Of a DNA stretch of 64,000 nucleotides, positions 1 through 64,000 are shown in pieces (position 1 is the first letter of the stretch; each line of letters starts with the position of its first letter). Made by a program: the position numbers and the translations under genes. This DNA is from an uncultured Alphaproteobacteria bacterium (GTDB taxonomy: Bacteria; Pseudomonadota; Alphaproteobacteria; Rhodobacterales; Rhodobacteraceae). The notes beneath the pieces were generated by a model that did not search any database, had not been told where the DNA came from, and saw only the letters and a list, made by a program, of their open reading frames with translations. Where the stretch lies: assembly GCA_902625475.1 (NCBI GenBank), contig CACOBR010000003.1, positions 62,001 to 126,000 on the forward strand. Direction: 5' to 3'.

Positions 1-237
1 TGACTTTGCAACACCATGTGCAGAAAAAACCACTGGTCTGTCTTTTGGACATTCAAATAATTCATTGACAAATATGGCTCCTTTTTTTTCTAAATCTTCT
101 ACAACATATTTATTATGTACTATCTCATGACGTACATATACAGGTTTTCCATATTTCTGCAGACATTTTTCTACAATTTCTATTGCACGATCTACACCTG
201 CACAAAATCCTCTTGGAGCAGCAACTAAAAGTTTCAT
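1..237 (-). CDS. ispH: 4-hydroxy-3-methylbut-2-enyl diphosphate reductase, N-terminal part (runs off left edge)
   Basis: Reverse-strand translation [54 protein letters not shown] matches the IspH N-terminal signature; not in the supplied ORF track because it is truncated. Confidence 0.93.
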
Positions 238-372
238 AAGCTTTCTAAATTATTATTAGTCTAAAGATAATGCTGTTAGAAATTTTGGTCAATATTTATA
301 TAATCTGTTATATTTAAATAATTTTCAAAATATTATAATAAATTTAAATTATTACAAAAAAATCTTAATATT

Positions 373-951
373 ATGACTAAATACTACATTGCTCTTGGAA
401 GTAATTTAGAAACAGAAAATATGACTAGATTAGAGATACTCAATAAAGCTCTAGAATATTTCCCAATGTTCAGTATTTCATTAGTTAAAGTAAGTTCATT
501 TTGGGAAAGCAAATCATATCCTAATAAAAATCAACCAAATTTTATTAATGCTGTTTCAGAAGTACAATCTGTATTAAATCCTTATCAAACATTATGTTCA
601 TTAAAAGAAATTGAAATCATTCTTGGAAGAAAAATAAATAGTAGGTGGGGGAGTAGAGTATTAGATCTTGATATATTAGCAGCAGGTTCTTTAATATTAC
701 CAAATTTGCAAATATTTAATAAATGGCTGAAAATGCCTCTTGAGGAACAAATGCAAAATCAACCTAACAAATTAATTTTGCCACATCCAAGAATACAAGA
801 CCGTCTTTTTGTATTAAAACCTTTAAGTGAAATTGATCCTAACTGGATTCATCCTGTACTAAATAAAAAACCCTATGAACTCATTGATCAGAATTATTGG
901 AATGAGGAAAGCTTATTAAGTTTGGTAGAAAATAAAAATTTTATTCTATAG
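373..951 (+). CDS. folK: 2-amino-4-hydroxy-6-hydroxymethyldihydropteridine pyrophosphokinase
   Basis: GSNL start, WGSRVLDLDIL and LPHPRIQDRLFVLKPLSEI motifs of HPPK. Confidence 0.9.
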   Translation: MTKYYIALGSNLETENMTRLEILNKALEYFPMFSISLVKVSSFWESKSYPNKNQPNFINAVSEVQSVLNPYQTLCSLKEIEIILGRKINSRWGSRVLDLDILAAGSLILPNLQIFNKWLKMPLEEQMQNQPNKLILPHPRIQDRLFVLKPLSEIDPNWIHPVLNKKPYELIDQNYWNEESLLSLVENKNFIL

Positions 952-1002
952 TATTGATTTTTTTTGATTATGATAATATTAGTCTCAACCAAGGAGATAA
1001 AA

Positions 1003-1359
1003 ATGGCCAGAATCACAGTTGAAGATTGTATTGATAAAGTTCCCAACAGATTTGATTTAGTTTTATTAGCAGCTCATAGAGCTCGTGAGATATCATTGGG
1101 TGCTGAGCTCACTGTTGACAGGGATAAGGATAAAAATCCTGTAGTTGCTCTAAGAGAAATAGCTGATGAAACATTAACTGCTGATCAAATTCGTGAGTCA
1201 GCTATTGAAAGTAGACAATTACAGATTGAGGTTGATGAACCTGAAGAAGATCAAATGGCTATTCTTATGGGATCTGAAGCAGTTGATGACAGTCCGGAAG
1301 AAGAAACTTCTGAAGAAAATCTCTTGAGAGCTTTGATGGAAGCACAAGAAAAAAAATAA
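1003..1359 (+). CDS. rpoZ: DNA-directed RNA polymerase omega subunit
   Basis: [30 protein letters not shown]; start moved to ATG 1003 preceded by AAGGAG. Confidence 0.95.
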
Positions 1360-1382
1360 TATCATTTTGAGTGGCTTCAATA

Positions 1383-3542
1383 ATGCTAAGTATTGAAGAT
1401 CTTATAAATCAAATTAAATCATATAATCCTAATGCAGATTTTGATTTAATAAAAAAATCCTACAACTACGGTTTTAATGCTCACAAAGGTCAGTATAGAG
1501 CATCAGGTGAAATATATTTTACTCATCCTGTTCAGGTTGCTAAAATTGTAATTGATTTAAAATTAGACGAGTCAACTGTAAAAACAGCTCTTTTACATGA
1601 TACAGTAGAAGATACTGACAGCTCACTAAACCAATTAGAGATTGTTTTTGGTAGTGAGGTATCACAACTAGTTGATGGTGTGACAAAGCTCACAAATCTA
1701 GAATTAAGTTCCTTAGAAACAAAGCATGCTGAAAATTTCAGAAAATTATTTATGGCTATGAGTAAAGATGTAAGGGTTTTATTGGTAAAATTAGCTGATA
1801 GATTACACAATATGAGAACTATAAAGGCTTTACCTACAGATAAACAGATTAGAAAATCAAAAGAAACAATGGAAATTTTTGCTCCATTAGCTGGCCGTAT
1901 GGGTATGCAATTTATGAGAGAGGAGTTAGAAGACCTCAGTTTCCGAGTACTTAATCCTGAAGCCAGGAATTCAATTATTAGAAGATTTATAACCTTAAGA
2001 AAAGAAACAGATGATTTAGTACCTAAGATTATAGATGATATTAAACAACAATTAAAAAAAGAAAATGTAAATGCAAGAGTTACTGGAAGAGAAAAAAAAC
2101 CTTATTCTATATGGAGAAAAATGCAGTATAAAAAAGAGGGTTTTACAAGACTTTCTGATATATTTGCCTTTAGAATAGTAACTAAAAATGAAACAGATGC
2201 ATATATTGCAATGGGGTCAGTTCATAGTAGATGGAGAGCAGTACCTGGTAAATTCAAAGACTACATCAGTCATCCCAAAAGTAATGGATATAGATCAATT
2301 CATACTACAGTTTCTGGAAGAGATGGTAAGAGGGTTGAAGTTCAGATCAGGACAGAAGAAATGGATGAAGTTGCGGAAAGTGGAGTTGCGGCTCACTGGT
2401 CTTATAGGGATGGTGAAAGAGTAAAAAATCCATTTGTTGTTGATCCTTTTAAGTGGTTAAGGGGATTAAGTGATGGATTTATAAAGAGTGAAAATCCAAG
2501 TGAGTTTTTTGAACACGTGAAACTCGAAATGTTTCAAGATCAGGTATTTTGTTTTACTCCAAAAGGAGAAGTAATAAAATTACCAAGGGGTGCAACACCT
2601 ATCGACTTTGCTTATGCGATTCATACCAGAATTGGTGATAGTTGTGTTGGTTCGCTCGTTGACGGGCAAAGGGTTCCTTTATGGACAAAATTAAAAAATG
2701 GACAATCAGTTTCAATTATTAGATCGGAAGCACAAAAACCACAATCAAGTTGGGAAACAATGGTTTGTACAGGAAGAGCAAAAACAGCTATAAGAAGAAA
2801 ATTAAGAGAAGAAAAAAGAGAAGAAAATATTAAAATTGGCAAAGAAATTGCCCGTGTTTCATTTGAAAATATTGGAAAAAAAGTAACTGAAAAAGCACTA
2901 CTAACTGCAGCCAAAAAGTTAGTAATTAATAATGTTGATGATCTTTTGGCTGCTCTTGGTTCAGTAGAATTAACAGGTGATGAATTGATTAAAACCCTAT
3001 ATCCAAAAAAGGTGACTGGTCTTACAATACAAAATTTTGGTGAAAGGAAACTTTCTTTTGTTGGTTTGGATCCTCATCAGCAGGCCAATACTGCTTCCTG
3101 TTGTAAGCCAATCCCAGGAGAAAGGATTGTCGGTATAACTGAAAAAAATAAAGGAATAATAATACACGCTATTGATTGTGATAATTTAGAAAATTTAGAT
3201 ATTAAATCAAGAAATTGGTTAGATTTAAGATGGCCAGAAGGTGATATTCAAATTTCACATCCTACAAGTCTAACTATTTCTATGTACAATGGTGTTGGAG
3301 TTCTTGGGAGGATATGCTCCCTAATTGGTGAAAGAGGAGCAAACATAACCAATATTGATTTTGTTGATAGAAAACCTGATTTTTACAGTATTGTCATAGA
3401 AATTCATGTAAAAGATCTTAAGCATCTATCTGATATTATGACATCTATTGAGGCCGATACTGATATTGCAACAGTAATTAGAACAAAAGAGTTTATAGAG
3501 ACACCTAGTAATCAAAAAATTCAATCACTATCTAACTATTGA
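1383..3542 (+). CDS. rsh: RelA/SpoT family (p)ppGpp synthetase/hydrolase
   Basis: HD domain (HDTVEDTD, LADRLHNMRT), synthetase domain, TGS (FCFTPKGEVIKLPRGATPIDFAYAIHT) and C-terminal ACT. ATG 1383 preferred over GTG 1371. Confidence 0.95.
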   Translation: MLSIEDLINQIKSYNPNADFDLIKKSYNYGFNAHKGQYRASGEIYFTHPVQVAKIVIDLKLDESTVKTALLHDTVEDTDSSLNQLEIVFGSEVSQLVDGVTKLTNLELSSLETKHAENFRKLFMAMSKDVRVLLVKLADRLHNMRTIKALPTDKQIRKSKETMEIFAPLAGRMGMQFMREELEDLSFRVLNPEARNSIIRRFITLRKETDDLVPKIIDDIKQQLKKENVNARVTGREKKPYSIWRKMQYKKEGFTRLSDIFAFRIVTKNETDAYIAMGSVHSRWRAVPGKFKDYISHPKSNGYRSIHTTVSGRDGKRVEVQIRTEEMDEVAESGVAAHWSYRDGERVKNPFVVDPFKWLRGLSDGFIKSENPSEFFEHVKLEMFQDQVFCFTPKGEVIKLPRGATPIDFAYAIHTRIGDSCVGSLVDGQRVPLWTKLKNGQSVSIIRSEAQKPQSSWETMVCTGRAKTAIRRKLREEKREENIKIGKEIARVSFENIGKKVTEKALLTAAKKLVINNVDDLLAALGSVELTGDELIKTLYPKKVTGLTIQNFGERKLSFVGLDPHQQANTASCCKPIPGERIVGITEKNKGIIIHAIDCDNLENLDIKSRNWLDLRWPEGDIQISHPTSLTISMYNGVGVLGRICSLIGERGANITNIDFVDRKPDFYSIVIEIHVKDLKHLSDIMTSIEADTDIATVIRTKEFIETPSNQKIQSLSNY

Positions 3543-3564
3543 TTGTCTAATTATCACTTATATC

Positions 3565-4146
3565 ATGGTATTTAAGAGAAAAAAAAAGCTGACTATATAC
3601 AAAAATCTTAAATCCTTTTTTTTTCCTGAAAGAGGATGGAGAAGAGCTATTGAGTATATAAGTCACAGGATTAGGAGATTACCAGACACTCCTCATAGAA
3701 TTGCATTAGGTCTTTCTTTTGGAGTTTTGGCTTCTTTTTCTCCTTTATTTGGATTTCATTTTTTATTAGGAGCTTTTTTAGCATACTTATTTAATGCAAA
3801 CGTGTTTGCATCTATATTAGGAACTTTTTTTGGAAATCCTATAACTTTTACATTTATAGCGGCTATCAATGTTAGAACAGGTAGTTTTATATTAGATAAA
3901 ATTTCTAAAGTTAAAAATGAGCAAAGTATTTCTGATACTTGGGAATTCGATTCTGAATTTACTAGTTTAAGTGTTTTTGAAAAATTTCTAGTTGAAGTTT
4001 ATTTTGAAAAATTTATTCCTTACAGTATTGGTGGAATAATATGCGGAATTATTACTGCTTTAATAGTATATTTATTATCAAAACCACTTATAAGTTCTTA
4101 TCAAAAAAGAAAAAAAAAAAGAAAAAAAATTAATGCTAAATTATAA
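3565..4146 (+). CDS. DUF2062 domain membrane protein
   Basis: PHRIALGLSFGVLASFSPLFGFHF pattern and conserved position between rsh and pdxJ in alphaproteobacteria. Confidence 0.8.
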   Translation: MVFKRKKKLTIYKNLKSFFFPERGWRRAIEYISHRIRRLPDTPHRIALGLSFGVLASFSPLFGFHFLLGAFLAYLFNANVFASILGTFFGNPITFTFIAAINVRTGSFILDKISKVKNEQSISDTWEFDSEFTSLSVFEKFLVEVYFEKFIPYSIGGIICGIITALIVYLLSKPLISSYQKRKKKRKKINAKL

Positions 4147-4163
4147 TGGAGTAAATTTTAATA

Positions 4164-4916
4164 ATGAATAAAATTCCTAGAATTCGCTTAGGTGTGAATA
4201 TTGATCATGTAGCAACGCTTAGAAATGCCAGGGGCACCTTTTATCCTGATCCTCTAAAAATGGTAAAACTTCTAGAAAAATTAGATGTCGATGGAGTTAC
4301 TGTTCATCTTAGAGAAGATAGAAGACACATAATTGATTCAGATGTTAAGAGAATTACTAATGAATCTCATCTTCCAGTTAATTTAGAAATGGCTGCTACA
4401 GAGGAGATGCAAAAAATCGCTACAGAACTCATTCCTAATGCTGTTTGTTTGGTTCCAGAGAAAAGAGAAGAAAGAACTACAGAAGGGGGTCTAGATGTTA
4501 TAACTGAGGAAAATAAATTAAAAAATTTTTTAGATCCAATAATCCAAAAAAATATTCGAGTTTCGTTATTTGTTTCACCCGATGTTAGTCAAATAGAAGC
4601 AGCTTCTAGAGTTGGAGCAAATATTATTGAACTTAATACAGGAACTTTTTGTGATTTGTTGATTGAAAATAAAAAGAAAGAGTATTTGGAAGAGTTTGAG
4701 AAACTGAAGGAGGCTTCAGTTTACGGAAAGAAACTAGGATTAGAAATTCATGGTGGTCATGGTTTAACTTTCGAAAGTGTAAAGTATATTGCATCTATTC
4801 CTGAAATAAGAGAATTAAACATAGGTCATTTTTTAATTTCACAAGCAGTTTTTGATGGTATAGAAAAAACAATTAATACAATGAGATTAGAAATTGATAA
4901 CTCTCAAAAAAAATAG
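4164..4916 (+). CDS. pdxJ: pyridoxine 5'-phosphate synthase
   Basis: RLGVNIDHVATLRNARGT and HGGHGLTFESV motifs. Confidence 0.96.
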   Translation: MNKIPRIRLGVNIDHVATLRNARGTFYPDPLKMVKLLEKLDVDGVTVHLREDRRHIIDSDVKRITNESHLPVNLEMAATEEMQKIATELIPNAVCLVPEKREERTTEGGLDVITEENKLKNFLDPIIQKNIRVSLFVSPDVSQIEAASRVGANIIELNTGTFCDLLIENKKKEYLEEFEKLKEASVYGKKLGLEIHGGHGLTFESVKYIASIPEIRELNIGHFLISQAVFDGIEKTINTMRLEIDNSQKK

Positions 4917-4923
4917 GTAATTT

Positions 4924-5337
4924 ATGTTGCTCGGTCTAGGAAATGATATTGTTTCTGTTAATAGAATAAAAAATTCTTACAAAAGATTTGGTAAACGTTT
5001 AGAGAATAGAATTTATACAACTGCAGAAATAAAATTGATCTGGGAAAGAGGATCTCCTTGTTTTAAGACCCTTTCTAGTCGTTGGGCTGCTAAAGAGGCA
5101 TTTGTAAAAGCATTAGGTACAGGTTTCAGAAAAGGAATTTTTTGGAAAGATATTTCTGTGTTAAATAATTTGAATGGTAAACCTGAACTAGTTATAAGAG
5201 GCCAAGCTAAAGTTTGTCTAAATAGTATTCTACCTGCGGATACAAGTCCGATTACTCACATATCTATTTCAGATGAAAAGGAAATTGTTAACGCAATTGT
5301 AATAATCGAGGCAAGAGATTTAAATCATCTTAATTAA
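4924..5337 (+). CDS. acpS: holo-[acyl-carrier-protein] synthase
   Basis: GLGNDIVSVNRI and RWAAKEAFVKALGTG motifs. Confidence 0.95.
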   Translation: MLLGLGNDIVSVNRIKNSYKRFGKRLENRIYTTAEIKLIWERGSPCFKTLSSRWAAKEAFVKALGTGFRKGIFWKDISVLNNLNGKPELVIRGQAKVCLNSILPADTSPITHISISDEKEIVNAIVIIEARDLNHLN

Positions 5338-5356
5338 TATAGAGAATTGTAAAACA

Positions 5357-6148
5357 ATGGCTAAAAAAGATAAAAATCTTATTGATAGTATAAAAGAATT
5401 TCTAAAAACAATATTTTTTGCTTTATTGATTGCTGGATTAATCAGAACCCTTTTTTTTCAACCTTTTTGGATACCCTCAGGTTCTATGAAACCTAATCTT
5501 TTAATTGGAGATTACATTTTTGTTAACAAATTTGTATATGGTTATTCCAAATATTCATGTCCATTTTCGTTATGTCCTTTCTCTGGCAGAATATTTTATA
5601 CCGAGCCTAAAAGAGGAGATGTAGTCGTATTTAGGCATCCAGTAAATGGGAAAGATTATGTAAAAAGGTTAATCGGACTTCCAGGTGATGAAATATCTAT
5701 TAAAGATGGACGTCTAATAATAAATGGAGAAAAAATAAATACTCAACAAATTGAGCCTTTTTCTGAAAAAAAAGAAATGCAAGGTCCTTTAGCATCTATT
5801 CCAAGATGTAGTAATGCGCCAGTTTCTTTAGGCGCTCAATGTAAAAAAAGACAATTCCAAGAAGAAATTTTAGATGGTTTAACGGTAAATGTTCTTGATA
5901 TAGCAGATAATGAATATGGTGATAATATTACATCGCTGAAAGTTCCTAGGGATAATTTCTTTTTTATTGGTGATAATCGCGATAATTCATTAGACAGTCG
6001 TTTTGGTAGGACAGCAGGAGGTGTTGGTTTTGTTAAGTCTGAAAACCTCATTGGAAGAGCAGATGGAATTTTATTTTCTTCTGCTGGCAAGATGCTAATA
6101 TCTTTTTGGTCTTGGAGAAAAGATCGTTTTTTTAAGGCAGTAAATTGA
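5357..6148 (+). CDS. lepB: signal peptidase I
   Basis: IPSGSMKPNLLIGD, YVKRLIGLPGD and GDNRDNSLDSRFG motifs. Confidence 0.95.
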   Translation: MAKKDKNLIDSIKEFLKTIFFALLIAGLIRTLFFQPFWIPSGSMKPNLLIGDYIFVNKFVYGYSKYSCPFSLCPFSGRIFYTEPKRGDVVVFRHPVNGKDYVKRLIGLPGDEISIKDGRLIINGEKINTQQIEPFSEKKEMQGPLASIPRCSNAPVSLGAQCKKRQFQEEILDGLTVNVLDIADNEYGDNITSLKVPRDNFFFIGDNRDNSLDSRFGRTAGGVGFVKSENLIGRADGILFSSAGKMLISFWSWRKDRFFKAVN

Positions 6149-6825
6149 AACTTAATTCAAATCAAAAAGAATTATGCAAAAATATAGATTATTCATTTCA
6201 AAATCTTTATCTTCTTGAACAGGCTCTAATACATTCTTCTTTAAAATCAAGAGGCTTAAATAATAATCAAAGAATGGAATTTTTGGGAGATAGAATTCTT
6301 GGATTTGTAATTTCAGATTATCTATTTAATCATTATCCGAAATGGAGAGAAGGTGATCTTGCACTTAATTATAATGCATTAGTTTGTAAAGAAACATGTA
6401 GTGAAATTGCAGAGCAAATTGGATTAGGTCAGTCATTAATTATGGGTAAATCAGAGTCTCAGCACGGCGGTCGACTAAAAAAAGCTATACTAGCAGATGC
6501 TATAGAAGCTCTCATTGCTGCGGTATATCTTGATTCAAAATTAAGTATTGTCAAGCATTTAATCTTAAAATTATGGTCTTCAAAATTAAATAATGTAGGA
6601 GATATTGAGTTAGATCCTAAAACAGCATTGCAGCACTGGGTGCAAGAAAAAAAAGGTGGATTACCAAATTACACTGATTTGAAGAGGGAAGGATCTGATC
6701 ATGATCCAATTTTTTATGTGGAAGTTAAATTGAAAAATGGTTTGTCTGCTATTGGGAAAGATAAATCAAAAAGAAAAGCTCAACAAAATGCTGCTCAAAA
6801 ATTATTATCCAAAATAAAAAATTGA
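6145..6825 (+). CDS. rnc: ribonuclease III
   Basis: NQRMEFLGDRILGFVISDYLF and C-terminal dsRBD; TTG start overlapping the lepB stop. Confidence 0.95.
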   Translation: MKLNSNQKELCKNIDYSFQNLYLLEQALIHSSLKSRGLNNNQRMEFLGDRILGFVISDYLFNHYPKWREGDLALNYNALVCKETCSEIAEQIGLGQSLIMGKSESQHGGRLKKAILADAIEALIAAVYLDSKLSIVKHLILKLWSSKLNNVGDIELDPKTALQHWVQEKKGGLPNYTDLKREGSDHDPIFYVEVKLKNGLSAIGKDKSKRKAQQNAAQKLLSKIKN

Positions 6826-7703
6826 TAATGCTAAATCATCCTAAAAATTCTGGTATTGTTACAATTATTGGGGAAGTAAACGTAGGTAAGTCTAGTTTAT
6901 TAAATATTCTTGTTAAAAAGGATGTTTCAATTATAACGCATAAATCTAATACTACGAATAAGCAAATAAAAGGTATAAAAAATTATAAAAACTCTCAAAT
7001 TGTTTTTATTGACACCCCTGGTTTGTATATTAATAAGGGAAAGACTAATCGTAACTTCTTAAGTGAGATCTGGAGTGCAGTTACAGAAGCAGATTTTTTA
7101 TGCATAGTAGTTGATGGTAACAGAACTGTATCAAAAGTTTTGTATCAATTGCTTGAACAGATTAATGAAAAAAATATTCCAGAAAAAAGAATTATACTTG
7201 CAATTAATAAAATAGACTTAATTTCAAAAGATAAATTATTAAAAAAGACAAAAGAAATTAATGAGAAATATGAATTCGATAAAATATTTATGATTTCAGC
7301 CTTAAAAAATGACGGTATTGATGATTTATTGAATTGGTTTAGTAAACATTTACCTCAAAAAAAGTGGTCATATCCACCACACATTAGTTCTGATCAAACT
7401 TTTGATCAGCAAATGAATGAAAAAACCAGAGAGATAATTTTACTTCGAATTCATGACGAAATACCTTATAATCTCGAGGTTTCTTCAGATAATATAATAA
7501 ATGTTTCCAAATCAAAATTGAGAATTTTTCAATCCATTTATGTTCATAATCAAAGGCATCGAAGTATTTTGATAGGAAAAAAGGGGGAGACAATAAAATC
7601 TATATCCATAGGTGCACGAAAAAAAATAGAAAAGTTTACAAACAAAAAAATTGATCTTTTTTTGGAAGTAAAAATTAAGAAAAAAGGTGTAGTGGTTAAT
7701 TAA
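6822..7703 (+). CDS. era: GTPase Era
   Basis: G1 GEVNVGKSSLLN, G3 DTPGL, G4 NKID, C-terminal KH domain ILIGKKGETIKSI; position after rnc. Confidence 0.92.
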   Translation: MIMLNHPKNSGIVTIIGEVNVGKSSLLNILVKKDVSIITHKSNTTNKQIKGIKNYKNSQIVFIDTPGLYINKGKTNRNFLSEIWSAVTEADFLCIVVDGNRTVSKVLYQLLEQINEKNIPEKRIILAINKIDLISKDKLLKKTKEINEKYEFDKIFMISALKNDGIDDLLNWFSKHLPQKKWSYPPHISSDQTFDQQMNEKTREIILLRIHDEIPYNLEVSSDNIINVSKSKLRIFQSIYVHNQRHRSILIGKKGETIKSISIGARKKIEKFTNKKIDLFLEVKIKKKGVVVN

Positions 7704-7721
7704 GGTAAATTTAATAAAAGT

Positions 7722-8054
7722 ATGAAAATTTTAAGAGTAACTACTGAACTTTGGATTTCAGCGTATCGAACGAAATTAGAAAAAGAGGGTATTCCATTTT
7801 ATTTTTATAAAAAGGGTGATTACTCTGCTGGAGCAATATTAATTAAATTTTATAGTTTTGATGGTGAAGTAGAATTATATCACAGGGTTATAAATTTAAA
7901 TGGCAAACAAAAATGGGAATTACTTTTGATTGGTAGTGAACAAAAAATTGATAATGCCATAAAACGTCAATCTGACATGGATCCAGATATATGGGTTTTG
8001 GCAATTGATGATCCAAGAGGTAAAAATTATTTAAATGATTTTGACGAATTATAA
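7722..8054 (+). CDS. DUF1491 family protein
   Basis: Small protein between era and recO; C-terminal RQSDMDPDIWVLAIDDPRG is typical of the family. Confidence 0.75.
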   Translation: MKILRVTTELWISAYRTKLEKEGIPFYFYKKGDYSAGAILIKFYSFDGEVELYHRVINLNGKQKWELLLIGSEQKIDNAIKRQSDMDPDIWVLAIDDPRGKNYLNDFDEL

Positions 8055-8056
8055 TT

Positions 8057-8797
8057 ATGAATTGGACTGACGAAGGACTTTTATTAAGTGTTAAACCGCA
8101 TGGAGAAAGAGCAGCAGTTATTCAAGTTTTAACTGAAAATAAAGGTCTTCATGCTGGATTAATCCAAAATGCTTTTTCGAGAAAAATGAATTCTACTTTA
8201 CAACCTTCTAATCAACTCCATTTAAATTGGTCTAGTCGGTTAGAAGAACATTTAGGAATTTACAAAGCTGATTTATTAAGGAGCAGAGTTGATATTTTTT
8301 TATATAATAAGCTTGCTTTAGATGTTTTTAATACAATATCTGCTCTTTGTTTGTCGACGTTAGCTGAAAGAGATCCAATACCTGGACTATATAAAAATAC
8401 TACAAATTTTCTTGACCAAATAACTAATATAAAAAAATGGGAATTTTTTTATATTCATTGGGAATTGAATTTATTAGCATCTTTAGGTTACGGTCTTGAT
8501 TTAAAAAAATGTGCTGCGACTGGTACCACAGAAAATCTTTTTTATATTTCGCCCAAATCTGGGAAGGCTGTTTGTAAAGAAAAGGGTTTTAAATATGATA
8601 AAAAACTTCTACGTTTTCCTACAATTTTGAGGGATGTAGGAAAAAATTATGAATTTAATCGGTCGGATTTATTAGATGGGTTAAAAATAACAGGTTTTTT
8701 TTTAAAAAAATGCCTTATTGATTCCCTACAGAATAATCAGACTATAACTATAAGACAAAGATTAATCGATACCCTATCTAATGAGGAAAATACCTGA
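8057..8797 (+). CDS. recO: DNA repair protein RecO
   Basis: DEGLLLSVKPHGERAAVIQVLTENKGLHAGLI and core gene order. Confidence 0.92.
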   Translation: MNWTDEGLLLSVKPHGERAAVIQVLTENKGLHAGLIQNAFSRKMNSTLQPSNQLHLNWSSRLEEHLGIYKADLLRSRVDIFLYNKLALDVFNTISALCLSTLAERDPIPGLYKNTTNFLDQITNIKKWEFFYIHWELNLLASLGYGLDLKKCAATGTTENLFYISPKSGKAVCKEKGFKYDKKLLRFPTILRDVGKNYEFNRSDLLDGLKITGFFLKKCLIDSLQNNQTITIRQRLIDTLSNEENT

Positions 8798-8841
8798 TTT
8801 AAGCCATATAAATAGGGGTTTTAATTTTCTATTTCTCTGAA

Positions 8842-8955
8842 AAAGGCTCAAAAGGTGGAGTAAAAGGTGGACTTTTTCAACTTTTCATTTCCAATATGAC
8901 AGATATGACACTTATGACACCCACCCCCAGCCATATCCTTGAGGGTACCCAGAAA
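8842..8955 (+). repeat. dispersed intergenic repeat, copy 1 (left half)
   Basis: ..AAGGTGGACTTTTTCAACTTTTCATTTCCAATATGACAGATATGACACTTATGACACCCACCCCCAGCCATATCCTTGAGGGTACCC.. Confidence 0.85.
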
Positions 8956-9056
8956 TTCATCATTAGTTATTTCGATATACTTGATAAGTATTGAAATAAA
9001 AACACATAAAAATTACTATTATCAATATTAAAAATATAAGATAACCAAGGATTAAA

Positions 9057-10115
9057 ATGATTGTCGATTGTGAGGGTTCTTCAATTGAGTGTGGCCTATG
9101 TCATGGTGAGGAGGCTAGAGAACTTATTAGATATGCGATAAAACAATGGGAAGAAGAAATTTTATCTAAAAAGGGAAATAATCGATCAGCATTTAAAAAT
9201 TATATAAGTGATTTTCTTAATAATACTTCCCTTATAGATTCTATGAAATATCAAACCCCTGATCTTATAGAAGAGATGAAAGGAATTGCAAAAGGAAGTG
9301 GAATTTCTTTTGAAAAAATTGCTGCTTACAATCTTATGGATGAGCAATGGTGGTATGACCTTTCAATAAGAAATACTGAACCTGGATGTAGTCTAATTGG
9401 AATAAAAAAAGGAAAAGCTTCTTTATTGGGACAGAATATGGATTTACCAGCATTTATGGATGGATCACAAATTATTTTAAGAATTTCATCATTACACAAA
9501 CCAAGAAAAATATTACTTACTTCGGCAGGACTAATTGGTTTAACTGGAGTAAACGACCAAGGTATTGCAGTTTGTGTAAATACACTTTTAATGTTGCGTT
9601 CAAATTCTAAAGGTCTGCCAGTTGCAGCAGTATTAAGGTATCTTTTGGAAGAAAAAAAATTAGAAAATGTTAAAAATAAATTAACACACATCAATCATGC
9701 ATCTGGACAACATTATGCATTTGCAAATAAGAATGAATTAAGTGGCTATGAATCTTCAGCTTCTGGAAGCGTAAAAAGTTCAATTGATGGGAGTCAAATT
9801 CTCTTGCATACTAACCACCCCTTGGTTTCCAAGGATATTAATTCAAGAGCTAAAAAAATTATAAAAGAAAATAGAAGAATTAAAAACTCAGAGGAAAGAC
9901 TTGGTTTTTTAAAAAATCAAATAAACAAAAAAATGACTGAAAAAGACATAATTGAATTACTTTCAGATATAAGTACTCCTCTATGTGCAAAACCATCACA
10001 AAAATATAGAGGTCAGACTTTTGGGTCAATTCTCTTTAAACTAAGTGAAAATGTAAAAATATTTTATTGTTTGGGGATGCCTGGAAAAGCCAAGTGGAAA
10101 TCATTAACTTTCTAA
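9057..10115 (+). CDS. C45-family autoproteolytic acyltransferase/hydrolase
   Basis: NTEPGCSLIGI..GQNMD: candidate N-terminal-nucleophile Cys after GC and conserved downstream motif. Confidence 0.75.
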   Translation: MIVDCEGSSIECGLCHGEEARELIRYAIKQWEEEILSKKGNNRSAFKNYISDFLNNTSLIDSMKYQTPDLIEEMKGIAKGSGISFEKIAAYNLMDEQWWYDLSIRNTEPGCSLIGIKKGKASLLGQNMDLPAFMDGSQIILRISSLHKPRKILLTSAGLIGLTGVNDQGIAVCVNTLLMLRSNSKGLPVAAVLRYLLEEKKLENVKNKLTHINHASGQHYAFANKNELSGYESSASGSVKSSIDGSQILLHTNHPLVSKDINSRAKKIIKENRRIKNSEERLGFLKNQINKKMTEKDIIELLSDISTPLCAKPSQKYRGQTFGSILFKLSENVKIFYCLGMPGKAKWKSLTF

Positions 10116-10206
10116 TTTTATAAAATTATAGTTTCTATTTATTAATAGGAATTTTATTATTAATGCGTTAAATTTAAAAAAATGTATATTTATAAAATAT
10201 CAAAAC

Positions 10207-11412
10207 TTAATTTAAACTTATTTGCGTAGAAGATAACCTTTCACAGCCTTCATCTGTGACTAGGATAGGTTCTCCAACATATATTTGTATAGGATAATCA
10301 GCTATTTTAAAAACAGGAAAACGCGAAACTAAAAAAAATGTCATGTTTTTTTCAAGTATATGATAGTCAGTTTCTTTAATTCGTAAATCGTCTAACCAAG
10401 TAGGAGGATAGCCAATTCCAATGCCATATCCATGATGTGCTCCAGGAATGTGCAAATCCTTTTCAATTAGCGTTTGATTTATTTTTCGGGCAACATCAGC
10501 GGAAGCAATCCCAGCTTTAATTATTGAACGTGCCTCTTTTTGGGCTGTAAGTAGTCCATCAAATGCTCTTTCAACTTCTTTTGGAGGTTCACCTAACCAC
10601 CAAGTTTGTACGCCAACTGCATGATACCTAAAGCGTGAACTTCCAGGCTCTATTGTAATATGTTCACCTAATTTGATTACCCGGTCAACAGCAGCACCAT
10701 GAGTGTTAGACATTGATCTTGGACCACTTGATATAGGAGGTACTATAGCAGGTACGTGACCTCCAGCGTTAAACATTCCGCTCATTGCAGCTCCTAAAAC
10801 TTCAGTTTCTAGTACCCCAGGTTTAAAAACATTAAGTGCTGCATTGTAGGCTGAATCCAAAACCTTTCCTGCTTCTTTCATATAAACTACCTCTGAGTCA
10901 GTTTTTATTTGTCTAAGATTGGTAACTATTCGAGATGCATCTACTAAAGAGCATTGATCTTTTAAGCTTTTTTCTAGTTCTACATAATATTTAGGTAGTA
11001 AAGCATGGCTTCCTAATTCTATTCCAATTCTATTTTTTTGCTTTAAAGCTTTTAAATCGAAAAGCATCTCAATTGTTAATTCAACTGGACTTTTGTTGGA
11101 GTCGTCTATCCAATTACGCACTTCTTTTACGTAAGGAAGACCTTCTATAAAATTATGATCAGCTGGTCTACATAAAACAGTTATATCTTCTTTATTAACA
11201 TCGATAACAGCAGTTTGATAAACCCAATATCCTAATTGGTCATAGCCAAATAAATAATACATACTTTCCTGATGAAATAGCAATAAGAAGTCAATTTTTT
11301 CTTTAATCATCTGAGAACGGACAGCATCAATGCGATTTTTATATTCACCATTTTTAAATGGCAAAGGCATTCCTATGACAGTTGTCACTTCGTCAGTAGG
11401 ATAATATGACAT
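10207..11412 (-). CDS. M24 family (Xaa-Pro/creatinase-like) peptidase
   Basis: Creatinase N-terminal domain plus GHHGYGIGIGYPPTW-type M24 motif; start MSYYP preferred because of an upstream GGAGAG. Confidence 0.85.
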   Translation of the reverse strand: MSYYPTDEVTTVIGMPLPFKNGEYKNRIDAVRSQMIKEKIDFLLLFHQESMYYLFGYDQLGYWVYQTAVIDVNKEDITVLCRPADHNFIEGLPYVKEVRNWIDDSNKSPVELTIEMLFDLKALKQKNRIGIELGSHALLPKYYVELEKSLKDQCSLVDASRIVTNLRQIKTDSEVVYMKEAGKVLDSAYNAALNVFKPGVLETEVLGAAMSGMFNAGGHVPAIVPPISSGPRSMSNTHGAAVDRVIKLGEHITIEPGSSRFRYHAVGVQTWWLGEPPKEVERAFDGLLTAQKEARSIIKAGIASADVARKINQTLIEKDLHIPGAHHGYGIGIGYPPTWLDDLRIKETDYHILEKNMTFFLVSRFPVFKIADYPIQIYVGEPILVTDEGCERLSSTQISLN

Positions 11413-11526
11413 TTTATCTCTCCTGTATGTATACAAACAATTTTATTAGAATTAAATAATAACGTACTGATAATCTCATTGTTCAAATTTTTAAATAATA
11501 AAAGCTAACATTTTTTTACATGAATT

Positions 11527-12942
11527 TCATCTAAGTAATTCACAAAATTGTGATAGGTTTTTAACATCCTTAAAATTTCGCAAAATATCAATAACTTCAG
11601 ATGTCTTTTTCCTACCCAGATAAGGTTCTACAAGTTGACAAAATTTATTTGTAATTTCTTTTGATGACCAAGGATGGTTAGTTCCACCTCTGGCAACTAA
11701 TACTCGATGAGAAAATGAACGTTTATCGGTAGTCCTAATTGTTACTACAGACATTGTTTTTCTTTCATCACTAAAATGACGCCTCTGTGCTTCTTTCTCT
11801 TTATAACTATGAATAATGTCAGCCACGGCATGAGCTTTTGGATCTCTGAGTATCGATTTAGAGTACCATTTTGGTCCTTTGGGTATACCAAGCAACACCA
11901 TGGCCGTTGGCCATTGTAAAGAAAATTCTGCATCAACCATACTTTTGGGTCGGGGATCGTTAAATAGAGTTACTACGTCTTCAAAAGTTCCTACATCAAC
12001 TCGAGCAATATCTGATAACTTTAATTTATTCTGTTTAATTATAATTTCAGTAGCCTCTAGTGCTGAATGAACCCATCGACAAGCTGGATATGGTTTAAAG
12101 CTTAATTCTTCCACTGTCCAACGGGTTCCAAGCTGGTTTGTTAAATATTCAAAATTGCAGCGGTCGGAGCCTGCCATGATCCAAAAACCAGACGGTCCAT
12201 CTAATATATCCCGGCTTCCTTGCCATCCATTCGCTGCTAATATGGCAGCACGTACTCCAGCTTCAGCTGGTAAAGCAGTCATATCTTTTGTTGAAGAAAG
12301 AGGCCTATCTCTCCAGTTCCATTTTCTAGCTGCAGGAAGAGTTGAAAATGTTGCTGCTAGTCCAAAGGCATTTTTTAATTGCTCAAGTGAAAGTTTCATT
12401 AATTTTGATGCCACTATCGCTGAACCAAAACTTTGGTGTACTGCTACGCCCCAGACTTGTTTATGTCTTTTTGGAGTCGGTTGTATAGCTTGAATAATTC
12501 GGTTAGTTACTTCATAACCTGCAACAATTGCCGAAAGAATTTCTTCACCAGATGCACAAACTTTTTCTCCAACAGCAATTGCTGTTGGAATAATTGTTGA
12601 ACCAGGGTGACCCATACCCTTACCATCATTTTCAAATGCATCATCATAGTCTAATGCGTTAGCTTGTATACCATTTTGATATGCTGCCAACGCCATTGAA
12701 GTTTTATATTTTCGCCCCATTACAGTTGATTGGTTTGCTCCCCCTAATTCTTTAACCATTTTTTCACTGGCTATTGCTAAACTAGTATTAGCTCCTCCTA
12801 TAGTACATCCTATATTATCCAATAAAGCTTTTAATGTAGCATTCAAGGCTGATAATGGAACTTTTTCAATAGAAATGTCGTATGCAAAATGGGTAAGAAT
12901 TTCAGTTTGGCTTTTGCTATTTATTACCTCAGGATTTAGCAT
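11527..12942 (-). CDS. MmgE/PrpD family protein
   Basis: LDNIGCTIGGA, ALDYDDAFENDGKGMGHPGS and PYPACRWVHSALEA motifs. Confidence 0.9.
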   Translation of the reverse strand: MLNPEVINSKSQTEILTHFAYDISIEKVPLSALNATLKALLDNIGCTIGGANTSLAIASEKMVKELGGANQSTVMGRKYKTSMALAAYQNGIQANALDYDDAFENDGKGMGHPGSTIIPTAIAVGEKVCASGEEILSAIVAGYEVTNRIIQAIQPTPKRHKQVWGVAVHQSFGSAIVASKLMKLSLEQLKNAFGLAATFSTLPAARKWNWRDRPLSSTKDMTALPAEAGVRAAILAANGWQGSRDILDGPSGFWIMAGSDRCNFEYLTNQLGTRWTVEELSFKPYPACRWVHSALEATEIIIKQNKLKLSDIARVDVGTFEDVVTLFNDPRPKSMVDAEFSLQWPTAMVLLGIPKGPKWYSKSILRDPKAHAVADIIHSYKEKEAQRRHFSDERKTMSVVTIRTTDKRSFSHRVLVARGGTNHPWSSKEITNKFCQLVEPYLGRKKTSEVIDILRNFKDVKNLSQFCELLR

Positions 12943-13080
12943 TAATTTATTTCCATTTTTCTAACTATTATTTGAATTTAACTTTTTTAAATTATAATTT
13001 ATAAAATGAACTTTATTGTCAATTCATGATAAAACAAATTAAACTTAATAATAAATTACCTTTACATATTTTTTCTAAAA

Positions 13081-13220
13081 CGATGAGAAAATGGTCGATT
13101 CCCTAGTAGTTATCAAGGGGGACTTTAAGGGGGAGAATTTTGAGTTTTCGTTTTCAATATGACACTTATGACACCCACCCCTAAGACATATCCTTGAGGG
13201 CACCCCCAAAAACCACAAGT
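13081..13220 (+). repeat. dispersed intergenic repeat, copy 2
   Basis: ..GTTATCAAGGGGGACTTTAAGGGGG..GAGTTTTCGTTTTCAATATGACACTTATGACACCCACCCCTAAGACATATCCTTGAGGGCACCCCCAAAAACCA.. Confidence 0.9.
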
Positions 13221-13273
13221 AGTTTAGCTGTAATGAGATTTTAACAACTATACTCTTGATATATTTTATAAGT

Positions 13274-13567
13274 TTATTTCTCAATTATGTGCTTTACTAC
13301 CATGTCACCTGACAATCTAAAATCTTCCTCAAAAAGTTGTTTTAATTCTCCAGAAACGCGGCTTTCAGCAAGCTTTTTTGACTTCACCCTTGCTTCTTCA
13401 TTTGGGTAAACTGATATAGCAATTGCACTTGTATCTGTTAGTTTAATAAACATTAACATTTCAGCATCAGGATAAAGTTTTGGACTATCATTCTGATACA
13501 TATTAATAAACTCATCTAGAGATGCTTTATTTTTAAAATTCATTGAAACTACATTTGTGGGTGTCAT
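13274..13567 (-). CDS. small hypothetical protein (monooxygenase/ABM-fold-like)
   Basis: 97 aa ORF ahead of and behind intergenic DNA; no strong motif. Confidence 0.55.
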   Translation of the reverse strand: MTPTNVVSMNFKNKASLDEFINMYQNDSPKLYPDAEMLMFIKLTDTSAIAISVYPNEEARVKSKKLAESRVSGELKQLFEEDFRLSGDMVVKHIIEK

Positions 13568-13599
13568 ATCTAATCCTTCAAAAAAGAAATAATTTTTAT

Positions 13600-13821
13600 C
13601 TACTTCTCAAATAGAAGCCAAGTATCTTCGTCAAATACACCAAAATCTGTATCGACACTTTCAATAATAGGTTGTTTATATTTTTTCCACAAATTTGAAG
13701 AATTAATTAATTCAATATTATCCATATTGTTTAACTTCTTTTTGGCTTCTAAGGGGGACTTAGCTTTTATTTCTATATCCCCAACTAATTCACTCTTCCA
13801 TGTAATTTTATAATTATCCAT
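13600..13821 (-). CDS. small hypothetical protein
   Basis: 73 aa ORF, acidic C-terminus. Confidence 0.5.
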   Translation of the reverse strand: MDNYKITWKSELVGDIEIKAKSPLEAKKKLNNMDNIELINSSNLWKKYKQPIIESVDTDFGVFDEDTWLLFEK

Positions 13822-13869
13822 CTTTATTGTTTCCGTATTATTTGTTTTATTTCTTAATAATTTTATATC

Positions 13870-13995
13870 TTAGAGATATTCCCAGGCTTGACGCTTTTAT
13901 TTTTAAGTAGACTGCGTTTTACTCATACCAATATTGATGGCATTTCAGGATAAATATTGGCTAGAGAGCCTGGGCATTAAGAACGTTATCTCTGA
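13870..13995. ncRNA. candidate structured RNA / nested inverted-repeat element (unclassified)
   Basis: TTAGAGATA (13870-13878) pairs TATCTCTGA (13987-13995); CCCAGGCT (13881-13888) pairs AGCCTGGG (13967-13974); CCAATATT (13928-13935) pairs AATATTGG (13953-13960); GACGC (13890-13894) can pair GCGTT (13914-13918). Confidence 0.5.
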
Positions 13996-14038
13996 CGCCC
14001 TGCAGGGGTAAGTCTACACCATATTCTTTATTAAATAT

Positions 14039-14788
14039 TTAATCGTCATCTTGATAGTTTTCTGAAAAATGTACTAATGCTTTTTCAAAATCATCAGGAT
14101 GTATTCTAAAACATTGGCCTCCAAAGTTTTGAATTTTATAAGAACCTTTAACAAGGTCTCCATCAGTTGGATTTTGGGGCTCTCCAGTCAAAGCTGTTTC
14201 CCAATAAATGCCATAAAGTTTATTAAAAGTTATTTCTTTTAATATTTGTTTGCCACTTTCTTTTTTACGGCAATACTCATCTAAAGCAAAAACCCAATAA
14301 TCAGAATGCTTTCTGGAGCAGCTAATGTGAGGACTTCCTTTATAATAATTTTTTCCTCCCAAAAAGTAAGCATTCTGAGGTTGTCCATGTCTCCAGTATT
14401 TGGAAAAACCTAATTCAGCCGCTTTCGAAAGAATATCTTTAATCTCAGCTGTAATTTCCCACTTGCGAGCAATGTAAGTCCGACCATTTTGAGTAACTCT
14501 CGTGCCTAGAAACTTTCCATCATTACTCTCAACTTCTTCAAAAGTAGCTTGTCCGATTGGTTCATGCCAACTTTTTATCACATTCAATTCTATTTCGTTT
14601 TCAATATGAAATTTATCTTCATTTTCTTTATCTAAGTTTTCAATAACCCTGCGCTTATTATTTTCTCTAAAATTTTTTAGATATTCTTGTAGACGTAATA
14701 ATAATTCTGGTTCCATTGACAAAAGTTCTTCATCTGAAATTTCAATGCCCATTGGTTCCTCCATTTTATTTAATGAATAAGTAATCAT
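14039..14788 (-). CDS. hypothetical protein
   Basis: 249 aa ORF with AAGGAGATAAAACTATG start context; no recognised domain. Confidence 0.65.
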   Translation of the reverse strand: MITYSLNKMEEPMGIEISDEELLSMEPELLLRLQEYLKNFRENNKRRVIENLDKENEDKFHIENEIELNVIKSWHEPIGQATFEEVESNDGKFLGTRVTQNGRTYIARKWEITAEIKDILSKAAELGFSKYWRHGQPQNAYFLGGKNYYKGSPHISCSRKHSDYWVFALDEYCRKKESGKQILKEITFNKLYGIYWETALTGEPQNPTDGDLVKGSYKIQNFGGQCFRIHPDDFEKALVHFSENYQDDD

Positions 14789-15029
14789 AGTTTTATCTCC
14801 TTGTAAATAATAAATCTAATATTAATCTTAATATAATCTTGATAATATTTTTAAATGTCAAGGATAATTTTAAGTTATTTTAATATTCGTAAAATAATCG
14901 TGTAATAATAGTAAACTGTTTTAAGTATTTGACGTATCAAAAATATTAAATATATCTACAATCTTGTAAGAAACTGACATCCTTATACTTATGAAAAGTA
15001 TTTAGCACCTTTTGCTTTCTCTTTATCAC

Positions 15030-15150
15030 TTAAAATACACTTAATACCTCTAAAACATATCCTTGAGGGTACCCCAAAAACCATAGCATATTGTTAGCAA
15101 GTACGACTACTCACACATTTTGGGTATGAATATAAAAATCTTTAATCTTC
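15030..15150 (+). repeat. dispersed intergenic repeat, copy 3
   Basis: ..ACATATCCTTGAGGGTACCCCAAAAACCATAGCATATTGTTAGCAAGTACGACTACTCACACATTTTGGGTATG..ATCTTTAATCTTC. Confidence 0.9.
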
Positions 15151-15157
15151 TTTTGAA

Positions 15158-16183
15158 CTACAGATTTATCTTCATGTTAAGTTTAAGAGTATCTATAATG
15201 TTAAAGATCAGAGACAATTCCTTAAGCAAACTTTTACTATCGTCAATAAAATCCTCTGCTTCATAAATTGATCCTGTTTCAAACAAATCTTTTTCTATAG
15301 GTATCATCATCAATAATTTATTATTATAAAAACAACATTGGATTGATTTTCCACCAAAATTTTCAACAAGTTCCTTCAACCTTTCAATGAATGTAACGGT
15401 CAGTAAGTATCTTGCTTCTACTTGATCATCTGAATAAACTTCAAACATTTTTTCAAAATTTGGATCTTCCAGTTTTACTTTTTTTAATGAAGTTGATTTA
15501 TTTATAAACCAGTTTCCCACGGTCCCAATATCTTTTTTAATAACTGTTTTGCCACTAAAGCTTTTGTTCATCGATAGCTCTACTATTATTCCATCGAAAA
15601 CTGTGTTTAGTGTGGTTGAAGAATTTTCATCTGAGTCATTTGAAAGCTTTGTCTCGAATAAATCAACTTTTATATCTTTATAAGTGCCTGTAATATGATC
15701 CTCAGCAATTTCTGAATCGTGTTTAGGTATCAACTCAGTAGCATAATACTCTTTCACACTCTTCTTTGTCTCGACATGATATTTAAAATCACCAAAGAAG
15801 TTTAGCACATTTGGAAAAATCTCTTTTTTTATATTTTCTTCGTAGGACCATATGGGGGAAAAAACCCAGAAAAAAGGTGCAGCTACACCAATAGAAACTA
15901 AAATTAAAGTAGTGAAGGCAACAATGTCACGATTCAACTCTAAAAAGTTTTTATATAGAAAGTATACAATAAATGATGTAAAAAAAATGTAAAAAAGCCA
16001 AATGATTAAACGTTTTCTGGCTTCTTTTAAAGTTGAAATTCTATTTTCTTCAAACCTTTCTACTTTATCTTTTAAATACTTATTATAGTGATCAGAAAAA
16101 CCTATTTCATAATCTTTTTCCTCTGGAAAAGTATCTCTTATTTTTGAAGATTTAAATAGATCTTTACTTAACAGTTTAAACAT
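15158..16183 (-). CDS. DUF3137-like membrane protein
   Basis: Two TM helices, then ..VFDGIIVELSMNKSFSGKTVI.. typical of DUF3137. Confidence 0.65.
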   Translation of the reverse strand: MFKLLSKDLFKSSKIRDTFPEEKDYEIGFSDHYNKYLKDKVERFEENRISTLKEARKRLIIWLFYIFFTSFIVYFLYKNFLELNRDIVAFTTLILVSIGVAAPFFWVFSPIWSYEENIKKEIFPNVLNFFGDFKYHVETKKSVKEYYATELIPKHDSEIAEDHITGTYKDIKVDLFETKLSNDSDENSSTTLNTVFDGIIVELSMNKSFSGKTVIKKDIGTVGNWFINKSTSLKKVKLEDPNFEKMFEVYSDDQVEARYLLTVTFIERLKELVENFGGKSIQCCFYNNKLLMMIPIEKDLFETGSIYEAEDFIDDSKSLLKELSLIFNIIDTLKLNMKINL

Positions 16184-16279
16184 TTTACTTCCTATTCATA
16201 AATTATAAGTCTGGATAACAAAGGTCAAAGTTCTTTCCACTAGGTTGATTAAGAGGTTAACAGACAAGCTAATTTAGTT

Positions 16280-16400
16280 AAACCCCATTCCTAAAACTCA
16301 TAGCCTGTTATTAGCAAGTACTACTGCTCACACATTTTGGGTGGGGAAGGTAAACATCTCTAATCTTCACACATAAGATATTTCATGTAATATTATTCTG
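16280..16400 (+). repeat. dispersed intergenic repeat, copy 4 (right half plus extension)
   Basis: CATAGCCTGTTATTAGCAAGTACTACTGCTCACACATTTTGGGTGGGGAAGGTAAACATCTCTAATCTTC.. Confidence 0.88.
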
Positions 16401-17000
16401 ATGAAAAAGTATCTTATACATTTTTTAATTCTTTTTATGCTTTCATTAAACGTTGTTTCTGCATCCGAAAAAGATTATGGAAACCTTACTGAAATTATTC
16501 TTGAAAATGGTTTGAATAATGAGCAGTCAAGGGAAGTTGCTAAAGCATTGAAAGATGACTTAGAGATGATATTTAAAGCTTGGTTAACAGATACTCATTT
16601 CATTTATTATCCTCGATGCTCAAATGATGAGAATAAAGATTGTCGTCAAAATCTTAACTTTAATGTGAATTTTTCTGCTGCCTCTGTCGATTTAGATAAT
16701 GATAATGTTGATGATTTATTGGTAAGGGTTGAGCATGAATATGTTTGCGGTGCAGGTGCTTGTCTTGATGTGGATATACTTTTAGGTGGAGACATCGTTG
16801 GTATAAAAGCAGGTTCTTTTGGCCCGAGAAAAATCTATGTATCTGATAAAACTAAACATGGTTTGAAATATATTTATTATGAAGCTGTTTGTACCCCAAA
16901 ATTTAAGCCAGAGGTTTGTAACTTTTATATGTTAGAACCAACAAGTTCTGAAAAATACTCACAAGCTATCTTAGTAGAAAAAGGAAGAGAAGTTGAGTAA
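16401..17000 (+). CDS. secreted hypothetical protein
   Basis: Signal peptide MKKYLIHFLILFMLSLNVVSA; Asp-rich DLDNDNVDDLLVR. Confidence 0.65.
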   Translation: MKKYLIHFLILFMLSLNVVSASEKDYGNLTEIILENGLNNEQSREVAKALKDDLEMIFKAWLTDTHFIYYPRCSNDENKDCRQNLNFNVNFSAASVDLDNDNVDDLLVRVEHEYVCGAGACLDVDILLGGDIVGIKAGSFGPRKIYVSDKTKHGLKYIYYEAVCTPKFKPEVCNFYMLEPTSSEKYSQAILVEKGREVE

Positions 17001-17550
17001 GACTATGAACCAGCTCAAAGATGGTAAAAAACATGGGTATTGGGAAGAGAACGATGAGGATGGTTCTATTACAAGAGCTAATTATATAGATGGAAAACCA
17101 GATGGGCTTGCTGAAATTTTTTATCCTAATGGACAATTAAAAAGCCGATGCTTTTTCAAAAATGGTAAAGTCAACGGTCCAATGGAGGAATATTATAAAG
17201 ATGGAAAATTAAAGAACGAAAGAGTACTTAAAAATAACAAATTTTGTGGTTATTCAAAATCGTATTTACCTGATGGAACTTTATGGCTGTCTAATAATTA
17301 TGAAAATGATGAACTACATGGAATTCAAATTCAATACTTTGAAAGTGGTGGTATCAAGGAAAAAAGTTACATGATTAAAGGAAGTATGGATGGTATTTAT
17401 GAGTGGTACTATGAAAATGGTCAATTATATTTTAGGCATCAGAGGTATAAAGGAAAAAGGCACGGTATATTTGAAAAATATAATGAAGATGGATCAGTTA
17501 TTAAAATTGAGCATTATGAGAATGGAAAGCTTATTAAAGCAATTGTGTGA
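16993..17550 (+). CDS. MORN-variant repeat (YwqK-like) protein
   Basis: Repeated YxNGxLKxxxxYxxGKxxG units. Confidence 0.8.
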   Translation: MSKTMNQLKDGKKHGYWEENDEDGSITRANYIDGKPDGLAEIFYPNGQLKSRCFFKNGKVNGPMEEYYKDGKLKNERVLKNNKFCGYSKSYLPDGTLWLSNNYENDELHGIQIQYFESGGIKEKSYMIKGSMDGIYEWYYENGQLYFRHQRYKGKRHGIFEKYNEDGSVIKIEHYENGKLIKAIV

Positions 17551-17551
17551 A

Positions 17552-18154
17552 ATGAAAAAATTAGTTGCAACTCTGTTCCTTATTGTAACCCTTGCCTTTG
17601 GAAGCTTTGGTGTGGGTTGGAGTGGTGATTTTCAAAAGGGAGTGGATGCGTATGAAAAGGGCGATTATGCCACTGCATTGAAGGAATGGACACCTTTAGC
17701 TGATCAGGGACATGCTAAGGCTCAATATAATTTAGGTGTTGCGTATGCAAACGGAGAAGGTGTTCTTCAAGATTATAAAACTGCTGTTAAATGGTATATT
17801 CTTTCGGCTGAACAGGGACATGCCAAGGCTCAATATAATTTAGGTATTATGTACGATAATGGACAAGGTGTTCCTCAAGATTATGAGGCTGCTGTAAAAT
17901 GGTATATTCTGTCGGCTGAACAGGGAAATGCAGAGGCACAGTACAATCTTGGTGTGATGTACGCTCTTGGCCAAGGTGTGATAGAGGACAAAGTTTACGC
18001 TCATATGTGGGGAAATATATTAAATTCAAATGGGCATGAAGATGGTAAAAAGATAATGGATTACCTTCTAAAACAAGGAATGACCCCTTCACAAGTTGAG
18101 AAGGCACAAGACTTAGTAAGAGAGTGTATTAAGAAGAACTATAAAGGGTGTTGA
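17552..18154 (+). CDS. secreted Sel1-repeat protein
   Basis: Signal peptide MKKLVATLFLIVTLAFGSFGVGWS then AQYNLGVMYxxGQGVxQDYxxAVKWYxLSAEQG repeats; ATG 17552 preferred over the ORF-track start. Confidence 0.88.
   Translation: MKKLVATLFLIVTLAFGSFGVGWSGDFQKGVDAYEKGDYATALKEWTPLADQGHAKAQYNLGVAYANGEGVLQDYKTAVKWYILSAEQGHAKAQYNLGIMYDNGQGVPQDYEAAVKWYILSAEQGNAEAQYNLGVMYALGQGVIEDKVYAHMWGNILNSNGHEDGKKIMDYLLKQGMTPSQVEKAQDLVRECIKKNYKGC
17706..17950 (+). repeat. tandem 108-bp coding repeats (Sel1)
   Basis: Near-identical successive units GGACATGC(T/C)AAGGCTCAATATAATTTAGGT...GCTGAACAGGGA. Confidence 0.8.
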
Positions 18155-18188
18155 AGGAATAGCTATTTTTTGAATAATATCTCACGTT

Positions 18189-18626
18189 TTATTTTTTAGT
18201 TTGGCTACAAATATTTTCAACAAAAATATCGTCATTAATGGCTTCATCAAAGCTTTCACGCTTTGATTTGCGATAAAGCCACGACCAATTTCTTATTACA
18301 AGTGCATCCTCTTCATCAAAATATTTTAATATATGAAATGTTTTATTGTATTCGTTACTTTTATCTACGTACATCCAAGTGTCTTGAACTTGATTATATG
18401 TGACAAATTCGAGTTCGTTATTAATTCCCTGTGAGGGATTGACCTGTTTTAGTAACTCCCCCCTTTTACCTATCAAAGTATAAGGGTGAGTAGTTCCACC
18501 TTCCATTTTCATACCTGCACATGACCACTCGGCAGCATACAAATTCTTAGTATTGAAAACATAAATAAAGTACGATGCAGTTATAAGCGCTACTGTTACG
18601 AAAGAAGTTAAAATGATTTTTTTCAT
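18189..18626 (-). CDS. hypothetical membrane-anchored protein
   Basis: N-terminal TM helix; 145 aa. Confidence 0.6.
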   Translation of the reverse strand: MKKIILTSFVTVALITASYFIYVFNTKNLYAAEWSCAGMKMEGGTTHPYTLIGKRGELLKQVNPSQGINNELEFVTYNQVQDTWMYVDKSNEYNKTFHILKYFDEEDALVIRNWSWLYRKSKRESFDEAINDDIFVENICSQTKK

Positions 18627-18739
18627 GGCTTACATATTCTCATAAAAAACAAAATTACTTGTGATAATTTTTAAATTAAATTTATTTATGCATTAAAAAA
18701 AGAATAAAGAAAATATCTTTGGAGTATCCTTAAAGAGAA

Positions 18740-18815
18740 AGCACTACATCCACCCCTAAGACATATCCTTGAGGGTGCCCCAAAAAACCCAAAGTATATA
18801 TATTGGTAAGTAGTA
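18740..18815 (+). repeat. dispersed intergenic repeat, copy 5
   Basis: ACTACATCCACCCCTAAGACATATCCTTGAGGGTGCCCCAAAAAACC. Confidence 0.85.
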
Positions 18816-19104
18816 AGAATCTATTCCATAATCAAAACCAGAGCACCTTTCAATAAAAGTCATATCACCAAATTCATACTTTTAGATTATCAAATAGCCA
18901 TCTTTTCTTGATTCAATTAACCTAAAAAAAATTTCATAAACTTGTCATAAAATTTAAACAATTTTTAAAATAATAATGATCATTCTTTCTTTTAGGGTTA
19001 GTATTTGGGTTCTTCCTTCGTTTTAATACTCATTTACCCGAAGGCTAGCCCCGAATATAATTAAGAGACATATAGAATCATTTAATTTAGAAAGGATAGA
19101 AACA

Positions 19105-20895
19105 ATGAAAACACTAAGAATTTTAGCTGTTTTAGTTACTACATTTTTTATAATTACTGGGCTTAAAGCTGAGCAACTCACTATTTTGCATATTAATGAT
19201 CATCATTCACATTTAAAACCAGATAGTAGAATGAGTTTAGTTTTAGATGGTAAATCAACTCGGGTAAAATCTGGTGGAATGCCTGCAGTTGTTGCTAAGA
19301 TCAAAGAATTAGAAGCAGATAATAAAAATGTAATTAAACTACATGCAGGAGATGCAATCTCAGGATCACTATTCTTTACTATATTTAAGGGTGAGGCAGA
19401 CGCAGCACTAATGAATGAAATATGTTTTGATGCTTTTGCACTTGGTAATCATGAATTTAATGATGGAGACAAAGGGGTTGCAAAGTTTATAGATTTTTTA
19501 AAATCAGAAAAGTGCAATACACCTGTTTTAGCTGCTAATATCAAGCCTGAGGTAGGGGTATCAGCTCTTACTCCCAGCAGTGAAACTGATTATATACAAC
19601 CTTATACAATTATTGAAAGAGGAGGTATCAAGGTAGGTATTATTGGTATCGACATCGTTCGCAAAACAGTTATGTCTTCAAGCCCAGATGAGAGCACAAT
19701 TTTTCTCGATGAGGCTGAAACTGCACAAAAAATGGTAGATGAACTTAAACAGTCTGGCATCAAGCATATTATAATTCTTGCTCATTATGGTTACAAAAAT
19801 GAGCTTGCACTTGCCAAAAAAATTGATGGTGTCGACCTAATAATAGGTGGTGACTCGCATACACTTCTTGGAGATTTTGACGATCTTGGGCTTAATGCGG
19901 CTGGGCCTTACCCAACAATTGTAAAAGGTGTTAATGGAGCTTCAGTTTGTGTTGCCACTGCCTGGCAATATAGTCAAATTGTTGGTGAGCTATCTATTTC
20001 TTTTAATGAAGCTGGAGAAGTTGAGTCCTGTAAAGGTATCCCACATGTAATGCTGGCAGATAGTTTCAAGAGAAAAAATAGTGATGGAGATAGAGTGGAA
20101 ATTGAGGGAGTTGAACGCGATGCTGTGTATTCACAAATAAAGTCTGATCCAAAACTTTCTATTGTTGAAGAAGATGCCTCAGCTGCTGCATTATTGGAGT
20201 CCTTTAATATCAAAGTAGAAGAAATGCTTTCGATAAAAGTGGGAGAAGTAAAAGAAAATCTGTGTCTTGTAAGAATCCCAGGTGATAGTCGCTCAAAAAT
20301 TTGCTCTCCAGAACAAACAGCCAGTAAGGGTTCAGATATTTCAATGGTAGTTGCTCATGCATTTCGTGAGATGGCTAAAGCTAGTGATATAGCCATTCAA
20401 AATGGAGGTGGAGTAAGAACGGATATAGCCAAAGGTGACTTTACAATGGGTGACGCTTACAAACTACTCCCTTTTGCTAATACTCTAGTTGAAATGGACA
20501 TGACTGGAGCCGAGATCAAAGCAGTATTAGAAGAGGCTCTGGATTATGCATTACAACCTGATGGTTCTGACGGGGCATATCCTTATGCAGCAGGTTTACG
20601 CTGGAATGTCGACACAACTAAACCAGCTGGAATGCGTCTTAGTAAAATGGAGTATAAGGGTCGTAATGATAATTCATGGGTTCCTCTAGATAAAGGCTCT
20701 AACTATCGCATAGTAACTAACAACTACATAGCTAGTGGACGTGATGGTTATCTATCGTTCAAAACAGTAAAGAATGATGGGCGATATACTGACACTTATT
20801 TAGATTATGCTCAATCATTTGTTGATTATGTTCTTGAGCGTGGAAGTATAGGTAAGTTGCCTGAGTCTGAGTACTCAACACAGTCAATTAAATAA
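19105..20895 (+). CDS. 5'-nucleotidase / UshA-family metallophosphatase
   Basis: LHINDHHSHL, GDAISGSLFF, GNHEFNDG and C-terminal GG(V)RTDIAKGDFT motifs; signal peptide. Confidence 0.92.
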   Translation: MKTLRILAVLVTTFFIITGLKAEQLTILHINDHHSHLKPDSRMSLVLDGKSTRVKSGGMPAVVAKIKELEADNKNVIKLHAGDAISGSLFFTIFKGEADAALMNEICFDAFALGNHEFNDGDKGVAKFIDFLKSEKCNTPVLAANIKPEVGVSALTPSSETDYIQPYTIIERGGIKVGIIGIDIVRKTVMSSSPDESTIFLDEAETAQKMVDELKQSGIKHIIILAHYGYKNELALAKKIDGVDLIIGGDSHTLLGDFDDLGLNAAGPYPTIVKGVNGASVCVATAWQYSQIVGELSISFNEAGEVESCKGIPHVMLADSFKRKNSDGDRVEIEGVERDAVYSQIKSDPKLSIVEEDASAAALLESFNIKVEEMLSIKVGEVKENLCLVRIPGDSRSKICSPEQTASKGSDISMVVAHAFREMAKASDIAIQNGGGVRTDIAKGDFTMGDAYKLLPFANTLVEMDMTGAEIKAVLEEALDYALQPDGSDGAYPYAAGLRWNVDTTKPAGMRLSKMEYKGRNDNSWVPLDKGSNYRIVTNNYIASGRDGYLSFKTVKNDGRYTDTYLDYAQSFVDYVLERGSIGKLPESEYSTQSIK

Positions 20896-21028
20896 CATTT
20901 ATTTAGAGATTGAGGAGGTATTTAAGTATTGCCTCCTCTTTTGATTAGGACTTATCAAATACTTCTCCAAATTTTAAGTTTTTAAATATAGCATTACTTT
21001 AAAAACGAAAACGTATTTAGAAAATACA

Positions 21029-21130
21029 AAGGTGGCCTTTTTTGAGTTTTCGTTTCAAGATGTCACACATGTCATCCACCCCTAAGGCATATTCTTAAGG
21101 TTACCCCAAAAACCTTTAATTGTTGTTAGA
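21029..21130 (+). repeat. dispersed intergenic repeat, copy 6
   Basis: AAGGTGGCCTTTTTTGAGTTTTCGTTTCAAGATGTCACACATGTCATCCACCCCTAAGGCATATTCTTAAGGTTACCCCAAAAACC. Confidence 0.85.
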
Positions 21131-21206
21131 TAATAATAATAACTAATCTATAAAAATAGAAATACATCTGAACAAAAAAAATAATTGGAAATTAATTATA
21201 ATAAGA

Positions 21207-22442
21207 CTAAAGAGTTTGAAATTTTTTTATTTTATTATATACCGCTTTTTTAAGTTCAGTAAACGTGTCAACAGAATTTCTATAATGTATTGATCTGTTA
21301 GATACTATTAAACTATCATTTTTATTCTCCAACATTTTGATATAGTTTTCTATAATTATTTTACTTTTATTTATGTCAGTACGATTTATAGATAAAAATT
21401 TAATATCATAGTCACTTATTAAAATTTTTTCAAAGTGCTGATTGAAAAATATTGTTGTACTTTTAAGCATTTTAAGGATGGCTATTTTATTTTCAATTTT
21501 AGAAGTAAATTCTTTTTCAACTTGAATATAATTAATATAATCTTTTTTTCTTAAAACTTCTGGGAAGGAAATTCTGTCGATAAAATATTTATTATCTCCA
21601 ACAAGTATTTCTGTTTGAGCTACTTTAATTTTTTTCTTTATAAAAATTGTCATTATTAAGTACTTATTTTTAATAAAGTCCAAATTGATACCATCATCTT
21701 TCATGGACTTAATTAGATTAATAGGATAAACGAATAGATTTTTTTCAGAAGAATTATTTGCAAACTGAATTTTTCTAAAAGGGCAAAAATTGAATTTTTT
21801 ATTATTATAACCTTCCTCAATAATTTGACTTAATTCTTCTCTTAATTTTTTCTGAAATTCTTCAAAACCACCTTCTTTTGGATACGCAATAGATCTATCT
21901 TTATTTTTATAATTTTCAAAATGATAACTCTGACCACATAAAACTTCATATTTCAGCTCTTTAGGAACAAACCAAGGCTCAATATTTATTAAAAAGTCTT
22001 TTTTTGAAGTTTTAAAATAATTTTTTAACAATTTATTTTGTTCATAGCTTTTAAGAATATTTGTTAATAAGTATTTGTTGTAAAATAATTTCAGAGTATT
22101 GCTTTTTTCATCTTGTATATATGACTTTAAGATCTCAGGGTCTTTAATTTCTTTTAGGGAAAAATTCCTTCTAAAAATTTGATTGTTAAAAAACAAATTT
22201 CTATTAGCCGTTGATTTTACAATTTTGATTCCTGAACTTGATATAAGATCAAAAAACTCAGAATTTCTTTCTATTTCTATAGCATGATAGCCATAATCAA
22301 ATTTCATATTTCTAAAACTAAAAGAATTATCGAGATTTTTGGAAGGCTTTACCACAATTCTACAACTTATATTGTCACAAAGGAGTTTCTTAGCTAATAA
22401 CAAACCTTTGAGATCATTTGAAAAAATAAAAACCTTCATCAA
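21207..22442 (-). CDS. hypothetical protein with Rossmann/FAD-like N-terminus
   Basis: N-terminal VFIFSNDLKGLLLAKKLL and FDYGYHAIE resemble amine-oxidase/UDP-galactopyranose-mutase-like proteins, weakly. Confidence 0.45.
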   Translation of the reverse strand: MMKVFIFSNDLKGLLLAKKLLCDNISCRIVVKPSKNLDNSFSFRNMKFDYGYHAIEIERNSEFFDLISSSGIKIVKSTANRNLFFNNQIFRRNFSLKEIKDPEILKSYIQDEKSNTLKLFYNKYLLTNILKSYEQNKLLKNYFKTSKKDFLINIEPWFVPKELKYEVLCGQSYHFENYKNKDRSIAYPKEGGFEEFQKKLREELSQIIEEGYNNKKFNFCPFRKIQFANNSSEKNLFVYPINLIKSMKDDGINLDFIKNKYLIMTIFIKKKIKVAQTEILVGDNKYFIDRISFPEVLRKKDYINYIQVEKEFTSKIENKIAILKMLKSTTIFFNQHFEKILISDYDIKFLSINRTDINKSKIIIENYIKMLENKNDSLIVSNRSIHYRNSVDTFTELKKAVYNKIKKFQTL

Positions 22443-22717
22443 GATGAACTATTTCATAATAAAGTAATTAAAAGAGAAAAATTGTCTCACTTTAAAAAAA
22501 GTTAAATTTTATCAACTCCATGTCAACATAGATAGTTTGGCAGTTACCTGACCTAATATGTGATCATGTAATAGTTCCATTATTTTTTTTCTCTGCATCT
22601 ATATTCCTAAATTTATAATTTAATTAAAATTTTTAGAAAGACCTTACATTAGGGTAGTATTATACAATCTGATTTATGAATTTTAGCCTTCTTTAATAAA
22701 TTTAAGTGGCATTTTGA

Positions 22718-23620
22718 TTAAAGGTACTTTAAACCACTATCGCAACCAAAAGTAACAATATTTTGCTTAGGCGACATCTTCCGTGCAAGCTTAATTGCTC
22801 CAACAACATTCATACCCGTTGATGTGCCACAGAAGATACCATGTTTTTGGGCAAGGACTTTTCTCATCTCAAAAGCTTTTACTTGATCTACTGCATAAAA
22901 TTGATTAACACGTCTAGTGTCTAAAAATGGAGGATAAAAGCCAACACCAACACCTTCAACCTGATGAGATCCTCCACAGCCTTTAGTCAGCAAGGGAGAC
23001 TGAGTCGGTTCAAAGGCTATAACATTTGGAAATTCATCTTTTTTATTTAACCCTTCGAGAGTTCCCATCAGAGCTCCCCCAGTTCCTACTGATGCACAAA
23101 GCAAATCAACTTTGCCTTCTATTTGTTGAGCAATCTCAAAACCCATTGGTTGATACCCTAGCACTACATCCTTTGAACCAAATTGGTCTGCATAAAAACC
23201 ATTTATTTTATCAACTTTTTCATGAGCAAGTTCTTTCATTTTTTTAATAAGTTCTGGTGAGATTCCTTTTCCATAGGACGGAACTACAATAACCTCTGCA
23301 CCAAATGCCTCCATTGCAAGCTGTTTCGAATGAGAAAAAGCGTCTGAAAATATAGCAGTGAACTTTATACCTGAACAAGCACATGCAAAAGCCAGCGCAG
23401 AGCCAGTACTACCACCAGTATATTCTACTACCGTCTGGCTCAAAGTTAAATTTCCTTTACGGATAGCTTCCCCGATTACAGAGATCGCCATTCGATCTTT
23501 GTAGGAACCTGTTGGGTTACCGCTCTCAACCTTTAACCAAATTGAAGCACCTTCATCTGGTTTTAAAACATCGAGTTTTATTAGAGGCGTATTCCCTACT
23601 TGTTTAAAAGAACTTTGCAT
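22718..23620 (-). CDS. cysteine synthase-like PLP-dependent enzyme
   Basis: GNTPLIKL, NPTGSYKDRMA (PLP Lys), EYTGGSTGSALAF. Confidence 0.85.
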   Translation of the reverse strand: MQSSFKQVGNTPLIKLDVLKPDEGASIWLKVESGNPTGSYKDRMAISVIGEAIRKGNLTLSQTVVEYTGGSTGSALAFACACSGIKFTAIFSDAFSHSKQLAMEAFGAEVIVVPSYGKGISPELIKKMKELAHEKVDKINGFYADQFGSKDVVLGYQPMGFEIAQQIEGKVDLLCASVGTGGALMGTLEGLNKKDEFPNVIAFEPTQSPLLTKGCGGSHQVEGVGVGFYPPFLDTRRVNQFYAVDQVKAFEMRKVLAQKHGIFCGTSTGMNVVGAIKLARKMSPKQNIVTFGCDSGLKYL

Positions 23621-23813
23621 TGAGAATTAAATCCCCTACTTTTATAGAAATAAAATAATATTTCTAGTACTATTACAACAAATATCGCAATCATTACAAT
23701 TATGTTAAAGAAGGTCTGAGACCTCTAATCTTAAAATGCGTCACTTATCAGCTACTTCTCTACAAGCATAGTATACTTGAACTTCACGTTTCTTAGCATA
23801 GTCAAGTAAAAAG

Positions 23814-23867
23814 TGATCGGGGTGATTGGATTCGAACCTACGACCTATGGTACTCCAAAAGCCATAG
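23814..23867 (-). pseudogene. tRNA-Pro-like 3' remnant (anticodon-arm-like hairpin, T-arm and acceptor 3' strand)
   Basis: Reverse strand CTATGGCTTTTGGAGTACCATAGGTCGTAGGTTCGAATCCAATCACCCCGATCA: contains GGTTCGAATCC and CACCCCG acceptor strand as in bacterial tRNA-Pro; no 5' half (D-arm) seen. Confidence 0.7.
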
Positions 23868-23890
23868 CCTATTATTAGCACGTATTCCTC
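23846..23890 (+). repeat. dispersed intergenic repeat, copy 7 (right half joined to tRNA-Pro-like remnant)
   Basis: TATGGTACTCCAAAAGCCATAGCCTATTATTAGCACGTATTCCTC. Confidence 0.85.
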
Positions 23891-23912
23891 TACAATTTAT
23901 AAATTTTAGAGA

Positions 23913-25385
23913 TTAGATCTCGTATATATCAGAAAATTTTTCGTCTAAATAATTTAAAAATGGCTCAGGAGTTAAGTCTTTTCCTGTAGCTTTTTTGATT
24001 AAGTCAGCAGGTTCGAATAGGCTTCCATGCTGATGTATGTTCTCTGTTAACCAAGTGGTTGCTAATGACACGTCACCTTTCTCAAATCTGTCTGCAAGAC
24101 TAGGGATATCTTTTCGCATCTTTTCAAATAGACAACCGGCATTTAAGTTACCTAAAGTGTAGGTTGGAAAATATCCAAATGCGCCGATTGACCAATGAAC
24201 GTCCTGGAGAATACCATCAGAGAATTTTTCTACATCACGACCAAAATAATCCTTGAATTTTACATTCCATGCTTCAGGCAAATCAGGAACTTCCAAATTT
24301 TTTCCAATCACCTCTACTTCGAGCTCAAAGCGAAGCATAATATGTAGATTGTAGTGAACTTCGTCTGCTTCGGTTCTAATAAAACCAGTCTCAACCTTAT
24401 TAACCAAACGGTAGAATTCTTCCTCATCTCTAATACCAAATTCTCCAAAATAGCTTTTCATTTTTTTGAACAGCCACTTTGTGAATTGCCTAGATCTTCC
24501 TATTTGGTTTTCAAATATCCTAGACTGGCTCTCGTGAATACCTAAGGACACGCCAGAGCCGAGAGGCGAGTGTAAAAAGTCTGAAGATACGTTTTGCTCA
24601 TAGCATGCGTGCCCCACTTCGTGAATAGTACTGTATAAACAGTTAAATGGGTCCTTACTATCGACTCTGGTTGTAATTCGCACATCATCTCCACCACCTG
24701 AACAAAAAGGATGCGCTACAGTATCAATCCTTCCTCTATCAAAATCATAGAAAAATGTCTTCGCTATTTCATGGGCTAGTTTTAATTGTTTTTCCGTATT
24801 AAAGTCGCCTTCTAATACGGGTTTAGAAAGCTTTGTTTCACTTATTCTCTGCCGTAAATCTAAAAGTCTTGGCTTCATTTCTTCAAAAATACTGGCAGTC
24901 TCTTTTTTTGTCATTCCAAATTCGTAATCATTTATTAACCCATCGTATAAATCTCCAGTTGGAGATAAAAGAGATGCCTCTTCTCTCTTTAAATCAATTA
25001 TCTTCTTTAAGTGAGGTGAAAACTCAGAAAAATCATTATTTTGTCTAGACTTTTGCCAGGCCATTTGAGCTAAGGATGTGGTTGCAGCCAAATCAGACGC
25101 GAGTTCGCTTGGTATAGCTACCGCTCTGTCAAAGTCTCTTTTTATTAGTGTGTATGCTCTTTTTTGAAAAGTTGTTTTAGGTTCGGCTTCTTCCAATAAC
25201 TTTCTGACTTTTGAATTTTTCTTTCTTTCGTGAATAACTTCCTCAAGGGCACCCATCTCCAATGCCCGAGAATTACCACTCTTAGATGGCATCATTGTCT
25301 CCTGATCCCAGGCATTTCTACCAGCTACGGATTGAAGTAAACTAGTCGTTCTATTAAAACTGATCAGCTGATCTATAGCGTTCAT
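23913..25385 (-). CDS. M32 family carboxypeptidase (Taq type)
   Basis: STIHEVGHACYEQ (HExxH variant HEVGH) and GIHESQSRIFENQIGRS motifs. Confidence 0.93.
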   Translation of the reverse strand: MNAIDQLISFNRTTSLLQSVAGRNAWDQETMMPSKSGNSRALEMGALEEVIHERKKNSKVRKLLEEAEPKTTFQKRAYTLIKRDFDRAVAIPSELASDLAATTSLAQMAWQKSRQNNDFSEFSPHLKKIIDLKREEASLLSPTGDLYDGLINDYEFGMTKKETASIFEEMKPRLLDLRQRISETKLSKPVLEGDFNTEKQLKLAHEIAKTFFYDFDRGRIDTVAHPFCSGGGDDVRITTRVDSKDPFNCLYSTIHEVGHACYEQNVSSDFLHSPLGSGVSLGIHESQSRIFENQIGRSRQFTKWLFKKMKSYFGEFGIRDEEEFYRLVNKVETGFIRTEADEVHYNLHIMLRFELEVEVIGKNLEVPDLPEAWNVKFKDYFGRDVEKFSDGILQDVHWSIGAFGYFPTYTLGNLNAGCLFEKMRKDIPSLADRFEKGDVSLATTWLTENIHQHGSLFEPADLIKKATGKDLTPEPFLNYLDEKFSDIYEI

Positions 25386-25599
25386 AAAGCCCTCTATTAT
25401 ATAATAAGATTATTTTCTGTTTTTATAAGTTAGCATATCGACATTGCTGACAAATACAGGATGCTTAACAAACTTGCAAACCAACATACAGATCTTACAC
25501 CAATAATATTCAAACCAGAAGAAAAAATACAGAATATCAATAACAAAGATGAAAAAAAATAGCACCTGAATAATAACATTTTAAATAAATCACAGATAA

Positions 25600-25792
25600 A
25601 TTATGATAAGTACGATAAAAAGATGGTTGATACTCTAGTAGCAATCCAAGGGTGATAAAAGGGGGACTTTTTTGAGTCTTCGTTTCCAATATGACACTTA
25701 TGACATCCACATCTAAGACATATCCTTGATGCCACCCCAAAAACTATAGCCAATTGTAAGAAAGTATTACTACTCATACATTTTGGTTTGGG
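25600..25792 (+). repeat. dispersed intergenic repeat, copy 8 (longest, near full length)
   Basis: ATGATAAGTACGATAAAAAGATGGTTGATACTCTAGTAGCAATCCAAGGGTGATAAAAGGGGGACTTTTTTGAGTCTTCGTTTCCAATATGACACTTATGACATCCAC..CATTTTGGTTTGGG. Confidence 0.9.
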
Positions 25793-26099
25793 ATAACTTA
25801 ATTTAAATTAACTAAAATATACCAAAAAAAGTAGCTATTAATTTTACAATTTCTTATTGTCTTTTAACAATATCTTTTTCTTCTAACTTTTCAAAGTGAG
25901 ATAAAATATCAATAGTCTTTCTATTTGCTAGTTCTGTTTGACTGGATGAATTACTTATTAAAAATTTTATTACAAAATTTGTATACCCTATAATTTATTT
26001 GATAATACAAATATTAGAAAAATTTTTTCATACCCAAAGGCCAGTGAAATCGATCTGTTAACACGATATTTACATGTCTAACCTGAAAAGGTGTCTTGG

Positions 26100-27287
26100 C
26101 TATTTGTGGTCAAGTGCTCTACCCATTTTTCGATAATACTCTTGTGCTGCTGCAACGCCCGACCCAGCTTCAACCTCCATAATGCCTACATCTCGCATTG
26201 CCATTTCAGCTCCAGATATTGCACTAATAAGCATTAACTCATTCAAGTCGCCCAAGTGCCCTATTCTGAATAGTTTTCCTGCAACGACGGACAGTCCTGC
26301 ACCTAGGCTTAATCCATAACGGTGATAAGCGTGTTTGATTACCCGGTTTGCATCTTTGCCCTCAGGAACTAGAATAGCTGTTACGGTGTCAGAATACCAT
26401 TGGGGTTCCTTCGCACAAAGAGATAGTCCCCAAGCGGATACAGCTTGTCTGACCCCTTCTGCTAGAAAAGAATGCCTTGCGAAGATATTTTCCAAACCTT
26501 CATCAAAGATCCTATCTAACGAGGCTCGCAAACCACGGAGAAGGCTCATTGGTGGTGTATAAGGAAAATAACCTGTAGCGTTTGTTTTTACCATATCTCC
26601 AAAATCAAAATAGCATCTTCGCATGGAAGCGTTTTCAGATGCTTTTATAGCTTTCTGACTGGCAGCCATAATTGCTAAGCCAGCTGGTAGCATAAACCCT
26701 TTCTGGGATCCTGAAACAGCTAAATCTACGCCCCATGCATCCATTTGAAAGTCTACAGACGCAATTGAACTTACACCATCCACGTATAGCATAGCGTGGT
26801 GATTGGCATCATCCATGATATTTCTGATCGCTCCTATATCAGTTTTAACACCAGTAGCAGTTTCGTTTTGTGTTGCAAGGACTGCTTTTATAGTTCCGCT
26901 TTTGTCAGCCGATAGGATTTCCCGGAACGTTTCCATCGGCATTCCTGTTCCCCACTCGCATTCTACGACCTGGACGTTTAATCCTAGTCGTTCACACATG
27001 TCTATCCAAAGATGGGAGAATTGTCCAAATCTCGCAGCAATTACCTTATCACCAGGATTAAGCGTATTAGTAACTGCGGCCTCCCAGGCTCCTGTCCCTG
27101 ATGCGGGAAAAATAAAAACCTGCCCTGAAATGGTTTTAAAAACTTTTTTAACATCATTTAACAATGGAAGAATAAACTCAGGTAAGTCGGGAGCTCTGTG
27201 ATCTTCCATAGGTACGTCCATCGCTTTTCTTATTACATCAGGTATGTTTGTTGGGCCTGGAACGAAAAGACTTTTTCTTAAAACCAT
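26100..27287 (-). CDS. serine-glyoxylate aminotransferase-like class V aminotransferase
   Basis: FVPGPTNIPDVIRKAM, DGVSSI and GSQKGFMLPAGL (PLP Lys) motifs. Confidence 0.88.
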   Translation of the reverse strand: MVLRKSLFVPGPTNIPDVIRKAMDVPMEDHRAPDLPEFILPLLNDVKKVFKTISGQVFIFPASGTGAWEAAVTNTLNPGDKVIAARFGQFSHLWIDMCERLGLNVQVVECEWGTGMPMETFREILSADKSGTIKAVLATQNETATGVKTDIGAIRNIMDDANHHAMLYVDGVSSIASVDFQMDAWGVDLAVSGSQKGFMLPAGLAIMAASQKAIKASENASMRRCYFDFGDMVKTNATGYFPYTPPMSLLRGLRASLDRIFDEGLENIFARHSFLAEGVRQAVSAWGLSLCAKEPQWYSDTVTAILVPEGKDANRVIKHAYHRYGLSLGAGLSVVAGKLFRIGHLGDLNELMLISAISGAEMAMRDVGIMEVEAGSGVAAAQEYYRKMGRALDHK

Positions 27288-27633
27288 TATTTATCTCCTA
27301 AATTAAAGAAATTAAAAAGTTCCTGTCATATAGCTTGAAATAGTATGATAAAACAATAATAATTTTGTTTATTTGTTAAATTATGGACATTTTTCTTCTT
27401 TTGATCTGATCGAGTCTTTTAAATAAAATATAAACTCTGAAAAGTTTTCTCTTATGTATTTAGACGCAAAACAACACTTTGGAAAACTATCAATAAAAGT
27501 TTTCACTTAAAAATCCAGGTCTTTCTTAAATCGCTTTGGTATTAAAAAAACTTTCAATTTAAAATCCAATCTAGTTTTGAGCATAACCTTAATAAAATAA
27601 ATTGCATTCATAAAGACATCGAATTTGTCAAGT

Positions 27634-28587
27634 TCAAACCAAATTTGGAGGTGATCTACCTTTTAAAAAATTCGCTATGTTTTCTAAAGCCATCATTCCC
27701 ATCTCAGTCCTTACTTCAAGAGAGGCAGTCCCTAGATGTGGCAAAAGCGTTACATTATCCATCCCCAATAATACTTCTGGTATCTTTGGTTCAAACTCAT
27801 AGACATCTAAACCAGCACCTCCAATATCTCCATTTTTTAAAGACTCAATAAGATCTATTTCAGCAATCACATCCCCTCTAGAAATATTCACTAGTATTGA
27901 ATGAGATTTCATAGTGCTAAAAATTCTTCGATTGATAAGATGCCTAGTGGCTTTCCCTCCTGGCACTGCTATGAATACAACATCTGCTTTATTTGCTGCT
28001 TCCTCGACATTTTGAAAGTAGGTAGCAGGAAAATCAAGGTTCTTGCTTGATCGACTATTATAAATAATGTCCATTCCAAAACCAAAATGGCACCGATGAG
28101 CTATAGCCTTACCAATTCGACCCATTCCAATTATAGCAGCAGTTTTTCCGCTAACATGATATCCTAGCATCTGAGTAGGATGCCAGCCTTCCCACTTTCC
28201 TTTTCTCACAAGCCTTTCTCCTTCACCAGCTCTCCTAGCCGTCATTAACATTAGCGTCAAAGCTACATCAGCTGTAGCATCAGTAACTGCTCCGGGGGTG
28301 TTAGTCACAATTACACCGTTTTCTTTTGCAGCTGCAACAGCGATATGATTGTAACCTACTCCAAAATTAGCCAATAATTTGCATCTAATTTTGGTAACTT
28401 TTTGGAAGATTGATTCTGAAAACAGATCACCCAATGTTGGTAATATTATGTCAAAGTTTTGAAGAGCTTCGGTCATTTCCTTAGTTGTGAGTGGAGAAGT
28501 CAAACTTCTGGTTGTAATTTCTCCCAAGGTTTGTGCTTTCTTGAGAACTTCAGGGGGCAGTGGCCTAGTGATAAAAATTTTATTCAA
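27634..28587 (-). CDS. D-isomer specific 2-hydroxyacid dehydrogenase
   Basis: GMGRIGKAIAHR, LVNISRGDVIAE, LPHLGTAS motifs. Confidence 0.92.
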   Translation of the reverse strand: MNKIFITRPLPPEVLKKAQTLGEITTRSLTSPLTTKEMTEALQNFDIILPTLGDLFSESIFQKVTKIRCKLLANFGVGYNHIAVAAAKENGVIVTNTPGAVTDATADVALTLMLMTARRAGEGERLVRKGKWEGWHPTQMLGYHVSGKTAAIIGMGRIGKAIAHRCHFGFGMDIIYNSRSSKNLDFPATYFQNVEEAANKADVVFIAVPGGKATRHLINRRIFSTMKSHSILVNISRGDVIAEIDLIESLKNGDIGGAGLDVYEFEPKIPEVLLGMDNVTLLPHLGTASLEVRTEMGMMALENIANFLKGRSPPNLV

Positions 28588-28925
28588 TATATACTCCTTT
28601 AGCGTTTTATGTTACTCAAGATTATTAATTTTTTGAATAATGGAAAAATATCAAGGCGTCAAAGTTATTTAATTATATTGATCATTTAGCCAAAGATTCC
28701 GACGTTTAGAGCTTAAAGCCTTCAGGTATTCTAAGAATGTTTTTACAAATTAGATTATGGCAAAGTAATAACAAACTCATTATATACTCCAAGCGCCAAA
28801 GAACTAGCTGTTAAAATTGAAATTCAAATCTTGAATTTATATGACATACCACAACTTAAAATAATATTAGGAATTTAAATTACTTAATTCCATAGAATAC
28901 ACCTGCATAATTTTCCTTAGAACCA

Positions 28926-28990
28926 GAGCAATATGATAATCCCCGAGGGTTACCCTAAAAACCATGGCCTATCATAAGCAAGAAATATGA
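28926..28990 (+). repeat. dispersed intergenic repeat, copy 9
   Basis: CCCCGAGGGTTACCCTAAAAACCATGGCCTATCATAAGCAAG. Confidence 0.78.
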
Positions 28991-29196
28991 ATGAAGAAGA
29001 GTCTAAAGGAAAATTATTCTTTTTATTTTAAAAAGAAATCACCACGCCAGGCTTTTCAACTGGTTTTGAAGCATGAGGGGAAAAAATCTTTTTAGTAACT
29101 AAAAATTCTTCTATCTCCATTGTATACCACTTCTTTTATTATGCTTTTTTACGTCTGATTTGAACCAAAATGCAACTCTCATTCAAAGGTATATTT

Positions 29197-30099
29197 TCAA
29201 ATTATGAGAACTAATATCATGACGCTTATTGCCAAAAAACCTACACCTACAAATTCGCGCACCGTAAGTTTTTCGTGAAAAAAGAAATATCCAACTGCCA
29301 TGCTGAGCAAAATTTCAATTTGTCCAACAGCTTTGACGTAGGCTGCATTTTGAACGCTAAAGGCGGTAAACCATCCAAATGACCCCCCCATGCTAGTCAA
29401 TCCTATCCAAACAGCACTTTTGCGTGCTTTCCAAACAGCGGTTAATTGACCTGGTTCGCGTAGATAAATCCAGACACCCAACAAGACCACCTGCAATGTC
29501 ACAACCCAAAGCAGTGTGATCATAGCCGTTGTCATTGCAGATGGCATGGATACCTCCAAAGTGGCACCGCGATAAGCAACTGCTGATATGGCAAAAAGGA
29601 AACCTGACATAATTCCAAGCCCTGTAGCGCGGTTGAAAAACCGATGTGTCTGCGCTTCGCTGACATTGGTCTGATCAGAAAGCATTAAGACGCCCAAGAG
29701 TCCAATTAAAATGGCGCCAAGACCTTCCAATGAAACCCCCTCTTGTAAAAGAATAATGCTGACAAGAACGGCCTGAAGAACTTCTGTTTTTTTGAAAGTG
29801 ATCCCAACGGCAAAGTTTCGCGATTTAAATAGGGCCACAACGCAGACTGTTGCGAGAATTTGCGCTACCCCTCCGAGGCTAGCATAAATCCAGAACCAAA
29901 ATGATAACTCGGGTGGCTCTGTGCCACTTTTCAGAAAATAAAAAGACACCAACCCCCACAGAAACGGTGCAGAATAGCAAAAGCGGGAAAAGGTTGCACC
30001 TGCCGTAGATAACTTTGTTTGGCTCAACACTTTTTGCAACATAAAGCGTACTGTTTGTAAGGTCGCCGCCATAAGGCTGGCAAGAATCCAAAGTTTCAT
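29197..30099 (-). CDS. EamA/DMT-family transporter
   Basis: About 10 TM helices with EamA-like repeat; composition visibly less AT-rich than flanks. Confidence 0.85.
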   Translation of the reverse strand: MKLWILASLMAATLQTVRFMLQKVLSQTKLSTAGATFSRFCYSAPFLWGLVSFYFLKSGTEPPELSFWFWIYASLGGVAQILATVCVVALFKSRNFAVGITFKKTEVLQAVLVSIILLQEGVSLEGLGAILIGLLGVLMLSDQTNVSEAQTHRFFNRATGLGIMSGFLFAISAVAYRGATLEVSMPSAMTTAMITLLWVVTLQVVLLGVWIYLREPGQLTAVWKARKSAVWIGLTSMGGSFGWFTAFSVQNAAYVKAVGQIEILLSMAVGYFFFHEKLTVREFVGVGFLAISVMILVLII

Positions 30100-30155
30100 G
30101 TGAACAGCTAAACGCTATTTCACTGGGTTTGGCAAGAGTGGATCCTACACATTAA

Positions 30156-30270
30156 AAATATGATACTTATGAAACTCATGTCACCCGCCCCTAAGATATA
30201 TCCTTGATGGCAACACAAAAACCATAGCAAATTATTAGCAAGTGCCACAGCTCATATATTTTGGTTGGAA
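30156..30270 (+). repeat. dispersed intergenic repeat, copy 10
   Basis: ATATGATACTTATGAAACTCATGTCACCCGCCCCTAAGATATATCCTTGATGGCAACACAAAAACCATAGCAAATTATTAGCAAGTGCCACAGCTCATATATTTTGGTTGG. Confidence 0.88.
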
Positions 30271-30321
30271 AAAATAATTATTAACTATTTAATAGTTCAA
30301 AATTTATTTTTGTAATCATTA

Positions 30322-31071
30322 TTGAATTTAAAGGTAATTAACATGAATAATCTTAAAGAAAAAAAAGCCTTAATAATAGGAGCTAGTGGTGGAATGGGGA
30401 CTGCTGTGGCATCGATGCTTTCAAAAAATGGTGTTCATTGTTTCTTAGTTGGACGAAGTCAAGAAAAACTGAATGATATTTTTTCAAGTTGTTCTTCATA
30501 TGGAAACCCTTGTTTTATGTTCTCATGTGATATTTCAAATATGACTGAAATTAAAAAATGTTCAGAAAATGCAATTAAAAGTCTTGGTGGATTGAATTTT
30601 CTTATTCATTGTGCTGGCAATTATAATAAAGCTTTAGCTGATGAATGTGATCTAGAAATTTGGGATAAAATAATAGATACAAATTTGCGTAGTACTTATC
30701 ATTTTGCAAGAAACGTTCTTCCAGAAATAAATAAAAATTCTGGTGGTGCTGTAATTAGAATTAATTCAAGAGATGCTCCATATACTGGGATAGGCATCCA
30801 AACGTCTCAGAAACGAGGTATTGATGGATATATGGAAGTATTATTTGAGGATGTTAGAGAATATGGAACAAAAGTCTGCACAATTAATCCAGGATTTGTT
30901 GATACCTCTATGGTTAACCCTGAACGATTAAATCCTGAACTTATGATGCAACCGAATGATATAGCTGAAGCAGTTAATTTTGTTCTTAATACTTCAGAAA
31001 CTGCCTGTCCAACTGAAATATTAATACAGCCGCAGCGATCTCCATGGAAGAAAGCTGATATGCACATATAA
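30322..31071 (+). CDS. short-chain dehydrogenase/reductase
   Basis: IIGASGGMGTAVA (TGxxxGxG variant) and SDR fold; canonical YxxxK is replaced by TSQKR. Start could be ATG 30343. Confidence 0.8.
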   Translation: MNLKVINMNNLKEKKALIIGASGGMGTAVASMLSKNGVHCFLVGRSQEKLNDIFSSCSSYGNPCFMFSCDISNMTEIKKCSENAIKSLGGLNFLIHCAGNYNKALADECDLEIWDKIIDTNLRSTYHFARNVLPEINKNSGGAVIRINSRDAPYTGIGIQTSQKRGIDGYMEVLFEDVREYGTKVCTINPGFVDTSMVNPERLNPELMMQPNDIAEAVNFVLNTSETACPTEILIQPQRSPWKKADMHI

Positions 31072-31165
31072 CATACACCCCTAAGACATATCTTTGAGGG
31101 TAGAGCAAAAACCATAGCCTATTTTACCAAATACGACTGCTAACACATTTTGGTTTGGGGTGGGT
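31066..31165 (+). repeat. dispersed intergenic repeat, copy 11
   Basis: ACACCCCTAAGACATATCTTTGAGGGTAGAGCAAAAACCATAGCCTATTTTACCAAATACGACTGCTAACACATTTTGGTTTGGGG. Confidence 0.88.
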
Positions 31166-31404
31166 TGGTTTTTTTATTATTTAAAGTCAAAAATAACACA
31201 TCAAGGTTGAATTTAGTTATATTAAAATCAAAATTTACTCATCCAAAATAAAATCTTACGTCAGGTAATGGTTGCTGCCAACAAAATATTTTACTTTATT
31301 AGTTGAGCCAGCTTTAGTCAGCATAGGTAGTTTTAGAAATTTAATTATACCTAAATCTTTTAAAAATTTACGAAAATTAATTCTTGATATGGGGGAAATA
31401 AATA

Positions 31405-31839
31405 ATGGAACAAGAACTAAGTATTTTAGCTTATAACAGTGGTAATCAGATAACAGTAGGCATATACAGTGTGCTTACAGTTATTCTTGCTTTCATAGCG
31501 TTAAGAGTGGCTAGATTTTCTCAAGGCACACATATAGCTGGAAAAGTAATATCTTCAATTTTTGGAATAATGAGTTGTTTTTTTATTCTAGACGTACAGT
31601 CCTTTAGACATTTTTGGAATGATGTAACTGCGACTTACTTAGCAAAAGCAAAAGATAACGGCATTGAATTGTCTACATTTGCATCTAATTTTGTTGAACA
31701 ATCTGGTTTGTCCGGGAATGATATAGTTACCAGGAGTCTTTTTAATGACATTCCACTTTTAGTATTTGTTTTAGTATTATTACTGATAGTGCTTGGTACA
31801 ATTTGGGGACCAAAAATAAATTTTGGAAATGACAATTAA
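31405..31839 (+). CDS. hypothetical membrane protein
   Basis: Three predicted TM segments; no recognised family. Confidence 0.55.
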   Translation: MEQELSILAYNSGNQITVGIYSVLTVILAFIALRVARFSQGTHIAGKVISSIFGIMSCFFILDVQSFRHFWNDVTATYLAKAKDNGIELSTFASNFVEQSGLSGNDIVTRSLFNDIPLLVFVLVLLLIVLGTIWGPKINFGNDN

Positions 31840-31969
31840 TAACTCTGACAATACAATATTTGTAGATACTATAAATGGTAGAATACTTAATTTACTCATA
31901 ATTATTTATACCAATCTTCTTGTTTTTATAAATAGGGTGAAAAGTTTAAATAAAATCTAGATTGTTTTG

Positions 31970-32085
31970 GTTTTAACATAACTAACATAACACCTACTCC
32001 TAAGACGTATCCTTGGGGGTAGGATACCACAAAAACCTATTATTATTTTAGTAAGTACTACCGCTCACATATTTTGGTTGTAAAG
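31970..32085 (+). repeat. dispersed intergenic repeat, copy 12
   Basis: AACATAACACCTACTCCTAAGACGTATCCTTGGGGGTAGGATACCACAAAAACC..AGTAAGTACTACCGCTCACATATTTTGGTTG. Confidence 0.85.
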
Positions 32086-32173
32086 TTAAGGAAGTCTGAT
32101 CTTTTCAGATAAAAATTTTTGAGTCATTATTAAAAACTAATGAGAATCTTGTGTATATGTGTTCTTTTAGTAA

Positions 32174-33289
32174 ATGAGGAGTCTTCGATTGAACAAAGGG
32201 AATGAGGCATATGAAATCGTACGTGTCTTTTCTAAGATGGGCATTCACCGCACTGGAACGCAGGGAGACCACAACACATTGTGTTGGCTTGGTTCTGAGT
32301 TGGCAGTCGATGGAGCGGATGTTTCATTTCAGAAGTTCCCATACCATCATTTCGATGCTGAGCTGAGTGTTTGGAGCGCAGGTAAATCAATCGAAGCAGA
32401 GGCGCTTTACTATTCGTTCACTGGGCAACGTAATCTGAGCAATCTTGCAACTGGTGTTGTCGATGCACATGGAGGTGAAGACGTGATTTCCCGTGAGATT
32501 GGTTGTATGGTTGCTGCTAGGAAAGAAGATGGCTTTGATGGGCTAGTTCTTGCAACGAGATGTCCCACAGGAGATTTATGCGCGATTAATCGGGATCATA
32601 AAATGGATCTAGAGTTCCCAGTTGTTCTTGTTGCACAGGATAATCTGAACAAAATCAAAACCAGCAGTGCTGAAATATTTTTCACAGCTTCAGTTCAGAA
32701 ACGCATGGCAAGAAATGTAATAGCTCGCTTTTCTGGTCCAACTGGTGCCCAAAGAGTTATCGTGACGACACCAATATCGGGCTGGTTTAGGTGTGCTGGA
32801 GAAAGAGGGTGTGGATTGGCTATTGCGATCTTCGTGTCTAGGCAGCTATCAAAAAGTTTTGCAGTCGATCTTCTGCTCACAAGCGGCCATGAGCTTGGTA
32901 TGTGTGGTGGATACCATTTAGCTCAAAACTACAACGCTAAACCTAAATGTGTGCTTCATCTCGGATCTTGTATCGCTAATTTCGATGCAAAGACGACCGC
33001 TATCTGTTCTACCAATTCCGTGACAGCTGGGCATATTGCTAGCGCTTTAAAAAGGCTTGGCATCAAATTGGTAAATCTGTCTGATCCTACCAATAAGGAA
33101 AATTGGGTCGGAGAATCGATGTGTTGGGTGTCAAATAATTGGCCAATACTTTCAATAGCTGGACTGTCCCCCCATTTTCACGCTCGTAGCGATCTACCAG
33201 AAGTCGTGACTAATCCAGGTCTTCTTGGTACAGCGATTGAAGTCATTATGGATTCTATACTAGCACTAGCTAACCAAGGGAAAACTTAA
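32174..33289 (+). CDS. M28-like peptidase-related protein
   Basis: TSGHELGMCGGYHLAQ and overall layout resemble M28 aminopeptidases; GC-richer than neighbours. Confidence 0.55.
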   Translation: MRSLRLNKGNEAYEIVRVFSKMGIHRTGTQGDHNTLCWLGSELAVDGADVSFQKFPYHHFDAELSVWSAGKSIEAEALYYSFTGQRNLSNLATGVVDAHGGEDVISREIGCMVAARKEDGFDGLVLATRCPTGDLCAINRDHKMDLEFPVVLVAQDNLNKIKTSSAEIFFTASVQKRMARNVIARFSGPTGAQRVIVTTPISGWFRCAGERGCGLAIAIFVSRQLSKSFAVDLLLTSGHELGMCGGYHLAQNYNAKPKCVLHLGSCIANFDAKTTAICSTNSVTAGHIASALKRLGIKLVNLSDPTNKENWVGESMCWVSNNWPILSIAGLSPHFHARSDLPEVVTNPGLLGTAIEVIMDSILALANQGKT

Positions 33290-33459
33290 ATGTTAAAATA
33301 GTTCGTGCCATAGCAGTCTGTTTAGTGAATAACCCTAACATTTAGTTTTCAGTATTCGTGGTCCCCAAGTTCACACGATTTATTCAGAATCCCATGACTT
33401 TAAATTAACCGATAGGACACAATCCTGAGGCTTTCATGAGTCATGAAGAGCGTATCAGA

Positions 33460-33530
33460 AGGTAGGATACCCCAAACACGATAGCCTATATTAGCAAGTA
33501 CTTCTGCTAACACATTTTTGTTTGGATAAG
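33460..33530 (+). repeat. dispersed intergenic repeat, copy 13 (right half)
   Basis: GGTAGGATACCCCAAACACGATAGCCTATATTAGCAAGTACTTCTGCTAACACATTTTTGTTTGGA. Confidence 0.85.
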
Positions 33531-33616
33531 TAAAGCTAATGATTAAAATATGAATCATAGCCTTAACGTAACGTCATGTTTGAAGTAAATAGTGGCTTTA
33601 CCTAACATCTTTTTAA

Positions 33617-35461
33617 ATGGGGAAGTTAATGGCTGAAAAAGAAATAGATCGTAAAGTCGCAATTATTTTAGCTACGGATGTTGTTAATTATAGTAAACAC
33701 ATGGAAGCTAATGAGAGTGAGTCGGTTAAGAACCTTCGTGCCTGTGAGCTTATCTTACAAAAATTTATAAAAAAACATGATGGTCGTCTTTTTAATTCTG
33801 GAGGTGACTCTTTCTTTATTGAATTTCCAAGTGCTGTGGAAGCGGTTGAATGCGCAGTAGCTTTTCAAAAGGATATTAAGAAAAGAAATAGTTCTGATAT
33901 AATCACAGTTCCTTTAGAGTTCAGAATAGGGATTAGTATGGGAGATGTGATTAAAGAGAAAGAAAATCTCTTAGGCGATGGTGTAAATATAGCTGCTCGG
34001 TTAGAAGCTTTAGCTCAAAGAAATGGGATAACTATTTCAAAAAACATCTATGATTTAGTTAAAGCAAAAACTTCTCATCAATATAATGACTTAGGTATTC
34101 AAAAGGTTAAAAAGAATGAATTTCACGCTTATGATATTCTCATTGACCCATCACAAAAAAGAAAAATTAAAACGCAAAAATCGAATAAGCCTCTTTTAGC
34201 AATAGCAGCCTCTTTTCTAGTGATAGCAGTTGTAAGTTTTTTATATATAACCCAAGTAAATAAATCGAAATCTACTTCAGATATTTCTTCATTGAATACT
34301 ATATTAGTATACCCTTTTAAAAATATTACTGATCCTGAAAATAAAAATAGATTTAGTGAGGCATTAACAGAAAGTATGATAGGTAGTTTGTCCAGATATA
34401 AAGGAATTAGGACTTTATCTAGTAGTACTAGTTTTTTTGTCAAAGAAAATGAAATGAGTCCCAGTGAAATTTTTAATAAATATGCAGTAAATTTTATAGT
34501 TACAGGCTCAATTCAAACATTTGGCGATAACTCAAGGATAAATTTAGAACTTACTGATGCCAAAAAAAATACTGTTGTTTGGTCAAATAAAATAGATTTT
34601 GAAATATCAGATATATTTAAAGCTCAAGAAAAAATAGGAAATGAGATTTTAGAATATTTACAAATTAATCTTGTGGCAGGATCTGGAACATTTGCTGAAA
34701 AGTTAGGAACACCCGAAAGGCTTATACTATCATTAAATGCAAGGGATGAGTGGAGAAAATTTAATCCTGAAGGATTTAATAAGTATAACGAGTTAACAAA
34801 CCAATTAGCTGAACAAATTGGTGAAGATAACCCCTTTATAATTCTTAACAGAGCATATGGTCTATTTCAAAAACTACGAATAGGATTATCAGAAGAACCT
34901 TCAAAGGATATTGAAAAACTTGATAAACTTTTAGACGACGTATTGGAATCAGATCTAAGAGTTAATGCATTACATTTTAAAGGGATTGTTGAACTTGTTT
35001 TCCTTTCAAAAGATTGTGATGTTGCAAAAGATTATGCAAAACAGGCGATTGAATTAGGAAGAACAGTTGATGCATATACAACAACAGGTACAATTTATTT
35101 TTTATGCAAAGATTATGATCTTTCTATCAAGAGTTTCAGAAACGCACTTGCTGTGGTTCCTAATGATAATGGTTGGTTTATTACAAGATATTTAGTTCCT
35201 TCAATGTATAGAGGTGGTTATATAGACGGAATTAAAACAATATTAGAACCTATAATTGATGCTACAGATATGCCTGCCAATTTATTAGCTTATTACTCAT
35301 TTATAAAAGTAAAAGAAGGCGATTTAGATTCAGCAAAATTATATTTTAAAAGAGCAAAGAATAGGGGTTTAACAAAAAAATATTTAACTAGATACGAAAT
35401 GGATGAAAACACATTTAGTGAATTTAAGAGTGAGTTAAAAATAATTGGTGAAATAGAATAA
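33617..35461 (+). CDS. class III adenylate/guanylate cyclase with TM segment, FlgO-like and TPR-like regions
   Basis: RKVAIILATDVVNYSKHM, FNSGGDSFFIEF and LLGDGVNIAARLEALA motifs; C-terminal TPR-like repeats. Confidence 0.88.
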   Translation: MGKLMAEKEIDRKVAIILATDVVNYSKHMEANESESVKNLRACELILQKFIKKHDGRLFNSGGDSFFIEFPSAVEAVECAVAFQKDIKKRNSSDIITVPLEFRIGISMGDVIKEKENLLGDGVNIAARLEALAQRNGITISKNIYDLVKAKTSHQYNDLGIQKVKKNEFHAYDILIDPSQKRKIKTQKSNKPLLAIAASFLVIAVVSFLYITQVNKSKSTSDISSLNTILVYPFKNITDPENKNRFSEALTESMIGSLSRYKGIRTLSSSTSFFVKENEMSPSEIFNKYAVNFIVTGSIQTFGDNSRINLELTDAKKNTVVWSNKIDFEISDIFKAQEKIGNEILEYLQINLVAGSGTFAEKLGTPERLILSLNARDEWRKFNPEGFNKYNELTNQLAEQIGEDNPFIILNRAYGLFQKLRIGLSEEPSKDIEKLDKLLDDVLESDLRVNALHFKGIVELVFLSKDCDVAKDYAKQAIELGRTVDAYTTTGTIYFLCKDYDLSIKSFRNALAVVPNDNGWFITRYLVPSMYRGGYIDGIKTILEPIIDATDMPANLLAYYSFIKVKEGDLDSAKLYFKRAKNRGLTKKYLTRYEMDENTFSEFKSELKIIGEIE

Positions 35462-35524
35462 ATAAATTTTAATAAAAAATGTGCTTGAAGTATTTGATAA
35501 TTTTAATTGATTAGATAAGAACAA

Positions 35525-35605
35525 ATTCGCAAGAGTTTTATCAACAGATGTCATTAACATCACAAATGTCATTTACCTCTAAAAAATATCCAATTGGATA
35601 AGAAC
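35525..35605 (+). repeat. dispersed intergenic repeat, copy 14a (degenerate left half)
   Basis: GTCATTAACATCACAAATGTCATTTACCTCTAAAAAATATCC. Confidence 0.45.
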
Positions 35606-35977
35606 CTTACTAACAAAAAAAATTCTTTTGATTTATCCGTATTAAGTAATGCAAGTTAATTTGACCATAATTTATAATCACCTTCAGAAGGAAAAATCAC
35701 AATTGCAGAAGAAAATAATTATTTTTATGCTTAAAAACACAAATGAAGTATTTAGCAGTACTATCTTAACATATGATAAAATCACAATGTCTTCGATATA
35801 TTAATTGAAATTATTAAATATAAGAACTTTTTAAGATAGTATTTTGAGCAATTGATACCCTTTATCAAATTGTTCAGGTAAATTTTTATGGAGATATTAT
35901 TTAGATCTAAAAAATAAATTTAAGTTTTTAACTATATTTAATAGATTTAAGACAAAATAAAAAAAGTTTATGAAATA

Positions 35978-36035
35978 TTACAAAAAACTATAACCTATTA
36001 TAAGTAGTAACTATTCCTGAAACATATTTTATATA
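35978..36035 (+). repeat. dispersed intergenic repeat, copy 14b (degenerate right half)
   Basis: ACAAAAAACTATAACCTATTATAAGTAGTAACTATTCCTGAAACATATTTTATA. Confidence 0.6.
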
Positions 36036-36055
36036 AAGATTTTAACTCACATTTA

Positions 36056-36976
36056 TTAACTGAAATCTGGTTTATTATCCTGAACTTTTGCTCCATAGTG
36101 TTGTGCAATCAATGCCATTATGCCACTACTAAAAATTAATATAGCACCAATCCCAGACAATAGGTTTAAATACTCATCGAGAAAAATTATACCGATTAAA
36201 ACCGCCCATAGGATTTGCAAATAGTGTAAACAAGAGATTATTCCATAAAACTTTTGTGCAAGTCGAAAAGCAACAATAAAAAGAAAAATAGCCAAGTTTG
36301 CAGCCAAAGAAGCTATTAAAATAAGCCCAATAATGAAAAATTCTAAAACCATTGGCTCTTGCAAAAAAAGTATCAGAGAAAAAAGATGTACAAAGAGTCC
36401 ACCATAAATAAAAAAACCAAAAGAGGTTGAAATACTATGGTATTTATTAACTATTAGATTAATGATGGCAACCAAACAGGCGCTAACTAAGACTAAAGGA
36501 AAATAAAAGTTGAAATGTTCAAAACCAGGCTGGAAGATAAAAATGACTCCGATAAAACCAATGACCAAGGCTCCGATTGTAAAAAAACTAAAATTTTCAT
36601 TCAGTAGTAGGAGTGAAAATAAAACAGCAAATATTGGAGAGCACATTACTAAAGTTGTGAACTCTGGAAGAGAAATATTACCAAGTGCGGTGAATGCAAT
36701 AAATGGTAAAGGAAGAAAAAGTAAACCTCTTATTATTGTTATAAAATAATTAGATGTAAACATATTTTCTTTAAGTCGTCCAATAAACCATAGGTACAGA
36801 GGCACCGAAAGATAAACAGGAGAACCGTAAAATATAAAATGGTAAAACTTTATATCGTCTTCAGATAGATATTTAACTATAGTGTCATGAATTACAAAAA
36901 GTAGTGTCGCAAAAATTATTAAGACTGAACTTAATAAAGCACTCGATGAAGTTCTTTCCAAAAATAAATTCATCAC
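36056..36976 (-). CDS. EamA/DMT-family transporter
   Basis: Ten hydrophobic helices, EamA repeats. Confidence 0.85.
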   Translation of the reverse strand: MMNLFLERTSSSALLSSVLIIFATLLFVIHDTIVKYLSEDDIKFYHFIFYGSPVYLSVPLYLWFIGRLKENMFTSNYFITIIRGLLFLPLPFIAFTALGNISLPEFTTLVMCSPIFAVLFSLLLLNENFSFFTIGALVIGFIGVIFIFQPGFEHFNFYFPLVLVSACLVAIINLIVNKYHSISTSFGFFIYGGLFVHLFSLILFLQEPMVLEFFIIGLILIASLAANLAIFLFIVAFRLAQKFYGIISCLHYLQILWAVLIGIIFLDEYLNLLSGIGAILIFSSGIMALIAQHYGAKVQDNKPDFS

Positions 36977-37331
36977 TTTTTTTAATTTTACAAATTAGAA
37001 TTGATTGCAAAGTAATAACTATTCTTTTTCTAATAACCTAGAACTTTATATTCACAGAAATTTTAAATTATTAGTTAGTGCTGTGTAAGTATATTTATTT
37101 TGTGGACATGCAATAATGTAAAAATAATTTCATAATTAAACTCAGATCTAAGAAATAAAATACTTAGATATATTAACAATCTTGAATCATTCAAAGATTT
37201 TTGTAAATTACTGATAATTATTTAATGTTTATTTAATTAAAACATAAACTATAATTCTATGACAAATGATCAGTTTTTTCTTTGGAATTTAAATATAAAT
37301 TAACAACAATCTTAAAGAAAGAAAAAATACA

Positions 37332-37508
37332 TTGAAAATAATTAATGACCGAAGTCTAATTCAAAAATTATCAATTATAGGATTAATAATTAATTTTTTA
37401 TTAAGAGAATTTTGGTTAAAATATTTTGAAAATGCACTAATAATTTATTGGACAATAATGTTGTTTTTTATAGCTGGTTTGCTTTTGTTTCCAAAAAAGA
37501 AGGAGTAA
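37332..37508 (+). CDS. small membrane protein (TTG start)
   Basis: 58 aa KIINDRSLIQKLSIIGLIINFLLREFWLKYFENALIIYWTIMLFFIAGLLLFPKKKE, two TM helices, directly upstream of the next ORF with GGAG at its end. Confidence 0.4.
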   Translation: MKIINDRSLIQKLSIIGLIINFLLREFWLKYFENALIIYWTIMLFFIAGLLLFPKKKE

Positions 37509-37516
37509 AAAAATAA

Positions 37517-37765
37517 ATGAAAAATATAATTCAAATAGTGATTTTAGTATTAATTGGTACACCCATTTTTGCAGAACGTCATAGTCCTGAATTTTCAGCA
37601 GAAATTATGGGTAATGGTAAATTATTACATATCACTGACTACGGACTTTTTTACATGCAATATGGTGGTGAAATTCATGTTTGCACTACTGTAGTTTTTA
37701 AGCGAGATGGTAGTCTTTTTAAGTTAGACGCAATATGCGCAGATTCAAAAGATAGTGGAGATTAA
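37517..37765 (+). CDS. small secreted hypothetical protein
   Basis: Signal peptide MKNIIQIVILVLIGTPIFA; 82 aa. Confidence 0.6.
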   Translation: MKNIIQIVILVLIGTPIFAERHSPEFSAEIMGNGKLLHITDYGLFYMQYGGEIHVCTTVVFKRDGSLFKLDAICADSKDSGD

Positions 37766-37887
37766 AAATTATTTTTTTTTCATGAAATTATTACTTTAAA
37801 TTTTGTTGGAAATACAATTGCTAATACATTTTAAATAAGAAATTAAATCTCAATTTGGAAATAAAAGTAGATGAAAGGTATTAATTT

Positions 37888-38790
37888 GTGAAAATCTTAA
37901 TTCTTGGAGCAGGGGCAATTGGTGGATTTTTTGGTGCACATTTAATTAAGTCAGGAGCAAACGTATCTTTTTTGGTAAGAGAAAAAAGAAAAGATAAATT
38001 AAAAAAGTCTGGCATTAATATTTTAAGTTTCAACAGAAAATTTAAAGTTAATCCTAAATTATTGGACAAAGATTTATCAGGTCAGCATTTTGATCTAATT
38101 ATTTTGACAAATAAATCTTATGATCTAATTGAAGCTGTTAGAGAGATTAAACCTTATGTAAACACAACGGTGATAATTCCTCTACTTAATGGTATGGCTC
38201 ATTATGATATCCTTGATAAGGAATTTGGTAAGGAAAAGATATTTGGAGGCACAGCATATATTTCAACTGCAATGAATAATTATGGCTCAATCCAACAAGT
38301 CACATCAAGAGCATGTATCAAATTTGGCCCAAGAACACAGAAAAATATCAATATTGGAAACGATTTTTATGAAATATGTAAAGAGACTGAATTTGAATGT
38401 GATTTTTCTGATCATATAGAATTAGATTTATGGAAAAAGTATGTGTTAATTGGTGCGACTGCAGCAAGTACTGTACTTTTTCAAAAAACACTTGGAGAGA
38501 TCAGTGCTACAACTTATGGAAAAAGTTTGATCATTAAGATTCATGAAGAGTGTAGAAACATTGTTTTAAGTAAAGGTTACGATATTGGGATTGAAGCTAA
38601 GAATTACAATTTAAAATTAATTACTGATAAAGGGTCTCTTTTAAAGGCTTCAATGCTTCGCGATTTTGAATCAGGAAAAAAAACTGAATGTGAACATATC
38701 CTAGGATATTTGATAGAATTAGCTAAGAGAAATAATGTTCAATGTGATCTAATAAAGTCAGCGCATACACGAATACAAGTTGGCTTATAA
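37888..38790 (+). CDS. ketopantoate reductase family protein
   Basis: ILGAGAIGGFFGAHL, ILTNKSYD, LLNGMAH motifs of the ApbA/PanE family; start probably GTG 37888. Confidence 0.82.
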   Translation: MKILILGAGAIGGFFGAHLIKSGANVSFLVREKRKDKLKKSGINILSFNRKFKVNPKLLDKDLSGQHFDLIILTNKSYDLIEAVREIKPYVNTTVIIPLLNGMAHYDILDKEFGKEKIFGGTAYISTAMNNYGSIQQVTSRACIKFGPRTQKNINIGNDFYEICKETEFECDFSDHIELDLWKKYVLIGATAASTVLFQKTLGEISATTYGKSLIIKIHEECRNIVLSKGYDIGIEAKNYNLKLITDKGSLLKASMLRDFESGKKTECEHILGYLIELAKRNNVQCDLIKSAHTRIQVGL

Positions 38791-38891
38791 AACTATAGTT
38801 CACTTTTGAAACTTCATTGTTTTACCTCACATACTATGTTGCTAGTTTTTGTGTTCATAAACAAATAAAGATTAAAGCATTTTTTAGTTTT

Positions 38892-39329
38892 TCAATTAAT
38901 TGATGGAATTAAACTATAAAGGGTTTTCCTTTGTTCTGATGATGCCACTCGATATTTGTTAAAGAAATAAAGTTTACTAAACATGTTTTGATATGCTCCG
39001 CCTACATCTCTTTGAAATATTTTTGTATGGTTTTTTAATCCAGATTCAGAGTGATACCTTTCTATAATTACATAATATACATGACCAGAAGCCTCATCAC
39101 TCTTTGTAATAGTTAAACTCTCTAATCCATCTTTTTCATTTGCTCCCATGGGATGGGTATCTTTGATCCATTTACCCCATTCTACTAACCATTTATCCAC
39201 ATATTTAATTTCTTCGACAGGTACTTTGAGCACTGCTCCCCAACCAGTTTTAGGAATATCTTCAGAAGAATAAACTGAAAAACTTATAAAAATTGTGAAT
39301 AAGAATGAGAAAAATAGTTTTAAAATCAT
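38892..39329 (-). CDS. secreted hypothetical protein
   Basis: Signal peptide MILKLFFSFLFTIFISFSVYSS. Confidence 0.6.
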   Translation of the reverse strand: MILKLFFSFLFTIFISFSVYSSEDIPKTGWGAVLKVPVEEIKYVDKWLVEWGKWIKDTHPMGANEKDGLESLTITKSDEASGHVYYVIIERYHSESGLKNHTKIFQRDVGGAYQNMFSKLYFFNKYRVASSEQRKTLYSLIPSIN

Positions 39330-39439
39330 AATTTTGAACCTTTAATTAGATTTATTTTGTTTATCCTATGACAATTCTATTTTAAATGTAATTTTGCTAT
39401 AATGACCTAACGTAATAAACAGTATTTTTTTTAATTCTC

Positions 39440-39724
39440 CTAGTTAGGTAACCAATCTTCACCTATTGGAGAAATTACAGTAGTACTTGCTACATCAGCA
39501 CCAGCTTCAGTGCGAGCTTTGAATATATCTGGTCTTTCCCCAAAAGTTTTCATTTGAGATGCATTTTCCATGTGCACAACCATGAAAATTTTACTTTCTT
39601 CTGGGTTTGTTCCAGCCCAAATCATTTTTACACCAACTTTTTCCATTTCAGGATTTAAACTTTCAGCCATTTCCTTCCAACGTGCAAAACCTTTGGATAT
39701 ATTTACAGTCACTAACATTTTCAT
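39440..39724 (-). CDS. DUF3764-like small protein
   Basis: MLVTVNISKGFARWKEMAES..MIWAGTNPEESKIFMVVHMEN pattern. Confidence 0.6.
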   Translation of the reverse strand: MKMLVTVNISKGFARWKEMAESLNPEMEKVGVKMIWAGTNPEESKIFMVVHMENASQMKTFGERPDIFKARTEAGADVASTTVISPIGEDWLPN

Positions 39725-40197
39725 AAGATTCTCCTTTATGATTTTTTTATATTCCTTTAGTCAAGTATTCAGTGCACTGCTGCCCATCCGGCATCTAGGT
39801 CGTAGTGAACTCTGGTATTATAGAATTTAATAATCCTTGTGCCTATAAAAAAATCTTGAATACACTTATTGTAGAAGAAAACTTAACTTTACTTTAGCAA
39901 CTTCTACTACGCACTATTATTTAGTTATTTTTGAGTTTATTTTTGTAAATTTAATATTCTTGCAAATCATTAAAGGTTATTGTATATATTTTTTGTTGCA
40001 GGGGGGATCTTTGATTTTCTAGACTTAGCGCTGAGCAAGCCTTAAGCCAAGCGAGTCACTGCAACACCATTTTTTAATTTTTAAATTACTGTTGATACCT
40101 CCGCTAACATATTTAAGGACGTAATTAATTATATATAAATATAAGTTTTTTTATTTACTAATTTAGAATGCATTTGAAAATTATGCTTACTTCATTT

Positions 40198-40285
40198 GTT
40201 AGTATGATAAGAAAACATATAGTGAACTAGTTGCTATTCAAAGTTCACAAAATAGGAACTTTTTTGTAGAACTTAGATAAAATAT
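40198..40285 (+). repeat. possible degenerate left end of the dispersed repeat
   Basis: AGTATGATAAGAAAACATATAGTGAACTAGTTGCTATTCAAAG.. compared with copy 8 left end. Confidence 0.4.
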
Positions 40286-40370
40286 AATAAGCTTGAAAAA
40301 GTTGATAGGAGGTTATCACTTTTTTTATTGTTTTTTTGGATGATAATAATCACTTTCCCCATTAATTTAA

Positions 40371-40545
40371 AGAGTAATCGATACCTAATCTAATGAGGAA
40401 AATACCTAATATAAACTTTATAGATAAAGTGCCCGATTTTTTTTATCTCTTAAAAGACTGAAAAAGCTGACTTAAAGGGGCAGTTCGTAAGAGTTTCATT
40501 TAAATTTGACAGTCAAGATACTTATAAAATCTACCCTTTGGATAT
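40371..40545 (+). repeat. recO 3'-end duplication plus degenerate repeat left half (copy 15)
   Basis: AGTAATCGATACCTAATCTAATGAGGAAAATACCTAAT aligns with ATTAATCGATACCCTATCTAATGAGGAAAATACCTGAT at 8761-8799; similarity continues into the repeat. Confidence 0.75.
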
Positions 40546-40606
40546 ATTCTGATTCACACAATTCAAAAATCCTATTCTGTTAAAAAAAAGTAAATAACTT
40601 TATACA

Positions 40607-41071
40607 TTATTCTCTTTGATCTAGATTTTCTAATAATTCTTGAAGTCTCTCCAAGGTTCCATTATCACAAAAAGACTCAATTATAGATGGAGCTCTTTGC
40701 ATCCATTTGGGTCTGTTTTCTGACCATAATTCAACGGTTGGTTTAAATTCTATTTGATCTCCTAAAAGTCCTGCTGGAACATAAGCCATTCCTTCAAGGA
40801 GGTCAGGTTTATTATATATAAAACAACTACAAGATGGGCAATAATAGTAATACATGTCCATCCCACTACCACCAACTATTTTATAAGATTTCAAATTTCC
40901 GGTTATATTAATTTCATGTTCGGGCCAAGCTAAAGCAGAAATAGAAGTTCCAATTCTTTGATGGCATATAGAACAATGACACATAAACTGCATCATAGGG
41001 TCATGTTCCATCTCGACAGTTATTTCACCACAATGGCATTTTGCACTATATTTCATTGGTATTTTCTCCAT
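40607..41071 (-). CDS. GFA family (glutathione-dependent formaldehyde-activating-like) protein
   Basis: CHCGEITVEM, CHCSICHQRIGTSISALAW, YCPSC zinc-binding Cys pattern. Confidence 0.88.
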   Translation of the reverse strand: MEKIPMKYSAKCHCGEITVEMEHDPMMQFMCHCSICHQRIGTSISALAWPEHEINITGNLKSYKIVGGSGMDMYYYYCPSCSCFIYNKPDLLEGMAYVPAGLLGDQIEFKPTVELWSENRPKWMQRAPSIIESFCDNGTLERLQELLENLDQRE

Positions 41072-41149
41072 CTCTGAAACTTACTTTCAATAAATTATAC
41101 GACCAGAAATTGATTTTTGTAAAATGAAAAATATAGGGAAAATATGCAA

Positions 41150-41360
41150 AGGTGTGCGGTAAAGGGTGTGGTTAGTTAATTTTTCATAATAATATGACAG
41201 TTATGACACCCACCCCTAAGACATATCTTTTAGGGCACCTCAAAAATCATAGCATATTTTATCAAGTACTACTGCTCAAATATTTTGGTTTGGAAAGCAA
41301 ACATCTCTAATCTTCCAATATAGTATATTTCGTATAATATTCTTTTATGAAAATTTTATT
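41150..41360 (+). repeat. dispersed intergenic repeat, copy 16 (plus extension shared with copy 4)
   Basis: AATATGACAGTTATGACACCCACCCCTAAGACATATCTTTTAGGGCACCTCAAAAATCATAGCATATTTTATCAAGTACTACTGCTCAAATATTTTGGTTTGGAAAGCAAACATCTCTAATCTTCC. Confidence 0.9.
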
Positions 41361-41624
41361 ATTATTATTAATTTGTTTATTTTTTCCACCTTTGGCATTC
41401 ATTACGTGTAAGATCACAACTAAGACACAAATAATAAGGTCCTGAAAAATTATAAACATCCATACAACGACTTTTAGGTTTTTTTATTTTTATTTTATCG
41501 GAGCATTTGTCATTTAGAAATATAATTATTATTAAGAGTATAGATGGAAGTGTACTTTATTGATACATAGCTTTAGTAATTAAGAAGAAGATATAAAAGG
41601 CTGGAAAAATATTGGGAGAACTAA

Positions 41625-42443
41625 ATGACAGTAAGAATTGAAAAAGAAGGTAATGTTTGGACTATTATTCACTCAAGACCAGAAGCACGTAATGCTATGG
41701 ATCCACAAAGTGCCGACGATCTGACATCCGCTTTTTTAGAATTTGACACAAACCCTTTAGCAGATGTTGCTGTCTTTTGGGGCGAGGGAGGCGCATTTTG
41801 TTCTGGTTGGGATTTGAAATATGTATCTACGCTTGATAAACAATATCCACTTAAAGAATTAGACATACCCAAAGATGGTGGAAAACGTGGTAATGGTGGC
41901 GATATTGCCCGAGGACCGCTAGGACCGAGTAGGCTTGAATTAGACAAACCTGTAATTGCAGCAGTTTCAGGGCCTGCTGTAGCGGGTGGAATGGAGTTAG
42001 CACTTTGGAGTGATTTTAGGGTAATGGAGCGTACTGCATACCTTGGGGTTTATTGCCGCCGATGGGGTGTCCCGTTAATAGATGGGGGAACTGTTAGACT
42101 TCCTAGAATAGTGGGACAGGGACGAGCATTAGAAATAATATTGACTGGAAGACAAGTTATGGCTGAAGAATGTGAAAAATTGGGTCTATGTGAATATGTA
42201 GTTGAAGAGGGTGGAGCAAGGAAAAAAGCTGAAGAGTTAGCTCATGAAATTGCTCGCTTTCCGCAAACTTGTGTCCGTGCCGATAGACGTTCTGCTATAA
42301 ACCAAAGAAACTTAAACATTCGAGACGCTCTAATAAATGAATGGTATAATGGGAGAGCAGCTTTGATCGAGGATGGCGTCGACGGAGCATCTCGTTTTAA
42401 AAGTGGTTTAGGTAGGCACGGTGATTTCAAAAATATAAAATGA
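41625..42443 (+). CDS. enoyl-CoA hydratase/isomerase family protein
   Basis: SRPEARNAMD, GGAFCSGWDL, PVIAAVSGPAVAGGMELALW motifs. Confidence 0.92.
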   Translation: MTVRIEKEGNVWTIIHSRPEARNAMDPQSADDLTSAFLEFDTNPLADVAVFWGEGGAFCSGWDLKYVSTLDKQYPLKELDIPKDGGKRGNGGDIARGPLGPSRLELDKPVIAAVSGPAVAGGMELALWSDFRVMERTAYLGVYCRRWGVPLIDGGTVRLPRIVGQGRALEIILTGRQVMAEECEKLGLCEYVVEEGGARKKAEELAHEIARFPQTCVRADRRSAINQRNLNIRDALINEWYNGRAALIEDGVDGASRFKSGLGRHGDFKNIK

Positions 42444-42865
42444 CAGGGACTTATAAAACAATATCAGAAAATAATTTTATAGCTTTTTGCAAAGATACAA
42501 TCCCATCAGTAAAAAATTTTGAAGTAAAACTAAAAAAGTTTGAAAAATCTGGTGTAGAAATTGATTATTTTCCTGACAAAAAGCATGTTGGTAAAAGAGA
42601 CAGGTTCTGGACCCAAAACTTATTTACTGCAGCGGATATGGTCTCTTATGGTTGCATACTTTGCAGATACCCAAACGCAATACAATCTGTCACTATAAAT
42701 TTTAGCGGAAATTTTTTTGCCACAGAACAGGTTTGTAATGTTCGTGTTTCTAGTACAATTCAAGAATATGAAGAAAAATTCGCACACTCCACAGTAGATA
42801 TAGTTACATTTTCAAAGCAAATGATAGCAAAATTGACTTGTAATTATCTAATAATAGGAAAATAA
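42440..42865 (+). CDS. hypothetical protein
   Basis: ATGA overlap with the upstream CDS. Confidence 0.6.
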   Translation: MTGTYKTISENNFIAFCKDTIPSVKNFEVKLKKFEKSGVEIDYFPDKKHVGKRDRFWTQNLFTAADMVSYGCILCRYPNAIQSVTINFSGNFFATEQVCNVRVSSTIQEYEEKFAHSTVDIVTFSKQMIAKLTCNYLIIGK

Positions 42866-42920
42866 AAAATATCTTCTTAAAAAAAACATAATAGATGGAA
42901 TAATAGTGTACTGAATCAAC

Positions 42921-43931
42921 ATGGATCCAATATCTCAAGGAACTGTTGGCGCAGCTTTTGCGCAGTCTACAGCTAATAAAAATAATATCATCAAGATTGG
43001 TATTATAGGTTTTCTAGCAGGGTTGGCCCCTGATTTAGATGTTTTTATTCGTTCTTCTACTGACCCAATTCTATCTCTTGAGTACCACAGGCAGTTTACT
43101 CACTCGCTGTTTTTTATTCCCATTGGCGCTTTGATTGTTACTCTTGTGATCTTTCCCTTGGTTAAAAAGTCACTAAGTCTGAAGACTGTCTATGTGGCGA
43201 GTTTTTTTGGATATACAACTCATGGATTGCTGGATGCATGCACTTCTTACGGCACGTTACTCTTTTGGCCTTTTTCCAACGAGCGAGTTACCTGGAATAA
43301 TATATCTGTTGTTGATCCAATTTTCACCATTCCTGTATTGGTCTTGACTGCAACCGCTATAATAATCAGAAAACCACTAATAAGTTTTTTTGCAATTGGA
43401 TGGATGATTTTATATCTTTTATTAGGATTTGTACAATATGAAAGAGCATTTTTAGTTGCAAATGATCTTGCGCATACAAGAGGACATAATCCAGAGCGTC
43501 TGACGCTAAAGCCGTCATTTGGTAATCTGATCTTATGGAAGTCAATTTATCAGTATGAAGAAAACTTTTATGTTGATGCAATTCGAACTGCATTATCCTC
43601 AACTTGGTGTTTGGGAGAAAGTATTCGAATGTTTGACTATCAATATCATCTGCCCAATCTAGATATTGACAGCCAACAAAGAAAGGATATTGAAAGGTTC
43701 CGTTGGTTTTCTCAGGACTATTTGGGGTTTGACTATGAAAAAAGTCTAGTCACAGACGTTCGTTACTCTATGGTTCCAAATCAAATTGCACCGATGTGGG
43801 GTGTGGTCATTGATACTCAGAAAAGCAAGAATGAGCATGCGATTTGGTGGACAAGTCGTACTCTAGAGCAAAGTCAGTTAGACATGTTTAAAGATATGTT
43901 AATTGGGAAAACGTGTAGAAACAGTTTTTGA
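42921..43931 (+). CDS. YdjM-like membrane-bound metal-dependent hydrolase family protein
   Basis: MDPISQGTVGAAFAQ, APDLDVF, HRQFTHSLFF, HGLLDACTSYGT motifs. Confidence 0.88.
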   Translation: MDPISQGTVGAAFAQSTANKNNIIKIGIIGFLAGLAPDLDVFIRSSTDPILSLEYHRQFTHSLFFIPIGALIVTLVIFPLVKKSLSLKTVYVASFFGYTTHGLLDACTSYGTLLFWPFSNERVTWNNISVVDPIFTIPVLVLTATAIIIRKPLISFFAIGWMILYLLLGFVQYERAFLVANDLAHTRGHNPERLTLKPSFGNLILWKSIYQYEENFYVDAIRTALSSTWCLGESIRMFDYQYHLPNLDIDSQQRKDIERFRWFSQDYLGFDYEKSLVTDVRYSMVPNQIAPMWGVVIDTQKSKNEHAIWWTSRTLEQSQLDMFKDMLIGKTCRNSF

Positions 43932-43980
43932 TATTAATATATTAGGAATTCGCGGGAAAGAGTTTTCAGATTTTCTGATG

Positions 43981-44045
43981 CTTCCACAATAACTATAGCA
44001 TATTTTAGTAATTTATTCTGCTTAAATATTTTGGTTTGGAAAGAT
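43981..44045 (+). repeat. dispersed intergenic repeat, copy 17 (right half)
   Basis: CACAATAACTATAGCATATTTTAGTAATTTATTCTGCTTAAATATTTTGGTTTGGAAAG. Confidence 0.75.
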
Positions 44046-44067
44046 GTGAGGCTTTTTTAAAAAGTTT

Positions 44068-45111
44068 TTAATTTATGTTATTTCTTAAATATTTGAGTCT
44101 TTCAGCTCCTGACGGATGAGTAGACAACCAGCCACTTTTTACTTCATTCATACAAACAGATTTTTCTATTTTAGTTGCTATACAATAATGGTTTGTAAGT
44201 TTTTCGATCGCTTTTAAAAAACTTGTTTTTGACATACCAGTTTTCTCTAATAATTTTAAAGCAATTATATCTGCATCTTTTTCCAAATCACGACTCTTTT
44301 TTAAACCCCAAATGTTTATACCTATAAAAACAATTTCCTCAAAAATACTTTCATCTAGACCAAAAATCATCCAAGCAATTGAAGATAGACCGGCTATTTC
44401 TACAATCTGTTGTAAAGAATGCCTTTCTTTTATATGTGCTATCTCATGAGCTATCACAGAAAGAATTAAGTCATCATCTTTAAGAAGTTTAACAAGATCA
44501 TCAGTAATTATTATAGGTCCACCAGGTAATGCTAAAGCATTGGGTCCCAATATATTAGATTTATTAAATTTAATTTCTGGATTTTTATAAAGTCCTGAAT
44601 GTTTGAAAATCTTTTGAGATTTATCTTTTATTTCGGTTATTCTTTTTTCTGGAAGTTTTGATTTTTCAAGCAATGTTTTCGAAAGAGTTTTATAAGTTGA
44701 TTCACCAATTTTTTGCTCCCAGTTATGAGGAAAAAAATATACTAAAGTTGAACTAAATGAAATAAATAGGTATCGATAACCAATTACTAGTAAAATTATT
44801 GTTAATAATATAATGAAAACATTTTTTAATCTAAATTTATCAAAGTTTTTAAATAATAATTCATTTTTTGGAATTAGTAATTTTAAATCTATTTCGTTTA
44901 ATTTTTCTTTGGTAACAAATAAGATACCATTTTCTAAAAATATGCTTTTATCATTCTGAACAGATTGTACTTTTAGCAAATGGTATAAACGTTCTTCACC
45001 TTTGAAAATAGAAACTTTACTTTTTTCGATTACAATGCTGGCGGATTCTTCCTTCGAAGATCCTGGCATAAAAAAATCTCCATCAATTTTTTTTTTAGAT
45101 ATTGACTTCAA
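44068..45111 (-). CDS. M48 family metallopeptidase
   Basis: VIAHEIAHIKERHS zinc motif, TM helix upstream. Confidence 0.9.
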   Translation of the reverse strand: MKSISKKKIDGDFFMPGSSKEESASIVIEKSKVSIFKGEERLYHLLKVQSVQNDKSIFLENGILFVTKEKLNEIDLKLLIPKNELLFKNFDKFRLKNVFIILLTIILLVIGYRYLFISFSSTLVYFFPHNWEQKIGESTYKTLSKTLLEKSKLPEKRITEIKDKSQKIFKHSGLYKNPEIKFNKSNILGPNALALPGGPIIITDDLVKLLKDDDLILSVIAHEIAHIKERHSLQQIVEIAGLSSIAWMIFGLDESIFEEIVFIGINIWGLKKSRDLEKDADIIALKLLEKTGMSKTSFLKAIEKLTNHYCIATKIEKSVCMNEVKSGWLSTHPSGAERLKYLRNNIN

Positions 45112-46153
45112 TTCCTTCCATTTCTGAGTATTCTTCTCCCAGCGATGATAAATTCTTTTTTTCTGTATCTAGGAAAATATTTAAATCACCAATTATTTCG
45201 ATTTTTGTCGAATACGATAAATACTTATAAAATCTAATTTGTGCCCATGGGGACATAAGACCAAGTGTAATAGGGATTATTATTGCATTAGTAATTATTA
45301 TCCAGAGATAAGTAGCAGGATTTAATGTAGAATCAAAATTTGCAGAAATTTCGTTATTATTTGAATTACTTAGAATGGTAGCTCTTAGTAACATGTTTCT
45401 AGCAAAAATTCTGTATATAAAATTCGTGATAAAGATGATTGGTATCATTATAAAAAAAAGTATTTCAAATCCGTTTGAATAGTCATTGAATATTGTATCT
45501 ATATAGTCAAAATTCCATTCTATAAGATTTGCAATATCCCAAATTGTGTAAACAATAATACTATAAAAGATGATTAATGCAGGTAAAAAACCAGATTTAA
45601 ACGAATCTATATAATATTGTTTAATTGTTGTATCTGCTGAAAATCTAGATGTACCATATGAATGATTATTAGCATAATAAGTATAATAAAATTTCGTAAA
45701 AAGAGGTTGGAGAAAACCTAAAGAGAAGAAACTAATTACTGGACCTAAAACAAAATAAAGAAGTGTCTGCTTGTAATTTCCATGCCAATTAAATCTAATA
45801 TTCCTATAAGAAACCATACGTGCATTGAATCTTAAAGACGAATTAATTATAAAAGGAGAAAGAAAGAAAATTATGATAAAGCTTACAAAACTAAAAACTG
45901 GTATGTAAGAAGAACCTATTCCGAGTATAATAATAACAATAAAAGCAATTAATCTACCTTTAAAGATTTGCCAACCTGTAGCATGATAGGCAAAGGAATT
46001 TTCTAGAATATTTGTGTTATTATAAAAGTATTTAAGTCTTCTCACTTTTGCCCAGGCGCTAAAAATACCAATTGTGACTACAGTTAAAAGAATATTGGCA
46101 AGCCATATGCCAAAATATTCTATTGCTTTTCCTTTAAATTCTATTCCTTTCAT
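45095..46153 (-). CDS. YjgN/DUF898 family membrane protein
   Basis: FKGKAIEYFGIWLANILLTVVTIGIFSAWAKVRRLKYFYNNT; overlaps the M48 gene as in typical YjgN-M48 pairs. Confidence 0.88.
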   Translation of the reverse strand: MKGIEFKGKAIEYFGIWLANILLTVVTIGIFSAWAKVRRLKYFYNNTNILENSFAYHATGWQIFKGRLIAFIVIIILGIGSSYIPVFSFVSFIIIFFLSPFIINSSLRFNARMVSYRNIRFNWHGNYKQTLLYFVLGPVISFFSLGFLQPLFTKFYYTYYANNHSYGTSRFSADTTIKQYYIDSFKSGFLPALIIFYSIIVYTIWDIANLIEWNFDYIDTIFNDYSNGFEILFFIMIPIIFITNFIYRIFARNMLLRATILSNSNNNEISANFDSTLNPATYLWIIITNAIIIPITLGLMSPWAQIRFYKYLSYSTKIEIIGDLNIFLDTEKKNLSSLGEEYSEMEGIEVNI

Positions 46154-46571
46154 TCCATTTTTCCTTTAAAAAACTAAGCTAATTTACCTATCTATATAAT
46201 TAATGATTTCTTTAAGTTAAATTGGTTTAATTATAAAATCTACCTAAATTTTAAACTGTAGATTTTATGAATTATCACAGATAGTTATCTTCAATTTTTC
46301 TAAATCTCAAAGAGCATAATTTATACTCACTTTTTTAAGGAAATCACACAGTTTCAAATGAAAAATTATTGTTTTTATTCATTAAAACTTTAGGTAATAT
46401 CTAGTACTTCTATATCAATTTATGATATTGACTTCGTTTCAATTGACAGATTGAAGTTAAGAAAGTGATCATTATCTCATGATTTATGGATTATTGATAC
46501 AAGCAACTTGTTATTTTTGAACATAATCATTTTGTCCGTAACGGGAGTTAAGAATTGTATAGGCTATTAGG

Positions 46572-46994
46572 ATGAAAATAAATAATTTGATCCAGCTTGA
46601 ACCTTCAGAGATATCTGAAAGATTTTCAAAATCTTCGGGACCAGGCGGACAGCATATAAATAAAGTCGATACTAAAGTCGAATTACGTTTTTTTGCAATA
46701 AAATCCCCGAACCTTTCAAAGTCTGTTAAGGATAGACTAAAAGTAATTGCTGGTAATAAATGGACTCTTAATGGAGAAATTGTCATTACTGCTGAAAAAC
46801 ACCGATCACAGTCAAAGAATCGTGAATTAGCAAAATCAAAATTAGTGGGTCTCATTTTAAAGGCTCTTGAAAAACCAGTGTACAGATTACAAACGAGGCC
46901 AAGTAAGTCTGTAAGAATTCGAAGAAGTAATGAAAAACAAAAAAGGAGCAAAATTAAAGCTTTGCGTGGTCGAGTTAGGGATGGTCAAATTTAA
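46572..46994 (+). CDS. arfB: alternative ribosome-rescue factor / peptidyl-tRNA hydrolase ArfB
   Basis: SSGPGGQHINKVDTKVELRF GGQ motif and basic C-terminal tail. Confidence 0.9.
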   Translation: MKINNLIQLEPSEISERFSKSSGPGGQHINKVDTKVELRFFAIKSPNLSKSVKDRLKVIAGNKWTLNGEIVITAEKHRSQSKNRELAKSKLVGLILKALEKPVYRLQTRPSKSVRIRRSNEKQKRSKIKALRGRVRDGQI

Positions 46995-47327
46995 TTATTT
47001 TATTTTTTAATTAATAAATTTTTAAAATTAGATTAATTTAATAAAAAATTTAGAGTTTTTTTTTGAACATAAAATTTAAAATAATTATCCTTTGGACATA
47101 TCTTAATGAGTGGTTAGGAGTTTAAATAAATTTTATAAATAATAGCATTAACAATTGGCACATAAAATGATATACCCACGATCTATTTTCCAAACTGTCC
47201 TTTTAAATAATGGAGACAACTTTAAATTTTTCTAAAGATATTAGGTTGTAAGGCAATTGGATTGACTTTCTAATTTATTATAATAATAAGCCTACTCTTG
47301 AAAAAACTGAAATAATATGATGTTAAC

Positions 47328-48020
47328 ATGAATATGCTAAATACATTTATTAAACCAATGCATCGTGAAGGTATAAAATTTGTACTAATTTTTAGTATCA
47401 CTTCTTTGATTTTGTTTTTTATTTATATCCCTTTAGGTTGGGTTGGAATTGGTCTTACCATCTGGTGCTATTATTTTTTTCGAGATCCAAAACGTACAAC
47501 ACCAGTTCGAGACGGCCTATTAGTTAGTCCAGCAGACGGGGTAATTTCACTGATTGAAAAAACTATGCCTCCGCCAGAGCTTGATATAGGGAAAGAGGCC
47601 CTTACAAGGATAAGTGTGTTTATGAATGTATTTAATTGTCACGTAAACCGCTCACCTATTGCTGGCAAGGTTATGGAGATTAATTATCGTCCTGGTAAGT
47701 TTTTTAATGCTTCATTAGATAAAGCTAGCGTTGATAATGAGCGCAATAGTTTGGTACTTCAAATTCCTGACGGTAGGCAGATTATAGTTGTGCAGATTGC
47801 TGGTTTAGTTGCTAGGCGCATTGTATCATTTGTAAAACCTAAGCAGACATTGCGAATTGGCCAAAGGTTTGGACTTATCCGGTTTGGATCACGGGTGGAT
47901 ATATATTTACCAACTGGTGTGCAACCACTTGTTTGTCTTGGTCAAACAATGGTTTCTGGTGAAACGGTAATAGCAGATTTAACCAGTAAAGAATTGGCAC
48001 GTGATGGTAGAAAGGAATGA
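47328..48020 (+). CDS. psd: phosphatidylserine decarboxylase
   Basis: [30 protein letters not shown] (GS cleavage) motifs; followed by pssA. Confidence 0.95.
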
Positions 48021-48773
48021 TTGATGGGCAAAACCAGTAATCAAAAATTTGAGCTTTCACTTATTCAATTAGTACCTAACATGATGACTATTGCTGCTAT
48101 TTGTCTTGGGATAACTGCTATTAAACACGGCTTTGAAGGTAAATTTCAAAGTGCTGTCCAACTTATTTTATTGGCAAGTGTTCTTGATGGATTAGATGGT
48201 CGTGTAGCTAGGCTATTAAAAAGTGATAGTAAGTTAGGTGCAGAACTAGATTCCTTAGCAGATGTCTTGAATTTTGGGATTGCACCACCTTTTGTTTTAT
48301 ACTTCTGGGCTTTGCAAGATCTACAAGGCCTAGGTTGGTTTTCAGTACAGATTTACGTGGTTTGTTGTGTAGTTCGTCTGGCACGCTTCAACGTTAATAG
48401 TAAGTCTGATGAAGAAGTTAATTCCAACGGTTACTTTGTTGGTGTTCCAGCTCCAGCAGCAGCTCTTTTAGTTATGCTGCCTATGTATTTTTCATTCGCT
48501 TTGGGTATGGTTGATTTTTTACCATCTCTTGCTATCTGTGGACATTTAGTATTAGTAGGACTTTTGATGATCAGTAATATTCCAACCTGGTCATTTAAAG
48601 TTGTTACCACTTCCCCAAAAAATTCTAAATATTTTCTAATTGGCTTTGCTGTTATCGGCGCAGCTTTTTTAAACTATATTTGGTTAACCTTGATTGCTTT
48701 ATGCATAGGCTATATCCTACTGGTGCTATTTACTATTATCACTGGAAAGGCAAAACGCCCTATACAAATGTGA
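48021..48773 (+). CDS. pssA: CDP-diacylglycerol-serine O-phosphatidyltransferase
   Basis: LDGLDGRVARLLKSDSKLGAELDSLAD CDP-alcohol phosphotransferase motif. Confidence 0.95.
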   Translation: MMGKTSNQKFELSLIQLVPNMMTIAAICLGITAIKHGFEGKFQSAVQLILLASVLDGLDGRVARLLKSDSKLGAELDSLADVLNFGIAPPFVLYFWALQDLQGLGWFSVQIYVVCCVVRLARFNVNSKSDEEVNSNGYFVGVPAPAAALLVMLPMYFSFALGMVDFLPSLAICGHLVLVGLLMISNIPTWSFKVVTTSPKNSKYFLIGFAVIGAAFLNYIWLTLIALCIGYILLVLFTIITGKAKRPIQM

Positions 48774-48829
48774 TTAAAATTTAATATTAGCTAAATATTA
48801 ATTTACAAAAAATGAAATATTAAAAATGA

Positions 48830-48940
48830 TGGTAGGCTCACCAAAAACTATAAACTATGAGTTAGAAATTATTGAATCTAAAATATCTAGCGAAAACTCT
48901 TCCTACTTGTACTACTATGAAATAATTTTGGAATAATATA
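48830..48940 (+). repeat. possible very degenerate outlying copy (18)
   Basis: GGTAGGCTCACCAAAAACTATAAACTATGAG..TACTTGTACTACTATGAAATAATTTTGGAATA. Confidence 0.35.
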
Positions 48941-48979
48941 AGTTTACAATTAATTATAAAATTATGAGCGCTTTCAGGC

Positions 48980-50374
48980 ATGGAAAAAGTTTTAGAAATT
49001 CAAAAAAAAGCATTTTTGGAGGAAGGTCCTCCTTCTTTAGAAAAAAGAAAAGATCTTCTGAGAAGATGTGCAGCACTTATTGAAACTCATGAACAAAAAA
49101 TTATTAAAGCTTTAAATCATGATTTTCAGAACAGGTCTATAGAGGAAATAAAAATTTCTGAAATTGATCAAACTATAAGGAATATTTTATTTACAATTAG
49201 AAACTTAAAAAAGTGGGTGCAGCCTCAGAGAAGATTGTCGTCCCTTGGAACAGATTTACTTGGTGCAAAAAGTTATTTAAAGCCAACTCCGTTGGGAACT
49301 GTTGGATTAATTGCCCCTTGGAATTTTCCAGTGGGTCTAGTTTTTTATCCTCTTGCATCAATTTTTGCAGCTGGCAATAGGGCTATGGTTAAGCCGTCTG
49401 AAATTACATCAGCAACTTCCAGTGTAATTAAAGAGGGAGTAGAAGAGTATTTTGATGTTTCTGAACTTGCAGTTATAACTGGAGGCCCATCCATAGGAGA
49501 AAAATTTAGTAGCCTTAAACTCGATCATTTGCTTTTTATAGGAAGTAATCAAGTTGCAAAAAAAGTAGCTTATCAAACAGCAAAAAATCTAGTGCCTACT
49601 ACGCTTGAACTTGGGGGCAAAAGTCCAACGATAATTGGACAGAACGCTAATATGAAGCTTGCTGCTGAAAGAATTTTATTTTCAAAAACACTTAATGCTG
49701 GTCAGATTTGTTTATCGCCTGATTATGTTTTTATACGAAAAGATGATGAAGCCAAATTTATATCTGAATTACAGGAAACCTATTCTAAATTTTTTCCTAA
49801 ACCAAATAGTATGGATCAAACATCTATGGTTAACAAACACCATTTAAAAAGGATGCATGCGTATATTTTGGATGCAACAAAAAAAGGTGCAAATATACAT
49901 AGTTTAGGAAAAAATGATGATCTTGATAGGAACATGCTTTCAACTAAATTGGTCACTAATGTAAATGATGATATGGAAGTAATGAAAAACGAAATCTTTG
50001 GTCCTATCCTTCCTATAATGTCTTATGAAAATATTAACGAAGTTGTACATTATATTAACAAAAGAGATAATCCACTGGGACTATATTACTTTGGAAATAA
50101 AAAATCAGAACAAAACTTCGTCATAAATAATACAAGATCTGGAGGTGTGACTATAAACGATACTATGTTTCATATTTTACAATCCAGATTACCTTTTGGT
50201 GGTGTAGGTCAATCGGGAAATGGTTATTTTCATGGTTATGAAGGTTTTCTTAATTTCTCACATTTAAAGTCTATTTATTATCAGACACAAATAGACGCTA
50301 TTTTGTCAATGATAAGACCTCCAAGAGGCAAAGCCTTTAATGTTTTATCAAAGATAATGAAAAAGCTTGGATAA
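48980..50374 (+). CDS. aldehyde dehydrogenase (coniferyl-aldehyde-dehydrogenase-like)
   Basis: APWNFPVGL, LELGGKSP, NAGQICLSPDY motifs. Confidence 0.9.
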   Translation: MEKVLEIQKKAFLEEGPPSLEKRKDLLRRCAALIETHEQKIIKALNHDFQNRSIEEIKISEIDQTIRNILFTIRNLKKWVQPQRRLSSLGTDLLGAKSYLKPTPLGTVGLIAPWNFPVGLVFYPLASIFAAGNRAMVKPSEITSATSSVIKEGVEEYFDVSELAVITGGPSIGEKFSSLKLDHLLFIGSNQVAKKVAYQTAKNLVPTTLELGGKSPTIIGQNANMKLAAERILFSKTLNAGQICLSPDYVFIRKDDEAKFISELQETYSKFFPKPNSMDQTSMVNKHHLKRMHAYILDATKKGANIHSLGKNDDLDRNMLSTKLVTNVNDDMEVMKNEIFGPILPIMSYENINEVVHYINKRDNPLGLYYFGNKKSEQNFVINNTRSGGVTINDTMFHILQSRLPFGGVGQSGNGYFHGYEGFLNFSHLKSIYYQTQIDAILSMIRPPRGKAFNVLSKIMKKLG

Positions 50375-50376
50375 AA

Positions 50377-51999
50377 ATGATGAAACAAGCAGATTTTGTC
50401 ATCGTTGGTGGAGGTTCAGCCGGAGCAGTTATAGCATCACGGTTAAGTGAGAATAGTAAATTTAATATTTGTCTTTTAGAGGCGGGGGGTTGGGGTAGTA
50501 ATATTTTATTCAGAGCACCCGCTGGAGGATTATTAATGTTAAGAGATAAGCCTAAATTTAACAATTGGGCATTTCATACGATACCTCAAAAGGGTCTTAA
50601 TGGTAGAAAGGGTTATCAACCTAGAGGTAAAGCCTTAGGAGGATCTAGTGCAATAAACGCCATGATTTACATAAGAGGTCAAAAAGAAGACTATGACGAG
50701 TGGGCAAACTTAGGAAATGATGGTTGGGCATGGAAAGATGTATTACCTTTTTTTAAAAAAGCTGAGAATAATGAAAATGGTCCGTCAAAATTTCATGGTA
50801 ACGGCGGCCCTCTTGAGGTATCAAATCAAAAAGTACCAAGACCTATTTCAAGTGCGTATTTAGAAGCTTGTGCAAACTCTCAAATTAAAATTAGAAATGA
50901 TTTTAATACTGGTAACAATGAAGGGGCAGGCTTTTGGCAATCAACTATCTTTCACTCAAAAAACAAAAATGGACAAAGATGTTCTAGTGCAGCTGCATAC
51001 ATTTTACCCTATATTAAGGTCAGGAAAAACTTAAACATTGTTACCAAAGCAACTGTTACAAAAATAATATTTGAGGGGAAAACCGCCGTTGGAGTTGAAT
51101 ATATTCAAGGTGGAAGGAAGAAACAGGTAAGAGCAAAAAAAGAAGTCATTATATCCGCAGGTTCTCTAAAATCACCGGTAATTTTACAACGGTCTGGTAT
51201 AGGTGATGCAGAAGATATTCATCCTCATGGAATAAGAATGTTGCATGAATTACCTGGAGTTGGAAAAAATCTTCAAGATCACATTGACTTTAACTTTTGT
51301 TTTACAACAAGTGATAAGAATACGTTAGGAATTTCTCCAACAGGATTTCTAAAAATCCTAGGAGAAACGGTAAAATGGCTATTTCATGGGAATTCAATAA
51401 TTTCATCAACTCTTTCTGAAGCTGGAGGCTTTTTTAAAACAGATCCTTATATGGATAGACCGGATATACAAAACCATTTTGTAATAGGCCTTATTGATGA
51501 TCATCTGAGAAAAATCCACTATGGGTACGGATATTCTTGCCATGTATGCCTTCTTAGACCCCATTCAAGAGGAAAAGTTTCATTGTCTTCGGCAGAAATT
51601 TCTGATGCTCCTATTATAGATCCAAATTTCTTAAATGATTTACGTGATCTAAAATCATTAATTAAAGGTGCAAAATTTACTCATAATATTTTAAATACTC
51701 CTCCACTTACAAAATATAAATTAAAGGAAATTTATGGAGTACATGATAATCTTAGTGACTTAGAGTGGGAGAAACATATTAGAGATAGAGCTGACACTAT
51801 TTATCATCCTGTAGGAACATGCAAAATGGGTAATGACGAGTTAGCTGTTGTAGATAATAAACTAAAGATCAAAGGGCTAAAGAATATTAGAGTATCAGAC
51901 GCCTCTATAATGCCCAAAATTACTTCAGGTAATACTAACGCGCCTACAATTATGATTGCTGAAAAGTGTTCATCAATGATAATAAAAGAATATTCGTAA
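50377..51999 (+). CDS. GMC-family oxidoreductase (choline-dehydrogenase-like)
   Basis: DFVIVGGGSAGAVIASRLSE, GKALGGSSAINAMIYIRG, YHPVGTCKMG motifs. Confidence 0.93.
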   Translation: MMKQADFVIVGGGSAGAVIASRLSENSKFNICLLEAGGWGSNILFRAPAGGLLMLRDKPKFNNWAFHTIPQKGLNGRKGYQPRGKALGGSSAINAMIYIRGQKEDYDEWANLGNDGWAWKDVLPFFKKAENNENGPSKFHGNGGPLEVSNQKVPRPISSAYLEACANSQIKIRNDFNTGNNEGAGFWQSTIFHSKNKNGQRCSSAAAYILPYIKVRKNLNIVTKATVTKIIFEGKTAVGVEYIQGGRKKQVRAKKEVIISAGSLKSPVILQRSGIGDAEDIHPHGIRMLHELPGVGKNLQDHIDFNFCFTTSDKNTLGISPTGFLKILGETVKWLFHGNSIISSTLSEAGGFFKTDPYMDRPDIQNHFVIGLIDDHLRKIHYGYGYSCHVCLLRPHSRGKVSLSSAEISDAPIIDPNFLNDLRDLKSLIKGAKFTHNILNTPPLTKYKLKEIYGVHDNLSDLEWEKHIRDRADTIYHPVGTCKMGNDELAVVDNKLKIKGLKNIRVSDASIMPKITSGNTNAPTIMIAEKCSSMIIKEYS

Positions 52000-52225
52000 G
52001 ATATGAATTTTTAATTTACCAGTTTTTTTCGTAAGTTTCATTTTTGATTTATTTGAAAAATGTCAAAAAAAATTTATAAAGGTGTAGTTTACAACCTTCA
52101 TTTTTTGAACATAACCAACACACAACTTTATATTTGGATTTAATACTTATTTTTAAATATTGAATAGAAAAATCAAACATGCAAAGTTTCTTTAATAAAT
52201 TATAACGCTTTAATATATTATTAAA

Positions 52226-52987
52226 ATGTTTATTAACCTTCTATTAAATGAACCAGTTATATTATTAATAATAATTTTAATTGGTTTTATGGCTGGAATT
52301 ATAAAAGGTATTGTCGGTTTTGCATTACCAATGATTTTAATTACTGGATTAAGTATTTTTATCCCAATTGAACAAGCACTCGCAAGCTTAATACTGCCAA
52401 CTATCATTACTAATTTCATTCAATCATTTACTATAAGCAAATCAACTTTTTTTTCGACAATTGTTAATTATAAAACTTTTTTATTTTTCTCTAGTATTTT
52501 TTTGATTGTAAGTAGTCAATTCTACTCAATATTCTCTGCTGAATTAATAATGGGTTTTGTAGGAATTATACTTTTTGCTTATACATTTTCACAAATTTTA
52601 GGATTTCAATTTAAGTTTAAAAATAATGGTTTTTTAACTGTAATTACTGGATCCATAAATGGTGTTTTAGGTGGAATTGCTGGGATATGGGGTCCCTTAA
52701 CAGTTTCTTATTTAATGTCATTAAAAATTGAAAAGAATGAACAGATTAAAGTGCAGGGAATAATGTATAGTTTAGGAAGTATTTTTTTACTACTTGGTCA
52801 TTTATATTCTGGTATTTTCAACAAATATACTTTCTCATTGTCTTTATCTTTAGTTCCATTATGTATTATAGGTTTATTTATTGGTTCAATTATTAGAAAT
52901 AAAATCAAACAAACTACTTTTAAAACTTTCACTTTAGTAATGATATTATTGGCTTCAATTAATCTTATAAGGAAAGCATTTTTATGA
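52226..52987 (+). CDS. TauE/SafE family sulfite-exporter-like membrane protein
   Basis: GFMAGIIKGIVGFALPMILI and GSINGVLGGIAGIWGPL repeat motifs. Confidence 0.82.
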   Translation: MFINLLLNEPVILLIIILIGFMAGIIKGIVGFALPMILITGLSIFIPIEQALASLILPTIITNFIQSFTISKSTFFSTIVNYKTFLFFSSIFLIVSSQFYSIFSAELIMGFVGIILFAYTFSQILGFQFKFKNNGFLTVITGSINGVLGGIAGIWGPLTVSYLMSLKIEKNEQIKVQGIMYSLGSIFLLLGHLYSGIFNKYTFSLSLSLVPLCIIGLFIGSIIRNKIKQTTFKTFTLVMILLASINLIRKAFL

Positions 52988-52990
52988 TTT

Positions 52991-53863
52991 TTAAGTTAAA
53001 GTTTTAAAATTGGATATATTCCGGAATAAAATTATAAAACTTAAAACAATTAATATGGAACCTATATAAAAGTTAATTGAAGGATATTCTGAAAATAACA
53101 AAATCCCCCACAGTGTATTGAAAAATATAACCACGGTCGAGAATGACGCTAAATTTGAGGCTTCTTCAATTTGAAAAGCCTTTATAAGAAGAAAATGACC
53201 TAAAGTTGAAACTATACCAATAACTACAAAAAATGGGATATCTTGCATTACAAAAGATTTCCAATCAAAAAAAGCAAATAAAAAACTAGATAATATTGTA
53301 CCAGTTAAAGCTGTATAAATTATGCTAGTAAAAGGATTTTCTCTTTCTCCAAAATATCTAGTTATGAGTCCAAAAATAGCCAAAGAAATAGCTGCAAATA
53401 GGGGAAAAAAGGAATAAATAGAAAAGGAACTACTAGATGGATTGATTATTATCAAAGCACCAATTAATGCTAAAGAAACAGTTAAAAATTTAATTACTAT
53501 AAAATTAGATTCTTTTAAAAAAAAAATTGAACCTAAAGTTAAAAATATTGGACTGGTTTTATAAATTGCAGTTGCATTTGCTAGATCTGTTTTTGTAAAT
53601 CCTATAAAAAAAAATAAAGCTGCAAAAAACAAGCAAACTCCTCTGGATATATGAAGATGTAAAGAATGAGTAATTAATTTAGTTTTGATGAAAGGAAAAA
53701 AGATTAAGAATAAAACGATTGTCTGACTAAAAAACCTTATCCAAATTACTTCAGTAATTGGATATTTAAAGGAAAGATATTTAGCTGTTACTTACATTAT
53801 TGAAAAATTAAACCAAGCAAAAATGAAAAATAAAACAGCTTTTTTATTCAAATTTCTAAGCAT
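52991..53863 (-). pseudogene. EamA/DMT transporter interrupted by a single in-frame TAA
   Basis: One continuous reading frame MLRNLNKKAVLFFIFAWFNFSIM*VTAKYLSFKYPITEVIWIRFFSQTIVLFL..; TAA at 53792-53794 (reverse); ORF track starts only at the internal TTG 53632. Confidence 0.8.
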
Positions 53864-54016
53864 TTAATTTCCTCATGGCTAAAATAAAAACATTGAGTCA
53901 TAATTTGATAAATTATGTTTTCTCTTTTAAAATTATATACAGCATAAAACTTACTTCTCCTCCTACCTTCCTTTTTTAGCATACAAAATAAAAGTACTTT
54001 TTTTAATGAGATATTT

Positions 54017-55423
54017 CTATTTCAGAATTATTTCAGGTCCCATTACTAAGTTTGGAAGCAATGTAGAAATCCAAGGGACGTAAGTTACTAGTATTAAAAA
54101 AACAAATAAGACGCAAAGAAATGGAAGGGCAGCTCTTACTACAGATAACATTGGCATACCAGCTACACCGGAAGTTACAAAAAGATTCAGTCCAACGGGT
54201 GGAGTAATCATTCCAATTTCCATGTTTACTACCATAATGATACCTAGGTGGATGGGGTCAATGCCTAATTCTATAGCGATTGGGAAAACTAATGGTGCAA
54301 CAATAACGAGTAACCCAGAAGGTTCCATGAACTGTCCACCAATCAGAAGGATAACGTTAACTATTATAAGAAACATAATTGGTCCAAAACCGGCTGATAA
54401 CATTGCACTTGCAACTTGCTGCGGAACTTGTTCGTCTGTTAGAACATGTTTAAGAATGAGTGCATTTGCTATTATAAATAATAAAGTAACTGTTAGCTTT
54501 CCGGCTTCTAATAATGTTTTCTTAGTATCCTTATGGAAGAATGCCGTAGCTATCGCCCAAGGTTGGAGCCATAATGATTTTCTTTTAGGCTCCTCTGCAA
54601 ATGTACTTGAAAGTTGATTTTGTCTTCTCTCAGCAAGTGGTCCCATATCCTTATAGATAAAGTTTGCAATGAAGAAAGCATAAACTGCAGCAACTGCTGC
54701 TGCCTCAGTTGGAGTAAAAATACCACCATAAATACCCCCAAGTATAATTACTATTAGGAAAAGACCCCACCCTGCTTCACGTCCTGAAGCAAAAACTTCT
54801 TTCCAACCCTTCCACTCTCCCTTAGGTAAGTTTTTAATTTTCGCAATTATATAAATGGTAGTCATTAGCATAAAACCAGCTAGAAGTCCTGGAATTACAC
54901 CTGCAAGGAACATTCGACCAACAGAAACTTCTACGGATGCAGCATATACAACCATCACAATAGATGGAGGGATAAGAATACCCAACGTACCAGCATTACA
55001 TATGATACCTGCAGCAAACTCTTTTGAATATCCAACCTGGACCATACCTCCAATCACAATTGTTCCTATAGCTACTACTGTTGCTGGTGAAGAACCCGAC
55101 AATGCTGCAAATAACATGCATGCAAAAACACCAGCAATCGCCAAACCTCCTGGCAAGTGACCCACACATGCAATTGAAAACCTGATGATCCTTTTTGCAA
55201 CCCCACCAGTTGTCATAAATGTTGATGCTAGAATAAAAAAAGGAATTGCAAGTAGTGTATAGTGACCCTCAAAAGCACTAAATAGTGTTTGAGCAATTGA
55301 CGCCAATGAACTATCAGAAAATACTAATAAAAAAAGTACAGAGGACATACCAAGAGCAATTGCGATTGGAACACCTATTATTAGCAGGCCAATTACTAAG
55401 GAGAAAAGAAGTGCAACTTCCAT
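54017..55423 (-). CDS. TRAP transporter large permease subunit (DctM)
   Basis: Hydrophobic permease with GVPIAIALGMSS and ALSGSSPATVVAIGTI motifs. Confidence 0.93.
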   Translation of the reverse strand: MEVALLFSLVIGLLIIGVPIAIALGMSSVLFLLVFSDSSLASIAQTLFSAFEGHYTLLAIPFFILASTFMTTGGVAKRIIRFSIACVGHLPGGLAIAGVFACMLFAALSGSSPATVVAIGTIVIGGMVQVGYSKEFAAGIICNAGTLGILIPPSIVMVVYAASVEVSVGRMFLAGVIPGLLAGFMLMTTIYIIAKIKNLPKGEWKGWKEVFASGREAGWGLFLIVIILGGIYGGIFTPTEAAAVAAVYAFFIANFIYKDMGPLAERRQNQLSSTFAEEPKRKSLWLQPWAIATAFFHKDTKKTLLEAGKLTVTLLFIIANALILKHVLTDEQVPQQVASAMLSAGFGPIMFLIIVNVILLIGGQFMEPSGLLVIVAPLVFPIAIELGIDPIHLGIIMVVNMEIGMITPPVGLNLFVTSGVAGMPMLSVVRAALPFLCVLFVFLILVTYVPWISTLLPNLVMGPEIILK

Positions 55424-56088
55424 CAGTTTTTATCCAGCAATTGGTGGCTATCTTTTTGGAATTCTTTTTCTACCTCATGACTTTCTATCAAACGGTCTGT
55501 TTTACCATTCCAGAGTGACAATGCTGCTTGTAAAAAACGGAAAAGCATCAATGCCATAGATAATGGAAGAACAAAATATGGAAGCAAACGAGGTATTTTC
55601 TCATACTCTTCTCCTTCATTAAATACATTTTCCATCCATCCCAATATAGCAGGGTGAGGTATATCATTGACTTCATACCATCCTTTATTGCGATACTTCT
55701 CCTCAAACCCTAGAGGAAACCAACGTCCCTCTGTACCAGGAAGATTAGCAAAGTTAGCCCAATAATCCCACGCACCCTTCAGCATCAATAAACTAAATGA
55801 GATGCATATAAAAACTGCAATAAGACCCAAAATACGACGTGGTTTGGGATCAAGAACATTAATGATAATATCTACACCCAGGTGTGAACCTTTCTTAATG
55901 GCATAGGAAGCTCCTAGAAGTACAAGCCAACCGAAAAGAAAAACTGTTAGTTCTAATGCCCAAAGTATATTATTATTAAATCCGTACCGAGTTACAACAT
56001 TGGCAAATGTGATCAATGTCATTACTCCCAAGATGCCTGCAATTAGCATCTCTTCAATTTGGTCTATCAAGGATTTTGAGTGATCCAT
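55423..56088 (-). CDS. TRAP transporter small permease subunit (DctQ)
   Basis: Four TM helices, overlaps DctM. Confidence 0.9.
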   Translation of the reverse strand: MDHSKSLIDQIEEMLIAGILGVMTLITFANVVTRYGFNNNILWALELTVFLFGWLVLLGASYAIKKGSHLGVDIIINVLDPKPRRILGLIAVFICISFSLLMLKGAWDYWANFANLPGTEGRWFPLGFEEKYRNKGWYEVNDIPHPAILGWMENVFNEGEEYEKIPRLLPYFVLPLSMALMLFRFLQAALSLWNGKTDRLIESHEVEKEFQKDSHQLLDKN

Positions 56089-56145
56089 ATCGGACCTTTC
56101 AAGTTTTCTGGAGGTAGCTACTCTACCTCCAGATAGTTTTTTATC

Positions 56146-57138
56146 CTAATTTAGGGCCTGTGCTGCATCAATCATATCTTGACCAACATCATCAGAAAAT
56201 TGATCCCATACTGGTTTCATTACATCAACCCAAACTTGACGCTCTGCTGCGCTTAGCGTTCGTATAGTTCCACCTGCATCAATAATTGCCTGTCTATTAG
56301 ACTGATTTACAGCAAAAGACTCAGCATTTCGAAGTTCTGTAACCTCTTTAAGGATTGTTAAGAACTGGTCACGGACGTCTGCATCAAGACTGTCTAACCA
56401 ATCGACACTAGTGACAACTAAATAGTCAATTATTCCGTGGTTAGTTTCAGTGATACCATCTTGTACTTCAAAGAATTTCTTACCATAAATATTAGACCAT
56501 GTATTTTCTTGCCCATCTACTACACCTTGCTGAAGCCCACCATACACTTCAGAAAAGGCCATTTTTTGAGGGGCTCCTCCGATTGCTTTCATTTGAGCGA
56601 CTAGAACATCTGATGACATAACTCTAAATTTTAAACCATTAGCATCAGATGGTGAAATTAATGGTACATTAGCAGACATTTGTTTCATTCCATTATGCCA
56701 AAATGTCAAACCCTGAAGGCCACGGCGCTGCATGCTATCTAGCAAGTTCTGACCTGCTTCTGAAGATTGAAATGCATCTACTGCCTCAATGTTCTCAAAC
56801 ATGAAAGGTAAGTCGAAGATACGAAACTGTTTAGTGAATTTCTCAAACTTAGATAGTGATGGTGCTGCAAGCTGAACATCACCTTGAAGTAGTGCTTCAA
56901 GAACCTTGTTATCATCATATAGGGTTGAATTTGGGAAGACCTCCATACAGGCCTTGCCGTTCATCTCTTTATTTACACGTTCGCTCAATAGTGTTGCAGC
57001 TATTCCCTTGGGATGTTTATCAGTGTTAGTTACGTGGCTAAATTTAATATTGATTTCTCCCGAATCGCAGGCTGCGAATGCAGTTGTTGCACTGACCGCC
57101 AATGTAAGGGATAGTGCTGTTTTTAACAGAAATTTCAT
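56146..57138 (-). CDS. TRAP transporter substrate-binding protein (DctP family)
   Basis: Signal peptide and LKFRVMSSDVLVAQMKAIGGAPQKMAFSEVYGGLQQGVVDGQENTWSNIY. Confidence 0.94.
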   Translation of the reverse strand: MKFLLKTALSLTLAVSATTAFAACDSGEINIKFSHVTNTDKHPKGIAATLLSERVNKEMNGKACMEVFPNSTLYDDNKVLEALLQGDVQLAAPSLSKFEKFTKQFRIFDLPFMFENIEAVDAFQSSEAGQNLLDSMQRRGLQGLTFWHNGMKQMSANVPLISPSDANGLKFRVMSSDVLVAQMKAIGGAPQKMAFSEVYGGLQQGVVDGQENTWSNIYGKKFFEVQDGITETNHGIIDYLVVTSVDWLDSLDADVRDQFLTILKEVTELRNAESFAVNQSNRQAIIDAGGTIRTLSAAERQVWVDVMKPVWDQFSDDVGQDMIDAAQALN

Positions 57139-57368
57139 TATATACTCCTTTATTTTATTTCGGTAGCGTTTTTAAAATAATGCTGACGCAATATATAAAA
57201 ACTTAATTTTTTTATAGTTTTCATAAATAGGAATAGGAGTCTAGTGTCAACATAGGATACAGGGGTTTGATGAAACAATTAGTCGCAAAACTATTCATTT
57301 TTTATGATTTAGTATTTCATTGAAATTTGCGATATTAAATTAAACATTGTATACCTAAGTAGTATTAA

Positions 57369-58262
57369 ATGTTTAAGAATTTTATTTGTGAAAAGATCGA
57401 AGGTGATGGTGCAACTTTGTTTGTTCGGCGTGCAGGTCCCCGCAACGCACCATCTATAGTCCTCCTTCATGGTTATCCACAGACATCTGCTATGTGGAAT
57501 GGTGTTGCGCCAATTCTGGCAAGATCCTATCAAGTTGTCTGCCCAGATTTAAGAGGATATGGTCAATCAGACAAACCAGCATCGGACTTTTTGCACAAGC
57601 CGTATTCTAAACGTGCAATGGCCAATGATATTATTGCAGTTATGCGACGATTGGGACATAAAAGATTTCTAGTTGGAGCTCATGATCGTGGGGCACGTGT
57701 AGCACATAGAATGGGTTTAGATCATCCTAATTGTGTTGCAGCCATGACTTTGCTAGACATTGCGCCTACTCGTGAAATGTATGCTAATACAAGCACCGAA
57801 TTTGCACGTAGTTATTGGCACTGGTTCTTTCTAACCCTGCCAAGCCCATTTCCAGAAAAAATGATCGGAGCTGATCCAGAAATGTTTTGGAAGCAAAAAT
57901 GTTTTTATCAAGCAAAGGAAAAAGTTCCATTCTCATCTGAAGCTCTTACTGAATATTTAGATGCCTTTTCAAATCCAGAGATGATATATGCGAGCTGTGA
58001 AGACTATCGCGCTGCTGCAAGTATTGATATCGAACATGATAATGCTGATCTTGAAAAAAAACTAGAGATGCCTATCCTCACACTTTGGTCAAAACATGGA
58101 GTAATAGAAACATGTTTCAATGGGCTCAACCTTTGGCGAATGCGGGCCAAAAAAGTTGAGGGTGAGGCTCTTGATGCCACTCATTATATGGCAGAAGAAA
58201 TTCCTGAGGAAGTTGCTGCGCGAATGTCCGACTTCTATTCTCGCCATCCAATAAAAAAATAA
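57369..58262 (+). CDS. haloacetate/fluoroacetate dehalogenase-like alpha/beta hydrolase
   Basis: DLRGYGQSDKP, GAHDRGARVAHRMGLDHP (Asp nucleophile with the RxxR-like pattern), SYWHWFF, CEDYRAAASIDIEHD. Confidence 0.82.
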   Translation: MFKNFICEKIEGDGATLFVRRAGPRNAPSIVLLHGYPQTSAMWNGVAPILARSYQVVCPDLRGYGQSDKPASDFLHKPYSKRAMANDIIAVMRRLGHKRFLVGAHDRGARVAHRMGLDHPNCVAAMTLLDIAPTREMYANTSTEFARSYWHWFFLTLPSPFPEKMIGADPEMFWKQKCFYQAKEKVPFSSEALTEYLDAFSNPEMIYASCEDYRAAASIDIEHDNADLEKKLEMPILTLWSKHGVIETCFNGLNLWRMRAKKVEGEALDATHYMAEEIPEEVAARMSDFYSRHPIKK

Positions 58263-58488
58263 TGAAAAGAAAAAAATTAGCAGATATGTTATTTATCTTT
58301 ATGAAATAAAAAAAATAATTATTAAGTTACCTGATTGCTTAGGGATAAATATTGGGAAGTTTCATCTTCATTCTTTATATTCATATTCAAAGTAAAAAAA
58401 TTATATATGATTAGTATGAGTAAAAATTAAAGTAACTTAAAATAAGAAATTCCTATCAAGTTCTTAAAATATAAACTATCTTTCTAAA

Positions 58489-59013
58489 ATGAAAAATTAT
58501 TTCATTATTTCAAAAAAAAATATCCAACAATTAGTTTTGGAAGTAAATGAATATATAAAAAGTGGAAGTGAATGCTTAGGAAGTCCTTTCCAAGATAATG
58601 AAAAAAATTTCAATCAAGCGATGCTTTCAGAAGCATTAATAATGAATGAGGAGAGTCAAAATTCTAATATTTCAAATTTAAGTGAAACTTTTGAATATTT
58701 TGTTATGATTAAATTCAAATTACAGAAAGATGCAGAAATTAAATTTTATAATGAGGTAGAGAATTATTTAAAAAAATTTCCATATCAAGGTCTAAAATAT
58801 TGTGAAATTTTCGATATGGAAAACGAGTTTGGTGAATATGCATTTATTGAATTTTTTGATAACGCAGAAAATTATCTTAAAGCATTAGATAGAAGAGATA
58901 ATCCTATATTGGATAAATTAAGAAAATTCATAGTTCCATATGATAACGGTGAAGATTTTTCTGGAAGTCATGGAAAACTAAAAAAAAGTTTTAATCACTT
59001 ACTTATTAAGTAA
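58489..59013 (+). CDS. hypothetical protein
   Basis: 174 aa ORF, no recognised domain. Confidence 0.55.
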   Translation: MKNYFIISKKNIQQLVLEVNEYIKSGSECLGSPFQDNEKNFNQAMLSEALIMNEESQNSNISNLSETFEYFVMIKFKLQKDAEIKFYNEVENYLKKFPYQGLKYCEIFDMENEFGEYAFIEFFDNAENYLKALDRRDNPILDKLRKFIVPYDNGEDFSGSHGKLKKSFNHLLIK

Positions 59014-59113
59014 CACTACTCTATTTAATTTTATAAAACTGTATTTTGTTATAACCAAAATTTTGCTAGAAATAGTAAATGAATAATTTCGAATTTATCA
59101 ACAGGAATTTAAT

Positions 59114-59519
59114 TTGTTTAATACAAAAATTGCTATAGTATTATTACATTTACTCCAAATTTGGCAAAAACTTAACCTAACTTCTTTTTTGACTAGTGGC
59201 ATTATTGGTGACAATCCTTCATTAGTAGGAGAGGAATATAAAGATAATTCAAATTATAATTATTTGCCCCTTAATAAGCAGCCAGTAATTATTTTAGAAG
59301 CTGATGAAATCAACTTAAAAAAAAATCATACAAGGATTATAAATAGGTCATTAAGATGTTCAATTTATATTAATGATATGTTTTTATAAGGTCATGATGA
59401 AGCAAATAGGAAAAAGGTTGAAAAATATCTAAGTGATGAATTACCATTAGTTGGATTAGCGATTAGAGAAAAAAAATACTGTAGATAAAATTACGAAAGG
59501 TTCTAAACTGCACTCATAA
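59114..59519 (+). pseudogene. DUF2000-like gene with in-frame stop and frameshift
   Basis: ORF ..FLTSGIIGDNPSLV..YINDMFL*, then same-frame GHDEANRKKVEKYLSDELPLVGLAIREKKYCR*, then another frame VDKITKGSKLHS*; together resembles one DUF2000 protein. Confidence 0.7.
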
Positions 59520-59686
59520 GTAATCCTTTCAATTAAAATATTGAATGGATTTAATTTTTTTTCTTTAAATGAGACAAAAAGTATTTTATGCATGCGACAA
59601 AAAAATAGCCTTATTCATTATGTTTTTATTTAATTATATTTCATAATTATTATTAACTAAATATCCATAAAAAAGTTTAATTAAAA

Positions 59687-60139
59687 ATGGAAAAACGATT
59701 ATATTTTTGGGAAGATTTTAAACTAAATAAATTAGTAAATTTAGGAACATACGAGTTTACTGAGGACGAAATTATAGTATTCGGAAAGAAATTTGATCCC
59801 CAGTACTTCCATATAAATCCCCAAGAAGCAAAAAAATCTGATTACAAGGGATTGATAGCTTCAGGTTGGCATACATGTTCAGTAATCATGAAACTAATGT
59901 GTGCCAAATTTTTAAATAATACTTCTACATTAGGATCCCCAGGTATAAAAAATTTAAGTTGGTCACATCCTGTTAGGCCTGGTGATATAATAACAGGTTA
60001 TTGGAATGTAATAGAAAAAAGAGAGTCAAATTCAAAACCAAACTTAGGCATATTAAAATTAAAAATTTCTGGAGTAAATCAAAATGAAGTCACTGTAATA
60101 ACTATGGAGCCAACCATTATTATTTATAAAAAAAATTAA
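59687..60139 (+). CDS. MaoC-like dehydratase family protein
   Basis: FGKKFDPQYFHINPQEAKKSDYKGLIASGWHTCSVIMKL hot-dog hydratase motif. Confidence 0.88.
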   Translation: MEKRLYFWEDFKLNKLVNLGTYEFTEDEIIVFGKKFDPQYFHINPQEAKKSDYKGLIASGWHTCSVIMKLMCAKFLNNTSTLGSPGIKNLSWSHPVRPGDIITGYWNVIEKRESNSKPNLGILKLKISGVNQNEVTVITMEPTIIIYKKN

Positions 60140-60256
60140 TGTTCATTTGTTTTACTGAATTTTATAATAATATAATTTTATTTTATATACATTTCTTATA
60201 TCACCAATTGTATTTGAAATCTTTCAATTAAAACAATATGAAGGTCAATTAATAAA

Positions 60257-61156
60257 ATGTCTAAAAGAGAAATTAAATGGAAATATCCTGAATCTATTGT
60301 TTCTTGTGAATGGTTAAGAAAAAATTTATCTGATAAAAATATTCGGATCTATGATTGTACAACTTACTTACACTATACTGATACACATCCTTCTAAACCA
60401 TATGATGTAGAAAGTGGAATAAAAAACTATAGAAAAGGTCATATACCAAATTCTGCTTTTATGGATATACAAGAAAAATTATCGAATAATAGTAGTGACT
60501 TTAAATTTACAATTCTTGATTATGAGATTCTTGCAAACAATTTTCAGGACTTAGGAATTGGTGATCCTTATCATATAATACTTTATTCAGGTAACGGGAT
60601 ACAGTGGGCTACACGAGCATGGTGGTTAATATTTATTTTAGGTTTTAGTAAAGTAAGTATTCTTGATGGAGGTATTAAAGAATGGAAGAGGTTAGGTTTT
60701 GAATTAGAGAAAGGAGAAAATAGATATAAAAAAGCAATATTTGTTCCTCGCATTGATAAAACTGTTTTTGTTGATAAAGAACAAACTTACACTTCAATGA
60801 AGCAAAAAGGTTGTATTTTGTTAAATGCTCTCACGAGCGATTTACACAGGGGTGAAAATTCTAGATATGGAAGGCCAGGAAGGATTCCCGGAAGCAAAAA
60901 TATTCCATTTGAAGAACTGGTAGAAGATTCACAAAAACTAATTCCTCCTCAAAAAGCTAAAGCTATTTTTAAAAATAAAAACATAAATCAAAAAATTAGA
61001 GTTCTCAATTATTGTGGTGGTGGAATAGCAGCAACACTAAATGCTTTTGTCCTTAGACAGTTAGGAATAGAGAAAATTGAAATATATGATAATTCTATGA
61101 GTGAGTGGGCAATAGATCATCAATTACCTATAGAAAAAGATAAAATATTAAAATGA
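60257..61156 (+). CDS. sulfurtransferase (thiosulfate/3-mercaptopyruvate type)
   Basis: Two rhodanese-like domains; active-site loop NYCGGGIAAT. Confidence 0.88.
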   Translation: MSKREIKWKYPESIVSCEWLRKNLSDKNIRIYDCTTYLHYTDTHPSKPYDVESGIKNYRKGHIPNSAFMDIQEKLSNNSSDFKFTILDYEILANNFQDLGIGDPYHIILYSGNGIQWATRAWWLIFILGFSKVSILDGGIKEWKRLGFELEKGENRYKKAIFVPRIDKTVFVDKEQTYTSMKQKGCILLNALTSDLHRGENSRYGRPGRIPGSKNIPFEELVEDSQKLIPPQKAKAIFKNKNINQKIRVLNYCGGGIAATLNAFVLRQLGIEKIEIYDNSMSEWAIDHQLPIEKDKILK

Positions 61157-61159
61157 TTT

Positions 61160-61975
61160 ATGCTTAATTTTCCTCCTCAAAATATAGTTTGCTTGACTGA
61201 AGAAACAGTAGAAACTCTTTATCTTTTGGGTGAAGAAAAAAGAATTGTAGGTGTAACTGGTTATGCAGTAAGACCTAGGAATGTGAGAAAAGAAAAACCC
61301 AGAGTAGGTTCCTTTGTATCTGCAAATATAAAAAAAATAAAGGATTTAAAACCAGACTTAATTCTTACTTTTTCCGACGTTCAAGCTAATTTGACTAAGC
61401 AACTTATTTTAGAAGGTTTTAACGTAATCTGTTTTAATCAACAAAGTATCTCTGAAATTTTGAGTATGATTAAATATTTAGGATCTTTAGTAGGCAAGGT
61501 AGAAGATTCCTTTGATTTAGTTAATGAAATATTGCAAAAAATAAATACAATTAAGAAAAATACCCACAGAATAAAACCTAAAATATACTTTGAGGAATGG
61601 GATGAACCATATATTTCTGCTACACGTTGGGTCTCAGAAATTATAGAAATTTCAGGTGGAGTTGATATTTTTGCAAAAAAAAGTAGATCGCAAAAAGCAC
61701 TTAAAAGAGCAGTATCTTCTCAAGATGTGATAAACAAAAATCCAGATATTATTTTTGCCTCTTGGTGTGGTAAGAAAGTAAATTTTGATAAAATAAAAAA
61801 AAGGAAAGGTTGGAGTTCTATTAATGCAGTTAAAACGAACTCTTTATTTGAAATTAAGTCCCCAATTATTTTACAACCGGGTCCAGCTGCTCTTACTGAT
61901 GGATTATCACAAATTCATGATTTGATTCTGCAATGGCAAAAAAGTCAAATTTGCAGTAATGAGAATATTTCTTAA
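61160..61975 (+). CDS. BtuF-like ABC-type (cobalamin/iron) periplasmic-binding-domain protein, no obvious signal peptide
   Basis: IVGVTGYAVRP..KPRVGSFVSANIKKIKDLKPDLILTFSD and ..NPDIIFASWCG. Confidence 0.8.
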   Translation: MLNFPPQNIVCLTEETVETLYLLGEEKRIVGVTGYAVRPRNVRKEKPRVGSFVSANIKKIKDLKPDLILTFSDVQANLTKQLILEGFNVICFNQQSISEILSMIKYLGSLVGKVEDSFDLVNEILQKINTIKKNTHRIKPKIYFEEWDEPYISATRWVSEIIEISGGVDIFAKKSRSQKALKRAVSSQDVINKNPDIIFASWCGKKVNFDKIKKRKGWSSINAVKTNSLFEIKSPIILQPGPAALTDGLSQIHDLILQWQKSQICSNENIS

Positions 61976-62129
61976 ATAAAAATAAAAAAATAAAAAGTAA
62001 CTCTTTTTGGATTACTTTTGAATAAATGTTTTTAAACTTAAGACATAAATTTAAAATTAAACCTGATTTGTATTTTCATTTCTTCTAATTAAAAATTTTT
62101 AGATCTAAACATTAAAAGAAACTAAAAAT

Positions 62130-62420
62130 TTATTCTACGCCTTCAATGAGCATTAAATCGGTTTCAGAACACTCATCTCTTATTGCTTTTGCAGCTTGAT
62201 ATTCTTCACTAAAATAAAATTTTCTAGCAGTTTCAATGTTTTCGAATTCAATCATCATGACATTTCCAGTCAATTCTCCTTCATGCCTTTCAGCATCAGG
62301 ACCTCTTGCCAATACTTTGCCTCCATGAGCTTTTATAACTGGACCAGCCATTCCCGAAAAGGAAGCAAATTTTTCTTTATCTTGAACTCGTATATTGGCA
62401 ACCAAATATCCTTTAGGCAT
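62130..62420 (-). CDS. DUF1330 family protein
   Basis: MPKGYLVANIRVQDKEKFASFSGMAGPVIKAHGGKVLARG. Confidence 0.85.
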   Translation of the reverse strand: MPKGYLVANIRVQDKEKFASFSGMAGPVIKAHGGKVLARGPDAERHEGELTGNVMMIEFENIETARKFYFSEEYQAAKAIRDECSETDLMLIEGVE

Positions 62421-62702
62421 TTTATAATCCTTTCCTATTTGTCATAATAAATAATATCAAATCTATCATATTTAACTCATTATTTATAAAATATTTTTTT
62501 AATTTTGAAATTAATTAAGTATGTTGACGTCACTAATATACTTTGAAAATTGTAAAAAAATCAATTTTGATTATTCATTAATTTTAAAATTGCGTATGAT
62601 CTTCTTTAAGGATTAATTAGAAACTTTACTAAACATAATAGTTGATTCAATATATGATATATTCCCAATCTGATAAAATATGTTTCTAATTTTAAATGAT
62701 TA

Positions 62703-63299
62703 TTAAACTATAAAATATACAGCTGTTAGAAATAATAAAAATGCAAGTAAATATTCTATAACTGATTTAATCAAACTATTTTTTATAAATGTTTTAATTA
62801 TTGATCCAAAAGCAGCCCATGGTGTTATTACAATAGGACATACCAAAAATGCTACAAAAACTATATAACTAATAGAAAAAACCAAATTTTTTTCACCAAT
62901 AATGAATCCTGAGGCTGCCATACTTGAAATAGACCATGCTTTTGGATTTAAAATTTGGAAAAGTGCTGCTTGGTAAAACTTTATGGGTTTTACATTTTTA
63001 TTTTTTATTTTATTAAATGATCCAAGTATTTGATAACTTAAATAAACTAAATAGGCTGCACACAAAATCTTTAAAACAAGTTGTAATTCTGGAAACATTT
63101 TGAAAACTTTTCCAAAACCAGAACACACCAAAAGTAGTTGAAAATTATGGCCTATAGTTATTCCTAGTATTACTGGAATAGTTCTTTTAAAACCAAATTT
63201 GATACCAGATGCGAGTATCATGGCATTATTTGGGCCTGGAGTAATATACATGACCAAATAAAAAGATATTAAAGCAATAATATAATTTGGTTCAATCAT
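62703..63299 (-). CDS. LysE/RhtB family amino-acid exporter
   Basis: YITPGPNNAMILASGIKFGFKRTIPVILGI motif. Confidence 0.9.
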   Translation of the reverse strand: MIEPNYIIALISFYLVMYITPGPNNAMILASGIKFGFKRTIPVILGITIGHNFQLLLVCSGFGKVFKMFPELQLVLKILCAAYLVYLSYQILGSFNKIKNKNVKPIKFYQAALFQILNPKAWSISSMAASGFIIGEKNLVFSISYIVFVAFLVCPIVITPWAAFGSIIKTFIKNSLIKSVIEYLLAFLLFLTAVYFIV

Positions 63300-63342
63300 C
63301 TTTAAATCATTTTTTTGTTAAGAAAATAGATTGTTTTCAATT

Positions 63343-64000
63343 TTAGGCTATTTCAATAAACTCAACAAAAACATCATTTTCAGACGAAAGTGTGACGCCC
63401 TCAAGTTCAATTGATAATGAACCCCAGTTAATTTTGTTGGAATCTGAAATTGAAAAATTTTCATTATCACTGCTCTCTTTAAAGAAAACTATTTTATCGC
63501 CTTCGGCTTTAGAGTAATCTTTAATAATATCGTTGCCAGATTTTTTTGAAAACCAAAAGCTATCAGAACCTGTGCCACCAGTAAGAATTTCAGCATCAGT
63601 TCCACCAAATAATGTATCATTTCCATTACCACCATTATAAGTAAAAAATTTAGTATTCAAAGTAGATGACGATGAGGAATTAGTTGATATAAAATATAAA
63701 ATTTGTGCAAAAGTAGGATCATTTTCATTTGGCAAATGATGACCTGCCAATGAGCTTTTTATAAAAAGCGAGTTATCAAATTTATCAGCAAGTCCTGGTG
63801 CTAAATTTTTAAAAAAATAATCATATTCACCTGAAAATACCAGTGCCGGAATTTTAAAAGGTGCTTTAAAATTTATTTGATTAATTAAACCTTCATGGGT
63901 GGTTGGTAGATAACCGTTATACATCATTGCTATTTTAAAAGTATTTGACGTTTTTGACAAATAAACTGGAATAAAAGCAGCTCCTTGTGAATATCCTAGT
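63343..64000 (-). CDS. FSH1-like serine hydrolase domain fused to RTX (hemolysin-type Ca-binding) repeats, N-terminus beyond right edge
   Basis: Reading frame stays open to 64000 upstream of the track's TTG start: LGYSQGAAFIPVYL (GxSxG) ..LAGHHLPNE.. then GGNGNDTLFGGTDAEILTGGTGSDSFWF. Confidence 0.7.
   Translation of the reverse strand, partial: LGYSQGAAFIPVYLSKTSNTFKIAMMYNGYLPTTHEGLINQINFKAPFKIPALVFSGEYDYFFKNLAPGLADKFDNSLFIKSSLAGHHLPNENDPTFAQILYFISTNSSSSSTLNTKFFTYNGGNGNDTLFGGTDAEILTGGTGSDSFWFSKKSGNDIIKDYSKAEGDKIVFFKESSDNENFSISDSNKINWGSLSIELEGVTLSSENDVFVEFIEIA

Follow-up and report, generated by a model that had tools for sequence, protein, structure and literature searches.

A gene-cassette array at the 3' end of recO in an uncultured Rhodobacteraceae genome, probably built by tandem accretion of integrative elements whose integrases were then lost

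The window analysed here is a 64,000-nucleotide stretch from an uncultured bacterium of the Rhodobacteraceae (assembly GCA_902625475.1, contig CACOBR010000003.1, positions 62,001 to 126,000), and contains an array of approximately 35 kb between recO (positions 8057-8797 of the window, + strand, with RecO_N and RecO_C domains) and psd (47328-48020), both flanks having been confirmed. The 15 inter-repeat segments of the array (8961-43976) are one- and two-gene cassettes, and their cargo, which is metabolic and regulatory, occurs in either orientation. The names given to this cargo by a first-pass annotation, made from the letters alone, were borne out by Pfam, which identified AAT/C45, M24, MmgE/PrpD, MORN_2, Sel1, 5'-nucleotidase, PALP, M32, Aminotran_5, 2-Hacid_dh, EamA, SDR, guanylate/adenylate cyclase, GFA and ECH domains. 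The ORF at 32174-33289 resembles a zinc peptidase, as judged by eye, and the predicted fold of the ORF at 21207-22442 was uninformative (mean pLDDT 32). The Pfam scan covered 26 ORFs of at least 120 amino acids from recO to the right flank and omitted those at 9326-9694 and 26803-27201, which overlap other ORFs on the opposite strand; a PHROGs scan covered 10 array ORFs, one of them outside the Pfam set. Neither detected a recombinase, a transposase or a recognizable phage gene, in agreement with the earlier claim that no intact recombinase ORF lies between recO and psd, and together with six-frame scans of the window they revealed no integrase of the cassettes' own between attachment sites. 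Six-frame scanning of the whole assembly gave four matches to PF00589, none on the contig that holds the window, and no match to PF00239, and ARAGORN found no intact tRNA in the window.

The cargo segments are separated by copies of a repeat approximately 130 nucleotides long, all on the + strand. That these repeats are real was confirmed by nhmmer searches, in which a first model gave 15 window copies (E < 3e-4) and no match below E 1 on the - strand, and a refined model gave 16. The array opens with a left half (repeat a, 8866-8960), followed by repeats b (13129-13216) and c (15045-15148), a right half (d, 16290-16367), and repeats e (18742-18815) and f (21031-21137). A further right half (g, 23837-23889) is fused to an antisense fragment resembling the 3' half of a tRNA-Pro, the whole spanning 23811-23889. 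Full copies occupy 25661-25795 (h), 30154-30281 (j), 31047-31176 (k), 31965-32103 (l) and 41165-41314 (n), a partial copy lies at 28939-28982 (i), and right halves lie at 33464-33535 (m) and at the end of the array (o, 43977-44052); the refined model also gave a left half at 40477-40550. Across the 12 genomes of the genus that were compared, 11 of them less than 90% complete, 10 carry the repeat and two do not, and 197 copies were mapped. Neighbouring copies share the same orientation in 153 of 156 cases at a median spacing of 1.27 kb, and the arrays of four genomes contain 12 to 26 sites. Identity among the copies is only about 77% in their middle part, and copies from one genome (0.79) are hardly more alike than copies from different genomes (0.77), which argues that local gene conversion is weak at most.

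The first-pass annotation had further held that no recombinase was visible, and with respect to traces this could not be sustained. Three of the 16 window repeats have, directly upstream, the decayed remains of a tyrosine-integrase C-terminus: one (13079-13156) runs into repeat b (stub profile E 8e-5, and a six-frame reading), one (25602-25673) adjoins repeat h and contains two stops in translation (tblastn 75% over 24 amino acids; profile E 3e-9), and one, weaker, lies at 40176-40265 (profile E 0.0038; tblastn 43% over 30 amino acids, E 0.37). All are on the + strand, and the third is followed by a second, displaced recO 3' end with its downstream flank (40369-40501; 72% over 134 nucleotides, E 9e-13), which leads into the left-half repeat at 40477. 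Throughout the genus, a profile of integrase stubs (cut-off E 0.01) matched upstream of 18 of 197 repeats on the expected side and strand, versus none in three control sets of flank and strand, each of the same size. An intact copy, 411 amino acids in length, likewise adjoins the attachment site at the recO-proximal end of the array of a relative, AG-910-B21 (G300). It displays a SAM-like and a catalytic domain, with a weak arm-binding match besides, and adjoins AAA_25 and HTH genes of replication type, such that the intact element at recO comprises integrase, AAA_25, HTH and cargo. The PF00589 scan of the 12 incomplete genomes returned several integrases. The array-associated one possesses phage-type N-terminal domains, and the solved structures most closely related to it are those of phage or transposon integrases, with IntI4 last (E 6e-4). 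Its relatives in phage records are all below 60% identity, the best among the matches listed reaching 29%; several are from streptococcal satellite phages. The integrase of the present array has been lost and survives as broken stubs.

Additional evidence regarding the origin of the array comes from its target genes. The last 40 or so nucleotides of recO travel with the elements: the 58 nucleotides from the core onward (8759-8816, + strand) are 90-97% identical between species (90-93% relative to genomes G304 and G297), while the preceding 690 nucleotides are 71-96% identical (71-76% for the same two genomes). As judged from the sequence, the crossover would have fallen at or just before the start of this element-borne end, at 8754-8762; displaced recO copies within arrays mostly begin at 8754-8759. 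Of the 197 repeats, 23 have such a 3' end in their left flank, which in five cases is that of chromosomal recO itself; displaced ones sit between integrase stub and repeat. The array is found at recO in five of the 12 genomes, and an empty recO site, lacking the repeat, in another five. Similar displacements involve tRNA genes: in G304, G090 and G303 an integrase remnant is followed, 99-135 nucleotides on, by the 3' half of a tRNA-Gln, and the array contig of G302 holds one intact and three displaced 3' parts of tRNA-Ser(CGA), all starting from nucleotide 29. For recO, tRNA-Gln and tRNA-Ser alike, the element restores its target and a displaced fragment appears at the other end. The core at recO is unlike the tRNA-like core of the repeat, and therefore a single integrase specificity does not explain both.

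Taken together, the stubs, the intact integrase of a relative, the element-borne and displaced recO ends, the empty recO sites, the displaced tRNA halves beside related integrases and the cassettes shared between species indicate that the array quite probably grew by tandem accretion onto the recO 3' end of integrative elements whose integrases have since been lost. Each element would have carried a gene for a phage-type tyrosine integrase, its 3' end abutting an attachment region that would correspond to the repeat, with arm-type repeats of a 9-nucleotide period in columns 29-55 followed by a conserved core that appears to resemble the anticodon arm of the tRNAs that this integrase family targets. 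Insertion would have exchanged the recO end for the copy borne by the element and shifted the old end rightward; most elements would then have been stripped of their genes for integrase and replication, so that cargo remained between attachment sites, in some cases with a stub.

Several observations fit this accretion less readily. A stub is present at only 18 of 197 sites, and the co-occurrence of recombinase and repeat, which the first-pass annotation had proposed to examine, is imperfect: an integrase-family match was obtained in seven of 10 repeat-bearing genomes (the exceptions being G297, G301 and G302) and in one of two repeat-free genomes, G295, as a broken remnant. The gene that comes after recO at empty sites did not turn up on the right-hand side of the window's array. 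Counterparts of 13 of the 15 window cassettes exist in other genomes; their identity exceeds that of the flanking core in five of five cases versus G304 and five of five versus G297, yet in only six of 11 versus G300 and one of seven versus G301, which are near relatives. No significant trend of age with distance from recO was observed in five arrays (rho -0.39 with p 0.06, 0.12, -0.46, 0.11 and -0.19), nor do exchange points cluster at one core. As to carriers, the gene transfer agent marker PF13547 was detected in none of the 12 genomes, with a positive Caulobacter control, and searches of viral_contigs with the integrase and two repeat patterns yielded no match indicating phage carriage; near-exact patterns have little power to detect a repeat that varies this much.

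We infer both that the cassettes are still mobile and what moves them, and here several explanations compete. Exchange points were located in two sets of repeat pairs with columns 45-115 covered and each site used once (17 of 33 and 21 of 31 pairs retained), pairs with a recO copy as left flank having been included in a first analysis and then removed. They fell within columns 77-95 in one of 17 and five of 21 pairs, versus 11.6 and 13.6 in simulations of a crossover at column 82, and the change-point method and simulation thus do not support the idea that crossovers occur at one core within the repeat. Because the points are spread out, homologous recombination may now shuffle the cassettes, with the repeats serving as mere RecA homology, the cassettes arriving by uptake or phage transfer and recombining at flanking repeats, and the integrase belonging to history. 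This explanation is credible if not quite probable. In its favor, copies sharing a left flank lose linkage near column 50 and those sharing a right flank near column 128, the middle being linked to neither, and the nearest relative preserves the order of shared cassettes (tau 0.90, n=7), which a distant one does not (tau 0.20, n=5); however, sequences only about 77% identical are poor RecA substrates, local conversion is weak, and the right-half repeats that begin sharply at columns 77-80 (26 of 197) are unexpected from homologous exchange. Those sharp ends instead favor an integron-like system operating today, in which cassettes are non-autonomous mini-elements moved in trans by the family integrase from a rare helper. 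Also consistent with that proposal, which we hold only tentatively, are the one- to two-gene units between sites of one orientation, the lack of any bias in gene orientation (among 150 cassettes, the gene runs in the same direction as the site in 77 and opposite in 60, with 13 lacking an ORF), the intact cargo ORFs (median longest 265 amino acids), the 92-99% identity of cassettes between species in differing contexts, and the intact integrase in one relative. Against it, no intact family integrase was found in this assembly or most others, and exchange points converge on no single position; assemblies cannot reveal circular intermediates. The earlier alternative, that the enzyme acts in trans or has been lost, is borne out for this array as to loss, by three stubs and an intact homologue in the array of a relative, but not as a two-way choice, since the spread of exchange points backs homologous recombination without a dedicated recombinase as a third option. 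Within the accretion reading, we think that loss of the enzyme together with homologous exchange between repeats accounts for the bulk of today's shuffling, integrase-bearing elements of this family lending only occasional help in trans; such action on the cassettes is plausible.

Two further readings can be set against the same data. It is very improbable that the repeats are a dispersed element (a MITE, or a regulatory or transcript signal) with no role in recombination: they are short and partly palindromic, and one of five window repeats folds better as DNA than its shuffles (z -2.07; the others -0.43, 0.15, -0.32 and -0.13), but they keep one orientation per array whatever the gene strand, are restricted to a few loci, have target-gene fragments and integrase stubs at their borders, and contain the cassette junctions within themselves. 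A true integron with a distant IntI, suggested by gene cassettes arrayed between repeats of attC-like size, is more improbable still, and is disfavored by the four of five repeats that show no attC-type single-strand fold beyond that of shuffles, by the phage-type integrase and by the unbiased gene orientation. 

Several known systems share parts of this architecture. In integrons and superintegrons, small cassettes form long arrays whose separating sites all point one way, an outline that the present array matches. Most integron cassette genes also share an orientation with respect to the site, whereas here gene orientation is unbiased; no IntI or attI was seen, and there is no attC-like fold. 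The island is integron-like in its gene swapping, but is very probably not an integron. Tycheposons combine a tyrosine recombinase, replication or helicase genes, a tRNA target and cargo, and resemble these marine islands in their cargo, tyrosine recombinase and tRNA targets; to our knowledge they do not form dense arrays of integrase-less cassettes, and the main target here is recO. CIMEs, and accretion more generally, produce att-flanked elements without their own integrase through loss and tandem insertion at one target gene, as appears to be the case here, and CIMEs are mobilized after accretion. Known CIMEs generally number few per site and span several kilobases or more, in contrast to the 12 to 26 sites and median unit of 1.27 kb in these arrays. 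CIMEs and ICE/IME accretion are treated in PMC5704250 and PMC7563491, and Tycheposons are named in PMC10872708 and PMC12416821. Similarities also extend to fGI-2 of Ca. Methylopumilus, an additive flexible genomic island whose repeats are the last 20 nucleotides of tRNA-Lys, as outlined in PMC10872708: both combine an aquatic streamlined genome, variable cargo and recurring 3' ends of a target gene. The consulted portion of PMC10872708 describes no integrase for those repeats, unlike the attachment region of approximately 130 nucleotides that, with its stubs, lies between one- and two-gene cassettes here.

Much of the gene variation of streamlined ocean bacteria resides in islands, the turnover of which often proceeds by an unclear mechanism. 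It is conceivable, if doubtful, that the arrays represent a gene-cassette system independent of integrons: cassettes of one or two genes, pooled across the genus and defined by their own attachment region, would derive by deletion from satellite-like elements, be moved in trans by a rare phage-type integrase that is intact in only a minority of cells, and be stacked at recO and tRNA genes in arrays that reach about 90 kb. With sites, fossil enzyme, intact copy, target genes and empty sites all in hand, the trading of single metabolic genes between species becomes directly testable. If the integrase acts in trans, this would be a system that resembles integrons but arose separately; if it does not, attachment-site repeats would become a homology-driven exchange zone once their enzyme is gone.

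The repeats that part the cargo between recO and psd into cassettes are present where the first-pass annotation had them, and repeat finding, ORF listing and composition place them at 8.85-44.05 kb of the window, where a profile built from ten copies recovered 15 copies, all on the + strand (E < 3e-4), and a refined 162-position model recovered 16. In the same region, three tandem 108-nt repeats lie within a Sel1 cargo gene (17663-17986); several other arrays also contain genes with similar repeats. That annotation had also described the cargo run as lacking a recombinase, which proved correct for intact enzymes: none was named by Pfam among 26 array ORFs or by PHROGs among ten, and the genome-wide search for tyrosine and serine recombinases that it had proposed returned PF00589 matches at four places across the 1.5-Mb assembly (66% complete), none of them on the window's contig, and no match to PF00239; therefore, no intact recombinase was found in the array. 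Nor was a tRNA gene found in the window.

The description did not hold for remnants, however, as three stubs (decayed C-termini of a tyrosine integrase) lie within the array. At many sites, including the window, tblastn with the integrase of the congener G300 (AG-910-B21) located the last 20-100 residues of such an enzyme, often interrupted by stops, directly 5' of repeats. A profile of 17 sequences (the G300 integrase and such ends), searched against the 300-nt flanks of all 197 repeat copies at E 0.01, matched 18 left flanks on the + strand, partly by construction because some of those ends were in the profile, against 0 left flanks on the other strand and 0 and 0 right flanks, controls that this circularity does not affect. 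The stubs of the window lie at 13079-13156, 25602-25673 and, more weakly, 40176-40265, all on the + strand. Elsewhere in its assembly (G000:C1:108790-110829, stretch L025), tRNA-Ser has two neighbours, a second integrase and a disrupted relative of the array integrase (33% identity, one stop). The pair lies approximately 32 kb from the second repeat cluster, which that contig also carries.

The intact G300 enzyme, a 411-aa protein within that genome's array (G300:C1:263920-265152), was identified by a PF00589 search of 12 genomes of the genus, in which Xer-like and other integrases were also matched. It carries phage integrase and N-terminal SAM-like domains and a weak arm-binding match, is grouped by PHROGs with phage integrases, and has as solved relatives by sequence the integrase 3nkh, three Int protein sequences and, last, IntI4. 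The first segment after recO, 10 kb long, has this gene at its right end and also encodes one AAA_25 and one HTH protein, together with a 1,944-aa protein in which hemolysin-type repeats were recognised by eye; after the integrase gene come 84 nt, a recO end and a repeat.

The array starts at recO in five genomes (the window's, G297, G300, G301 and G304). Across the 690 nt ahead of position 8759, recO of the relatives is 71 to 96% identical to that of the window, and across the next 58 nt 90-97%; identity jumps at that point in the two distant genomes, 76% giving way to 90% in one and 71% to 93% in the other. Five others (G090, G295, G296, G302 and G303) have an empty recO, with a different end, other sequence next to it and no repeat; in the two checked for ORFs, the next gene (an acyl-CoA dehydrogenase by eye) lies on the opposite strand within some tens of nucleotides. 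Of the two remaining genomes, one has a recO truncated at a contig end, and in the other no recO was found. Copies of the recO 3' end occupy the left flank of 23 of the 197 repeats (5 being chromosomal recO itself) and mostly begin at one point, 8754-8759 in window numbering. The identity jump, the empty sites and the repeated recO ends are the signature usual for integration at a gene end, many times over. Counting against a simple version of that history, the gene next to recO at empty sites was not found beyond the right end of the window's array.

Transfer RNA genes appear to have served similarly. A remnant of the same integrase family is followed by the 3' half of a tRNA-Gln after 99 nt in G304, 111 nt in G090 and 135 nt in G303, beginning at nucleotides 28, 31 and 30, respectively; an intact tRNA-Gln lies at another position on the contig. 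The array contig of G302, a genome in which no family integrase was found, carries an intact tRNA-Ser(CGA) together with three 3' fragments of this tRNA, each from nucleotide 29, and the window repeat at 23837-23889 adjoins the 3' half of a tRNA-Pro-like gene, so named from its anticodon arm, no intact gene having been found. All of these breaks fall within the anticodon arm, which the conserved repeat middle, GGTACCCCAAAAACCATAG, resembles in all three tRNAs; AAAACCRT occurs in 78 of the 139 copies that cover that middle. The repeat core is thus probably a tRNA-type attachment core, from which the recO core differs. The sequence following tRNA-Gln in G304, GCCATATAAATAACGGGTTT (L102 8119-8137), nearly equals that following recO in array genomes (window 8802-8821; 19 nt, 95%, E 4e-4), as would be seen if the attachment region for recO had evolved from one for tRNA-Gln. 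In G303 (G303:C8:45001-46876, L122), tRNA-Gln is flanked by two oppositely oriented repeats, with a similar layout in G304:C1 (L102); elements can therefore occupy both sides of one target.

Outside the window, its assembly holds four repeat copies (+) at the end of contig C1 and one at the end of C35. Across the family, 2 of 295 sampled genomes match the repeat at E 0.001 (the window's and one congener), and within the genus 10 of 12 do so at E 0.01; other family members mostly have genomes of 3-5 Mb. The 197 copies derive from 40 array-bearing or flanking stretches, the window and two more stretches of its assembly (8 from four near-identical versions of one locus, L128-L131), and because these were picked for holding repeats, neither that total nor the spacing (median 1,269 nt; quartiles 769 and 2,086) represents a whole-genome count. 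Neighbouring repeats share orientation in 153 of 156 cases. Cassettes were scored by their longest ORF, which points the same way as the repeat in 77 and the opposite way in 60; 13 cassettes have no ORF of 80 aa.

Cassettes appear to move between genomes. Thirteen of 15 window cassettes match at least 300 nt in array stretches of another genome, and their identity exceeds that of the core sequence flanking the array in 5/5 cases for G304 (flank 79.4%), 5/5 for G297 (74.0%), 6/11 for G300 (91.7%) and 1/7 for G301 (95.7%); over 2,215 nt, window cassette 5 matches G300 at 99% identity. Cassette order is conserved with G301 (tau 0.90, n=7, p 0.003), and not clearly so with G300 (tau 0.43, n=8) or G304 (tau 0.20, n=5). 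Separately, segments of approximately 19 to 40 kb, common to G300:C2:253202-295661, G301:C1:1-42460, G304:C17 (L128, L171) and G299:C19 (L131, L172), are mostly 98.8-99.9% identical, versus 75-93% for recO between the same genomes; their contents include a transporter that by eye is phnCDE-like and a single aquaporin-like cassette bounded by repeats, and the segments may reflect either recent transfer or assembly cross-contamination. Transfer of a phn operon in marine single cells is described in PMC12416821.

Present-day shuffling might proceed by homologous exchange between repeats, by an integrase acting in trans, or by both. A fixed junction near GAGGGTACCC is suggested by half copies of the repeat: of the 197 copies, 26 start at model columns 77-80 and 17 stop at 79-84. 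Switch points in pairs of sites with one neighbour in common, each site being used once (17 left-shared and 21 right-shared pairs), fall mostly elsewhere, however: shared ancestry ends before column 57 in 10/17 and after 125 in 10/21, respectively, and switches within columns 77-95 number 1 and 5, where a simulated crossover at 82 expects 11.6 and 13.6. In many cases the repeat middle is thus linked to neither neighbour, a pattern that would fit repeated exchanges at varied positions in the repeat rather than at one site-specific core. Repeat copies resemble one another marginally more within a genome (0.79) than between genomes (0.77).

A marker gene for gene transfer agents (PF13547) was matched in none of the 12 genomes, and the literature searched contained no description of this array and no case from this group in which recO is the target. 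In Methylophilaceae, islands marked by recurring tRNA-Lys ends have been described (PMC10872708), and PMC12416821 describes gene transfer in marine single-cell genomes. As read from its sequence, the array is most plausibly an accretion, at recO, of integrative elements whose integrases have here been lost.

Follow-up and report, generated by a model that had tools for sequence, protein, structure and literature searches.

How does half of a transfer RNA gene come to lie between two protein genes, fused to a sequence that recurs in the surrounding DNA? The question is raised by a short intergenic sequence (minus strand, 23813–23890) in the window, by which we mean the whole 64,000-nucleotide stretch of contig CACOBR010000003.1 analysed here. 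A first-pass annotation had taken this sequence for a hybrid: a copy of a common repeat in which one side is replaced by the end of a tRNA-Pro, the tRNA being cut at the anticodon loop and the whole being the fossil of an attachment site. The sequence it quoted is present letter for letter, and the form it gave for the common repeat is exactly the consensus of all copies, GGCTATGGTTTTTGGGGTACC, a pattern that occurs six times in the window where 0.02 occurrences are expected. A profile search (nhmmer) aligns window positions 23837–23889 with columns 52–111 of the repeat model (E = 1.4e-8) and so places the right (R) part of the hybrid in the repeat family. The part after GTACC, which had been described as a T-arm and acceptor strand, corresponds to the 3′ half of a tRNA-Pro(UGG): 41 of 46 bases are identical to tRNA positions 32–77, and 5′ of position 32 identity falls to 7 of 27. 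Against tRNA-Pro(UGG) genes of related genera (L033 and others) the hybrid, taken as an 88-mer, scores 67; the maximum over 300 shuffles and some 400 random 88-mers from the window is 28. The central guess is thus borne out, the match running through the loop and stopping there: the hybrid is a junction repeat of ∼150 bases that continues into the 3′ half of a tRNA-Pro gene, the cut falling precisely at the anticodon loop.

ARAGORN and Rfam return no tRNA or other Rfam call on the hybrid, as it contains just half a tRNA. The hairpin that had been drawn between CTATGG and CCATAG can form, although its stability is no better than that of shuffled sequences (z = −0.22). A short open reading frame tail after the tRNA half (LLDYAKKREVQVYYACREVADK) has no match in Pfam. 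The gene for a PLP-dependent enzyme that lies on the tRNA side adjoins the same hybrid end in four congeners as well (G156, G159, G152 and G153). Coordinates of these and all other features are given in Table 1.

Table 1. Features of the recO-side array in the window
Feature	Position	Strand	Basis or remark
recO, anchor gene of the array	8057..8797	+	PF02565/PF11967; same position in G155, G156, G159, G152
recO 3′ end and downstream block (attachment identity block)	8755..8870	+	copied many times in congener arrays
First repeat copy after recO, left arm	8866..8960	+	right side cassette-specific
Repeat copy, left arm	13129..13217	+	nhmmer
Repeat copy	15045..15140	+	
Repeat copy, right arm only	16290..16365	+	
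Repeat copy	18743..18815	+	
Repeat copy	21031..21137	+	
PLP-dependent enzyme gene, cassette bearing the tRNA-Pro end	22718..23620	-	PF00291
Conserved flank 3′ of the tRNA half (ACTTTTTACTTAACTA...), common to congeners	23735..23813	-	alignment; BLAST first matched G091
3′ half of tRNA-Pro(UGG), positions 32–77, joined to the repeat at the anticodon loop	23814..23860	-	41/46 identical
Right (R) arm and core of the hybrid's repeat part; overlap with the tRNA half falls in the core	23837..23889	+	nhmmer
M32 carboxypeptidase cassette, opposite side of the hybrid junction	23913..25385	-	
Integrase C-terminus remnant (YDKYDKKMVDTLVAIQG), directly upstream of a repeat copy	25602..25673	+	tblastn 75% over 24 aa, E 2.8e-4
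Full repeat copy	25661..25794	+	
Degenerate repeat copy	28939..28982	+	
Repeat copy	30168..30280	+	
Repeat copy	31063..31172	+	
Repeat copy	31965..32101	+	
Repeat copy, right arm only	33464..33536	+	
recO 3′ end copy inside the array	40369..40478	+	74% over 111 nt, E 1e-12
Full repeat copy	41168..41311	+	
Last repeat copy, right arm	43976..44051	+	

The tRNA-Pro half is not confined to the window. Eight such halves were found in seven genomes (one each in that of the window, G152, G153, G155, G156 and G159, and two in G091), and all eight break at tRNA position 32, with 39–46 of 46 bases identical after it and 3–8 of 27 before position 28. Both G091 halves are identical at 46 of 46 bases to the working tRNA-Pro(UGG) of other genera and have different 5′ partners; that these independent junctions break at the same place supports the suggested crossover at the anticodon loop. 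The half in G155 sits on a different cassette with a different flank. Those of the window, G156, G159, G152 and G153 share the PLP-enzyme cassette, and these five hybrids may therefore descend from a single event. A chance or regulatory origin, such as a terminator, or an RNA element that ends like a tRNA, would suit an intergenic sequence that partly forms a hairpin, but it deserves virtually no credence: the tRNA match stands far above chance and is conserved in six congeners, Rfam has no match for the hybrid, the orientation of the repeats is independent of that of the genes, and the perfect G091 copies refute it.

The first-pass annotation had assumed a local tRNA as the target, and this did not survive. 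The tRNA-Pro(UGG) of the same genome is of a different type and scores only 28; the best of the genome's own tRNAs, a tRNA-Arg, scores 31, no better than T-arm similarity, and own-genome tRNAs were rejected as the source. In this assembly, which is 66% complete, no intact cognate was found and no tRNA aligns with the hybrid through the anticodon loop, a result that the annotation had said would refute its reading; relatives nevertheless supply the source. The matching type sits in other genera and is intact among congeners only in G158, and in the 97% complete congener G091 the non-matching type alone is intact. To judge from its sequence, the half comes from the tRNA-Pro(UGG) of other genera in the family, which is probably one like the Rhodobacteraceae. 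Two types of tRNA-Pro(UGG) occur in the genus: a divergent one, lacking the fossil attachment sequence, in six members and the family type in one (G158); possibly the target was lost from the genus by replacement. Two further searches for an origin of the fragment were rejected, plasmids giving no match and phages giving short matches, mostly to annotated tRNA-Pro genes.

The annotation had also suggested that an integrase gene and the other half-site be sought. No integrase gene adjoins any tRNA-Pro half, and the tRNA-Pro 5′ half expected at a partner junction was not found. The intact family-type tRNA-Pro(UGG) of G158 is accompanied, ∼5.7 kb away, by a displaced 33-base 3′ end (G158:C31:8956-14719, L187), which is a second, T-arm-side type of integration at the same tRNA.

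Halves of other tRNAs are present in the same arrays: 3′ halves of tRNA-Thr(UGU), starting at position 31–33, and 5′ halves of tRNA-Gln, extending to about position 36, both likewise cut at the anticodon loop. Crossover in this loop is an established habit of integrases, accounting for 2083 of 3919 islands in Islander (PMC4383910). Two tRNA-Ser(UGA) genes elsewhere carry elements of their own. At G000:C1:108790-111000 (L238) a decayed integrase lies between the gene and a displaced 5′ fragment (positions 1–39), the island here having a 5′ piece of the tRNA as its mark; at G159:C27:140-4814 (L174) the last 20 bases are duplicated with a 414-aa integrase between them, an ordinary 3′-end element bearing no relation to the repeat core.

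What, then, is the repeat to which the tRNA half is joined? A profile built from it recovered 180 copies in fetched regions of nine congeners. Read in array orientation, each junction comprises a left arm (ACCCACCCCTAAGACATATCCTTGAGGGTA), a core (CCCCAAAAACC) and a right arm (ATAGCCTATTATTAGCAAGTACTACTGCTCACACATTTTGG). Within the core, GGTACCCCAAAAACC parallels the reverse-read anticodon arm of tRNA-Pro(UGG), GGTACCCAAAACC, and because of this likeness repeat and tRNA-Pro half could be joined there. The proposal that the repeat as a whole derives from tRNA-Pro goes too far, since the resemblance is limited to GGTACCCCAAAAACC: the right arm has no tRNA similarity, and the left side in many copies includes a copied recO 3′ end with the DNA downstream of it. 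The arms are separable: the right one is missing from 33 copies and the left one from 35, with breaks clustering at model columns 67–75. Of the right-only copies 28/33, and of the left-only ones 17/33, retain the core motif, which control places show at a rate of 12%. Left and right halves thus occur apart, each with cassette-specific partners. Copies within a genome are no more alike than copies from different genomes; concerted evolution within genomes is thus not seen, and local gene conversion is not the cause of the patterns in the repeat. The exact repeat pattern was absent from viral contigs. A single exact match to the repeat core was found in a contig labelled Flavobacteriaceae MAG MED818 (L208, PAFO01000053.1); this is probably a binning error, otherwise a transfer.

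The copies form an array that begins ∼70 bp past recO in five genomes. The first cassette differs in all five (an acyl-transferase-like gene, an integrase element and three others), and congeners without an array at this place (G091, G150, G151, G157 and G158) have other DNA directly after recO. Every region with at least three copies has a single copy orientation (169 copies in 19 regions), whereas the genes between them point both ways, 142 with the array and 131 against it. Intervals between repeats have a median length of 1.35 kb, and 88 of 150 contain one gene. Genomes, all incomplete, hold from at least 15 to about 40 copies. Several of the array genomes (AG-414-O15, AG-404-G18, AG-910-B21 and AG-359-I23) we take to be single-cell genomes, and for contigs from these a binning error is therefore unlikely. 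Among the recurrent cassette genes is one whose product combines a cyclase domain with a long C-terminal region (PF00211; window 33617–35461), of which G155 has four diverged paralogues in one array.

Single-gene cassettes, sites of one orientation, shuffled order and a variable recO-proximal end are all what a chromosomal integron, with IntI, attC sites and a diverged integrase, would present. Such an integron is nonetheless very improbable, being contradicted on two defining features: IntI reached the curated cut-off in none of 12 (incomplete) genomes, the best score being 86 bits against a cut-off of 265, and no RYYYAAC/GTTRRRY pair occurs in 74 full copies, nor does either strand fold better than shuffled sequence.

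The element in the recO-proximal slot of G155 carries an intact 411-aa tyrosine integrase (Phage_integrase and Phage_int_SAM_3 domains, with a weak match to Arm-DNA-bind_4), after which come a recO tail and a repeat. Its other genes encode an AAA ATPase, a helix-turn-helix protein and what appears, from our reading of the sequence, to be a large glycine- and aspartate-rich repeat protein. recO 3′ ends lie on both sides of the slot, a layout that matches the classical picture of an element integrating at the 3′ end of a gene and restoring it. Traces of the same arrangement recur: in front of many left arms stands a copy of the final ∼14 recO codons with the DNA that follows them, and upstream of these tails lie remnants of integrase C-termini. 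The window contains both kinds of trace (Table 1); just upstream of its recO-tail copy, at 40176–40265, integrase-tail similarity is weak (E = 0.35 only).

Decayed relatives of the G155 integrase are also found ∼100–140 bp before displaced tRNA-Gln halves in G159, G091 and G158, halves that are again cut at the anticodon loop. One integrase family therefore touches both kinds of site, and from this link we infer that the tRNA-Pro joins are the work of a related integrase. A single intact integrase came to light among these incomplete genomes, and viral contigs contained no relatives. A search of 298 family genomes at E ≤ 1e-30 found none either, a threshold too strict to be telling, as it missed the known remnants of the genus too.

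The order of cassettes is almost completely reshuffled. Orthologous cassettes (85–99% amino acid identity) sit beside different neighbours in different genomes: 165 cross-genome pairs of copies share an orthologous neighbour (≥85% amino acid identity) and one pair shares both. Copies with a common left neighbour exceed background identity only in columns 1–45 (0.759 vs 0.630); those with a common right neighbour do so clearly only in columns 116–145 (0.862 vs 0.682), linkage in columns 83–115 being weak (0.803 vs 0.777, p = 0.03). Neighbour linkage did not pinpoint a single crossover and does not single out the core, columns 46–115 being unlinked throughout. A fixed single crossover at the core would leave linkage on both sides of it; the columns in between follow neither neighbour convincingly, so that exchange runs through a 70-bp block. 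One ∼twelve-gene block, collinear and 93–100% identical between G153 (G153b 14926) and G154 (4502), lies within otherwise shuffled arrays and suggests a recent transfer or a large cassette.

These data bear on two further explanations. The repeat might be a small transposon of the MITE kind that enters intergenic sites on its own, among them one next to an old tRNA-Pro fragment; it is indeed short, numerous and intergenic, and its middle is unlinked to its neighbours. We consider this unlikely given that no insertion was seen without a change of neighbour (1 of 165 pairs shares both), that orientation is strictly uniform within an array, and that left and right halves separate, each with its own cassette-specific partners. 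Alternatively, the repeats may be no more than short blocks of homology through which RecA-type recombination shuffles genes, the tRNA halves being passive leftovers of island decay. Many crossovers across the block would produce just the unlinked columns 46–115 that we see, and most array genomes show no integrase, so this explanation has a real though minor chance of being correct; it leaves unexplained the half copies that break at the core, the tRNA halves joined to the same core, the fixed start at recO, and the integrase and recO tails that precede repeats. Much of the shuffling is probably due to repeated homologous exchange within the conserved ∼70-bp block, and site-specific events are needed for the half copies and the tRNA fusions.

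We therefore favour, as the likely account, an additive island anchored at recO that has grown by the arrival of tyrosine-integrase elements, the hybrid being the end of a cassette derived from an element that targets tRNA-Pro. Such elements would integrate at the 3′ end of recO, the copied tail that each brings restoring the gene while the displaced tail stays behind, and repeated insertion would produce a chain of junction sequences in the same direction. Most cassettes would since have lost their integrase, leaving one or a few genes between junctions. At the hybrid junction the tRNA-Pro(UGG) 3′ half, cut at the anticodon loop, stands in place of the left arm: its cassette would have come from an element that used tRNA-Pro in another host and joined the array at the common core. 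The cassettes presumably move between cells.

More tentatively, the locus could be an integron-like cassette system that works without IntI or attC, holding single genes in either orientation while keeping one array direction by way of a two-armed site whose core copies a tRNA anticodon loop. A tyrosine-integrase element would supply it at the 3′ end of recO, and its cassettes would be shuffled throughout a marine population. In this way streamlined ocean bacteria may keep and trade individual adaptive genes with no need of integrons, beside recO at a fixed place that is easily typed, and the tRNA fossils would be a record of the attachment sites that fed the array. With a sharp break at the core set against a 70-bp zone of exchange, it can be tested directly how the work is divided between the integrase and homologous recombination.

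Additive flexible genomic islands are known at tRNA genes in Alteromonas (PMC4119200), and in fGI-2 of the Methylophilaceae the final 20 bp of tRNA-Lys recur as repeats (PMC10872708). As in these islands, cassettes are added at one fixed place, attachment remnants are repeated and cargo varies among strains, all three of which are found at the recO array; it differs in its anchor (the 3′ end of recO), its mostly single-gene cassettes, its two-armed junctions of ∼150 bp, its almost fully reshuffled order and its several tRNA anticodon-loop fossils. Prochlorococcus tycheposons, as PMC10872708 describes them, are comparable in their tyrosine recombinase, tRNA attachment sites and cargo suited to ocean life; an integrase and tRNA fragments are present here, but the array is anchored at a protein gene, recO, and has many cassettes devoid of an integrase. 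In anticodon-centred tRNA islands (Islander, PMC4383910) the end of an element is likewise marked by a tRNA fragment that has been displaced, with its cut at the anticodon loop, whereas here the fragment lies inside another array, far from a matching intact tRNA and with no adjacent integrase. Oriented sites, single-gene cassettes and shuffling recall chromosomal integrons and super-integrons, but IntI, the attC motif and its fold are missing, genes take both orientations and the arms separate at a central core: the array works in an integron-like manner and, on the features tested, is not a member of that class. Accretion of CIMEs and ICEs in Streptococcus yields cassettes that have att sites at both ends but no integrase, beside relatives that do carry one, and the recO array resembles it in both respects while differing in scale. 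The recO-anchored, reshuffled array with its tRNA fossils is a new form of additive genomic island (PMC4119200, PMC10872708).

Follow-up and report, generated by a model that had tools for sequence, protein, structure and literature searches.

The closest published case to the locus analysed here is that of the ssrA islands of Dehalococcoides, many of which stand in tandem within ~100 kb downstream of a single target gene. Either the target or a repeat of its 3′ end bounds each island, and the integrase is target-specific (PMC3146451). Some of these units are without integration genes, conserved genes lie past the last repeat, and the integrase gene of one homologue itself contains the repeat (PMC3146451). 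Excerpts of the reports on additive flexible islands in marine and freshwater bacteria, namely Actinomarinales (PMC7771536) and Methylophilaceae (PMC10872708), describe a constant locus with strain-specific content and small cassettes, where recurring repeats of the target 3′ end reveal the latest insertions.

Here we analysed a window of 64,000 nucleotides (G000:C3:62001-126000; positions below are those of the window unless a contig is given) from a 1.5-Mb genome assembly that is 66% complete, called W in pairwise comparisons, together with the corresponding stretches of relatives (handles G001 to G011). The starting point was a preliminary description of the window according to which the 3′ end of recO recurs 31.6 kb downstream of the gene.

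Results

A second recO 3′ end within the repeat array

The recurrence of the recO 3′ end proved to be real. The core of the similarity (repeat family D18) reaches 84% over 58 nt between 8757-8814 and 40369-40426, and a whole-genome search extended the match between the recO end and the 40-kb copy to 71% over ~170 nt (E 3.9e-16). Local alignment of 8757-8926 with 40369-40536 scored 91, far above dinucleotide shuffles (maximum 32, mean 19.2, s.d. 2.6, n=1000) and above the maximum of 39 reached by 2000 real windows of the same contig. At both places the recO end is followed, as had also been described, by the left half of the dispersed repeat; at the 40.5 kb copy the right half of the repeat and the exchange core are degenerate or absent. 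The reported start at 40371 located the copy correctly, and the homologous unit begins further upstream, at 40166, as delineated by a profile of the relatives' junctions that includes an integrase remnant (Table 1). The copy was said to bracket the array and to mark an old boundary of the insertion zone. What stands of this is that one inserted element appears to end there, at a boundary internal to the array; as an outer limit it fails, with two further repeats beyond it, the last ending at 44.04 kb, and with up to five recO-end copies held within the arrays of relatives.

Table 1. Features of the recO-associated array, in window coordinates.
Feature	Position	Strand	Basis or remark
recO, target gene	8057..8797	+	Pfam RecO_C/RecO_N; final ~42 nt inside attachment core
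core1: recO 3′ end plus ~56 nt beyond	8756..8853	+	putative exchanged attachment core, attL type; homogenised across species, repeated in relatives' arrays
Iteron arms adjoining recO (two ~12-nt, several 9-nt iterons, CACCCC)	8854..8930	+	arms ignore relatedness
core2 (CATATCCTTGAGG) and beginning of right half at recO	8931..8968	+	
Repeat; left side is an integrase 3′-end remnant, without recO-end block	13079..13217	+	repeat profile, integrase-end search
Dispersed repeat, core2 region and right half	15046..15126	+	repeat profile
Dispersed repeat, only right half	16290..16346	+	repeat profile
Dispersed repeat, core2 and part of right half	18745..18815	+	left edge of cassette in common with G001 (97.7%)
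Dispersed repeat	21028..21129	+	right edge of the G001-shared (97.7%) cassette beginning at 18745..18815
Dispersed repeat joined to tRNA-like 3′ fragment	23837..23886	+	repeat profile
Repeat; left side is an integrase 3′-end remnant, without recO-end block	25604..25792	+	integrase-end match E 1.2e-11
Dispersed repeat	30154..30268	+	repeat profile
Dispersed repeat	31055..31159	+	repeat profile
Dispersed repeat	31882..32080	+	repeat profile
Dispersed repeat, right half	33464..33525	+	repeat profile
Tyrosine integrase, decayed 3′ end (last ~35 codons)	40166..40265	+	relatives' junction profile
Spacer, integrase remnant to recO-end copy	40266..40368	+	conserved in related junctions
core1, second copy (recO 3′ end; the reported duplication), putative attR-type remnant	40369..40465	+	similarity to recO end
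Arms and degenerate core2 behind recO-end copy	40466..40581	+	repeat profiles, relatives' junction profile
Dispersed repeat past recO-end copy	41146..41293	+	repeat profile
Final repeat remnant, array end, adjoining M48 peptidase gene	43976..44039	+	repeat profile

An integrase 3′ end precedes the copy

A profile built from ten junctions between an integrase 3′ end and a recO-end copy, taken from G001, G007, G009 and G010 with this window excluded, matched 40166-40550 with an E value of 8.3e-41, integrase 3′ end included. The integrase-end profile by itself gave a weak match at the 40-kb copy (E 0.0086), placed at the conserved spacing: the integrase end and the recO-end copy are about 87 nt apart here and 86-97 nt apart elsewhere. 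The closest junction to the 40-kb copy was found in G010 (15700-16190; 316 identities in 416 aligned columns). Copies of the recO end away from recO occur here and in G001, G007, G009, G010 and G011, and their junction with an integrase recurs in all of these relatives except G011. An integrase 3′ end lies upstream in 11 of the 13 such copies and went undetected upstream of the remaining two (G001 27215 and G011 4476); most of the other junctions retain just the final 24-60 integrase codons. No integrase gene survives in the window, a full-length integrase of this kind was not found in the assembled 66% of the genome, and an intact one occurs only in G001. The type of iteron at each integrase end in G010 mismatches, by eye, the arms at the preceding junction, which suggests that the individual elements there are scrambled. 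Given the junction-profile match and an integrase remnant at the right distance, we read the 40-kb copy as an old integrative element's right end; judged from sequence, it very probably represents a decayed attachment site of attR type, belonging to an element that a tyrosine recombinase integrated site-specifically at the recO 3′ end.

The intact element of G001 measures 10 kb, and its order is recO, core1, arms, core2, a large RTX-repeat gene (the cargo), an AAA_25 ATPase of the replication type, an HTH_36 protein, a 270-aa protein, a 411-aa tyrosine integrase and the second recO-end copy. The integrase gene lies 86 nt ahead of this copy, the first in G001 away from recO. Its product matched Phage_integrase (E 2.6e-22) and carries a SAM-like N-terminal domain, with an arm-binding domain scoring below the cut-off, and its phage matches include streptococcal satellite phages at 26-28% identity. 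In this element, iterons of the GGGGCAC type accompany the integrase end as well as the recO side, and would fit arm-type sites on both sides of core1.

Exchange at the recO end

The complete repeat begins with core1, continues with two iterons of ~12 nt, two or three of 9 nt and CACCCC, and closes with core2 and a right half that is conserved. The reading frame of recO is intact in the window, and its 3′ 42 nt are 93% identical to those of G011, compared with 62-75% farther upstream. When the following 56 nt are included, core1 as a whole is 91% identical between W and G011, against 74% for the body of recO. The arms beside recO are 53% identical in the close pair W-G002, though recO is 96% identical, and 82% identical in the distant pair G001-G011, though recO is 74% identical. 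Core1 and arms have thus been exchanged across species. A homogenised core1 next to arms that ignore relatedness is explained by exchange upstream of the arms, in core1, and the crossover would fall within this block. The suggestion in the preliminary description that the recO end is itself part of the recombination substrate is well supported, its role being that of an integration target restored at every insertion.

We considered whether core2 could be the sole crossover site, with elements entering downstream of a fixed recO and its arms, and with the recO end in the elements a passenger captured long ago by imprecise excision at the recO locus. Cassette boundaries are indeed located in core2, and the circular form would have the identical order of parts under either crossover. 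This explanation is nevertheless unlikely, because the recO 3′ end and the 56 nt after it are homogenised between species, and because arms between core1 and core2 that differ in close species and match in distant ones need an exchange upstream of them. Crossover in core1 is the reading that we retain for the insertion of whole elements. Core1 (TATCCAATGAGG) resembles core2 (TATCCTTGAGG), a likeness that we give as a lead only.

Small cassettes bounded by core2

A repeat profile of 268 positions, grown from the arrays of five genomes, placed repeats over 8.7-44.04 kb of the window. All 76 repeat copies in five recO-anchored stretches point away from recO. Over all fetched stretches, 166 of 167 repeat matches fall on one strand, a bias that describes each array separately, since stretches without a recO anchor were oriented by their own repeats. 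The content of the locus differs from strain to strain, with cassettes in common; those shared by different genomes begin and end inside core2, and their order differs between species. Of the left homology ends 31%, and of the right ones 16%, lie within 20 nt of core2 compared with 2% expected, figures that denote an enrichment and not an exact test, the counts being pairwise and redundant and the repeat itself able to stretch or cut alignments. At the far side of the array, G001 has a repeat remnant just ahead of the same M48 peptidase gene as in the window, and in G010 this gene stands at the array end.

Repeats in one orientation, cassettes common to species in different order and bounded inside core2, and the clustering of homology ends there would also be expected of an integron-like array, in which the recO end and arms form a fixed attI-like site, the repeats are attC-like and the second recO end is the end of a cassette that picked up the attI side. 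Against the integron-integrase model integrase_gron, however, the G001 integrase scored 26.5 bits where the cut-off is 265, and the repeat has no conserved fold, RNAalifold predicting no pairs across 29 copies (one strand, RNA parameters). The arms beside recO moreover differ between close species, so that the recO-proximal site is not fixed, cassette genes occur on both strands, and recO-end copies are linked to integrase ends. The integron reading was rejected on integrase type and site fold, and we regard it as very improbable. Least credible of all is a plain segmental duplication, in which recombination between repeats, homologous or illegitimate, set a copy of the recO end and first repeat 31.6 kb away without an integrase: the array is rich in direct repeats usable by homologous recombination and the 40-kb copy is diverged and old, but the copy opens with an integrase 3′ end, its spacing fixed, instead of further recO coding sequence, the similarity to recO ends about 45 nt ahead of the stop codon, and the same junction is present in four relatives.

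Several other features of the array were recorded. A 28-nt tRNA-like 3′ fragment at 23818-23845 (reverse complement GGTCGTAGGTTCGAATCCAATCACCCCG) is joined to the left of a repeat; its near matches, in G002 and G010, lie close to the corresponding cassettes, and a search of five genomes gave no further copy. The fragment may be what is left of an element that targeted tRNA genes. A Sel1-repeat protein gene (17390-18154) contains three 108-nt tandem units (17663-17986), and related genes occur in the G001 array at other positions. In G010 the 534-nt segment 38887-39420 recurs, inverted, directly behind the repeat at the recO side, which is a rare breach of the one-strand rule. An Rfam scan of the window gave no match.

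The site without the island

In G003, G004, G005, G006 and G008, five relatives from the other branch of the genus, recO is followed 17-25 nt on by an acyl-CoA dehydrogenase gene. The distance from recO to the end of this oppositely oriented neighbour is 17 nt in G006 and G008, where Pfam identifies the dehydrogenase; a homologue occupies the same place in G003 and G005. The orthologue in the genome studied here lies at C3:131008-132615, on the same contig and strand, 60.2 kb from recO. A pair that is adjacent in relatives and 60.2 kb apart here indicates that the junction was opened by about 60 kb. The preliminary description had anticipated that relatives would show recO followed directly by sequence found here after 40.5 or 44 kb. 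A site without the island was indeed seen, and the sequence that follows recO there corresponds to a position of 69.0 kb, past the end of the window. The limit of the insertion zone, first placed at 44.04 kb, was moved: the dehydrogenase orthologue puts the edge of the opened interval at ~69 kb.

Between 44 and 69 kb the gene order is the same in G001 and partly the same in G010 and G009, and no repeats were detected in the part of this interval examined in the present genome. In G009 the dehydrogenase orthologue comes after an array, and the next genes (RapZ and others) are ordered as in island-free relatives. The block between the last repeat and the dehydrogenase (44059-64000 and on to ~69 kb) contains genes for an M48 peptidase, a DUF898 protein and others; the DUF898 gene is located elsewhere in G005 and G006.

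Distribution of the repeat

With a sequence-only model of the core2 region, the repeat was detected in all but one of the 12 genomes of the genus. In a class-wide sample, one of 384 genomes other than this one matched, with a borderline E value, and the repeat therefore looks restricted to the genus. Searches of viral contigs gave neither an exact core1 or core2 pattern nor any relative of recO or the integrase. The named close relatives are single-cell genomes labelled uncultured Alphaproteobacteria, which we take to be marine from their AG- isolate names.

Matches to the repeat were also seen away from the island. A two-site cassette with a 216-aa gene, aquaporin-like on reading of its translation, occupies the same place away from recO in G001 (C2 5828-7074) and G002 (C1 5628-6874), and model matches with the same score are present in G007, G010 and G011. 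The cassette seems to have become fixed at a secondary locus. In contig C5 of G005, a species whose recO is without an island, repeat-bounded segments adjoin genes apparently encoding ribosomal protein L21 and Obg. Contig G009:C7 ends at 65133 within the recO 3′ end, a break to be expected if assembly is confused by near-identical copies of this end.

Discussion

We propose that the attP of these elements lies just behind the integrase gene and carries core1, a copy of the recO 3′ end of ~98 nt, between iterons resembling arm-type sites. Crossover in core1 would provide recO with a new, equivalent 3′ end and leave the integrase and the second recO end at the far side of the element. Later elements would enter at the same place beside recO and push older junctions outward, presumably in this direction, giving a tandem stack. 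The old element in the window would have lost its integrase save for the last ~35 codons and had its cargo swapped since. One- or two-gene cassettes between junctions would be exchanged at core2, probably also by an integrase acting on them in trans. Many such insertions would have built a long, species-specific gene island at the recO 3′ end in this genus of ocean Alphaproteobacteria.

Tentatively, the locus could represent a genus-specific, non-integron cassette system, in which an integrase of the phage or satellite type, with a possible arm-binding domain, acts on two linked cores, stacking whole elements at recO through core1 and shuffling integrase-less cassettes of one to two genes through core2, with the last codons of the integrase kept in the cis-acting site. 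More generally, the locus illustrates how, in a marine genus with small genomes, genes gained horizontally are concentrated behind a single housekeeping gene, with neither integrons nor a tRNA as target, and how decaying junctions keep a record of earlier insertions. Should integrases of this kind mobilise core2 cassettes in trans, attachment sites of the phage type would do work that is usually credited to integrons.

Compared with known systems, chromosomal integrons are likewise directional arrays of small cassettes bounded by repeated recombination sites, and the uniformly oriented sites here do bound cassettes, but the integrase is not of the integron type and no folded attC was found. 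Tycheposons of Prochlorococcus and Methylophilaceae are also cargo elements of streamlined planktonic bacteria with a tyrosine recombinase; they target tRNA genes, whereas the target here is recO and the 64-kb window contains no tRNA gene. A literature search on recO as an integration target, in a limited collection, surfaced no precedent. The excerpts on additive flexible islands likewise describe tRNA genes as targets, and contain no description of an integrase tail in each repeat, which is kept in the junctions here. The Dehalococcoides islands share with this locus tandem units, repeats of the target 3′ end and members without an integrase; they differ in that their target is the tmRNA gene with a 20-bp repeat, compared with the end of a protein-coding gene and a ~98-nt block here, and in that a second exchange core here bounds the small cassettes. 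Of the marks of an accretion island, we found a target whose 3′ end is restored and has a duplicate on the far side, an integrase gene beside the att site (intact in G001, as 3′-end remnants elsewhere, including the window), an uninterrupted site in relatives, and one locus with strain-specific content and shared cassettes. We file the locus as a tandem accretion, or additive flexible island, on a protein-coding target, distinguished by that target, its long core, the retained integrase tail and a second exchange point.
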